DNA from: an uncultured Eubacteriales bacterium
GTDB lineage: Bacteria; Bacillota; Clostridia; Christensenellales; Aristaeellaceae
Reading direction: 5' to 3'
DNA length: 40,654 nt
Assembly: GCA_902765735.1 (NCBI GenBank)
Contig: CACXBB010000020.1
Location: forward strand, 1-40,654
Both the position numbers and the translations under genes were made by a program. Under the pieces are notes generated by a model. The model saw only the letters and a list, made by a program, of their open reading frames with translations, ran no database searches and had not been told where the DNA came from. This document shows positions 1-40,654 of the stretch, piece after piece. Position 1 is the stretch's first letter. Each line of letters starts with the position of its first letter.

Positions 1-137
1 ATGCAGTTTCGAGCGGATTTGGCTGCATTTCAAGGCGATTTTCCGCAGGCTTAGTGGGGCTAAGTCAAGGGAAATCAACGCAGAAATGCAGCCAAAGACA
101 CCGAAAATGCGCTTCAGGCATTTTAGAAACACACTCT
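1..137. mobile_element. MITE copy 1, left end cut by window edge
   Basis: This is the right-hand ~137 bp of a small inverted-repeat element whose other copies lie at 1784-1880 and 2700-2908. Its right tip reads GAAACACACTCT followed by TA, the mirror of the GAGTGTGTTTC left tip of the other copies. Comparison with copy 2 shows that only about 25 bp are missing beyond the window start. Inner segments pair with each other (TTTGGCTGCATTTC against GAAATGCAGCCAAA), so most of the element can fold on itself. It has no coding capacity. TA next to the tips suggests mobilisation by an IS630/Tc1-mariner type transposase; this is inference. Confidence 0.8.
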
Positions 138-139
138 AA

Positions 140-1150
140 TTTGAGGAAACCGTTGAGGAGTGCTGGAAGGAGAAGCATTCGGAAGTGAAACTGAATTTTG
201 TCGATTGGAACTGTTACAGCGGAGAAGTCCCGGAAGATCTGGATGTCTTTGTATTCGATGCCACAAGTCTTGATGCGTTTGTCGGCAAGGAATATCTTCT
301 CGCATTATCAGAGGAGGACATACAGGATTATCATGACTTGATTCCTTCCTTCGTGGAGGGATGTCGTGTGAACGGGGTTATCTATGCGGTGCCTCAGATA
401 CTGTGTACAGATCTCCTCTATACGCGCAAAGGTGACAACGCGCTGAAGGATGTGGAAAACATCGGCGAACTCCATGATGCTTTGAGGAACAGCGGATTAT
501 TGTTGGATAAGGAATCCCCCATCATCCAGGTCGCTATGTATTTGCAGGCGCTAACCGACGAGACGCAGCGCTATACGGATCATTATCCTCCCATTGAGGA
601 AGGGATGCTTTCTTCGGAGGCGATGACCTCGCTGGAGTTGATAAGCGATATGCACCAGACAGACCCCGAAGGTGTGCCCGAGGACAGCGGCTGGTATTAT
701 TACGCCCGGAGGTTTGCGGAAGGCATGGGAAGAGCATACATAGGATATTCGGAGTCGATGGATGTCATGGATGAAAACGCATCTGATATGGACTTCCGTC
801 TATTTTCCATGACAGATGATAAAGATGTCCCTCTGTTTTATGTGGATGCTGCCGCAATCAACGCAAAGGTCAGCGATGAAAAGAAAGCGCTCGCGCTTGA
901 TTTTCTCAACATGATCACGGGCAAAGAAATGATGGTAAGGGCATCTGCGAACGGCGGAAACCCACGATATCTGCTTGCGACGAGATACGGTATATATGAT
1001 GCTCTGGCATCCGACTACCCCATCTATGCGGAACTGAAAAACGTCGCAACTGTTCCGAACGCCTGCGTATTCCGGATCAAGCCGGACGGTGACGCATATC
1101 TGGAGGAGGCTGCGAAGCACGTAGGAATCTTGCCATCTTTGGTTGAGTAA
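140..1150 (+). pseudogene. Thiaminase I (thiamine pyridinylase), 5' end split off by a MITE
   Basis: Thiaminase I replaces the thiazole of thiamine with another nucleophile and is normally secreted. The open frame runs from just after the MITE tip to the stop at 1148-1150 (about 336 codons). Features recalled from the Paenibacillus thiaminolyticus enzyme are visible: a DLDVFVFDA strand, PQILCTDLLYTRKG with the catalytic cysteine (codon 404-406), GYSES with the probable catalytic glutamate, and a closing YPIYAEL segment. The family signal peptide and first strand are absent; the MITE stops the frame (TAA at 137-139) directly upstream of FEETVEECW, which still aligns with the family. A GTG at 185 could restart translation after AGGAG-like sequence, but would lack export and the first ~15 homologous residues. 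The fold resembles periplasmic binding proteins, so a generic solute-binding protein is the main alternative, less likely given the Cys and Glu motifs. Confidence 0.8.
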
Positions 1151-1155
1151 TCGAT

Positions 1156-1431
1156 TCACTCTCGAAGGAATACGATTTCTGCTTGCTGCTTTCCTTCTTC
1201 TTCCTCTTCGAGAACCTGCTTCATGGCAGGAGTCAGCGTCCCTTCTGCAAGCTGGATCTTCGCTGTATTCTCTCCTGCAGGTACGGCACCGCCTGCCGCC
1301 TCGGAAGAGCGCCCTAAAAGGCCCGCTTCTACCGCTTTGCCGCTGGCCGTTGCAGCCGCATATTCCGCTATGGCAGTACGCACCTTTGAATATTCGCCTT
1401 CCACAATGGTAAGTGCCGCCTTCGGCGCATA
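1156..1431 (-). pseudogene. C-terminal remnant of an unrecognised protein
   Basis: A minus-strand frame ends at 1156, five bases past the convergent thiaminase stop. Its last ~90 residues look protein-like: charged, alanine-rich and probably helical, with a run of five glutamates near the end. Further upstream (past about 1432) the same frame runs antisense to the PP2C fragment and loses protein character, so the true gene was probably cut near 1432-1437. I do not recognise the family. A tail of a mobilisation or structural protein is possible from context only. Confidence 0.35.
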
Positions 1432-1629
1432 GTGGCGGTAGCGCATACGCTCTACGGCGAAGCGCGCATGCTGGACGCGCTGAACGCAAGTCATTTGGCT
1501 ACACCCGCCGAACTGCTGCCCGCCGTGAAGCGGTCCATCGACGCCTTCGTGGGAGAAGGGCCTCAGTTTGACGACATCATCATGCCGGGCCTGCAATACT
1601 GCGGCAATGGCAACGGTGAAACTGAATAA
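1432..1629 (+). pseudogene. PP2C-family (SpoIIE/RsbU-like) phosphatase, C-terminal fragment
   Basis: The fragment carries the closing motifs of PP2C-type serine/threonine phosphatases of the SpoIIE/RsbU group: YGEARMLDALN, TPAELLPAVK, then AFVGEGPQFDDI, where the paired Asp residues normally bind metal. The family usually continues TML after the DD; here it reads IIM. The N-terminal phosphatase core and any sensor domain are missing, and the DNA upstream belongs to a different remnant on the other strand. It is therefore a truncated leftover, not a working enzyme. Confidence 0.65.
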
Positions 1630-1647
1630 TCGAGAGGGGATATTCAC

Positions 1648-2491
1648 ATGCTGCGTACCAAGACGATTGCTGTTTTCATGATCCTTTTCCTGTTGGCTTG
1701 CCATGTGGGCCTGGCGGAGGAAAGCGCGCCTTACATTGGCATCATTTCCTCAATGCAGAATGAGATCGATCTGCTTCTGTCCTAGAGTGTGTTTCTAAAT
1801 GCCGGGAGATGCAGTTTCGAGCGGATTTGGCTGCATTTCAAGGCGATTTTCCGCAGGCTTAGTGGGGCTAAGTCAAGGGATCGCGCAGGCCGGCATAGGC
1901 AAGATTCTTTCCGCGGCCGGAACGACGGCGATGCTGAACAGATACCCCATATCCTCGGTCCTCTTCACGGGAATCGCTGGCGGTGTGGGCGACGATACCA
2001 AGGTGCTGGACGTCGTCATCGCTACAAAGCTTGTCCAGCATGACTACGGCCAGATCACCAATGATGGCTTTGAGTGGTCTGAAGGATACGATGGCGAAGA
2101 AGGCTATTATCCCTGCGATGCGGGGCTGGTCAAACTCGCCTACGACGCGGCCGTGGTTGTTGTCGGCGGGGATCACGTCTTCCAGGGGGTCGTCGCCTCC
2201 GGAGACCAGTTCGTCGCGTCGGAGAAGTATGTAAAGAAACTGCAAGAGAATCATAACGCCCTTGCCTGTGAGATGGAAGGCGCTTCCATTGCGCTGGTGT
2301 GCGAGCGGTATGATGTTCCGTTTGTGGTCATCCGCACCATGTCGGACAAGGCGGATGGGCTGGCCCATGAGACGTTTGAAAACATGGCTGTTATCGCTGC
2401 GGAGAACTCCTGCAAAATCGTGCTGGAGATGCTGAAAGAGATTAACGTAAATACCGAGAAAACGACAGCTGTCAGCGACGGCATCCAATGA
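1648..2491 (+). pseudogene. Secreted or lipoprotein MTA/SAH nucleosidase, broken by a MITE fragment
   Basis: The family hydrolyses 5'-methylthioadenosine and S-adenosylhomocysteine. Translation from ATG 1648 (GAGGGG ribosome site) gives a hydrophobic signal sequence with a possible lipobox cysteine (LLAC), then YIGIISSMQNEIDLLL, the typical MTAN start, and stops at TAG 1782-1784 where the MITE begins. Homology resumes at 1881 with IAQAGIGKILSAAGTTAML, followed by TGIAGGVGD, the ACEMEGA-type specificity motif and the IRTMSDKAD catalytic aspartate region. About 50-60 family residues between the two parts are missing. The second part is in frame with MITE sequence (ORF from 1799), so a chimeric protein is possible but should lack the first part of the fold. 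Confidence 0.8.
1784..1880. mobile_element. MITE copy 2, right half deleted
   Basis: The element starts with TA then GAGTGTGTTTC and follows copy 1 base for base through the central GGCTTAGTGGGGCTAAG until AAGGGA at 1880, where nucleosidase coding sequence begins abruptly. The right half and right tip are gone, together with part of the host gene, which points to a deletion after insertion. Confidence 0.8.
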
Positions 2492-2492
2492 G

Positions 2493-2699
2493 GACGTCAA
2501 CGGCGAAATGATCGTGTTGGACGACAGTGTCTATCAGGCAGTCGCGGACGGCAGCATTGCCGTTTTCTCAGAAGAGGATACTGTGACCTTCGGCGATGTG
2601 ACGATCTTTGACGTGAACAAGATGCTGGCGGTTAATGGTGTTGCGGACATGGCGGCGATAAACGAACTCGTCGTGAACTGCTTTTACATTGTCAAGATT
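2493..2699 (+). pseudogene. Acetolactate decarboxylase, internal fragment
   Basis: Acetolactate decarboxylase converts acetolactate to acetoin. This open stretch reads NGEMIVLDDSVYQAVADGS, a VTIFDV segment and NCFYIVKI, which follow the family block (LDGEMIVLDG-VYQ ... NLFYAIKI) in order and spacing. It is preceded by the nucleosidase stop, with no N-terminal domain. The downstream half with the zinc-binding histidines is missing: the frame runs into MITE copy 3 and ends there with RVCF-stop. The call rests on recalled family sequence; the fragment is about 65 residues long. Confidence 0.6.
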
Positions 2700-2908
2700 A
2701 GAGTGTGTTTCTAAAATGCCTGAAGCGCATTTTCGGCGTATTTAGCTGCATTTCTGCGTTGATTCCCCTTGACTTGTACGCACCGCCGCTACTCCGCTTT
2801 GCGGAAGCGGCGGCAGCGCCGGGCTGGCAGCCGGAGGCTGCGCAATCGCCTTGAAATGCAGCCAAATCCGCTCGAAACTGCATCTCCCGGCATTTAGAAA
2901 CACACTCT
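2700..2908. mobile_element. MITE copy 3, complete, opposite orientation, longer core
   Basis: Both tips are present: GAGTGTGTTTC at the left and GAAACACACTC at the right, with about 65 bp of imperfect terminal inverted repeat. Read in reverse it matches copies 1 and 2 at both ends, but its centre is a different, GC-rich, hairpin-forming insert (about 2778-2848). The left tip is flanked by TA; the right tip is followed by TG, so the expected target duplication is not intact. Confidence 0.85.
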
Positions 2909-3610
2909 GGTATGGATCGGCTCATAGCCGTCCGCTCGGATACGCTGGTTTCTCTCGTCCATCTGCTGCTGTCCGCGCTGGCGTTTTCTGTATTCCGTAT
3001 CCGTTACCCGCTTGTCCGTGGAAAGCGACAGATCAACCGTGTATAGGTGTTCCCGTTCACAGATACTTTGCAGATGATAATACATGTGCATAATCAGCTT
3101 ATCCGTGGGATGGTGTTTATAGCCTGCTTTCGCGTCAATAGGCTCCTCCATAAAATCCTGCCAGGGCACATCCAGCTTTCGCAGGCTGTTCAGGACGATG
3201 TGGCAGTGGAGGTTGCCGCTGTGGTTGTGGCCGTCCGTATGCGTGACGATCAGCGTTTGATGTCCGGCGAAATAGTGTTTTGCGAACTCCATGCCGATGG
3301 CCTGCACCTTTTCAGGGGTCAGACCATGCTCCGGCACGTCCCGCGGGTCGAAGCTGATGATGTAATGGTGGGCTTTCCGATCATCCTTTCCGAGATTCTT
3401 ATGCCACTGACGGTTCAGCTCCGTGCATTCCGTATTGAACGTGAACGGATTGCAGTTGAGCGCATCCATAATATATCCTTCACGAAACACCATGTCGCCG
3501 TTTTCGTTCAATATGGGCTTCTGCGTGTGACTGTCGTGCCGGAACAGCAGATACCGCTGCATCTGCCCGTAGTTATTGTTTTTTACGGCGATATGCTTCA
3601 GAATAGCCAC
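2894..3610 (-). pseudogene. MOBP-type relaxase, N-terminal domain only
   Basis: Relaxases nick and lead plasmid or element DNA during conjugation. The likely start is GTG at 3608-3610 with GGGAGG upstream, giving AILKHIAVKNNNYG, the usual beginning in clostridial mobilizable elements. Later motifs are HHYIISFDPRD and the metal-binding histidine triad in HTDGHNHSGNLHCHIV; a tyrosine for nicking could be Y14 or Y20. The protein ends after about 238 codons with TRVCF encoded by the tip of MITE copy 3, whereas the family normally continues for hundreds of residues. It is thus truncated. The upstream MobC-like frame overlaps its start by 38 bases. Confidence 0.8.
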
Positions 3611-3752
3611 GAAACTCGCCTCCCATCTTCTCAACTTCATACTTCATGGCGTACAGCTCCGATATGGCGCGCCGGGTGCGCTCGTACATTTCCCTGGAGC
3701 GAACGCCGCCGCCGTTGTAGTGGTGGGCAATCTGGTTGAGGTTGGAGCCTAC
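3573..3752 (-). pseudogene. MobC-like mobilisation accessory protein, C-terminal fragment
   Basis: The minus strand encodes VGSNLNQIAHHYNGGG followed by a helix of about 35 residues and a basic end. GxNLNQIA is the hallmark of MobC-type relaxosome proteins. It lies upstream of and overlaps the relaxase start, the normal gene order. Only about 59 residues remain; the reading frame cannot be joined to anything recognisable beyond 3752, where a DUF5131 remnant begins. Confidence 0.6.
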
Positions 3753-4064
3753 TGGAGGAAATAAGGACGGAGATTCACTGGTGTAAGCATCGGCTCTATC
3801 ATGATGGACTTATGACACAGCGGAAGCTCCAGGTATATCGGCAGCCGCCTGTCAGCCATTGCCTGATTTTCACAGGTTACCGCGATGGTAACGTGTTCCC
3901 AGCCCTCACCCCAGTCATCAGGAAGGTGCTCCGCAATGCGTTCTGGCCGCTTTGTAATCATGAAGAATGAACAGTCTGCGCGTCTGCGAATCGAATCCCA
4001 AGCTTCGTCCCGCCAGCCATCCGCAGAAACATGAAAAAAATCTGAGGAGAAGCAGGTGAAGATC
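3749..4064 (-). pseudogene. DUF5131 (phage Gp37/Gp68-like) fragment
   Basis: The minus strand reads CFSSDFFHVSADGWRDEAW, then FFMITKRPERI, then LPDDWGEGWEHVTIAVTCENQ and LPLCHKSIMIEPML. This is the central block of the DUF5131 family, radical-SAM-like proteins common on phages and mobile elements. The N-terminal cysteine cluster and the C-terminal part are absent on both sides (junctions near 4064 and 3750). An ATG at 3961 exists inside the block but is not a credible gene start. Confidence 0.65.
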
Positions 4065-4065
4065 C

Positions 4066-4401
4066 ATGCGTCTGATGGCCGGTATGGAATGGCACAACGA
4101 TAACGATCTGGTCTTTACCAATGCGCATGGCGACAATCTGGCGATATTCACGTTTTATAACAGCTTGAAAAAGGTGTTCACAGGAATCGGCAGGCCGGAC
4201 ACGAGGCCGCATGACCTTCGGCATACTGCCGCCACCGTCGCCATCGCCAGCGGAGCGGACATTAAATCCGTTCAAAGCATGCTCGGCCACGCCACGGCGA
4301 GCTTCACGCTGAACGTCTACGCCCACACATCCGAGAAGATGATGGAGGACACTGCCGCACGCGTCCAGAACTATTATGATCAGTTAAAATCCATGTTATA
4401 A
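4066..4401 (+). pseudogene. Tyrosine recombinase (integrase), catalytic C-terminal part
   Basis: The 111-residue frame carries HDLRHTAAT (Arg and His of the active site), LGH and NVYAHTSEKM with the nucleophilic tyrosine. The first catalytic arginine and the DNA-arm and core-binding domains are missing; an in-frame stop lies just upstream (4057-4059). Integrative elements in Clostridia usually place the integrase next to their tRNA attachment site, and here a tRNA-Ser 3' end lies 87 bases downstream. It is most likely the last piece of the integrase of the degraded element in 1-4400. Confidence 0.8.
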
Positions 4402-4451
4402 GTATTTAAATGGGGTATATTGTGGGGTACTGTCATTGTTAAGAATGTTAA

Positions 4452-4482
4452 ATGCCTTGAAAACACAGTGTTTTCAAGGCAT
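4452..4482. terminator. Perfect 15-bp palindrome between integrase and tRNA-Ser
   Basis: ATGCCTTGAAAACAC and its exact reverse complement are separated by one base. It could be a terminator for the integrase or part of an attachment region; no T-run longer than four is present. Just upstream (4411-4428) there is a short direct repeat of TGGGGTA. Confidence 0.5.
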
Positions 4483-4487
4483 CTGAT

Positions 4488-4579
4488 TGGCGGAGAAGGA
4501 GGGATTTGAACCCTCGCGGCAGTTATCCCACCCTACTCCCTTAGCAGGGGAGCCCCTTCGGCCTCTTGGGTACTTCTCC
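4488..4579 (-). tRNA. tRNA-Ser (GCU anticodon)
   Basis: The minus strand folds into a class II tRNA: acceptor GGAGAAG pairing with CTTCTCC, anticodon loop CTGCTAA, a long variable arm, a T-loop GGTTCAAATCC and an encoded CCA. Its 3' end faces the integrase remnant, making it the likely attachment site of the old element. Confidence 0.95.
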
Positions 4580-4590
4580 ACGGTATAAAC

Positions 4591-4679
4591 TGGCGGAGAG
4601 AGAGGGATTCGAACCCCCGGTGCCTTTCGGCATCACTGGTTTTCAAGACCAGCGCCTTAAACCACTCGGCCATCTCTCC
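4591..4679 (-). tRNA. tRNA-Ser (UGA anticodon)
   Basis: Acceptor GGAGAGA pairs with TCTCTCC; the anticodon loop is CTTGAAA (anticodon TGA), with a long variable arm, GGTTCGAATCC T-loop and encoded CCA. It lies 11 bases upstream of the GCU tRNA-Ser and shares its promoter. Confidence 0.96.
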
Positions 4680-4700
4680 TGAACCAAACCAGCGATGATA

Positions 4701-4729
4701 ATTATACCATTTCACGTCCCCATTGTCAA
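4701..4729 (-). promoter_or_regulatory. Promoter of the tRNA-Ser pair
   Basis: On the minus strand TTGACA and TATAAT are separated by exactly 17 bases, a full consensus sigma-A promoter that starts transcription about 15 bases before the UGA tRNA. Confidence 0.85.
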
Positions 4730-4773
4730 TACTTTTCGCCGGAGGCGCAAAATATTTACCGCGTCACAAAGGC

Positions 4774-5370
4774 CTAAAACTGTCTGAACAGTGCCACCAG
4801 CTTGCCCAGCACGGCCACGGAATCGGCGTAGATGGGCTGCATGGCGGCATTTTCGGGCTGGAGGCGGACATGCCCGTCCTCATAGAAGATGCGCTTCAGG
4901 GTGGCCTCGTCGTCCACCATGGCGACCACGATCTCGCCGTTCTCGGCGCTGTCCTGCTGGCGAAGCACCACGATATCGCCGTCCAGTATGCCGGCGTCGA
5001 TCATGCTGGTGCCCTGCACCCGCAGGCAGTACAGCTCGTCGCCGCCCAGCATGCTCTGGGGCAGCATGATGTAATCCTCGATGTTCTCGACGGCGAGTAT
5101 GGGCTGGCCCGCCGTCACGCGACCCACCAGCGGCACGCTGCGGCCCCGCTGATGGGAGCCGTCCAGCACCTCGAGCGCCCGGGGCTTGGTGGAATCCCGG
5201 CGGATCAGGCCCTGCTTTTCCAGGTGATTCAGATGGGCGTGCACCGTGGAGGTGGACTTCAACCCCACCGCCGCGCAAATCTCCCGCACCGACGGCGGAT
5301 AGCCCTTGATGTCGATCTCACTCTTGATGAAATCCAGTATTCGCTGCTGATTCTGTGTCGATGAGCGCAT
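4774..5370 (-). CDS. lexA: LexA SOS repressor
   Basis: LexA represses DNA-damage genes and cleaves itself when RecA filaments form. The 198-residue protein has the usual length. Residues 1-65 form the winged helix ([19 protein letters not shown]), the self-cleavage pair is A87-G88 (VTAGQP), and the catalytic dyad is S122 (GTSM) and K159 (ATLKR). The start is supported by GGAGGGG eight bases upstream. Two LexA-type palindromes overlap its promoter, so it should repress itself. It faces away from the tRNAs and lies downstream of the EamA gene on the same strand, but has its own promoter. Confidence 0.97.
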
Positions 5371-5402
5371 GCCAACCCCTCCATGCCGTCATTTATGACA
5401 AC

Positions 5403-5441
5403 ATTATAGCACATATGTTCTGTAAATGCAAACATATGTTT
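5403..5441 (-). promoter_or_regulatory. lexA promoter with two LexA boxes
   Basis: The minus strand shows TTGCAT (5426-5431) and TATAAT (5403-5408), 17 bases apart. AGAACATATGTG (5410-5421) lies between them and the perfect palindrome AAACATATGTTT (5430-5441) covers the upstream edge. Both fit the Gram-positive LexA (DinR) pattern GAACNNNNGTTC with one or two changes, and are 20 bp apart. Confidence 0.8.
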
Positions 5442-5443
5442 TG

Positions 5444-6355
5444 TTATGCGCGCTTTTTTTCGGGCAACTGGGCCAGCATGGAGGCCGCCAGCATCAGCGC
5501 GCAGCCCGCGAGGCGGCGGCCGTCGAGCATCTGGCCGTCGAACCAGTCCAACCGGGTGGCCAGCCACTCCCCCACCGCGGCGAACACCGATTCCAGGCAC
5601 ATGATGAGGGAGGCCAGCGTGGGCGGGGTATACTTCTGCCCGAACAGTTGCAGCGTATAGCCGATGGCGCCGGAGATCAGCGCCGCGTACAGCAAGAAGG
5701 GCAGGCACTGCACGATGCCCTCCCGGGTGGGATGCTCGAACAGCAGCGCCACGACCGCCGCGGTCAGCGCGCCGAAGCCGAACTGTATGGCGCTCAACTT
5801 GATGGTGCTCAGATTGCCCGCCAGCCGGTCCACCACGATGATGTGTATGGCGAACACGAACGCGCAGCCCAGGGTGATCAGGTCGCCGGGGTTGACGGAG
5901 AAGCCCTTCCCCACGCACAGCAGGTACAGGCCCGTCACCGACAGCGCCACCCCCGCCCACACCACGGGCCGCACCCGCTGGCCCATGAACAGCCCCATGA
6001 CGGGCACGATGAGTATGTACAGCGCCGTCACGAAGCCGGAGTTGGTCGGCGAGGTGTGCACCAGGCCGTACTGCTGGAGCATCGAGGCCACGCCCAGCAC
6101 CACGCCGATCACCGCGCCCACGCCGATGTGGCGCTTTAGCGGGGGCTCGCTCCCGGGCCTTCCCCCGGCGATGCGTGTGAACAGCGGGGCGGCCGCCGTC
6201 AGCGCAAGAAACGTGATCGTGAAGCGCACGGCCACGAAGGTGGCGGGCTCCACGTAGTCCATGGCGCTGCCCTGAGCCACAAACGCCATGCCCCAGACGA
6301 ATGCGCAGGCAATCAGGTACAGGCTGCCCTTGATCTGTGGATTGATGGGGATCAT
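5444..6355 (-). CDS. EamA/DMT-family transporter
   Basis: The 303-residue protein consists almost wholly of ten predicted membrane helices in two EamA halves. The first begins GSLYLIACAFVWGMAFVAQGSA and the second near DLITLGCAFVFAIHIIVV. Family members export amino acids or other metabolites; the substrate cannot be read from sequence. I chose ATG 6355 over the upstream TTG at 6388 because a likely -10 (TATACT, 6379-6384) overlaps that TTG; GGAAGGA immediately precedes the ATG, an unusually close ribosome site. The gene is divergent from clpB and ends just before the lexA promoter. Confidence 0.88.
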   Translation of the reverse strand: MIPINPQIKGSLYLIACAFVWGMAFVAQGSAMDYVEPATFVAVRFTITFLALTAAAPLFTRIAGGRPGSEPPLKRHIGVGAVIGVVLGVASMLQQYGLVHTSPTNSGFVTALYILIVPVMGLFMGQRVRPVVWAGVALSVTGLYLLCVGKGFSVNPGDLITLGCAFVFAIHIIVVDRLAGNLSTIKLSAIQFGFGALTAAVVALLFEHPTREGIVQCLPFLLYAALISGAIGYTLQLFGQKYTPPTLASLIMCLESVFAAVGEWLATRLDWFDGQMLDGRRLAGCALMLAASMLAQLPEKKRA

Positions 6356-6435
6356 TCCTTCCGGTTTAATATGATACCAGTATACCAACCCGATATTGAG
6401 ATCAAATTAATTTGAGGAATATTTGAAAAAGAGTA

Positions 6436-6463
6436 TTGACAACGCTCCGAAAATGTGTATAAT
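6436..6463 (+). promoter_or_regulatory. clpB promoter
   Basis: TTGACA (6436-6441) and TATAAT (6458-6463) are separated by 16 bases, with transcription expected to start near 6470, right at the CtsR operator. Confidence 0.85.
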
Positions 6464-6473
6464 AGCATCAGAA

Positions 6474-6490
6474 AGTCAAAGAAAGTCAAA
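6474..6490 (+). promoter_or_regulatory. CtsR operator in front of clpB
   Basis: Two AGTCAAA heptamers separated by three bases match the CtsR consensus RGTCAAANANRGTCAAA at every position. The second copy also forms a perfect palindrome with the following TTGACTT (6483-6497). Placed at about +4 to +20, binding would block transcription until heat or protein stress inactivates CtsR. No ctsR gene lies in the window. Confidence 0.88.
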
Positions 6491-6530
6491 TTGACTTCTA
6501 TCATGAAATTCCCTGAAAGGGGGTACGAAT

Positions 6531-9149
<2,619 letters not shown>

Positions 9150-9162
9150 CGCAGAACCATAA

Positions 9163-9195
9163 AACGCCCCGGCGACGCGATGTCGCCGGGGCGTT
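9163..9195. terminator. Bidirectional terminator between clpB and the zinc-ribbon gene
   Basis: AACGCCCCGGCGAC and its exact reverse complement form a 14-bp stem with a 5-base loop between two convergent genes; A and T bases flank it on either side. Confidence 0.85.
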
Positions 9196-9206
9196 ACTTA
9201 TCACGA

Positions 9207-10133
9207 TCAGACCATGTCCTCCTCGTTGAACGGGTCGCCGCAGTTGGGGCAGAACTTGGGCAGGTTTTCGATGTCGGCGGGCATCCAGCCGCACTTGTCG
9301 CAGCGATAGATCACGGGCTTCTTCGCGCCGCAGTTGGTGCAGAACTTGCCGCCGTTGACGCTGCCGCACTCGCACTTCCACTGGCCGGGGTCCAGCGCGG
9401 GCTCGACGGCGATGGGCGCCGGCTGAGCGCCGCGCCTGGGCTTGCCCGCGCCGGTCTGGGGCCGGGAGGCCTCGGCGGCGACGGGCGCGGAGCCCGCCAC
9501 CATGGCGGTGGGCGCGAAGGAGGCGTAGTTGTCGGGATTCAGGTAGTTCTGGAGATCCACGCACTCGGCCTCCAGCTCGCGGTAGAGGGGGCTCAGCGGG
9601 CTGTCGGGCCGGTCGCTGGACACCTCAAACTCTATGCGGTTGCAGAAGGGGGTGTTCAGGTCGATGGCCATGTCGAAGCGGTACTCCACCCGGTAGCGCC
9701 GGGGCGTGTAGGGCACCTGGCGGCCCTCCCGGTCGTGGTGGTAGAGCTCGGTGCGGTTTTCGTGAATGGACGGGCGGATGCCGATCACCTGGGAGACGCT
9801 GAACACATCCGGGTTGTGCGCCATGTAGTTGCTGTCCCGGGTGACGATGAACGTGCCCTGGTTCTCGTCCACATACACCTTGGTGTAGCTGTGGCCGAAG
9901 GCCTTGGTGGGGGTCATGGCCAGCAGCACGCGCTGGTTCTGCTCGCGGTAGGCCAGGTGCTGCCGAATTTCCTCCACGGTGGTCCTGCGGCGGTCCGTCA
10001 GGAAGGGAGAGAGCTTCTTGGCGCAGTCCTTGCACAGGTTGCCGTCCTCCAGCTTGCGGTTGCCCAGCAGGCCGATCTCCCCGCCGCAGATGGCGCAGAT
10101 CTTCTTGTCAAACAGCTTGTTCAGTAGTCCCAT
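9207..10133 (-). CDS. DUF4428-type protein with C-terminal zinc ribbons
   Basis: The 308-residue soluble protein starts with a treble-clef-like module (C13, C16, C34, C37; KICAICGGEIGL ... GNLCKDC) typical of DUF4428. The middle (about 60-215) is a beta-rich domain with no motif I recognise. A low-complexity Ala/Pro linker follows, and residues 252-308 hold eight cysteines in C-x-C and CxxC pairs, two zinc ribbons. A clear AGGAGGG supports the start. It lies 18 bases downstream of an XpaC-like membrane protein gene, so both are probably one transcript. Function is unknown; binding of metal and of protein partners is likely. Confidence 0.8.
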   Translation of the reverse strand: MGLLNKLFDKKICAICGGEIGLLGNRKLEDGNLCKDCAKKLSPFLTDRRRTTVEEIRQHLAYREQNQRVLLAMTPTKAFGHSYTKVYVDENQGTFIVTRDSNYMAHNPDVFSVSQVIGIRPSIHENRTELYHHDREGRQVPYTPRRYRVEYRFDMAIDLNTPFCNRIEFEVSSDRPDSPLSPLYRELEAECVDLQNYLNPDNYASFAPTAMVAGSAPVAAEASRPQTGAGKPRRGAQPAPIAVEPALDPGQWKCECGSVNGGKFCTNCGAKKPVIYRCDKCGWMPADIENLPKFCPNCGDPFNEEDMV

Positions 10134-10151
10134 AATACACCCTCCTATTGA

Positions 10152-11036
10152 TCAAGTGTGGAGTCCGCCCTCCCCGGTCAGGCCGTCGGCGGACATCATG
10201 GTCTTCAGTACGCTGATATCGGTCTCCACATCCAGCGCGTCGGACTGGAACAGCTTGTCCTGCTGGCGCTCGATGGCGCGGATGATCTGGTCCAGCACCG
10301 CGTCGATCTGCGCGCGGGAGGCGCGGATGTTCTCGCCCTGGTAGCGCTGCTTCTCCATCAGGCTGTAGGATTCCAGCAGCTTGAAGGTGGTGGGCAGGTA
10401 GTAGTTCATGAAGCGGCGGATCTCGTCGGCGCGCTCGGGATGTTCGGCGATGAGTTGAAAGATGTCCGCCGTCAGCGCCTCGATGCGGTCGATCTTGTCC
10501 GACACCGCCTTATCGTCGATGCGCTCGTTGAGCTGCCGGATCTCCCGGAGTTTGGCGTTGAAGGCCTCGTTGCCGGTCTCGGGGATGTCCTTTGGCGGCG
10601 CGGCCTCCGCTTCGGGCGCTTCCTGCGGTTCATCCTCCCCCGTCAGCCGCACGCACACGTGCTCGTGGTCCAGGGCGATGTTCTGCATCCAGCCCCTGGC
10701 GATCATCCACTGCAGCTTGTCCTCGGGCGCGCGCACGCCGGAGCGCCGCTGAAGCTCCCCGAAGGTGATGGAGGAGCCCCTGACCCGGCCCAGGCACCTG
10801 GCCAGCTTCTCGGCCTGCCTGCGGCGCGCGCGCCGGCGCCCGGTCAGAAACAGCGGCCAGCTCAGCATCGCCATGAAGATGACGGCGGCCAGGGCCGTGA
10901 TGAAGAAGTCGTCGCTCTCGCCGAAGTTCGTGAACACCACGTACAGGCCGATGACGGTCAGCAGCCCGGAGGCGATGGCCGCCGGGATCTCCCACCAGCT
11001 TGAACCGATGCCCTTGTGCGTCAAAAATCGTTTCAC
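10152..11036 (-). CDS. XpaC-like membrane protein (paralogue 1)
   Basis: The protein (294 residues) has two N-terminal membrane helices (about 10-60), a small winged-helix-like segment (SITFGELQRRSGVRAPEDKLQWMIARGW), an acidic linker, and a helical C-terminal domain with RFMNYYLPTTFKLLESY, the signature of the XpaC / 5-bromo-4-chloroindolyl phosphate hydrolysis family. Bacillus XpaC is usually paired with the TelA toxic-anion protein; the enzymatic activity implied by the name is doubtful. I chose GTG 11036 because GGGAGG lies 7 bases before it. It is about half identical over the C-terminal domain to the gene at 11240-12217. Confidence 0.8.
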   Translation of the reverse strand: MKRFLTHKGIGSSWWEIPAAIASGLLTVIGLYVVFTNFGESDDFFITALAAVIFMAMLSWPLFLTGRRRARRRQAEKLARCLGRVRGSSITFGELQRRSGVRAPEDKLQWMIARGWMQNIALDHEHVCVRLTGEDEPQEAPEAEAAPPKDIPETGNEAFNAKLREIRQLNERIDDKAVSDKIDRIEALTADIFQLIAEHPERADEIRRFMNYYLPTTFKLLESYSLMEKQRYQGENIRASRAQIDAVLDQIIRAIERQQDKLFQSDALDVETDISVLKTMMSADGLTGEGGLHT

Positions 11037-11113
11037 GTCGCGGCCTCCCAAATCAAAGGCGCTTCTTCGTCAGCTCAGGGGTTGAATGTGGCAGAATGCG
11101 ATCGAAATACGCT

Positions 11114-11184
11114 GTAGGGACGCCATTTATGGCGTCCGCCCTATACGAAGCGGGACACGCGGACGCCATGAATGGCGTCCCTAC
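11114..11184. repeat. Inverted pair of GTAGGG palindromes
   Basis: Two 26-bp units face each other (11114-11139 and 11159-11184) and differ at only one or two positions after reversal. Each is itself palindromic around ACGCCAT-ATGGCGT. Together they fold into a long hairpin between the two XpaC-like genes. The rest of the 11037-11239 gap shows no gene. Confidence 0.85.
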
Positions 11185-11239
11185 GGTTGCCTTCGATCTC
11201 CGTGTTCTTATCGCTATGGTTTAATCGGCGTCATTGCCG

Positions 11240-12217
11240 TCACAGGTGCAGCCCGCGGCTCTGCTCGGTGAGCCCGTCGGAGGCCATCATGGTCTCCAGC
11301 ACGCTGATGTCGGTCTCCACGTCCAGCGCGTCGGACTGGAACAGCTTGTCCTGCTGTTGCTCGAAGGCGTGCACCAGTGTCTCCAGCACGTCCTCGATCT
11401 TCTTCCGGCTGGCCTGTATGTTCTCGCCCTGGTAGCTCTGCTTCTCCATCAGGCTGTACGATTTCAGCAGCTTGAGGGTGGTGGGCAGGTAGTAGTTCAT
11501 GAACTTGCGCACCTCGTCGGCCCGCTCGGGCTTCTCGCGCACCACGCGGAAGATGCCGGCGGTCAGCGCGCCGATGCGATCGATGCGCTCGGACACCACC
11601 TCGTTGTCGATGTCCTCGTTGAGCTTGCGGATCTCCCGCAGCTTTGCCTCGAAGTCCTCGCTGTCCGCCGCCGCCTTTTTGGGCTCCGCCTTGGCGCGCT
11701 TCGGCGCGGCCTTGGGCGGCTCGGCCCTGACGGGCTCCGGCTTGGGCGCGGGCGTCGGCGTGACGAACTCCGTCTCGATGGGCTCCGACCGATCGGTCTT
11801 TTCCCCCGCCAGATTGGTGAAGAAATTGACCACGGGACGGACGAAATCCGTCTCGACCTCGTTTTCATTCATATACAGCATCAGCGTGCTGCGGTCGATG
11901 TAGGCGCGGGCATCGATCATGTTCTGATCGATCATGGACTGTATGTCATTCACCACCTCGTCGGTGGACTTGCCCAGCCGCGAGGCCAGCTCCCGGATGC
12001 TGATGCTGTCCCGGTCGCCGATGATGGCGGCATAGTGGCGGAATTCCCTGCGCTGGCTGCGGATCCACGCATTGCGCCCCCGCTTGAGCAGCATGTAAAT
12101 GCCGATAAAGGTGCTGATCGGAGGCGCGATGAACAGGAGCGCGATGCTCCAAAACAGCGAGGGGCCCTCCCCCGGGTCCTCGGGTATGATGATGTGATTG
12201 CGATTTCTGCGGCTCAT
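11240..12217 (-). CDS. XpaC-like membrane protein (paralogue 2)
   Basis: This 325-residue paralogue has a membrane segment pair at about 17-45 (SIALLFIAPPISTFIGIYML), a clearer winged-helix segment (SIRELASRLGKSTDEVVNDIQ), a Pro/Lys/Ala-rich linker with repeated KAEP-like residues, and the XpaC-type C-terminal helices (RKFMNYYLPTTLKLLKSY). The last 40 residues, including DKLFQSDALDVETDISVL, are nearly identical to paralogue 1. It is the first gene after a consensus promoter and is separated from paralogue 1 by 203 bp holding the inverted repeat. Confidence 0.8.
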   Translation of the reverse strand: MSRRNRNHIIIPEDPGEGPSLFWSIALLFIAPPISTFIGIYMLLKRGRNAWIRSQRREFRHYAAIIGDRDSISIRELASRLGKSTDEVVNDIQSMIDQNMIDARAYIDRSTLMLYMNENEVETDFVRPVVNFFTNLAGEKTDRSEPIETEFVTPTPAPKPEPVRAEPPKAAPKRAKAEPKKAAADSEDFEAKLREIRKLNEDIDNEVVSERIDRIGALTAGIFRVVREKPERADEVRKFMNYYLPTTLKLLKSYSLMEKQSYQGENIQASRKKIEDVLETLVHAFEQQQDKLFQSDALDVETDISVLETMMASDGLTEQSRGLHL

Positions 12218-12243
12218 AACTTTACCCCCATTATAGCGTGTCT

Positions 12244-12272
12244 ATTATATCATAACCCGCCCCCGTGTTCAA
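12244..12272 (-). promoter_or_regulatory. Promoter of the XpaC-like cluster
   Basis: TTGAAC and TATAAT lie 17 bases apart on the minus strand, 27 bases before the start codon at 12217. A second TATAAT-like hexamer lies further downstream at 12231-12236. Confidence 0.7.
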
Positions 12273-12306
12273 GTGGCACGGGGCAGAATATTGCCGCATT
12301 TCCGGG

Positions 12307-12335
12307 TTGACTGATCGTCCCGTTTGGTTTAGAAT
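12307..12335 (+). promoter_or_regulatory. Promoter of the barnase-barstar group
   Basis: TTGACT and TAGAAT are 17 bases apart and divergent from the XpaC-like promoter. Transcription would begin near 12342 and cover the 51-aa ORF, barnase and barstar, and probably deoD and the HAD gene. Confidence 0.7.
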
Positions 12336-12395
12336 AGGTATGGAAAGCGCATGCGCGCCGCCGTTTCCGGGCAAAATGGACCCGGAGGTGATCGC

Positions 12396-12551
12396 ATGAT
12401 CGACGAGGATCGCGAGGACACGGAGTACGTGGCCTCAGCCACGGAGTGCACCGGCGTGGCACCCGCCCTCCGGGAGGGCGACGACGCGGCGCGGGCGCTG
12501 TACGCCGTTCACCCGGCGAAGCGGCGAAACCGCAAGAAACCGAAGGCGTGA
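12396..12551 (+). CDS. Small protein of 51 residues, function unknown
   Basis: The start has a textbook GGAGGTGATC ribosome site. The peptide is acidic at first (MIDEDREDTEY), then VASATECTGVAPAL, and ends strongly basic (AKRRNRKKPKA). It has no signal peptide or membrane helix. I recall similar short proteins with a TECTG motif in Clostridia but no function for them. It is the first gene after the promoter and 35 bases before barnase. Confidence 0.65.
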   Translation: MIDEDREDTEYVASATECTGVAPALREGDDAARALYAVHPAKRRNRKKPKA

Positions 12552-12586
12552 CCGGCGTACCGGGCGCACGTGAAAGGGAGGCACAA

Positions 12587-13102
12587 ATGCTCAGAGGAAT
12601 CAGAAGGGCGCTGGCGATGCTGCTGGCCGTTCTGCTCGCGGCATCGCTGGCGGGCGGCAGTCTGGCCGAGGACTGGCGCGACATGCTGCGCGATGCCTTC
12701 GGGCTGTCGGACGACTACGCGGTCGAGGCCCCTGCCGAAGCGTCCGAACCGCAGGCCGGGTCCATCACGGACCCCCAGGAGATCGTCAACTACCTGGACC
12801 ACTACGGAGAGCTGCCCGACAACTTCATCACCAAGAAGGAGGCCCGGGCGCTGGGCTGGGATTCCAGCTACAACTACGTGGGCGACGTGGCCCCGGGCAA
12901 GTCCATCGGCGGGGACCGCTTCGGCAACTACGAGGGCCTGCTGCCGGAGAAGAATGGCCGGCAGTGGTACGAGTGCGACACCGGCTACAAGGGCAAAAAG
13001 CGGGGCCCGACCCGCCTGCTGTACAGCTCCGACGGGCTCTACTACTACACCGACGACCACTACAGGACCTTCAAACAGATGTATCCGGAGGACGCGAGAT
13101 GA
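12587..13102 (+). CDS. Secreted barnase-type ribonuclease
   Basis: Barnase cleaves RNA, preferring the base after guanosine. The 171-residue precursor has a signal peptide (RRALAMLLAVLLAASLA) and a short acidic linker. The full barnase domain follows from about residue 63: LPDNFITKKEARALGW, VAPGKSIGGDRFGNYEG, then the catalytic set E129 (WYEC), R143 (TRLLYSSDG) and H158 (DDHYRTF). All key residues are kept, so it should be active. GGGAGG precedes ATG 12587. Its stop overlaps the start of barstar (ATGA), as expected for an enzyme made together with its inhibitor. Confidence 0.95.
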   Translation: MLRGIRRALAMLLAVLLAASLAGGSLAEDWRDMLRDAFGLSDDYAVEAPAEASEPQAGSITDPQEIVNYLDHYGELPDNFITKKEARALGWDSSYNYVGDVAPGKSIGGDRFGNYEGLLPEKNGRQWYECDTGYKGKKRGPTRLLYSSDGLYYYTDDHYRTFKQMYPEDAR

Positions 13103-13347
13103 TTATACTGGACGGCAAGCGCATGGGCGACAGGGAGGCCCTGCACGCGGAGCTCAAGGAAAAGCTGGGGCTGCCTTCATACTACGGCGGCAATCTGGAC
13201 GCGCTGAACGACTGCCTGGGCGAGCGCCGGGAGGAAACGCTGGTGGTGATCCGCGATTTCGGGGATTTCGCGGAGAACTGCGGCGCCTACGGCATGAAGC
13301 TGCTCCGGGTCTTCAACGACAACGGCATACAGGTGATATTGGACTAA
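13099..13347 (+). CDS. Barstar-family ribonuclease inhibitor
   Basis: The 82-residue cytoplasmic protein has LPSYYGGNLDALNDCL, the helix that plugs the barnase active site in the barstar family (with the key Asp residues), and the closing strand IQVILD. The ATG overlaps the barnase stop by four bases, giving coupled translation. It should protect the cell from unexported barnase. At 82 residues it is close to the usual ~90. Confidence 0.94.
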   Translation: MIILDGKRMGDREALHAELKEKLGLPSYYGGNLDALNDCLGERREETLVVIRDFGDFAENCGAYGMKLLRVFNDNGIQVILD

Positions 13348-13368
13348 TATACACAGGAGGATACGATT

Positions 13369-14082
13369 ATGGCGAACATTCCGACCCCCCACATCAACGC
13401 TCCCGAGGGCGCCTTCGCGCGCACGGTGCTGATGCCCGGCGACCCGCTGCGGGCAAAGTTCATCGCCGACACCTATCTGGAGAACGCCGTGCTGGTCAAC
13501 AACGTGCGCGGCGTGCAGGGCTATACCGGCAGCTACAAGGGCAAGCGGGTCTCCGTGATGGCCTCCGGCATGGGCATGCCCTCCATCGGCATCTACTCCT
13601 ACGAGCTATACAACTGCTACGGCGTGGAGAACATCATCCGCGTGGGCACCGCCGGCGCGCTGACCATGAAGCTCCAGCTTCGGGACGTGGTGGCCGCCAT
13701 GAGCTGCTACACCGATTCCAACTACGGCGCGCAGTTCAACTTCCACGGATCGCTGGCTCCGTCATGCAGCTACGGGCTGCTCCGCGACGCCATGGACGCG
13801 GCTGACCGCCTGGGCGTGCACATGCAGCCCGGCCCGATCTTCTCCAGCGACGCCTTCTACAAGCAGTGGGAATACTCCTCAACCCCGGTGCTTCAGAAGC
13901 TGGGCGTGATGTGCGTGGAGATGGAGTCCTACGCCCTCTACCTCAACGCCGCCGCCGCGGGTAAGAACGCCCTGACGCTTCTGACCATCTCCGACAGCCT
14001 GGTCACCGGCCAGGCCCTGTCCGCCGAGGACCGGCAGAACACCTTCACCCGGATGATGGAGATCGCGCTGGAGATCGCGTGA
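13369..14082 (+). CDS. deoD: Purine nucleoside phosphorylase, DeoD type
   Basis: The enzyme splits purine (deoxy)nucleosides with phosphate to base and sugar-1-phosphate. The 237-residue length and sequence are those of the hexameric DeoD class: TPHINAP start, PGDPLRAKFIA phosphate region, VNNVRG, RVGTAGAL, CVEMESYALY and the ISDSLVTG segment with the catalytic Asp. AGGAGG lies before the ATG. It follows barstar by 21 bases, so it could use RNA breakdown products for salvage, an inference from order only. Confidence 0.96.
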   Translation: MANIPTPHINAPEGAFARTVLMPGDPLRAKFIADTYLENAVLVNNVRGVQGYTGSYKGKRVSVMASGMGMPSIGIYSYELYNCYGVENIIRVGTAGALTMKLQLRDVVAAMSCYTDSNYGAQFNFHGSLAPSCSYGLLRDAMDAADRLGVHMQPGPIFSSDAFYKQWEYSSTPVLQKLGVMCVEMESYALYLNAAAAGKNALTLLTISDSLVTGQALSAEDRQNTFTRMMEIALEIA

Positions 14083-14921
14083 CGACACACAATGCCATGA
14101 CGATATACAGGCTGGCGGCGCTGGACATGGACGGCACGCTGTTGAACTCGGGCCATGAGACCACGCCCTACACCCGCGCGGTGATCGAGCGCGCCGCCGC
14201 CGCGGGGAAGATCGTCGCGCTGTCCACGGGCCGGGCGCTCTCGGAGCTGTGGGCGCACCTTCGCCTAATCCCCGGCATCGCCTACGTGATCGGGGAGAGC
14301 GGCGCGTGCGTCTACGACGTCGGGCGGGATCAGATCCTTCAAAAAATCACCCTCGATGACGGCGACGTGGACGCCATCTACGCCGCCGCCGAGGGCATGG
14401 ACGTCACGGTGCAGTGCTTCATCGACAATCAATCCTACATGACCGGGGAATCCGACGCGGCCATGGCGGCCCACCACCTGATGGATTTCGCCCCGGCGTT
14501 CCGCGCGGGCTCGATGTTCATCGAGGACGCCGCCGCGCTGTGCCGCGCGAGCCGGGGCCGGGTGAGCAAGGTTAACCTGTACTTCGCCGACGCCCGGGAG
14601 CGCGACCGCTATCCCGAACGCATCCGAGGCCTGAACGTGGCGGTCAAGGAGTCCGTGGGCATCGGCTGGGAGATCTCGCCCCCAGAGGCGGACAAGGCCA
14701 AGGGGCTTTATTTCCTGTGCAATCACCTCGGACTGTCCCCGCGGGAGGTCATGGCCGTGGGCGACGGCGGCAACGACCTCGACATCATGGGCGCGGCGGG
14801 CCTGTCCGTGGCCATGGGCAACGCCATCGACGCCGTGAAGGCCATGGCCGACGCCCTCACCGACGACTGCGATCACGACGGCGCGGCGAAGGCGATCGAG
14901 AGGTATATGCTTGCGGAATAA
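14079..14921 (+). CDS. HAD-superfamily Cof-type phosphatase
   Basis: The 280-residue protein has HAD motif I (ALDMDGTLLNS), motif II (ALSTGR), a large C2-type cap (about 90-195), and motif IV (GDGGNDLDIM) preceded by the catalytic lysine in DKAKG. Cof-type enzymes dephosphorylate sugar phosphates or cofactors such as pyridoxal phosphate; the substrate is not readable. GTG 14079 overlaps the deoD stop; ATG 14097 is the alternative start and would lose six residues. It ends at a terminator shared with the convergent rplT. Confidence 0.9.
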   Translation: MTTHNAMTIYRLAALDMDGTLLNSGHETTPYTRAVIERAAAAGKIVALSTGRALSELWAHLRLIPGIAYVIGESGACVYDVGRDQILQKITLDDGDVDAIYAAAEGMDVTVQCFIDNQSYMTGESDAAMAAHHLMDFAPAFRAGSMFIEDAAALCRASRGRVSKVNLYFADARERDRYPERIRGLNVAVKESVGIGWEISPPEADKAKGLYFLCNHLGLSPREVMAVGDGGNDLDIMGAAGLSVAMGNAIDAVKAMADALTDDCDHDGAAKAIERYMLAE

Positions 14922-14928
14922 TCTCCAT

Positions 14929-14964
14929 AAAAAAACCGCCCCGCATCGCGGGACGGGTTTTTTA
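14929..14964. terminator. Bidirectional terminator, HAD gene / rplT
   Basis: A-run, then CCGCCCCGC, a short loop, GCGGGACGG and a T-run of six form a terminator working in both directions, with one mismatch in the stem. Confidence 0.88.
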
Positions 14965-14975
14965 TGGGATTGTTT

Positions 14976-15332
14976 TTACTTGACGGCAGCCTTGGCCTTC
15001 TCCGCCAGCACCGCGAACGCGGCGGGATCGGAGATCGCCAGCTCGGAGAGCATCTTGCGGTTGATATCGATGCCGGCCACCTTCAGGCCGTTCATCAGCT
15101 TGGAGTAGCTCAGGCCATTGATGCGGGCCGCCGCGTTGATGCGGGCGATCCACAGGCGACGGAACTCGCGCTTCTTCAGCTTGCGGCCGATGTAGGCATA
15201 GCGCAGGGAGCGACGAACCTGTTCGCTGGCTGCACGGTACTGCTTGCTCTTGGCGCCAAAGTAGCCCTTGGCGAGCTTCATGATCTTGCGCTTTTTCTTC
15301 TGTGCGGTAACTGCACGCTTCACTCTTGCCAT
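14976..15332 (-). CDS. rplT: 50S ribosomal protein L20
   Basis: L20 binds 23S rRNA early in large-subunit assembly and in many Firmicutes can repress its own operon. The 118-residue length is standard. The basic N-terminus ([26 protein letters not shown]) and the [11 protein letters not shown]-type block (here [13 protein letters not shown]) are present. It is the last gene of infC-rpmI-rplT, 15 bases after rpmI. Confidence 0.98.
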
Positions 15333-15347
15333 TGTCGATTCGCCTCC

Positions 15348-15545
15348 TTACTTGTAGGGGATCAGTTTCTTCATGGTCTTGCCTTCGGTGGTGGTCAGAT
15401 AGGCGGCCTTGCGAAGGTTGCGGGTGCGCTTGGTGGGCTTCTTGGTCAGGATGTGACGCTTGAAAGCCTGAGCGCGCTTGACCTTACCGCTCTTGGTGAG
15501 ATTAAAACGCTTTGCGGCGCCCTTATGCGTCTTCTGTTTGGGCAT
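15348..15545 (-). CDS. rpmI: 50S ribosomal protein L35
   Basis: The 65-residue protein starts [14 protein letters not shown] and contains the basic L35 core ([14 protein letters not shown]). The open frame extends 36 codons upstream, but ATG 15545 gives the family start and has GAGGAGG-like sequence before it. Confidence 0.98.
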
Positions 15546-15576
15546 GGGTTTTTCCTCCTCTCGTGATTGGGGCGCG

Positions 15577-16089
15577 TCAGTCGGCGGCCCTGGGTGAAAT
15601 GAACATGGACATGTTGCGGCCCTCAATCTGCGGGGGCTTGTCCACGGTTCCATACTCCTTGATGCGCTCGGCGAACTCCGTCATAACCTGGCGGCCGATT
15701 TCAGAGTGGGTGATCTGGCGTCCGCGGAAGCGGATCGTCACCTTCACCTTGTTGCCATCCTTGAGAAACTTCATGGCGTTTTTGAACTTGACGTCCACGT
15801 CGTGATCTTCGATGGTGGCGGACAGGCGAACCTCTTTGACGGTAATGACCTTCTGATTCTTGCGGAACTCACGCTCTTTCTTGGACTGCTCGAAGCGATA
15901 CTTGCCGTAGTCCATGAGCTTGCAAACCGGCGGACGGGCCTGCGGCGCGATCTTGACAAGGTCAAGCTGCCTCTCCTCTGCCAAGGCCAGCGCGTCCCTG
16001 CTGGACATGACGCCCAGCTGTTCGCCGTTCTGATCCACGACGCGCACCTCGCGGTCGCGAATCTCCTCGTTAATCATGAGATCGTTGAT
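15577..16089 (-). CDS. infC: Translation initiation factor IF-3, likely AUC start
   Basis: IF-3 keeps 30S subunits free and rejects non-standard start codons. The N domain starts [17 protein letters not shown] and the C domain contains [14 protein letters not shown] and [12 protein letters not shown]. The first ATG (16077) lies 21 bases from AGGAGG, too far; an in-frame ATC at 16087-16089 lies 9 bases from it and gives the usual N-terminal extension. Rare start codons in infC are known from E. coli (AUU) and allow IF-3 to control its own synthesis. Length from ATC is 170 residues. Confidence 0.95.
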
Positions 16090-16122
16090 ACCGAAACACC
16101 TCCTAAATCTGTTCGCGCGATG

Positions 16123-16150
16123 AAAAAAGAGCAGCGCATAGCGCCACTCT
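16123..16150 (-). terminator. Attenuator hairpin in the infC leader
   Basis: In the leader RNA, GAGUGGCGC and GCGCUGCUC pair over nine positions (two of them G-U) around a UAU loop, followed by six U. This is an intrinsic terminator before infC. A second smaller hairpin with a GGGA tetraloop and five U lies upstream at 16153-16169. The operon is therefore likely controlled by antitermination or an L20-type leader. Confidence 0.75.
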
Positions 16151-16242
16151 GTAAAAACCCCTCCCGGGGCCCCTCTGAATTGTCAGAAACCGTTGAAGCT
16201 TTCGCCGCAAGGTGAGAAGTGGACGCTTCTGCTTACTAAGGT

Positions 16243-16271
16243 ATTATACATCGGAGCGGAGAGGTTTGCAA
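16243..16271 (-). promoter_or_regulatory. infC operon promoter
   Basis: TTGCAA and TATAAT are 17 bases apart on the minus strand, giving a leader of about 145 bases before the infC start. Confidence 0.8.
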
Positions 16272-16294
16272 GGGAAAGGTTGGTTAAGTTTTTC

Positions 16295-16469
16295 AGAGTG
16301 GAGAGTGCAGAGTGGAGAGTGCAGTTTTGGTAGAAATCCTTACGGATTTCTTTTGATTAATAGAGTTACGGATTAACGCACAATCGATATATTATCTTTT
16401 TCAATCAGACAAATCCCGAAGGGATTTGAACCAAAACTTCACTCTTCACTCTCCACTCTTCACTCTCAC
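16295..16469. repeat. Heptad-array element A
   Basis: The gap between the infC promoter and znuB holds about four tandem heptamers of AGAGTGG/AGAGTGC at the left (16295-16324) and four of AGAGTGA/AGAGTGG in reverse at the right (16439-16468). Each array is followed inwards by TTTTGG and a small hairpin of AAATCC-GGATTT type, so the whole unit is a ~175-bp inverted-repeat element. Its right edge supplies or overlaps the znuB stop codon TGA. Confidence 0.8.
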
Positions 16470-17482
16470 CCCTTCGCCACCCCAACGCACGAGAACACGA
16501 GGAACACCACGAGGTTCACCCCCACGATCCCTGCGCCGGTGGGGATGGAGTAGACGCAGGAGAGCATCATGCCCACGAGGAAGCAGCTCACGGAGATCAC
16601 CGCGGCGCTGACGGTCACGGCACGGAAGTTATCGAACACCCGCATAGCGGACAATGCCGGGAAGATGATGAGGCTGGAGATCAAGAGCGTGCCCATCATG
16701 CGCATGCCGATGACCACCGTCACGGCGGTCAGAAGCGCGATCAGCCGGTTGTAGAGCTTTGCGCGGGTGCCGGTGGCGCGGGCGAAGGCCTCGTCGAAGG
16801 TCACGGCGAATATGCGCGGGTAGTACAGTATGAACAGCGTCAGCACCACCAGCGAGAGTATCACGGACAGCCACACGTCCGAGGCGCTCATGGCCAGTAT
16901 GGAGCCGAACATGTAGTTGTACACGTCCACGTTCATGCCGCTGGTCATGCTGGTGACCACCACGCCCAGCGCCAGCGCCGAGGTGGAGATCAGCGCGATG
17001 GCGGAGTCGCCCCGCATGCGGCTTTGGCCGCTCAACCGCAGCAGCAGAAACGCGCACAGCACCACCACCACCAGCGTGAACGGCAGCGGGCTCTCGGCGA
17101 CGGACGCGCACACCGCCGCCACGCCGCCGCGCACCGCCGCGGGCAGGAAGGCCGGCAGGCTGTCCGCCGTCACGAACCCCAGCGCCATGGCCACCGTCAG
17201 CGCGCCGAAGCCCACGTGGGACAGGCCGTCGCCGATCATCGAGTAGCGCTTGAGCACCAGGCTCACGCCCAGCAGCGCCGCGCACAGCGACACCAGCGCC
17301 CCCACCAGCAGCGCCCGCCGTATGAATTTGTAGCTCAGATAGCCGCCCATCTCGGAGATCATCCAGCCGATGTCCCTTATGTGGCACAAAAGCCAGACCA
17401 CCACCAGTATGAGCAGCGCCCACAGCACGGCGGTGCCCCGCCGGCCGGGCTTCTTCGTCCATCTCGACAGCAGGTCAGCCAC
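16466..17482 (-). CDS. znuB: Zinc ABC transporter permease
   Basis: This 338-residue ABC-3 family permease has about eight to nine membrane helices and the metal-permease segment YSMIGDGLSHVGFGALTVAM with its conserved H. It would form the membrane pore with ZnuC and receive Zn(II) from ZnuA. The first ~25 residues (RWTKKPGRRGTAV) extend beyond the usual family start. It overlaps znuC by 8 bases, and its stop falls on the end of repeat element A. Confidence 0.92.
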   Translation of the reverse strand: MADLLSRWTKKPGRRGTAVLWALLILVVVWLLCHIRDIGWMISEMGGYLSYKFIRRALLVGALVSLCAALLGVSLVLKRYSMIGDGLSHVGFGALTVAMALGFVTADSLPAFLPAAVRGGVAAVCASVAESPLPFTLVVVVLCAFLLLRLSGQSRMRGDSAIALISTSALALGVVVTSMTSGMNVDVYNYMFGSILAMSASDVWLSVILSLVVLTLFILYYPRIFAVTFDEAFARATGTRAKLYNRLIALLTAVTVVIGMRMMGTLLISSLIIFPALSAMRVFDNFRAVTVSAAVISVSCFLVGMMLSCVYSIPTGAGIVGVNLVVFLVFSCVGVAKG

Positions 17483-18176
17483 GGGCCTTCACCGCCTTGT
17501 TCAGATATTGCGCGGCATACTCCTCCACGGTGCCGTTGAAGTCCATGCCCGTGTCCATCACGGCCACGTGCTTCGCGTCCCTGAGCGCCCCCCGGACGTC
17601 GTGGGACACCATCACCACGGCCACGCCGTGCCGGACGTTCAGGTCGCGTATGACGTCGTACAGCTCCCGCGTGGCCTCGGGATCGAGGCCCGTCACCGGC
17701 TCGTCCAGCAGCAGCATGCCGTCGGTGGCGCACAGCGCCCGCGCCAGCAGTACCCGCTGCTGCTGCCCGCCGGACAGCGTGCGGTAGGACTTCTTGCGGA
17801 ACTTCGTCACGTCCAACAGCGCCATGTTGGCCTCCGCCTTGGCCCGGTCGGCCTTGTTGAAGAAGAACCGGGTCCCCATGCGGTTGACGCACCCGGAGAG
17901 CACGACCTCCTCCACCGAGGCGGGAAAGTCCCGCTGGGCGGCGGTCTGCTGGGGCAGGTAGCCGATCTGGTTCTTCATCAGCCCGTCGCCGTAGACGATG
18001 CTGCCGCTTCTGGGCTTCACCAGCCCCAGCATCGCCCGCATCAGCGTGGACTTGCCGGAGCCGTTCTCCCCCAGCACCACCAGGTAGTCGCCCTTCTCGA
18101 CAGACAGGCTCACGCGGTCCACGGCCACCGTGCCCTCAAACGCAATGGTGACATCCCGAAGCTGTATCAGCGCCAT
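17475..18176 (-). CDS. znuC: Zinc ABC transporter ATPase
   Basis: The 233-residue ATPase has Walker A GENGSGKST, signature LSGGQQQR, Walker B MLLLDEPVTGLD and the switch histidine (MVSHD). It powers uptake by ZnuB. Its ATG lies inside the regulator gene, overlapping the end of fur by 41 bases, and its end overlaps znuB, so the three are translationally linked. Confidence 0.94.
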   Translation of the reverse strand: MALIQLRDVTIAFEGTVAVDRVSLSVEKGDYLVVLGENGSGKSTLMRAMLGLVKPRSGSIVYGDGLMKNQIGYLPQQTAAQRDFPASVEEVVLSGCVNRMGTRFFFNKADRAKAEANMALLDVTKFRKKSYRTLSGGQQQRVLLARALCATDGMLLLDEPVTGLDPEATRELYDVIRDLNVRHGVAVVMVSHDVRGALRDAKHVAVMDTGMDFNGTVEEYAAQYLNKAVKARG

Positions 18177-18594
18177 GCTCCGCCGCCTCCCCGCCGTCTC
18201 TGCATCTTTCGCACAAGCCCACCAGTATGGTCTCCCGGGGGTCCAGCGCGAAGCCGTGGTCCTCCATCAGGTGCTTCGTCAGCGCGTCCATCAGCCGGCA
18301 GTCCACGTGGAACAGGTTGCCGCACTTCGAGCACATCATGTGAAAGTGGCCGTCGCACGCCGCGGCGTCCTCCACGTGCTGGTATTGGGTCACGCCTTGC
18401 ACGCTCTGGTACTTGCGCACCGCACCCTGCTCCGCCAGCTGCTCCAGATAGCGGTACACGGTGCTGCGGCCGATCTTCTCCCCCCGGTCCCGCATCTCAA
18501 AGACCACGTCGTCCACCGAGAAGTGCTTAAGGCCGCGCTCCTTCAAAAAACCCAGCATCTCCCGCTTCTGCCGGGTGTTGTACTCGCCGCGCAT
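18136..18594 (-). CDS. zur: Fur-family regulator, probably Zur
   Basis: The 152-residue protein has the Fur winged helix (GRSTVYRYLEQLAEQGAV), the histidine-rich metal site (HFHMMCSKCGNLFHVDC) and structural-zinc cysteine pairs CSKC and CERC. Fur, Zur and PerR cannot be told apart by motifs alone; the position inside a znu operon argues for zinc sensing. The C-terminal tail (ASGCHHCV) is unusual, Cys/His-rich, and comes from the stretch that overlaps znuC. It starts one base after the znuA stop. Confidence 0.9.
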   Translation of the reverse strand: MRGEYNTRQKREMLGFLKERGLKHFSVDDVVFEMRDRGEKIGRSTVYRYLEQLAEQGAVRKYQSVQGVTQYQHVEDAAACDGHFHMMCSKCGNLFHVDCRLMDALTKHLMEDHGFALDPRETILVGLCERCRDGGEAAEHGADTASGCHHCV

Positions 18595-18595
18595 G

Positions 18596-19501
18596 TCAGT
18601 TCAGCCCCGCTTTCAGCGCCTCGACGTTTTCCCGCATCAGGGACACCCAGCTCGCCCCGGCGTCGAAATCTGCCTGGGACAGCGTCTGCATGGAGTGCAG
18701 CGTCAGTATCTGCGCGCCGGTCTCCTCCGCCACGGTCCGGGCGATGGCCTGGGTGCTCAGTTCGATGGTGTAAATGGCGGGGATATGCTCGGAGGCCACC
18801 TTTTTGATCAGCGCCGTCACGATCTGGGCGCTGGGCTCGGTGTCCGCCGTGCAGGAGGGAAAGGCCGCAAGGTAGTCCAATCCGTAGGCCCGCACGAGGT
18901 AGATGAACGGAAAGCGGTCCGCAAATACCAGGGTCCTGCGCTCGGCGTTTGACACGATGTCCGCGATCTCGGCGTCGATCGCGTCGATCTCACCCGCATA
19001 GGCTTCGGCGTCGGCGCGGTATGCCTCCGCGTTGTCCGGGTCGATCTCCGCGAGCTTCTCCCCCGCGGCCCGGGCCATCTTCGCAGCGTTTTGGGGGGCG
19101 GTCCAGATGTGCTCGTCGTACTCCGGGCCCTCGTCGTGGTGATGCTCCCCCTCCTCCTCGACCAGGTTCCCGACATGATCCATCATCCGCAAGGTGGCCG
19201 GGGCCTCCGCCCCGTCGAAGCCCTCGAGGATGCTGTCCGCCCAGGCGTCGCTCTCGCCGCCGATGTACACGAACAGGTCCGCCTCGCCGATGGCGATGAT
19301 GTCCGCCGGGGTGGGCTCGAAGGAGTGGGCCTCCACGCCGGGCTTCAAAAGCATCGTGACCTCGGCCCTCTCCCCCGCCGCCTGCCGCGCGAAGTCGTAG
19401 CAGGGGAAGTCCGTGCACACAATGGACAGCTTTCCCTCGGCGTATCCGGCGGCGCACAGCATAACCAGCAGAAAAAGCGCCGCGAGCAATGTCTTTTTCA
19501 T
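18596..19501 (-). CDS. znuA: Zinc-binding substrate protein
   Basis: This 301-residue cluster A-I binding protein captures Zn(II) outside the membrane for ZnuBC. It has an N-terminal signal peptide (KKTLLAALFLLVMLCAAGYA), a metal histidine in GVEAHSFEPTP, an acidic His-rich loop (EEEGEHHHDEGPEYDEHIW) typical of zinc rather than manganese carriers, and a long central helix. It leads the operon znuA-zur-znuC-znuB behind a Fur-type operator. Confidence 0.95.
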   Translation of the reverse strand: MKKTLLAALFLLVMLCAAGYAEGKLSIVCTDFPCYDFARQAAGERAEVTMLLKPGVEAHSFEPTPADIIAIGEADLFVYIGGESDAWADSILEGFDGAEAPATLRMMDHVGNLVEEEGEHHHDEGPEYDEHIWTAPQNAAKMARAAGEKLAEIDPDNAEAYRADAEAYAGEIDAIDAEIADIVSNAERRTLVFADRFPFIYLVRAYGLDYLAAFPSCTADTEPSAQIVTALIKKVASEHIPAIYTIELSTQAIARTVAEETGAQILTLHSMQTLSQADFDAGASWVSLMRENVEALKAGLN

Positions 19502-19515
19502 GGCAAATCCCTCAT

Positions 19516-19574
19516 TTTGAAATCAGATTTCAAATTCAATTTCGTATTATAGAGGGATTCCGCGAAAAAGTCAA
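19516..19574 (-). promoter_or_regulatory. znu promoter with Fur-type operator
   Basis: On the minus strand TTGACT (19569-19574) and TATAAT (19546-19551) are 17 bases apart. Around +5 to +25 lies a perfect 19-bp palindrome (19516-19534) with arms TTTGAAATC and GATTTCAAA, the size and position of a Fur/Zur box. Repression by the operon's own regulator is the simplest reading. Confidence 0.8.
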
Positions 19575-19601
19575 GTGCCCGCGGCGATAATCATTGTTAT
19601 T

Positions 19602-21485
19602 TTATTGTACGGTGGGCGTGGTCTTGCGCATCTGAGGCACCGGCGGTATGCGGGGGTCCTCCTTGTTGAGCGTGAAGGTGAAATCGGCCCCCTTGCCGGG
19701 CTCGGACTGCACGCCGATCTGGCCGCCCATGAGCTCCGTGACGAGCTTGGCGATGGCCAGCCCGAGGCCGGTGCCGGTGGTGCGCATGCGGGACCGGTCC
19801 GCCTTGTAGAAGCGCTCCCATATCAGCGGGAGGTCCTTGGGCTCGATGCCGCAGCCGGTATCCCGCACACCCACGGCCACGCACCTGCCGGCGTCCCGGG
19901 CGTACACGGTCACCGTGCCCCCGGCGGGGGTGAAGCTCAGGGCGTTGTCCATCAGGATCACCAGCACCTGGGTGATGCGGTCCTCGTTGCCCATGCAGGA
20001 AAGCGGCGAGCCGTCGGTCTCCACCTTCAATTCGACGCCCGCCTCCGCGGCGATCTGCCGCATGCCCCGGGCGGCGGCCTCCAGTATGCCCGGCAGCTCC
20101 AGCCGCTCCAGCTCCACGCTGACGCGCCCGTCCTGCAATCGCGACATGTCCAGCATCTCGCCCACCAGCTTCTCCAGCCGTATGGTCTCCCGCAGGATCA
20201 CGCGGTAGCTGTCCTGACGCTCCTCCTCGGTGTCCATGCAGCCGTCGATCAGCGGCTCCACCATGCCCCGTATGCCGGTCAGGGGTGTGCGCAGCTCGTG
20301 GGAGATGTTGGCCACGTATTCCCGCCGAAGCTGCTCCATGCGCATAGCCTCGGACATATCCCGCAGCAGGCACACCGCGCCGATGATATCGCCGTTTTCG
20401 TCCATCAGCGGCGAGGCTCCGGCGTACAGCGCGCGCTGGGTGTGGTTCTGCCAGTTCAGCGACTCCGGCTCGCCGGCCTTCATGCAGCGCTTCAACAGCT
20501 CCTTGAGGGCCTGTATGTTGTCGTCCGGGCAGTCCCAGAGATCGTCGATGCCGTTGATCTCCATCAGCTCCAGGAACACCGGGTTGTAGTGCACGACGCG
20601 GCCCTTGTAGTCCACGGCAATCAGGCCCTCCCCGATGCCGGAGATGACCAGCCCCAGCTTGTCGCGCTCCTTGCGCAGGTTCTTGATGGCGTCGATCAGC
20701 CGGGCGGCCATGCTGTTCATGGTGCGGCCGAGGTCGCCGATCTCGTCGTTGGGCAGGCCGGTGATACGCTCGGCGTAGTCGCTCTCGTCGGTCAGCCGCC
20801 GGGCTGCGCGGGTGATGCGCTGTATGGGGCGCACCAGGCGGCGGGTGAGCTGGGTGGCCATGACCACGGCCATCAACAGCGACACGCTGATGACGATGAG
20901 CATCAAAACCCCGATGGTGCGGGTGAGCTGCCTTAACTGCTCCACCGGCTGGGCCAGCACCACGCCGCCCATGACGCCGCCGTCCTCGTCGTAGATGGGC
21001 ACCCCGGCGAACACCACCTCGCCCTCGATGAACTCAAAGTTCTGCATGGCTGAAACCCGCTCTCCCTGAAGGATGCGGGTGAAGAATTGCAGGTCGATGG
21101 CGCTGATGATGTCCACCCACTGCAGGTCGTCCTCCTGGGTGGGCGCGGCCCTCTCCACGCCGGGCTTTGTAGGCGGGGTGTACTGCCACAGCCGCATCTT
21201 CTCCTTCCCCTGCTCCAGGAAGAACACCCGGGCGTCGGTGAGGACCTGATAGATGCGCACCACCCTCGGCGAGGGCTTGAAGCCGCCGTCGGACACGGAG
21301 TGGACGGTCTCGGAGATGCGCTCGGCCTTGTTGAGCAGGTCGCGGATGTAGTTGTCGCGCACATAGCGGTAGGTCAGCACATAGGTGAGCACGCTGGCCA
21401 GCAGCACCACGGAGAGGGCCAGCGCGATGTGGCTCATGAGCGTCTTCGCGCCGATGCCCAGGTTGTTGTACTTTTTAAGCCTCAT
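19602..21485 (-). CDS. Membrane sensor histidine kinase (PhoR/ResE-like)
   Basis: The 627-residue kinase has a first membrane helix at about 15-38, an extracellular sensor region of ~145 residues, a second helix near 185-208, a HAMP linker, a PAS domain (about 275-380), the HisKA box ANISHELRTPLTGIRG (His near 395) and an HATPase_c domain with NALSFTPAGG, DTGCGI and GTGLGLAI. Architecture matches PhoR/ResE/WalK kinases; the signal is unknown. It follows the response regulator by 6 bases, and ends at a gap of about 27 bases before the znu promoter. Confidence 0.94.
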   Translation of the reverse strand: MRLKKYNNLGIGAKTLMSHIALALSVVLLASVLTYVLTYRYVRDNYIRDLLNKAERISETVHSVSDGGFKPSPRVVRIYQVLTDARVFFLEQGKEKMRLWQYTPPTKPGVERAAPTQEDDLQWVDIISAIDLQFFTRILQGERVSAMQNFEFIEGEVVFAGVPIYDEDGGVMGGVVLAQPVEQLRQLTRTIGVLMLIVISVSLLMAVVMATQLTRRLVRPIQRITRAARRLTDESDYAERITGLPNDEIGDLGRTMNSMAARLIDAIKNLRKERDKLGLVISGIGEGLIAVDYKGRVVHYNPVFLELMEINGIDDLWDCPDDNIQALKELLKRCMKAGEPESLNWQNHTQRALYAGASPLMDENGDIIGAVCLLRDMSEAMRMEQLRREYVANISHELRTPLTGIRGMVEPLIDGCMDTEEERQDSYRVILRETIRLEKLVGEMLDMSRLQDGRVSVELERLELPGILEAAARGMRQIAAEAGVELKVETDGSPLSCMGNEDRITQVLVILMDNALSFTPAGGTVTVYARDAGRCVAVGVRDTGCGIEPKDLPLIWERFYKADRSRMRTTGTGLGLAIAKLVTELMGGQIGVQSEPGKGADFTFTLNKEDPRIPPVPQMRKTTPTVQ

Positions 21486-21491
21486 CTTTCC

Positions 21492-22208
21492 TTACGGCTG
21501 CTCAGCCCCCGCTACCTCGAAGCGATAGCCCACGCCCCAGACCGTCTTGATGTCCCAGCCGTTGTCCTCGGTGCACAGCTTGGCGCGGATGCGCTTGATG
21601 TGGCTGTCCACCGCCCGGGTGTCGCCCAGGAAGTCGTAGCCCCAGATGCTCTGCAGCATGTGCTCCCGGCTGAACACCATGCCGGGGTTGCTGGCCAGCG
21701 TCCAGAGGATCTCCGTCTCCTTGGGGGTGCAGGGGATGGGCTTGCCCCCCAGCTTCACGGTGAAGGCGTTCATGTCGATCTCCAGATTGCCGATGACCAG
21801 ATGGGCGGACTTGTCGTCCTCCTTCATCTCCCGCATGCGCCTGAGCACCGCCTTCACGCGGGCCAGCACCTCCCGGGGGCTGAAGGGCTTGGTAATGTAG
21901 TCGTCCGCGCCCATCTCGAGGCCCAGCAGCTTGTCGAACTCGTCGCCCTTGGCCGTGAGCATGATGATCGGCACATTCGAGACCTTGCGCACCTCCCGGC
22001 ACACCATCAGCCCGTCCATGCCGGGCATCATGATGTCCAGTATGATCATATCCGGGTGCTGTATGCGGGCCTGCTGCACCGCCTGATCGCCGTCGTAGGC
22101 GGAGATCATCTGGTAGCCCTCCCGCCGAAAATAGGCGTTCAGAGACTGATGCACGTTCGGATCGTCGTCCGCCACCAGTATCTTGTAGCCCGTCCTGTAT
22201 TCATCCAT
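21492..22208 (-). CDS. OmpR/PhoB-type response regulator
   Basis: The receiver domain has the acidic pair (ADDD), phosphoacceptor D58 (MIILDIMMPGMDG), a Thr/Ser switch in MLTAKG and the lysine in ITKPFS. The C-terminal winged helix ends TVWGVGYRFE. I chose ATG 22208 because GGAGGT lies 8 bases before it; the upstream extension of three residues has none. It pairs with the kinase immediately downstream, and TTGACA direct repeats upstream suggest autoregulation. Confidence 0.95.
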   Translation of the reverse strand: MDEYRTGYKILVADDDPNVHQSLNAYFRREGYQMISAYDGDQAVQQARIQHPDMIILDIMMPGMDGLMVCREVRKVSNVPIIMLTAKGDEFDKLLGLEMGADDYITKPFSPREVLARVKAVLRRMREMKEDDKSAHLVIGNLEIDMNAFTVKLGGKPIPCTPKETEILWTLASNPGMVFSREHMLQSIWGYDFLGDTRAVDSHIKRIRAKLCTEDNGWDIKTVWGVGYRFEVAGAEQP

Positions 22209-22234
22209 TGATCGCACCTCCCTGCGGATTGTAT

Positions 22235-22292
22235 TGTCAAGATATCACAACTTCTTGTCAAACGTGTGTCTTTATTGTCGAATATATGTCAA
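22235..22292 (-). promoter_or_regulatory. TTGACA direct repeats upstream of the response regulator
   Basis: On the minus strand TTGACA recurs at 22235-22240, 22257-22262 and 22287-22292, with TCGACA at 22277-22282. Steps are 22, 20 and 10 bases, about whole helical turns. PhoP-type regulators bind such repeats (TTHACA every 11 bp). The AT-rich remainder of 22293-22482 holds possible promoters in both directions, none strong enough to call. Confidence 0.45.
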
Positions 22293-22500
22293 CAGATTAC
22301 AATACCATATCTTCGACGCACATTCGCCCTATTTAGTTTCACGTTTAATAGTATTGTAACATATAATCCCGGTATATACAACGGTTATTGCAAATATATA
22401 TAAGCGAAAACCGCGAACGGAAGGAATTGCCGCGCAAGAAGCGGGCGCGTCGCGCCGATAATAGCCTGTGCCGGATTTGCGCGGAAGGGACGTGACGGGC

Positions 22501-23094
22501 GTGAAGACGATTCGTTCGATGATCGGCATGCCGGTGGTGTGCCGCAACCGAAGGATCGGGCGGATGGTCCAGGCGGAGCTGGAGGAGGACCTCACCCGGC
22601 TCAGGGGCATATGGGTCAGCGCCGGGTTTCGCGGCGCGCGATGGCTCCCCGCCGAGAGGCTCGAAATGCTGGGCCGGGTGGCCATACTCTCCGACGGCCC
22701 CGGCACGCGGCGGCGCATGCGCATCGCCCCCCTGTTTCGCCGCGCGACGGGCACCGACGGCGCCCGGCTGGGGGCCGTCACCGGGGCGGAGATCGACGAG
22801 ATCAGCTTCGCGGTGACGGCGCTGTGGCTGTCCCTGGGCTTCTGGGACGACCTCGTGACCGGACGGCGGCGCGTCGAACGCTTCACCGCAAACCGGGAGA
22901 CCGGCGAGATCATCATCGATCCCGCCGAATTGGAAAGGGAGGGATGGATCAATGAAGGGCGGCATGACCAAGGGCCTCATCGCCGGGATGCTGATCGGCT
23001 CCGCGGCGGCGACCATGTTCGGCGTGATGAACTGGCAGACCGAGCGCAAGTGGAACCAGGCGGCGAAGAAGACCGGCAGCTGGATCTCCGATAA
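22501..23094 (+). CDS. PRC-barrel domain protein, over-long C-terminus
   Basis: The N-terminal part (IRSMIGMPVVCRNRRIGRM) and a second unit near GARLGAVTGAEID look like PRC-barrel folds, small beta barrels found in sporulation (YlmC-like) and RNA-processing proteins. GTG 22501 has GGAAGGGA 10 bases upstream. Convincing sequence ends near IIDPAELEREGWI; the last ~48 residues run in another frame across the YtxH-like gene and have a shadow-like Arg/Asp/Gly composition. The original stop may have been lost. Function unknown. Confidence 0.7.
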   Translation: MKTIRSMIGMPVVCRNRRIGRMVQAELEEDLTRLRGIWVSAGFRGARWLPAERLEMLGRVAILSDGPGTRRRMRIAPLFRRATGTDGARLGAVTGAEIDEISFAVTALWLSLGFWDDLVTGRRRVERFTANRETGEIIIDPAELEREGWINEGRHDQGPHRRDADRLRGGDHVRRDELADRAQVEPGGEEDRQLDLR

Positions 23095-23122
23095 GGCCGA
23101 CGATTTCGCGCGGAAGATGTGA
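22952..23122 (+). CDS. YtxH-like small membrane-anchored protein
   Basis: This 56-residue protein starts MKGGMTKGLIAGMLIGSAAATMFG, a glycine-rich membrane segment as in YtxH/general stress proteins, and ends with a charged amphipathic helix. AAGGGAGGG precedes the ATG. It lies almost wholly inside the +1-shifted end of the PRC-barrel frame. Its stop TGA is the first triplet of repeat element B. Confidence 0.72.
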   Translation: MKGGMTKGLIAGMLIGSAAATMFGVMNWQTERKWNQAAKKTGSWISDKADDFARKM

Positions 23123-23602
23123 GTGGTTAGGGAGTAGGGAGTAGGGAGTAGGGAGTAGAGGTTACGGCTCCAAAAGCCTTCCCCTTCAGGGGAAGGTGGC
23201 AGCCCGTAGGGCTGACGGAAGAGGTTCTGCCTTCCCCTTCAGGGGAAGGTGGCAGCCCGTAGGGCTGACGGAAGAGGTTCTGCCTTCCCCTTCAGGGGAA
23301 GGTGGATTAATGCCGTCAGGCATTAAGACGGAAGAGGTCGTCCCCCTGCACTACGGAACCCACCCCGTCGTAGGGGCGATGCCCCCATCGCCCTGAACCC
23401 CGTCGTAGGGGCGGCGATTCGCCGCCCGCTGAACTGAAACGGGCGATACGTGCGGGCGGGCTCAGGCTCCCCTGCGCAGGGGGAGCTGTCAGCGAAGCTG
23501 ACTGAGGGGGCGTGTATTCCGCGAACGCCATGAATGGCGTCCCTACGATGGACCGCAGGCCATTCCCCTACTCCCTGCTCCCTACTGCCTGCTCCCTCTC
23601 AC
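23120..23602. repeat. Heptad-array element B with palindromic cargo
   Basis: About four tandem AGGGAGT heptamers (23129-23156) face four degenerate AGGGAGC/AGGCAGT heptamers in reverse (23563-23602). Between them lie three tandem two-hairpin units, two GTAGGG-headed palindromes (23371-23395, 23404-23431), an unlike two-hairpin unit (23468-23512) and a reversed GTAGGG palindrome (23521-23546). No gene is visible in this 480-bp stretch. Confidence 0.8.
23177..23338 (+). repeat. Three tandem two-hairpin units, 53-bp period
   Basis: Units begin at 23177, 23230 and 23283. Each has hairpin 1 (CCTTCCCCTT-AGGGGAAGG), TGG, a second small hairpin and GACGGAAGAGGT. Hairpin 2 is CAGCCC-GGGCTG in the first two and ATTAATGCC-GGCATTAA in the third: its sequence changes but its pairing is kept. 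Confidence 0.85.
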
Positions 23603-23624
23603 CGGAACAAAGGACGTAATCTTC

Positions 23625-24662
23625 ATGCAAAACATCTTCACTACGACACACAGGGCACTCTGGAAGCCCGCCATCGTTCTCGCCACCCTCGCTGCGGGGC
23701 TCATGATCTTTCGAGGCCCGGCCCTGCGGGTGGGGGTCCTGTGTCTGGGCGGGGCGGTGATGGCGTTCCTGCTGGAGCCGCTGGCGGTCCGGCTGGAAAA
23801 AGTGCTCTCCCGGGACGCGGCGGCGGTGGCGGCGCTTCTGATCGTGCTGCTGGCGGCGGCGGGGCTTCTGTGGCTCTTCCTGCCGGCGGTGGTGCGGGAG
23901 GCCGCGCAGCTCATGGAGGCGCTGCCCCAATCCGTGGCGCGGCTGTCGGACTGGGCGCAGGCGCTTTCCGACCGCGCGGCGCGACGCCTCCCCGGCCTGA
24001 ACCTGCCCGAGCTGCCGCTGAACCGGCTAACGGATCTGCTGACCGGCATGCTCGCGGGGACGCTGGCCCTCGCGGGCAGCGCGGCGGACGCCCTGTCCCG
24101 GCTGTCCATGATGGCCATGCTGTGCGTGTTCTTCCTGTGCGACCGGGACCGGCTGCTGCTGCGCCTGGAACTCCTGACGCCCCGCTCCGCCCGCTGCACG
24201 GCCGTGCGCATGGGCGGCGCGGTGGCCCGGGAGGTGCGGCTGTACCTCCAGGGACAGCTCCTGGTCGCGCTGGCGGTGGGCGTGCTCGCGGCGCTGGGTC
24301 TCATGCTCATCGGCGTGCGCAGCGCCGCGGTGCTGGGCGGCATCGTGGGCATACTGAATATGGTGCCCTACTTCGGCCCGTTTATCGGCGGCGTGCCCGC
24401 GGTGCTCATCGCGCTGGGCGACGGCTGGCAGAAGGCGGCGCTGTGCGTAGGCGTGCTGACTCTGGTGCAGCAGCTCGATTCCGCCATCATCTCCCCGCGC
24501 ATCATGGGCAGCCTCACCGGCTTCTCCCCGGCGGCGGTGCTGGTGGCCATCTACGCCGGGGCCAGCTTCGGCGGCATCAGCGGCATGCTGGTGGCGCTGC
24601 CGGTGCTGATGTCCGTCCGAACGGTATTTAGAGTTTTCGTTCAACAGCACGAAAACAATTGA
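23625..24662 (+). CDS. AI-2E family permease
   Basis: The 345-residue membrane protein follows the AI-2E (YdiK/PerM/TqsA) pattern: paired N-terminal helices, a soluble loop with [17 protein letters not shown], and a C-terminal helix group with [29 protein letters not shown] and a final [12 protein letters not shown] block. Members move small molecules or ions (AI-2, Na+/H+); which applies here is unknown. It begins 22 bases after repeat element B, with AAAGGA before ATG; no promoter is evident outside the element. Confidence 0.9.
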
Positions 24663-24687
24663 ACTTTTCCGAGAAATGTGCTATAAT
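24659..24687 (+). promoter_or_regulatory. ireB promoter
   Basis: TTGAAC and TATAAT are 17 bases apart; the -35 overlaps the AI-2E stop codon. Transcription should start near 24694, 34 bases before ireB. Confidence 0.8.
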
Positions 24688-24727
24688 GATTTTGAATGTG
24701 AATGCTTTGCTCGAAAGGCGGTGCGCT

Positions 24728-24991
24728 ATGAACGGCAAAATGGATGAAACAAGGCATTTCCGCATTCCGGCGGATGCCCCGGAATCGGCGGCTGAGATCA
24801 TTGAGTTGGTCTATCAGGCGCTGAAGGCCAAGGGGCATGATCCCATAATGCAGATGGTGGGCTACATTATTTCCGGCGATCCCACCTACATAACCAGCTA
24901 TAACAACGCCCGCTCGCTGATCCGTCGGTTGGAGCGCGACGAGCTGTTGGAGGAATTCGTGCGCTTCTATGTGGAGCAGCACGACAAGTGA
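24728..24991 (+). CDS. ireB: IreB-family regulatory phosphoprotein (UPF0297)
   Basis: In Enterococcus IreB is phosphorylated by the IreK kinase and dampens cephalosporin resistance. The 87-residue protein has the whole family sequence: [11 protein letters not shown] (with the family's conserved Thr), [39 protein letters not shown] and [11 protein letters not shown]. In Firmicutes it usually stands with ruvX and DUF1292, as here, with an aldo-keto reductase gene inserted between. Confidence 0.96.
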
Positions 24992-25088
24992 CCTCCGCAG
25001 GCCGCCGGCGGTCTGTTCGGGCTGCATCAGGGCTGGAAACCGGGCGTTTCCAGCCCTGTAATCGTGTAGAGCAAAGGAAACACCTGTC

Positions 25089-26024
25089 ATGCAAATGCGA
25101 AAACTTGGACGAAGCGGCCTCGCGGTCTCCCGATTGTGCTACGGCACGCTGACCATGTCGCCGCTTCAGAAGGACCTCTCCCCGGAGGCGGGCGCGCGGC
25201 TGCTGGTCCACGCCTACGAGCGCGGGGTGCGGTTTCTGGACACCGCCGATCTCTACGGCACCTACCCCCACATCCGGCTGGCGCTCAGGGACGCGCCGGA
25301 CTACGTGGTCAGCACCAAGGCCTACTGCTGGGACGAACCCACCGCCGCCGCCGCGCTGGAGCGTGCCTTCCGGGGCCTCGGGCGGGACTACGTGGACCTG
25401 TTCATGCTGCATGAGCAGGAATCCCTCTACACCCTGCGGGGCCACGAGGAAGCCCTCGTCTACCTGCAAAAGCAAAAGGAGCTCGGGCACATCGGCGCCG
25501 TCGGGGTCAGCACCCACTATGTCGCCTGCGTGCGGGCCGCGCCCCGCTTTCCGATGATCGACGTGATCCACCCCCTCGTCAACCGGGCGGGCATCGGCAT
25601 ACAGGACGGCACCCGCGAGGACATGGAGGACGCCATCCGGGCCGCGCGGGAACACAACATCGGCATATTCGCCATGAAGCCCCTGGGCGGCGGGCACCTG
25701 ATCGCCGACAACCGGGCGGCGCTCGAGTACGCCATCGGCAGTCCCCTGCTGGACAGCGTGGCCATGGGCATGCAGAGCGTCGAGGAGATCGACGCCGACG
25801 TCGCCGCCTTCGAGGGCGATTTCAGTCGGCTGGACGCCCTCAGGGACCGCCCCCGGCAGATCATGGTGCACGACTGGTGCGAGGGCTGCGGCAAGTGCGC
25901 CGAGCGCTGCCGCCAGAAGGCCATCGCCGTCGTCGACGGCCGGGCGCGGGTGGACCCGGAAAAGTGCGTGTTCTGCGGCTATTGCGCCCGGGCGTGCCCC
26001 CAGTTCTGCATAAAGGTGGTGTGA
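25089..26024 (+). CDS. Aldo/keto reductase with C-terminal ferredoxin domain
   Basis: The first ~255 residues form an aldo/keto reductase barrel: GRSGLAVSRLCYGT, LDTADLYG (catalytic Asp and Tyr), STKAYCWDE (Lys) and IGIFAMKPLGGGHL. Residues ~258-311 carry two 4Fe-4S motifs (CEGCGKCAERC and CVFCGYCARACP). Such fusions are common in anaerobes and may take electrons from ferredoxin; the substrate is unknown. It lies between ireB and ruvX, 3 bases before ruvX, so is probably in their operon. Confidence 0.93.
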   Translation: MQMRKLGRSGLAVSRLCYGTLTMSPLQKDLSPEAGARLLVHAYERGVRFLDTADLYGTYPHIRLALRDAPDYVVSTKAYCWDEPTAAAALERAFRGLGRDYVDLFMLHEQESLYTLRGHEEALVYLQKQKELGHIGAVGVSTHYVACVRAAPRFPMIDVIHPLVNRAGIGIQDGTREDMEDAIRAAREHNIGIFAMKPLGGGHLIADNRAALEYAIGSPLLDSVAMGMQSVEEIDADVAAFEGDFSRLDALRDRPRQIMVHDWCEGCGKCAERCRQKAIAVVDGRARVDPEKCVFCGYCARACPQFCIKVV

Positions 26025-26027
26025 GAG

Positions 26028-26768
26028 ATGCGGGTGATCTGTCTGGACGTGGGCGAAAAGCGCATCGGCGTGGCGGTGTCCGACCTGCTGGACCTCACCG
26101 CCCAGGGAGTGGAGACGATATGGACCAGGGGCTTCGAGCGCGACGCCGAGCGGGTCGTGGCGCTGTGTAAACAGTACGAGACCAACCGCGTGCTGTGCGG
26201 CCTGCCGAGGAATATGGACGGCACCGAGGGCTTTCAGGCCGGGCGGGTCCGGCAGTTCGCCCAGAGACTCACGGAACAGGGGCTGAACGTCCGCTTCGAG
26301 GACGAGCGCCTCACCACAAAGCTGGCCACCAGCCTGCTGATCGAGGGCGACGTGCGCCGCCAAAAGCGCAGGGACGTGGTGGACAAGCTCGCGGCGACCT
26401 ACATCCTGCAATCCTTCCTGGACCGGGGCGGATGGCGGGATGAAGCACATAAAAACTATCTGAGGAGTGTATATCACATGAGCGAGAACAATCATGAACT
26501 GGATATGGAGCGCGAGGACATCGTGCAGCTGGTGGACGAGGACGGCAACGAGGTGGACTTCGAGCACCTGATGACCCTCGAGCACAAGGGCCGGACCTAC
26601 ATCTGCCTCGTGCCCGTGGAGCCCATGGAGGATGTGGAGGAGGACGAGCTGGTGATCCTGCGCATCGAGACCGACGAGGACGGCAACGACTACTATACCT
26701 CCATCGACGACGACGCCGAGCTGGACGAGGTCTTCGAGAAGTACCTCGAGATCGCCGAGGCGGACTGA
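26028..26768 (+). CDS. ruvX: RuvX (YqgF) fused in frame to a DUF1292 protein
   Basis: Residues 1-140 are RuvX/YqgF, an RNase H-fold nuclease thought to act on Holliday junctions or 16S rRNA ends: LDVGEKRIGVAVSD, then FEDERLTT and KRRDVVDKLAA with catalytic acids. Instead of stopping, the frame continues through AHKNYLRSVYH into MSENNHELDMEREDIVQLVDEDGNEVDFEHLMTLEHKG, a complete DUF1292 protein that is normally separate. GAGGAG lies 11 bases before the internal ATG 26478, so the ribosome may also start there and make free DUF1292 protein (96 residues). Either a fusion or two nested products is possible. Confidence 0.88.
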   Translation: MRVICLDVGEKRIGVAVSDLLDLTAQGVETIWTRGFERDAERVVALCKQYETNRVLCGLPRNMDGTEGFQAGRVRQFAQRLTEQGLNVRFEDERLTTKLATSLLIEGDVRRQKRRDVVDKLAATYILQSFLDRGGWRDEAHKNYLRSVYHMSENNHELDMEREDIVQLVDEDGNEVDFEHLMTLEHKGRTYICLVPVEPMEDVEEDELVILRIETDEDGNDYYTSIDDDAELDEVFEKYLEIAEAD

Positions 26769-26775
26769 CACAAAC

Positions 26776-26808
26776 GCCCCCTGTCCCGATACGGTCGGGG
26801 CAGGGGGC
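26776..26808 (+). terminator. Terminator-like hairpin after ruvX-DUF1292
   Basis: GCCCCCTGTCCCGA pairs with TCGGGGCAGGGGGC (one G-U) around a 5-base loop. No T-run follows, so termination may be weak. Confidence 0.6.
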
Positions 26809-26817
26809 ATCTGCGTC

Positions 26818-27192
26818 AATTGAGAATTGAATAATTGAAAATTGAGAATTGCGGTGCAAATCCTTGCGGATTTGATTATATTCAAGCGTGGGAATATCGT
26901 AGGGGCGGCGAAGCGCCGCCCGCCCAAAAGCCTTCCCCTTCAGGGGAAGGTGGCTGGCCGCAGGCCAGACGGAAGAGGTCGTGCCTTCCCCTTCAGGGGA
27001 AGGTGGCGCGTAGCGCCGGATGAGGTGCCCCGTCATGCCTCCCTCTTAGAGGGAGGTGGCTCGGCGTAGCTGAGACGGAGGGAGTGGGAGGTGCCGAGCG
27101 TAGCGAGGCGGAAAGGTCCCGTAAATGACGGAAAAGATGATCCCACAACTATCCGTGAAGAACCTCAATTCTCAATTCTCAATTCTCAATTT
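26818..27192. repeat. Heptad-array element C with palindromic cargo
   Basis: AATTGAG/AATTGAA heptamers (26818-26852, one extra base) face four AATTGAG heptamers in reverse (27164-27192). Inside lie an AAATCC-GGATTT hairpin like that of element A, a GTAGGG palindrome (26898-26924), two-hairpin units at 26931, 26984 and 27038 (53-54 bp apart) and a partial fourth. The right array encodes the last residues and stop of miaA. Confidence 0.8.
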
Positions 27193-28116
27193 CCCTTCTA
27201 TCTCCTCCGCTATTGCCTCGACCCCCCTGCCCTCGGCACTGATCCACGTGACCCTCTCATCATGCCGAAACCAGGTCATCTGCCGCTTGGCAAAGCGGCG
27301 GGTGGCCTGTTTCATCATGCGCACGGCCTCGTCCATGGGGACATCGCCCCTGAGCGCGGCGGCGATCTCCTTATACCCGATGGCCTGCACGGCGGTGGGA
27401 TGGGCCTGGGGGTCGGCCATCAGGCGGCGCACCTCATCAACGAGCCCCTGTTCGATCATCCGGTCCACCCGCCGGTCGATGCGGGCGTAGAGCGCCTCCC
27501 TGGGCCAGTCCAGCGCGAACAGCGCCTCCCGGTACTCCCCCGCCCGCGCCCGGTCCCGCCGGGTGTGCTCGGTCTGGGTGACGCCGGTGAGCCGGTAGAT
27601 CTCGATGGCGCGGGACACCCGCCGCACGTCGTTCTCGTGAAGCCGCGCGGCGGACGCCGGGTCGACCTCCGAGAGCATGTCGTGAAGTCTGCGCCTGCCC
27701 TCCGGCGTCTCTCCCATGGCCATCAGTTCGGCGTGCATGGTCTCGTCGCTCTGCATGGAGAAGGACATGGGCCGGGTGACCGCGTCGATGTACAGCCCCG
27801 TGCCGCCGCAGAGCACCGGCTGTCGGCCCCGGCTCATGATGTCGGCGATGCAGCGCCGCGCGTCCTCCCGGAAGGTGTCGGCGGTGTAGCGCCGCGCGGG
27901 GTCCACGAACCCCATGAGATGGTGGGGCACGCCCTGCATCTCATCCTCCGTGGGCACCGCGGACAATACCGGCATCCCCCGGTAGACCTGCATCGAGTCC
28001 GCCGACACCACCTCGCCGCCGATCAACCGGCACAGCGCCACCGCGACGGCGGTCTTGCCCGAGGCCGTGGGTCCCGCCACCACAGGCAGGAAGGGCTTGT
28101 TGTTCACATCATTCAT
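27172..28116 (-). CDS. miaA: tRNA dimethylallyltransferase
   Basis: MiaA adds a dimethylallyl group to A37 of tRNAs reading UNN codons; MiaB, encoded upstream, then methylthiolates it. The 314-residue protein has P-loop GPTASGKT, SADSMQVYRGM, PHHLMGFVDP, GGTGLYIDAV and the C-terminal QAIGYKE and RRFAKRQMTWFR motifs. Its last residues (KLRIEN) and the TGA are read from the AATTGAG repeat array, so the native end was replaced by repeat DNA. It is the last gene of the mutS-mutL-miaA run. Confidence 0.96.
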   Translation of the reverse strand: MNDVNNKPFLPVVAGPTASGKTAVAVALCRLIGGEVVSADSMQVYRGMPVLSAVPTEDEMQGVPHHLMGFVDPARRYTADTFREDARRCIADIMSRGRQPVLCGGTGLYIDAVTRPMSFSMQSDETMHAELMAMGETPEGRRRLHDMLSEVDPASAARLHENDVRRVSRAIEIYRLTGVTQTEHTRRDRARAGEYREALFALDWPREALYARIDRRVDRMIEQGLVDEVRRLMADPQAHPTAVQAIGYKEIAAALRGDVPMDEAVRMMKQATRRFAKRQMTWFRHDERVTWISAEGRGVEAIAEEIEGKLRIEN

Positions 28117-28133
28117 ATCCTTTTCTTGCGAAA

Positions 28134-28157
28134 GGACGCCATGAATGGCGTCCCTAC
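28134..28157. repeat. Single GTAGGG-type palindrome between mutL and miaA
   Basis: GGACGCCATGAATGGCGTCC followed by CTAC matches the right arm of the pair at 11114-11184. It fills most of the 45-base gap between the two cistrons. Confidence 0.8.
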
Positions 28158-28161
28158 GGTG

Positions 28162-30093
28162 TCACTGAATCCTTTTAAACATCTTCTCAAGTTCCCTGCG
28201 TGAAAGGGCCTTCATCACCGGCCGACCGTGGGGGCACGTCGGCGGCGCGCCGGTTTCCAGCATCTGCGTGATCAGGGCCGCCACCTCGCCGTCCGACAGC
28301 CGGTCGCCGCCCTTCACGGCGCTCTTGCACGACATCTGCATGATCTCCGCCCGCCGCAGCTCCACCGTGGCGGTCCTGACCCGGTTCAGCGCGCCGATGG
28401 CGTCCATGAACGCGGGGCGCAGGTCGGCCTTGCCCAGTATGAAGGGCACGGCGCTCACCCGGATGTCCTGCTCGCCGAAGGGCTCCACGGCGTAGCCCGC
28501 GTCGGAGAGCACCTCGAGGTTGTCCCGCACCAGCGCCATCTCCCGGGCCGACAGGTGCACCACCAGCGGCGTCAAAAGCTGCTGGGAGCCCCGGCCCGCC
28601 TCCAGCTTTTGCATCAGGCGCTCGTAGTTCAGGCGCTCGTGGGCGGCGTGCTGGTCGATCATCACCAGCGCGTCGTCCGCCTCCACCAGTATGTAGGTGT
28701 TCATCAGCACCCCGATCACCCGGTAATCCGCCCGCTTCTTCCCGGGCGCGGCCTTCGGCGCGACCTCTTTAAGCGCCACCTGCACGGGCTTCTCCCTGGG
28801 TATCGGGCGGGGGATCTCCCGCACCGGCGGCGCGGGAACAGGCCTCGGCACCGCCAGGGCGGGGGCCTCCCGCACGGCGTCCCCGGGCACGCCCTTCAGC
28901 TTCTCCTGCTCGGCGCGAACGGCCCGCAGGTATTCCGCCTGCGCGGCGAGCCTGACCGAGGGCCCGTCCTGCTTCACAGGTTCCTGCTTTTGCGTCTCCG
29001 CGGGCGCCGGCTTTTCCGCCTCCGCGGGGACCGGGGCGATCTCCCGCACGGCGGCGACGCGCTCCACGCGGGGCGCCTGCGGGCGCTCCTCCCCCAACTG
29101 CAGCACATGCTCCCCCTCGAAGGCCGTGGCCATCAGCCGCTCCGCGGTCTGGCGCATGGCGATCTCGTCCCTGAAGCGCACCTCCAGCTTGTTGGGGTGC
29201 ACGTTCACGTTGACGGCGGACGGCGGCAGCACCACGTTCAGCGCGCACATGGGGTAAAGCCCGATGGTCACGCGGGTGCGGCAGACCTCCTCCAGCGCCT
29301 TGGTCAGCGCGGCGCAGCGCACGGCGCGGCCGTTGATGAAGAACGACTGGTGCGCCCGGGTGGCCTTCGCCAGCTCTCCCACGCCGATCAGCCCGTAGAC
29401 GCGCACGCCGCCCTCGGCGGCGTCCACCGCCACCATCTGCTCGGCGGTCTGCTTGCCGTACACCGCGAACACCGCGTGCCTGAGCTTGCCGTCGCCGAAG
29501 CTGTGGTACACCGTCTGGCCGTTGCTGATGTAGCGCACGGACACGTCCGGGTTGCCCATCAGCATGCGGGCCACGGCGTCCGCCACCAGCCCGCCCTCGT
29601 AGCCGGGCTTCTTCAAAAACGCCCGCCGCACCGGCAGGTTGTAGAACAGGCCCTTCATCACGAAGGTGGTGCCCTCGGGGCAGCCGACCTCCTGCACGCG
29701 CAGGCCCTGCCCGCCGTCGATGTTCAGCCTGACGCCGGTCTCCTGCCCCTTCGCGCGGGTGGTCATCTCCACATGAGACACCGACGCGATGGACGGCAGC
29801 GCCTCGCCGCGAAAGCCCAGGGTGCGGATGTCGTCGAGCTGCTCGGCGGTCTGCAATTTCGAGGTGGCGTGGTTTTCAAAGGCCAGCCGCACCTGACCGG
29901 GCTCGATGCCGCAGCCGTTGTCCGTCACCCTCAGATAGTCGATGCCGCCGCCCTTGATCTCCACGGTGACGGCGGTGGCCCCGGCGTCGATGGAGTTCTC
30001 CATCAGCTCCTTGACCACGGAGCTGGGGCGCTCGACGACCTCTCCCGCCGCGATGCGCCCGACGGTGGCGGCGTCCAGTATGCGAATGGGCAT
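28162..30093 (-). CDS. mutL: DNA mismatch repair protein MutL
   Basis: MutL links mismatch recognition by MutS to strand nicking. The GHKL ATPase domain shows IAAGEVVERPSSVVKELMENSIDAGA, DNGCGI and GFRGEALPSI. After a Pro/Ala-rich linker (about 335-450) comes the C-terminal nuclease with DQHAAHERLNYE and CPHGRP, metal-site motifs of endonuclease-active MutL found in organisms without MutH. Length is 643 residues. It begins 15 bases after mutS. Confidence 0.98.
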   Translation of the reverse strand: MPIRILDAATVGRIAAGEVVERPSSVVKELMENSIDAGATAVTVEIKGGGIDYLRVTDNGCGIEPGQVRLAFENHATSKLQTAEQLDDIRTLGFRGEALPSIASVSHVEMTTRAKGQETGVRLNIDGGQGLRVQEVGCPEGTTFVMKGLFYNLPVRRAFLKKPGYEGGLVADAVARMLMGNPDVSVRYISNGQTVYHSFGDGKLRHAVFAVYGKQTAEQMVAVDAAEGGVRVYGLIGVGELAKATRAHQSFFINGRAVRCAALTKALEEVCRTRVTIGLYPMCALNVVLPPSAVNVNVHPNKLEVRFRDEIAMRQTAERLMATAFEGEHVLQLGEERPQAPRVERVAAVREIAPVPAEAEKPAPAETQKQEPVKQDGPSVRLAAQAEYLRAVRAEQEKLKGVPGDAVREAPALAVPRPVPAPPVREIPRPIPREKPVQVALKEVAPKAAPGKKRADYRVIGVLMNTYILVEADDALVMIDQHAAHERLNYERLMQKLEAGRGSQQLLTPLVVHLSAREMALVRDNLEVLSDAGYAVEPFGEQDIRVSAVPFILGKADLRPAFMDAIGALNRVRTATVELRRAEIMQMSCKSAVKGGDRLSDGEVAALITQMLETGAPPTCPHGRPVMKALSRRELEKMFKRIQ

Positions 30094-30108
30094 GTTCTAC
30101 CTCCGATA

Positions 30109-32697
30109 TCAAATCCTCTTGGCCTTCTCGTTCAATTCATACAGCTTGTTGAGCGCGTCGAGGGGGGTCATGCTGACCACGTCCAGTCCGGCGATCTCCT
30201 GCGCAAGCTCCATGGGCTTGAAGTCCATAAGCCCGAGCTGTCGGTCCTTCGCCCTGTGCTCCTTTAATATGTTCTGCCCGAGGTTGCCCCGCTGCTGGTC
30301 GTCCACCTCCAGTCGGGCCATGATCTGCCGGGCCCGGGCGATCAGCGACTTCGGCAGCCCCGCCAGCCGCGCCACGGACACGCCGAAGCTCTTGTCCGCG
30401 CCGCCGCGCACGATCTTCCGAAGGAATATGACGTCCTCGCCCTGCTCCCGGGCAGTGATGCGGAAGTTGACCACGCCGGGAAGCTGACCCTCCAGCTCCG
30501 ACAGCTCGTGATAGTGGGTGGCGAACAGCGTGCGCGCGCCGCACTTCTCCGAGGCGATGTACTCCACCGCCGCCCAGGCGATGGACAGCCCGTCGAAGGT
30601 GGAGGTCCCCCGCCCCACCTCGTCGAGGATCAGCAGGCTGTTGGGCGTGGCGAACTTGAGGATGGTCGCCATCTCGCTCATCTCCACCATGAAGGTGGAC
30701 TGGCCGCCGTAGAGGTCGTCGGAGGCCCCGATGCGGGTGAATATGCGGTCCGTGAGCGCGATGTCCGCCGCGTCCGCCGGCACGAAGGACCCCATGTGGG
30801 CCATCAGCACGATCAGCGCCACCTGCCGCATGTAGGTGGACTTGCCCGCCATGTTGGGGCCGGTGATGATCATCACCCGCTCCTCGCCGGAGAGCGCGGT
30901 GTCGTTGGGCACAAAGCGCTCCCGGCCGATGGAATCCTCCACCACCGGGTGGCGGCCGTTGGTGATCTCATAGCGGCCCTCGTCGTTGATCCTCGGGCGG
31001 GTGTAGTTGTACTCCGACGCCACCCGCGCAAGCGACAAAAGCGCGTCCAGCGCCTTCAGCGACCCCACCGTGGCCTGCAGCGCGGGCAGCGCCTCCTTGA
31101 GGGCATTGCGAATCTCGGTGAACAGGTCGTACTCCAGCCGGGTGGCATTCTCCTGCGCGCCCAGTATGCGGCCCTCCAGGTTCTTGAGCTCCTCGGTGAT
31201 GAAGCGCTCGGCGTTGGCCAGCGTCTGCTTGCGCACGTAGTCGTAGGGCACGTGATCGTAGAAGGACTTGGTGACCTCGATGTAATAGCCGAACACCCGG
31301 TTGTAGCCGATCTTGAGGTTCTTGATGCCGGTGCGCTCGCGCTCCCGGGCCTCCATGGCGGCGATGTAGCCCTTGCCGTTCTCGGAGATGGCCCGCAGCT
31401 CGTCCAGCTCGGCGTTGTAGCCCTCCCTGATGATGCCCCCGTCCTTGACGGACAGCGGTGCCTCCGGGTCGATGGCAGCCTCCAGCTTCGCGTGCAGCTC
31501 CGGCATGGGGTCGAGCTGTGCAAGCAGGCGCCTCATCAGCGCGGCGTCGAAATCCCCGCCGATATCGCGGATGCGGGGGATCACCGACAGCGTGTGGGAC
31601 AGGCTCAGGCACTCCCGGGCGTTCACCGCGTCGTAGGCGATGCGGCTCAACAGGCGCTCCACGTCGTAGACCTCGTCGAACAGGCTCCTCAGCTCGTCAG
31701 CGGCCATGGGGTTCTGCATCAGCGCCTCCACGGCATTAAGCCGGGCTTCGATGGCCTCCTTCTCCCGGAGGGGATGCTCGATCCAGGCGCGCAGCAGGCG
31801 GCTGCCCATGGCGGTGCCGGTCCTGTCCAGTATCCACAGAAGCGACCCCCTCCGGCTCTTGCCCCGGGCGGTCTGGGTGAGCTCCAGGTTGCGAAGCGCC
31901 ACCCGGTCCAGGGCCATGTAGCGCTGGGACTCGTAGTTCTTCGCGGTGATGATGTGCGCCAGGGCGTTCTTCTGGGTCTGCGTGAGGTAGGAGAGCAGCG
32001 CCCCCGCGGCGCACACCGCCAGACGGTCCCCTTCAAAGCCCATATCGGCGATGGACTTTTCGAAGTGGGCGGTCATCACCCTGGCGGCGAAGGCGTAGGT
32101 GAAGCGCTCCTCCTCCAGCGTCTCCGCGGACCCGGCGCGCTCGGGCTCAAGCTGGGCAAGGGCGTCGGGGTCATTGACGATCAGTTCGCTGGGATTGAGC
32201 CGCGCCAGCTCGTCCGACAGGTTGGAGCGCGCGTCCATGATCTGGTACAGGCAGAACTCGCCGGTGGACACGTCGCAGAACGCGCAGCCCGCCTGGTTCC
32301 TCTTGATGCACAGCGCGGCGATGTAGTTGGCCTTCTTGTCCTCCAGCATGTTGGACTCGATCACCGTGCCCGGCGTCACCACCCGGGTAACCTCCCGCGC
32401 CACCAGTCCCTTGGCGGTGGCGGGGTCCTCCATCTGCTCGCAGATGGCCACCTTGTAGCCCTTCTCGATCAGCTTCTGAAGGTAGGCGTCCACCGCGTGA
32501 TACGGCACGCCGCACATGGGCGCGCGCTCGGAAAGCCCGCAGTCCTTGCCCGTCAGCGTCAGCTCCAGCTCCCGCGAAACCAGCTTCGCGTCGTCGAAGA
32601 ACATCTCGTAGAAGTCCCCCAGCCGGAAAAACAGTATGACGCCGGGGTACTGCTCCTTGATGTTCAGATATTGCTGCATCATCGGCGTGACGGGCAT
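30109..32697 (-). CDS. mutS: DNA mismatch repair protein MutS
   Basis: The 862-residue protein shows the mismatch-reading Phe-x-Glu (LGDFYEMFF), connector and lever domains, Walker A GPNMAGKST, Walker B DEVGRGTSTFDG, and the ATHYHEL switch. It has the full MutS1 length and domain order. The start follows GAGGTG. Upstream lies repeat element D, which separates it from ylbF and may carry or interrupt its promoter. Confidence 0.98.
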   Translation of the reverse strand: MPVTPMMQQYLNIKEQYPGVILFFRLGDFYEMFFDDAKLVSRELELTLTGKDCGLSERAPMCGVPYHAVDAYLQKLIEKGYKVAICEQMEDPATAKGLVAREVTRVVTPGTVIESNMLEDKKANYIAALCIKRNQAGCAFCDVSTGEFCLYQIMDARSNLSDELARLNPSELIVNDPDALAQLEPERAGSAETLEEERFTYAFAARVMTAHFEKSIADMGFEGDRLAVCAAGALLSYLTQTQKNALAHIITAKNYESQRYMALDRVALRNLELTQTARGKSRRGSLLWILDRTGTAMGSRLLRAWIEHPLREKEAIEARLNAVEALMQNPMAADELRSLFDEVYDVERLLSRIAYDAVNARECLSLSHTLSVIPRIRDIGGDFDAALMRRLLAQLDPMPELHAKLEAAIDPEAPLSVKDGGIIREGYNAELDELRAISENGKGYIAAMEARERERTGIKNLKIGYNRVFGYYIEVTKSFYDHVPYDYVRKQTLANAERFITEELKNLEGRILGAQENATRLEYDLFTEIRNALKEALPALQATVGSLKALDALLSLARVASEYNYTRPRINDEGRYEITNGRHPVVEDSIGRERFVPNDTALSGEERVMIITGPNMAGKSTYMRQVALIVLMAHMGSFVPADAADIALTDRIFTRIGASDDLYGGQSTFMVEMSEMATILKFATPNSLLILDEVGRGTSTFDGLSIAWAAVEYIASEKCGARTLFATHYHELSELEGQLPGVVNFRITAREQGEDVIFLRKIVRGGADKSFGVSVARLAGLPKSLIARARQIMARLEVDDQQRGNLGQNILKEHRAKDRQLGLMDFKPMELAQEIAGLDVVSMTPLDALNKLYELNEKAKRI

Positions 32698-32726
32698 TTC
32701 AATGCACCTCGCTTGTAGTAAGAAGT

Positions 32727-32922
32727 CAGGAATTGGAAATCAGGAGTTAGGAGTTAGGAATTAGGAATTGGGCTGCCTGCTGCCGCGCGATAAACCCGTA
32801 GGGACGCCCTTAAAGGCGTCCGCAGCGCCCATATCGCTCCGATCGGACGCCCCAAGGGGCGTCCCTACACCAGACCTGCGGCATTCTTTAATTCCTAATT
32901 CCTAATTCCTCATTCCTCACTC
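32727..32922. repeat. Heptad-array element D
   Basis: About six degenerate heptamers (AGGAGTT, AGGAATT) at 32727-32772 face about five (AATTAGG, AATGAGG, AGTGAGG) in reverse at 32887-32922. Between them is an inverted pair of GTAGGG palindromes (32798-32823 and 32843-32868). The right edge is the TGA stop of ylbF. Confidence 0.8.
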
Positions 32923-33325
32923 AGTGGCATCCCGAGCACGACCCGCAGTCGCCCCCGCAGCCGCCTTCCTCCATGCGCCCGGTGACGATGAACTGGAGCA
33001 CCTGGTTGATCTGGCCGATCAGGCTGTTGAACTCGTTGCGGGCGTCGTTCAAAGCCACGATGTCGTCGACCATCTGCAATCGGTCCTGCAGATCGTCCAT
33101 CTCCTCCGACAGCCGCTTCATCGCGCCGGGGTCGGGGTTGTCGGACTGCATCATGGCCTGCAGCGCGCCGCGCTTTTCCAGAAACGCTGCCATGGTCCGG
33201 GCCGCCTCGGGGTTGGCCATGGCCGTATCCTCGGCATCCTTCATCCTGAGGTACACATCGCACTCGAGCAGGGCTTCCCCCAGCTCCCGGGTCTTCTTGA
33301 AAACATTGTCCATATTGCCGCTCAT
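32921..33325 (-). CDS. YlbF/RicF-family protein with cysteine tail
   Basis: YlbF (RicF) with YmcA and YaaT forms the Ric complex that affects RNA processing, biofilm and sporulation in Bacillus and can carry Fe-S clusters. The 134-residue all-helical protein fits the family (ELGEALLECDVYLRMKDAEDTAMANPEAARTM, IGQINQVLQFIVTG) and ends GGCGGDCGSCSGCH with four cysteines. Its ATG overlaps the miaB stop (ATGA). Repeat element D begins at its stop. Confidence 0.88.
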   Translation of the reverse strand: MSGNMDNVFKKTRELGEALLECDVYLRMKDAEDTAMANPEAARTMAAFLEKRGALQAMMQSDNPDPGAMKRLSEEMDDLQDRLQMVDDIVALNDARNEFNSLIGQINQVLQFIVTGRMEEGGCGGDCGSCSGCH

Positions 33326-34716
33326 TGTTCTATCCTCCTGCCCCGCAGGGTGTTGCGCCCCGCGGAGGTAATCTCGACGTCCACAAACTGTCCGATCAGA
33401 CTGATGTCGCCGGGGAAGTTGACCATGTGCCCCCGGGGGGTCTTGCCGCCCACCGATGCGGCGTCCCGCGTGGAGACCGCCTCCACCAGCACCTGCTCCG
33501 TCTTGCCCACCTGCGCCTCGAGGGCCTCCAGCGCGATGGCCTGCTGAAGCTCGATCAGCCGCTGTATGCGCTCGCTCTTGACCGCGTAGGGCGTGTCATC
33601 CGGGAATTCCGCCGCGCGGGTGCCCTTTCTGGGCGAGTAGATGAAGGTGTAGGCCGCGTCGAAGCGCACCTCGCGCACCAGGCTCATGGTGTCCTCGAAC
33701 TGCTCGAGGGTCTCCCCCGGGAAGCCCACGATGATGTCGCTGGTCAGGCCGATGTCCGGGCAGACCGACCGAAGTCTCTTGACGAGATCGAGGTAGTGCG
33801 CCCGGGTGTAGCGCCGGTTCATGCGTTTAAGCACCTCGTCGTTGCCCGCCTGCACCGGCAGGTGCAGCTGCGGCATCAGGTGACGAAGCTCCCCAAAGGC
33901 GTGGATCAGCTCGTCCGACAGGTCCTTCGGATGGCTGGTCATGAAGCGTATGCGGGGGATGCCCAGCCGGTCCACGCGGTACAGAAGGTCGGCAAATTCC
34001 GCCCCGCCGCCGCGGTAGGAGTTGACGTTCTGCCCCAGCAGCATGATCTCCCTGACCCCCTGATCCTGGAGCCGCACGCACTCCTCCAGTATCGCCTCGG
34101 GCGTCCTGGAGCGCTCCCGGCCCCGCACATGGGGCACGATGCAGTAGGTGCAGAAGTTGTCGCAGCCGTACATGATGTTCACAAACGCCATGAACTTCGA
34201 TGCGCGCGCCTCGGGCAGGCCCTCCACCACCTCGCCGTCGATGTCCATGACCTCCACGACCGGGCGCTTCTCCGTCAGCACCCGCCAGACGTACTCCGGC
34301 AGCCTGTACAGGTTGTGGGTGCCGTACACCAGGTCGATGAAGGGGTAGTTCTTCTTCATCATCGCCGCCATGCCCTTCTCCTGGGTCATGCAGCCGCCCA
34401 CGCAGATCATCAGGTCGGGCTTGTCCTTCTTGAGCTCCTTGAGCCATATGACGTTGCCCAGCGCCTTGTTCTCGGCGTTTTCCCTGACGCAGCAGGTGTT
34501 GTAGAGTATGAGATCGGCGTCCTCCCGCGCCCGCGCGCGGACCATGCCCATCTCCTCCAGCATGCCGGCAATGGACTCGGAATCCCGCTCGTTCATCTGG
34601 CAGCCCATCGACACGATGTGATAGCTCTGCGGGCGTCGGTCCATCGCCCTGACCAGCTTCATGAACTCCCGCTGCCTGAGTATCTCGCTCTCGGGCACAA
34701 TCGGCCTTTCCTTCAT
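33322..34716 (-). CDS. miaB: tRNA-2-methylthio-N6-dimethylallyladenosine synthase
   Basis: MiaB is a radical SAM methylthiotransferase completing ms2i6A37. The 464 residues show the N-terminal UPF0004 cluster (SMGCQMNERDSE, NTCCVRENAE, VGGCMTQ), radical SAM CDNFCTYCIVPHVRGRERSR, and the TRAM domain near the end. The product of MiaA, encoded further down the same run, is its substrate. It is 10 bases after rng and overlaps ylbF. Confidence 0.97.
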   Translation of the reverse strand: MKERPIVPESEILRQREFMKLVRAMDRRPQSYHIVSMGCQMNERDSESIAGMLEEMGMVRARAREDADLILYNTCCVRENAENKALGNVIWLKELKKDKPDLMICVGGCMTQEKGMAAMMKKNYPFIDLVYGTHNLYRLPEYVWRVLTEKRPVVEVMDIDGEVVEGLPEARASKFMAFVNIMYGCDNFCTYCIVPHVRGRERSRTPEAILEECVRLQDQGVREIMLLGQNVNSYRGGGAEFADLLYRVDRLGIPRIRFMTSHPKDLSDELIHAFGELRHLMPQLHLPVQAGNDEVLKRMNRRYTRAHYLDLVKRLRSVCPDIGLTSDIIVGFPGETLEQFEDTMSLVREVRFDAAYTFIYSPRKGTRAAEFPDDTPYAVKSERIQRLIELQQAIALEALEAQVGKTEQVLVEAVSTRDAASVGGKTPRGHMVNFPGDISLIGQFVDVEITSAGRNTLRGRRIEQ

Positions 34717-34726
34717 GGTTTTATCC

Positions 34727-36199
34727 TCATTTCAATCGCTTGCATTGCTCCGGGAGGTGCGCCTCGTCCGCCGGGGCGATGTCGTACTCCCCGGGCTTTT
34801 GGTCGCCCTTAACCGCGTACACGCCGCCGCCCTCCGGCACGCCGATGGCTTTGAGCCGCTTCACCACCGGCTCTGCGGCGGTGATCAGCACCGGGTTGGT
34901 CTCCCCCCTGCGCCTGCGCCGAGAGACCTCCCGGACGACGCGCCGGGCGGTGGTCTCGTGGGAAGGCGTCACGCCGTCACCGCCGCAGGCCGAACAGGTG
35001 TGCAGAAGCTGCTTCGACAGCGGCCGGCGGTCCTTCCTGCGCGTCAGCTCGATAAGCCCCAGCCCGGTCATGCCCACCACGCTCAGGCGACTTTGGTCGG
35101 TCTTCGCCAGCTCCCGCAGCAGCGCCAGCAATCTGTCGTTGTCGGCGGGGTCCTCCATGTCGATGAAGTCCACGATCACGATGCCGCCCACGTCCCTTAA
35201 GCGCAGCTGCCGCACGATCTCCTCCGCCGCCTCGCAATTCAGCCGAAACAGCGTCTCCTCCAGATCGCGCCTGCCGGTGAACTTGCCGGTGTTGACGTCG
35301 ATGACCGTCATGGCCTCGGTCTCCTCGATCACCAGGGAGCCGCCGCTTTTGAGCCAGACGTACTTTTTGAGCGCCTTGTCGAGCTGGGCGTCCACCCGGT
35401 ACAGGTCGAAAAGCGGCGTCTCCCCGTCGTAGAGGCGTATCCGGTCCGCCCATTCGGGGGCGAGTGCCTCCGAGCGGGCCTTCAGATCGTCGTACAGCGC
35501 GGAGCCGTCCGCCCACACCGCGTCCACGTCGCCGCTTAAGCGGTCCCGCACGCATTTCAGCGTAAGCCCGGTGTTGGAGAACACCCGCTTCGGGGCGGTG
35601 GCGACGGCGGCGCGGGTCTTGATGTCCCGCCATTGAGCGATCAGCGCGTCAAACTCGCGCTTAAGCGCCTCCTCCGGCAGGCCCGCCGCCGCCGTGCGGA
35701 CGATCAGCCCCATGCCGGTATCCCTGACCAGCGCGTCGGCGGCGGCGCGCAGGCGGCGGCGCTCCCCGTCATCTGCGATCTTGCGGGACACCCCCACGTA
35801 GCGCACCTCCGGCAGCAGCACCAGCGCGCGCCCCGGCAGCGTCAGATGGCTGGACACCCGGTGCCCCTTCTGCCCGCTCTGGGCCTTGACCACCTGCACC
35901 AGGATCTCCTGCCCCGGGCGCACCAGCCTTTCGACGCGCAGGCCATCCAGCCGCTTTTGAAGCGCCGGGTCACCGACCTGTATGTCTCCGGCGTACAGAA
36001 AGCCGTTCTTCTCCATGCCGATGTCCACGAAGGCGGCGTTCATGCCGGGCAGCACGTTCTCCACCCGGCCCAGATAGATGGAGCCGGTCGCGTCGTCCGA
36101 GCCGGGACGGTCCACGTACAGCTCGCACAGCCGGTCGTCCTCGATCACCGCCATGCGGGTCTCGCCCAGCAGGGTCTCCAGCAGTATCGTCCGCTTCAT
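34727..36199 (-). CDS. rng: Ribonuclease E/G
   Basis: RNase E/G enzymes cut single-stranded RNA in rRNA maturation and mRNA decay. The 490-residue protein has the S1 RNA-binding domain (about 35-125, GRVENVLPGMNAAFVDIG), catalytic-domain acids in VIDVNTGKF (near 300) and VDFIDMEDPADNDRLL (near 345), and a CSACGG zinc-link motif near 404. It overlaps the DUF2344 gene by 4 bases, the usual clostridial neighbour. Confidence 0.95.
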   Translation of the reverse strand: MKRTILLETLLGETRMAVIEDDRLCELYVDRPGSDDATGSIYLGRVENVLPGMNAAFVDIGMEKNGFLYAGDIQVGDPALQKRLDGLRVERLVRPGQEILVQVVKAQSGQKGHRVSSHLTLPGRALVLLPEVRYVGVSRKIADDGERRRLRAAADALVRDTGMGLIVRTAAAGLPEEALKREFDALIAQWRDIKTRAAVATAPKRVFSNTGLTLKCVRDRLSGDVDAVWADGSALYDDLKARSEALAPEWADRIRLYDGETPLFDLYRVDAQLDKALKKYVWLKSGGSLVIEETEAMTVIDVNTGKFTGRRDLEETLFRLNCEAAEEIVRQLRLRDVGGIVIVDFIDMEDPADNDRLLALLRELAKTDQSRLSVVGMTGLGLIELTRRKDRRPLSKQLLHTCSACGGDGVTPSHETTARRVVREVSRRRRRGETNPVLITAAEPVVKRLKAIGVPEGGGVYAVKGDQKPGEYDIAPADEAHLPEQCKRLK

Positions 36200-36870
36200 A
36201 GTTCCATGAGCGGGCGGCCATTGCCCTCCGCGTCCGCGCCCAGCAGCATGAGCCGGTGGATGCGCATCTCCGGCACCCCGACCCCCGCCATGTCCGCAAG
36301 CGCCTTCACCAGCAGGTCGGGCTTTAAGGTGTTCTGCTCCGTCAGCATCAGCCGGGCATACAGACCGGCGTCGGTTTTCCTGAGATCGACGGCCAGCGGG
36401 CGGATGTCGATCTCCCTCTCGCCGGACTTGGTCTTTTTTATACCCATCACGCGCTCCCGTTCAAGGAACGCGGACACCTGGTCATACACCCTCTGCGCGT
36501 CGTCCCCCTCGAGGGTGATCCTATAGTCCGACATCCGCACCAGCGCCATGGGCGCGGGGTGCTTGTCGTCGATCATGCGCACCTCCAGCACCGGCAAATC
36601 CTCCGGCAGCGCGGCGCGCACAGCGTCCTCGGTGCGCTTTCGGCCCATGGGTGCGGAGAGCTTGATGTCGATGACCTCATACTCGCTGGTCCAGCCCAGC
36701 GCCAGCGCCGAGCCGAAGGACATCACCGGATGGGGGTTGAACCCCTGCGACCAGGCCACGGGCAGCCCCGTGCGGTTCACGGCCCGCTGGAAGAAGCGCT
36801 GCAGGTCCAGATGGGAGATGAACCGCAGCCGATCCCGCTTGCCGAAACGTATCAGCGCCCTCATACGCAC
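36196..36870 (-). CDS. Radical SAM-linked DUF2344 (TIGR03936-type) protein
   Basis: The 224-residue protein has the family block RLRFISHLDLQRFFQRAVNRTGLPVAWSQGFNPHPVMSFGSALALG. It is always found beside or fused to the radical SAM protein encoded just upstream, and is not itself a radical SAM enzyme. Overlaps of 10 bases upstream and 4 downstream indicate coupled translation. Biochemical role not established. Confidence 0.93.
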   Translation of the reverse strand: MRMRALIRFGKRDRLRFISHLDLQRFFQRAVNRTGLPVAWSQGFNPHPVMSFGSALALGWTSEYEVIDIKLSAPMGRKRTEDAVRAALPEDLPVLEVRMIDDKHPAPMALVRMSDYRITLEGDDAQRVYDQVSAFLERERVMGIKKTKSGEREIDIRPLAVDLRKTDAGLYARLMLTEQNTLKPDLLVKALADMAGVGVPEMRIHRLMLLGADAEGNGRPLMEL

Positions 36871-38702
36871 GCCCCCTCATAGCGCTTCATGCCGCAGCCG
36901 GTGCAGCCCTTGCGGCAGTCGCGGGTGCACTCGGCCCGCTGCGCCTTGTGCCACTCCGAAAGCAGGTAGGTCTTGGTCACGCCGCAGTCCAGGTGGTCCC
37001 AGGGGAACACCTCGTCCTCAGACCTCGGTCGGTTTGCGTAGAAATCCGGGTCGATGCCGCACTCCCGGAAGGCCTGAAGCCACAGGTCGTAGCGGAACTG
37101 ATCCGACCAGCCGTCGAACCGGCAGCCCAGCCGCCAGGCCCGCTCCAGCGCGTCGGCCAGCCGCCGGTCGCCCCGGGCGAACACGGCCTCGATGTAGCTC
37201 ACGTCCGGCGCGTGGTACTTGAAATCCACGCCCTTGATCTGATTGAGCGCCTGCCTGAGCAACTGCTGGCGGCGCACCACGGTGTCATAGTCCAACTGCG
37301 GCGCCCACTGAAAGGGCGTAAAGTTCTTCGGCACGAACACGGAGGCCGACACGGTGATCCGAAGCCCCGGCGCGCGGCGCTCCTTGGGGATGGAGAAGTA
37401 GCAGCGCCGCACCTTCGCGGCCAGATCGGCGATGCCCAGCACGTCTTCGTCGGTCTCGGTGGGCAGGCCCAGCATGAAGTACAGCTTCACCGCCGACCAG
37501 CCCTGGTCGAAGGCGTCGGTCACCGAGCGCATCAGGTCCGCCTCGGTGACGCCCTTGTTGATCACGTCCCTGAGCCGCTGGGTGCCCGCCTCGGGGGCGA
37601 GGGTCAGCGCGGTCTTCTTGACCTTCTGCGTCTGTCTGAGCGTGTCGGTCAGCACGTTGTCGATGCGCTGGGAGGGCAGCGCGATGCGCACCCGCCGGGC
37701 GGCGAACTTCTCCACCATCGCCCGGGCCAGCTCCGGCAGGCAGGAGTAGTCGCCGGAGGACAGGCTCATCAGCGAGATCTCGTCGTAGCCGGTGGCGTCC
37801 ACCAGCTTCTCCGCCATCTCCATGAGGTGCGCCATGTTCCGCTCCCGCACGGGCCGGTAGATCATGCCCGCCTGGCAGAACCGGCAGCCCCGGGTGCAGC
37901 CGCGGAAGATCTCCAGCATGATGCGGTTGTGCACGATCTCCCCGTAGGGCACGATCAGCTTATCGGGATAGACGGCCTCGTCCAGCTTCGGCACCATGGC
38001 CTTCATGACCACCTCCGGCGCGCCGCTGCCGGGCTTGGGCGTGACGGCGCGCACCGTGCCGTCTTCGTTGTAGGATACATCGTACAGTGAAGGCACGTAG
38101 ATGCCCGGGATCTGGGCACACATGCGCAGGTAGTCCTCCCGGGGAAGCCCCGACGCCTTCCACTTTCTGTACATGTCGATGGTCTGGCCGGTCTCCACCT
38201 CGCCGTCGCCCAGGGCGATCAGGTCCACAAACGGCGCAAGCGGCTCGGGATTGAAGGCGCAGGGCCCGCCGCAGATCACGAAGGGGCCGTCCGTCCGGTC
38301 CTCGCGCCTGAGGGGGATGCCCGCCAGGTCCAGCGCCTCGAGGATGTTGGTAAAGCTCATCTCGTACTGAAGCGTCACGCCCAACAGGTCAAAATCCCTC
38401 ACCGGCGTGCGGGATTCCAGCGTGAACAGCGGGATGCCGTTCTGCCGCATCAGATCGGCCATGTCCACCCACGGCGAAAACACCCGCTCGCACCAGGCGT
38501 CGTCGCGGGCGTTGATGGCGTGGTAGAGTATCTTCATGCCCAGGTGGCTCATGCCCACCTCATAGGTGTCCGGGAACAGGAAGGCATAGCGCACCGCCAC
38601 GTCCCCCGGGTCCTTCATCACAGCGTTGAACTCGCCGCCCATGTACCTTACGGGCTTCTGCACCGACATGAACAGCTTTTCTATGCGGTCGGAAAGGGTC
38701 AA
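36861..38702 (-). CDS. B12-binding-type radical SAM protein (TIGR03960-like)
   Basis: The 613-residue protein has an N-terminal Rossmann-like B12-binding-type domain (FPDTYEVGMSHLG, DLLGVTLQYEMSFTNIL), the radical SAM cluster CTRGCRFCQAG near residue 268, and a C-terminal extension ending in ECTRDCRKGCTGCG, six cysteines in about 15 residues. I place the start at TTG 38702 because GGAGG lies 7 bases before it; an upstream TTG (38723) would include that site in the coding region. The reaction is unknown; linkage to rng and DUF2344 suggests RNA or ribosome modification. Confidence 0.92.
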   Translation of the reverse strand: MTLSDRIEKLFMSVQKPVRYMGGEFNAVMKDPGDVAVRYAFLFPDTYEVGMSHLGMKILYHAINARDDAWCERVFSPWVDMADLMRQNGIPLFTLESRTPVRDFDLLGVTLQYEMSFTNILEALDLAGIPLRREDRTDGPFVICGGPCAFNPEPLAPFVDLIALGDGEVETGQTIDMYRKWKASGLPREDYLRMCAQIPGIYVPSLYDVSYNEDGTVRAVTPKPGSGAPEVVMKAMVPKLDEAVYPDKLIVPYGEIVHNRIMLEIFRGCTRGCRFCQAGMIYRPVRERNMAHLMEMAEKLVDATGYDEISLMSLSSGDYSCLPELARAMVEKFAARRVRIALPSQRIDNVLTDTLRQTQKVKKTALTLAPEAGTQRLRDVINKGVTEADLMRSVTDAFDQGWSAVKLYFMLGLPTETDEDVLGIADLAAKVRRCYFSIPKERRAPGLRITVSASVFVPKNFTPFQWAPQLDYDTVVRRQQLLRQALNQIKGVDFKYHAPDVSYIEAVFARGDRRLADALERAWRLGCRFDGWSDQFRYDLWLQAFRECGIDPDFYANRPRSEDEVFPWDHLDCGVTKTYLLSEWHKAQRAECTRDCRKGCTGCGMKRYEGACV

Positions 38703-38825
38703 ACCAACGCCTCCAATGCACAATTCTCCATAATATCTCTATATTACTTTATCACCAAACGGGCAAATCTTCAACTTCAAATTGTTAAACAATTTGACAT
38801 TTGGGGAAATGCAACGCAATTGCGC

Positions 38826-38854
38826 TTGACTGTGCCCATAAAACCGTATATGAT
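38826..38854 (+). promoter_or_regulatory. Promoter of the lysA-like gene
   Basis: TTGACT and TATGAT are 17 bases apart, about 30 bases before the ATG. A second TTGACA at 38796-38801 has no good -10. The divergent radical SAM run has no clear promoter in the 181-base gap. Confidence 0.7.
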
Positions 38855-38883
38855 TTTGATTTAGCAGACAGGAGTGGATATTT

Positions 38884-40152
38884 ATGCAAAAGCTGCCCTT
38901 TGTTTCGCACGAAAAGCTGGTTGAAATCACCGAGAAATACCCCACCCCGTTCCACCTGTACGACGAGGCCGGCATCCGCCGCACCGCCCGCGACCTCAAG
39001 GAGGCCTTCGCCTGGAACCACGGCTTTCGGGAGTACTTCGCGGTGAAGGCCTGCCCGAACCCCTTCATCCTCAAAATCCTGAAGGAGGAGGGCTGCGGGC
39101 TGGACTGCGCCTCCATGGCGGAACTTCGGCTGGCCGAGGCCCTGGGCTTTTCCGGCGACGAGATCATGTTCTCCTCCAACGAGACCCCCGGCGAGGAGTT
39201 TGAATACGCGAGGAAGCTGAACGCCATCATCAACCTGGACGACATCACCCACATCGACTTTTTAAAGAAGCACGGCGGCATCCCGGAACGCATCTGTCTA
39301 AGGTACAATCCCGGCGGCGAGCTGCTGGTGGGTTCGGTGTACATGGGCCAGCCCAGCGGCTCCAAGTTCGGCATGACCAAGCAGCAGATCTTCCACGCGG
39401 TGCAGCATTTGCAGAACCTGGGCGTGAAGGAATTCGGCCTGCACGCGCTGCTGGCCTCCAACGCCGCCGACAACAACTACTACCCCGCCAACGCCATGAT
39501 CCTCTTCGAGCTGGCCATCGAGCTCAACCAGAAGCTGGGCGCGAAGATCTTCATGATCAACCTCTCTGGCGGCGTGGGCATCGCCTACCAGCCCGAGCAG
39601 CAGATGCCGGACATCAGGAAGATCGGCCGCGCCATCGAGGAATCCTTCGACGTGATGACCTCCGCCCGGCTGGGCAACGTGGCCCTGTCCACCGAGCTCG
39701 GTCGGTTCATGACCGGCCCCCACGGCTGCCTGGTGGCCACGGCCATCCATAAAAAGCACATCTACAAGGAGTACATCGGCCTGGACGCCTGCGCGGTGAA
39801 CCTGATGCGCCCCGCCATCTACGACGCCTACCACCACATCACCGTCTCCGGCAAGGAGGACGCGCTGTGCGACCACGTGTACGACGTGGTGGGCTCCCTG
39901 TGCGAGAACAACGACAAGTTCGCCGTCGACCGGGCGCTGCCGGAGATCCACGACGGCGACCTGATCGTCATCCACGATACCGGCGCGCACGGCTACTCCA
40001 TGGGCTACAACTACAATGGCAAGCTGAAGTCCGCCGAGATACTGCTCCACCCCGACGGCAGCTTCGACATGATCCGCCGCGCCGAGACCATCCGGGATTA
40101 CTTCGCCACCTTCGACTTCTGCGACATCCTGAAGGACGCGAATATGGACTGA
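38884..40152 (+). CDS. lysA: PLP decarboxylase of the diaminopimelate decarboxylase family
   Basis: The alanine-racemase-type fold III enzyme would convert meso-diaminopimelate to lysine. Visible are YFAVKACPNP with the PLP lysine K55, GLDCASMAEL, the LSGGVGIAY glycine loop, STELGRF (phosphate region), and a C-terminal HDTGAHGYSMGYNYNG. The 422 residues match the divergent LysA group of anaerobes rather than the classic form; carboxynorspermidine or other diamino acid decarboxylases are the alternative. AGGAG precedes the ATG, and a long hairpin follows the stop. Confidence 0.88.
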   Translation: MQKLPFVSHEKLVEITEKYPTPFHLYDEAGIRRTARDLKEAFAWNHGFREYFAVKACPNPFILKILKEEGCGLDCASMAELRLAEALGFSGDEIMFSSNETPGEEFEYARKLNAIINLDDITHIDFLKKHGGIPERICLRYNPGGELLVGSVYMGQPSGSKFGMTKQQIFHAVQHLQNLGVKEFGLHALLASNAADNNYYPANAMILFELAIELNQKLGAKIFMINLSGGVGIAYQPEQQMPDIRKIGRAIEESFDVMTSARLGNVALSTELGRFMTGPHGCLVATAIHKKHIYKEYIGLDACAVNLMRPAIYDAYHHITVSGKEDALCDHVYDVVGSLCENNDKFAVDRALPEIHDGDLIVIHDTGAHGYSMGYNYNGKLKSAEILLHPDGSFDMIRRAETIRDYFATFDFCDILKDANMD

Positions 40153-40155
40153 CAC

Positions 40156-40206
40156 TATACATAAACAGACCGGAGTCGAATTTCGACTCCGGTCTGTTTA
40201 TGTATA
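40156..40206. terminator. Perfect 25-bp hairpin after the lysA-like gene
   Basis: Two 25-base arms are exact reverse complements with one base between them; the outer part is AT-rich (TATACATAAACAG / CTGTTTATGTATA), so it can terminate in either direction. Confidence 0.85.
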
Positions 40207-40236
40207 ACTTCACGTCTTCTTGCATGATCGTGGGAG

Positions 40237-40413
40237 GACTCCCCCAGTCAGCTTCGCTGACAGCCCCCTCGAGGAGGGGGCCTTTTGGCGGCGAGCCCAT
40301 AGCCTCCCGTCCAGCCTCCCTCCCAGAGGGAGGTGGCTCGGCGCAGCCGAGACGGAGGGAGTTAGCCTCCCTCCCAGAGGGAGGTGGCTCGGCGCAGCCG
40401 AGACGGAGGGAGT
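40237..40413. repeat. Two-hairpin repeats, one reversed and two tandem
   Basis: Units at 40315-40362 and 40366-40413 are near identical (CCTCCCTCCCAGAGGGAGG, TGG, CTCGGC-GCCGAG, GACGGAGGGAGT), 51 bp apart. A reversed relative lies at 40237-40280 (GTCAGC-GCTGAC with GCCCCCTC-GAGGGGGC type stems). They fill the 238-base gap 40207-40444, which has no gene. Confidence 0.8.
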
Positions 40414-40444
40414 CGGCATCCCACAAGTTGCCGTGAAGCGCCTG

Positions 40445-40654
40445 TTATCCCCTCCGTCCGCCGCCGGGGCCCATCGGGCCGCCGGAACCGCCGCGGCCGC
40501 CGCGGCCCGTGCCGCCGGGGCCGCGCTGGGGGCCTGGCGCTGATCTGGGCGTCGTCACCGGTCCGGTGGATGCTGGACGGCCCGGCACGGGACGCGGCGC
40601 GGATCTGGGCGGCGGCACAGGCCCGGTGGGCGCGGGCCGCACGGGCGCCGGCCG
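40445..40654 (-). CDS. C-terminus of a Pro/Gly/Arg-rich protein, cut by window edge
   Basis: The minus-strand frame runs in from beyond the window and stops at TAA 40445-40447. The 69 visible residues are low complexity: Pro/Ala/Arg-rich with two SAP-type repeats (PRSAPRP, PRSAPGP), then Gly/Arg-rich (GGTGRGGRGGSGGPMGPGGG). Such tails end some RNA helicases and other RNA-binding or disordered proteins. No domain is visible, and in DNA this GC-rich a chance frame cannot be excluded. Confidence 0.45.
   Translation of the reverse strand, partial: RPAPVRPAPTGPVPPPRSAPRPVPGRPASTGPVTTPRSAPGPQRGPGGTGRGGRGGSGGPMGPGGGRRG

Follow-up and report, generated by a model that had tools for sequence, protein, structure and literature searches.

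The STRR heptamers of cyanobacteria were reportedly described by Mazel in 1990. In the P6b stem of the tRNA-Leu intron of Nostoc, facing heptamer arrays base-pair with each other, and the ends of type II MITEs and REPINs are usually conserved sequences. In Xanthomonas, heptamers with the unit GGGAATC are located between genes, mostly with four units and at an average distance of 28 nt behind the upstream gene (Rehm et al. 2015, PMC4692102; this and the following articles are cited from excerpts). In two Xanthomonas genomes 70 and 75 convergent pairs were reported, always with one array per strand, and the excerpts give no explanation for this pairing. Between two Xanthomonas species 83% of the repeats are kept in the same gene context with differing lengths. 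They occur at more conserved places than controls and, according to the excerpts, are generally not associated with mobile elements (PMC4692102).

Cyanobacterial STRR and GGGGA(T/C)T heptamers likewise form purine-rich, dispersed arrays (PMC4692102, PMC5088731); few heptamer pairs are given for Nostoc (PMC4692102), and the excerpt of PMC3542288 cites only a heptamer probe with regard to cyanobacterial heptamers. The degenerate heptanucleotide repeats in P6b of the Nostoc intron (PMC3488679, PMC4476775) lie inside one intron and do not represent a dispersed element. In many bacterial genomes heptamers are the most abundant category of long repeats, which is ascribed to polymerase slippage, and a 7-nt polymerase contact has been proposed; MacGregor, describing TAACTGA heptamers, cites polymerase slippage for heptamers at large (PMC4679880). 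An account of paired heptamer arrays as mobile elements or element ends was not found in searches of the open-access literature. The novelty of the class, of which the first-pass annotation knew no description, is only partial, since convergent heptamer pairs were published for Xanthomonas in 2015 (PMC4692102).

Here, one contig of 40.7 kb (the window) from the 2.92-Mb genome of an uncultured Eubacteriales bacterium was analyzed. Four intergenic gaps contain elements, named A to D, that probably represent a variant of the miniature inverted-repeat element (Table 1). Re-analysis confirmed that facing period-7 arrays occupy both ends of all four gaps, as the first-pass annotation had stated, whereas the array size of four to six heptamers given there has to be corrected to usually about 4.5 units, with a longer, outwardly degenerating left array in D. 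By reading the sequence, further parts of that description were found to be correct, namely an AAATCC..GGATTT hairpin shared by A (both ends) and C (left end), GTAGGG palindromes in B, C and D, and repeated two-hairpin units in B and C.

Table 1. Positions of the four elements in the window, their arms and adjoining genes.
Feature	Position	Strand	Description
Element A	16295..16466	no strand	30-bp arms; core bounded by inverted GGTnSAAATCC ends, with two hairpins in subterminal position
A, left purine arm	16295..16324	+	units AGAGTGG/AGAGTGC
A, right arm	16437..16466	-	units AGAGTGA/AGAGTGG; outer end touches stop codon of ABC-3 transporter gene
ABC-3 transporter gene	frame 16466-17482	minus	adjoins right arm of A
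Element B	23128..23597	no strand	AGGGAGT arms; several REP-like hairpin units between
B, left purine arm	23128..23158	+	begins a few bases past stop codon of upstream gene
B, right arm	23566..23597	-	
Element C	26818..27191	no strand	AATTGAG arms; REP-like units inside; AAATCC/GGATTT hairpin at left end
C, left purine arm	26818..26851	+	imperfect; basis Tandem Repeats Finder
C, right arm	27164..27191	-	encodes MiaA C-terminal RIEN and stop codon
Element D	32728..32919	no strand	AGGAATT/AGGAGTT arms; core with GTAGGGACGCC palindrome and inverted ends
D, left purine arm	32728..32769	+	outer part degenerate
D, right arm	32889..32919	-	ends beside stop codon of YlbF-family gene
YlbF-family gene	frame 32921-33325	minus	adjoins right arm of D

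Upon single-strand folding with DNA parameters each of the four elements closes into one long stem, with z scores of -10.5 (A), -12.7 (B), -9.7 (C) and -7.5 (D), and no shuffled sequence folds as well. An Rfam scan of the window at gathering scores revealed two tRNAs only. Element A, the only query used, gave no match in the plasmid and phage record collections.

With a self-match score of at least 14 and periods from 3 to 30, six arrays with period 7 and five at the multiple 14 were detected in the window, and none at other periods. The right array of B reaches the threshold at period 14 only, and the left array of C was detected by Tandem Repeats Finder only (85% matches). The same array scan of 20 Markov-2 simulated windows yielded no arrays. 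In a source-genome sample of 827 kb, taken from stretches of selected contigs and thus perhaps somewhat enriched for arrays, 144 arrays were found at period 7 compared to at most 27 (period 12) for all non-multiples of 7 among periods 4–24. The arrays, tandem repeats of a short unit as in microsatellites, are widespread in the source genome, which holds many such short hairpin-forming inserts. Within the genus the overlapping pattern matches of one class range widely, from 2 in genome G016 to 827 in genome G060. The commonest arm classes are AGAGTGG, AATTAGG, AATTGGG, AGGGAGT, AGAGTGC, AATTGAG and AACAGGG, none of which corresponds to the Xanthomonas heptamer GGGAATC/GGGANTN. Similar to the Xanthomonas repeats, purine-rich heptamers occur as convergent pairs close to the end of the upstream gene, with about four units per array. 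In contrast, those repeats consist of one heptamer word and are treated in the excerpts as G-quadruplex repeats, with neither element boundaries nor cores (PMC4692102).

The orientation of the arrays was evaluated for neighbours within 600 bp, with RY denoting a purine-rich array followed by a pyrimidine-rich one and YR the reverse. The source-genome sample contains 65 RY pairs, one YR pair and nine others; random placement gave on average 8.8 RY pairs and a maximum of 17 in 1000 trials. Chance pairing, named by the first-pass annotation as a finding that would speak against its proposal, thus does not apply, inverted pairing being far above random placement. Across the stretches sampled from four genus genomes, 131 RY pairs were found vs. 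two YR pairs, along with 17 other neighbour pairs. On the other hand, 46 solitary arms without any purine- or pyrimidine-rich array within 600 bp count against a reading as mobile elements.

The two arms of an element also match each other, as expected for the terminal inverted repeats of MITEs. In the source genome the match amounts to 0.888 for the 38 of 65 elements with arms of 24–45 bp, vs. 0.690 after re-pairing (best of 200 re-pairings 0.758), and in G060 to 0.876 vs. 0.745 (26 elements). For arms of the same class, the values are 0.921 vs. 0.876 ± 0.012 in the source genome (n=26) and 0.931 vs. 0.893 ± 0.016 in G060 (n=12), the latter below the best of 200 re-pairings (0.935).

That the arms of one source-genome element are alike beyond their class would also fit heptamer microsatellites that grew by slippage and were inverted site by site through fold-back (quasi-palindrome) copying, with no transposition. 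The abundance of heptamers among long repeats and the proposed polymerase contact (PMC4679880), as well as the length differences at conserved sites between Xanthomonas species (PMC4692102), point in the same direction. We nevertheless regard such an origin as unlikely. Of 310 arrays in the samples of four genomes, 199 measure 28–36 bp, 60 are shorter and 51 longer. Thus about one third lies outside this range, which counts against ends of set length, and 26 exceed 45 bp (the longest 115 bp), in line with slippage. However, the length distribution is peaked. In arms of 28–36 bp the commoner classes mostly begin in one phase or at the next base; in the AATTAGG class, for example, the start is GAAT in 25 and AATT in 9 of 41 arms. 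Variant units recur at different loci in fixed places: AGGCAGT is unit 2 in eight and unit 3 in six of 17 arms, and GAGAGTG is unit 3 in five of nine arms, counts which include orthologous copies. The 254 arms of at least 28 nt comprise 200 distinct outer 28-mers, 31 of which recur.

Peaked length, near-constant phase and variant units in place show the arms to behave like copied units some 32 bases in length, unlike free-running repeats; a unit number varying freely from array to array, as in microsatellites, was not observed. Self-expansion as the main process, considered in the first-pass annotation, is therefore not supported, although the 26 long arrays remain. Slippage at single sites is also difficult to reconcile with the dispersed pair of full-length copies described below and with core families that recur at many sites, their arms being in register.

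The space between the arms is taken up by a short loop, by a palindromic core of one of several types, or by a set of nested REP-like units. Four core queries gave 34 matches, including the query copies and with partly overlapping queries, of which 26 are flanked by both arms, six by one arm and two by none. One core is defined by the anchor GGTnSAAATCC and was found in 18 elements with 35 measurable arms, at least one element being the orthologue of a source-genome copy in the related genome G166. The outer end of the arm is exactly 34 bp away from this anchor in 16 of the 35 arms, 35 bp in four, and 20–62 bp in the other 15. The spacing of 34 bp is common to AGAGTGC, AATTAGG and AATTGAG arms. 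The ends of one core family are thus several unlike heptamers of the same period, which distinguishes the elements from MITEs and REPINs. The earlier suggestion that the ends are kept by structure or period rather than by exact sequence holds between element families, whose ends have the period, the purine strand and roughly the length in common.

Nearest cores carry more similar arms (0.85 vs. 0.70 overall in the source genome, 0.86 vs. 0.74 in G060). Exceptions are similar cores flanked by different arms and elements whose two arms differ, and among all pairs whose cores show some similarity, core and arm similarity are weakly correlated (0.22 in the source genome, 0.08 in G060). Reassortment of arms with other partners counts against a mobile element. 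Taken together, arm sharing by the nearest cores and these exceptions indicate that close copies carry arms and core together, with exchange over longer times.

The window was further compared to two relatives, G150 (assembly 76% complete) and G166, with 89–97% identity over aligned pieces and 92–97% in all but one. Among the members of the genus is the goat-ileum 'Clostridia bacterium RGIG2434'; over 8000 bases, locus L212 and a stretch of G150 are identical. At site A, G166 has 13 bp and no element, and G150 has an element that differs in both arms and core. G150 keeps only one arm at site B. At site C the element is missing in both relatives, and the MiaA C-terminus, KGKL in G150, is replaced in the window by RIEN and a new stop codon from the arm of element C. 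Site D holds the same element in G166, and in G150 arms around a 12-bp loop.

The overlapping stretches amount to 180 kb of alignment, some source stretches being counted against both relatives. For 14 source-genome elements, 17 comparisons with G150 and G166 gave ten absent, one one-armed and six present cases, the last class including site A in G150 despite its different arms and core. In the reverse direction, two of ten comparisons were absent, one one-armed and seven present. Intergenic divergence blurs exact empty sites, so some of the absent cases may be deletions. Retention in the same context, 83% in Xanthomonas (PMC4692102), compares with six of 17 comparisons here, at a species divergence that differs. 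The Xanthomonas repeats are thus more stable, which counts against a mobile element and also against simply merging the two.

On one contig, two copies 13 kb apart share 98.3% identity across the full 172 bp, including the arms. Both copies lie inside an outer palindromic repeat, which explains why their flanks agree for about 26 bases on one side and in part on the other. An outer palindrome as a general feature, suggested by some copies, was rejected with mean scores of 12.0 vs. 12.1 for crossed pairs in the source genome and 13.6 vs. 12.2 in G060.

With absence in ten of 17 comparisons and a dispersed, near-identical full-length pair, the mobile class proposed in the first-pass annotation is supported, in that the elements turn over in the manner of mobile elements. 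Inserts with facing ends of nearly set length come and go among relatives, so that the usual 'microsatellites' look here like the ends of tiny mobile elements. Similar to type II MITEs and REPINs (PMC3542288, PMC3116915), they are short and non-coding with inverted ends and many dispersed intergenic copies, 129 elements being found in the sampled stretches of four genomes. For type II MITEs, too, a matching transposase is lacking according to the excerpt (PMC3542288).

The elements are placed close to gene ends. A simple codon score was used to call the genes around 65 elements, of which two lack usable neighbours and six lie inside predicted frames. From the outer end to a facing stop codon the median distance is 9 bp (34 of 61 within 12 bp, including overlaps with gene ends), compared to 50 bp for a facing start codon (2 of 53 within 12 bp). 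Solitary arms have the 5' end of the purine strand at a median of 7 bp from a stop codon (31 cases), vs. 187 bp for the 3' end (21 cases). A supply of stop codons in all frames by the heptamers was considered and rejected, since on reading several classes contain none.

This placement is in line with selected regulatory hairpins, either stabilisers of 3' ends or anti-Rho elements, acquired and kept gene by gene with mobility being incidental. As the purine arm is encountered first from both sides, the C-rich arm would be concealed in the stem, and the Xanthomonas repeats occur at more conserved places than controls (PMC4692102). But the element is absent from the relative in ten of 17 comparisons, and site A is occupied in G150 by other arms and another core, so that we consider selection of this kind improbable as the main explanation.

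Target duplications of at least 4 bp, as would be expected for MITEs and as the first-pass annotation had proposed to look for, occur in 11.6% of the 129 elements vs. 14.4% with permuted flanks, the boundaries being uncertain by a few bases; an excess over permutation is thus not found. In about 1.9 Mb of sampled sequence, where only five R-Y intervals of 0.6–5 kb exist, a transposase-bearing copy with matching ends was not seen. Three of these intervals have matching arm classes and were considered as candidates for an autonomous version. One of them connects two loci of the window region that are known to be separate, and inspection by eye of the frames in the other two gave host genes (ParA/ParB-like and sigma-factor-like) but no transposase, so that all three were discarded.

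Missing target duplications, hairpins, intergenic location and nested REP-like units are also features of REP/REPIN-type elements, for which a Y1 (RAYT) transposase acting in trans would be the mover. A Y1_Tnp match is found in 16 of 28 genomes of the genus, including the source genome with one match of 32.6 bits (cut-off 23). However, none was found in G166, in the 76% complete G150, or in G060 with its numerous pattern matches, and we therefore attach little probability to this enzyme as the mover.

The AGGAATT array (up to two mismatches) was found in 26 of 150 genomes of the family and in 12 of 50 genera, compared to one genome for the reversed control pattern among the matches listed. Besides the source genome, the AGGGAGT array was found in one genome among 391 searched in the class. 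Taking these 26 genomes as array-bearing, which covers one heptamer class with relatedness uncorrected, PDDEXK_2 matches occur in 7 of 26 vs. 16 of 124 other family genomes and RVT_1 matches in 8 of 26 vs. 33 of 124, neither being linked to the arrays. RVT_1 has no match in the source genome or G060. A co-occurring transposase or reverse transcriptase, as sought on the suggestion of the first-pass annotation, was thus not found among Y1_Tnp, PDDEXK_2 and RVT_1, none of which tracks the arrays.

In a head-to-head telomere fusion, purine strands run toward each other, and this is exactly the geometry of the arms. Breaks healed by a telomerase-like enzyme that adds about 32 nt of G-rich heptamers to both 3' ends before joining would also explain minimal hairpin loops of 1–7 nt and two arms of different class. 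Yet RVT_1 has no match in the source genome and G060 and is similarly frequent in array-free genomes, arms recur as exact 28–33-mers that contain variant units, a pattern not expected from iterated copying of a 7-nt template, and whole elements are duplicated with their cores. Healed breaks are accordingly very improbable.

The purine-then-pyrimidine order is also seen in other phyla and within the late operon of a phage. At least 118 stretches were obtained when named genomes were scanned for one array word, and the 80 with names, chosen for holding this word, were used. They originate from cyanobacteria, Clostridia, Planctomycetota, Nitrospira, Alphaproteobacteria, Bacteroidota, Chloroflexi, Acidobacteria and others. 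The cyanobacterial loci among them, with broad array lengths, show 36 RY vs. two YR pairs, plus 35 same-direction and 66 mixed-composition pairs, and the non-cyanobacterial loci 12 RY vs. no YR pairs. In 55 viral stretches, collected with two array patterns and in part from the same contig, 32 RY vs. two YR pairs and 39 other neighbour pairs were counted. One of the phage loci, L292, is a tailed-phage late operon with head protease, terminase, portal, major head and major tail protein (PHROGs). It contains six facing pairs, with spacers below 60 nt in five and of 1–7 nt in four of these, and has arms common to different partners.

These occurrences raise the possibility, which we hold to be rather doubtful, of a superfamily of miniature hairpin elements across phyla in which period and strand bias, not sequence, would mark the ends for recognition, with the heptamers of cyanobacteria, Xanthomonas, Clostridia and some phages as copies or remnants. 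Its ends may consist of about 4.5 purine-rich, inward-facing heptamers (32 bp), their sequence being free to change or to be exchanged, and may be read by a yet-to-be-found enzyme.

For the elements of the genus, we consider it likely, in view of the peaked arm length and near-constant phase, the pairing and polarity, the dispersed near-identical copies, the placement and the presence or absence in relatives, that they are short non-autonomous mobile hairpin elements whose period-7 stem is read by a putative enzyme in trans, with insertion free of target duplication and survival behind stop codons. Each end would be a terminal inverted repeat of about 30–34 bp with some 4.5 degenerate purine-rich heptamers reading inward, and both ends would pair into a long stem around the loop, palindromic core or nested units. 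A putative host or phage enzyme may recognise the purine stem with its period of 7 rather than a fixed sequence, the substrate probably being folded single-stranded or cruciform DNA, and would insert the element with no target duplication. Insertions would persist mostly just downstream of stop codons, a position that leaves coding and promoter sequence intact. If the enzyme reads the inward purine strand, the polarity would be a consequence of this; alternatively, the polarity could result from survival, as transcripts from either side would meet the purine arm first and the C-rich arm would stay buried.

If many heptanucleotide repeats are ends of mobile hairpins, their explanation by polymerase slippage, as given in the excerpts of PMC4679880, changes, and the question is raised which machinery recognises a period instead of a sequence. 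If this holds true, there would be a hidden layer of fast-turning insertions behind genes, which can be found by their period of 7 and their facing purine arms of about 32 bp.

The heptamer elements, hairpin-forming inserts bounded by facing period-7 arrays, are in some cases enclosed by an outer palindromic repeat of the GATAAAC..GGGCTTCGCCC type. In one of the sampled loci (L142) the entire element is bracketed by a 35-bp outer inverted repeat.

Features and their coordinates
Feature	Location
Outer palindromic repeat, GATAAAC..GGGCTTCGCCC type	L077:14867-14911
Outer palindromic repeat, GATAAAC..GGGCTTCGCCC type	L078:8235-8279
Heptamer element with outer inverted repeat	L142:17720-17990
Array at MiaA gene end	window 27164-27191
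Tandem REP-like units	window 40313-40413
Heptamer hairpin, phage contig	L292:3453-3620
Two tRNA genes and adjoining frames	window 2894-4679

The right arm of element C rewrites the MiaA C-terminus, which ends in EGKLRIEN in the window versus KGKL in the close relative G150. On a phage contig, the frame for the terminase large subunit contains a heptamer hairpin at its 5' end and continues uninterrupted across it.

REP-like hairpin units of 51 bp (AGCCTCCCTCCCAGAGGGAGG...) stand in tandem in the window, with no adjoining heptamer array among the arrays called. Frames adjoining two tRNA genes (Rfam) resemble, by eye only, a relaxase and the end of a tyrosine recombinase; this region is possibly the remnant of an integrated element.

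Overlapping pattern matches to one heptamer class (AGGAATT array) vary several hundred-fold among species of the window's genus (827 in G060 versus 2 in G016).
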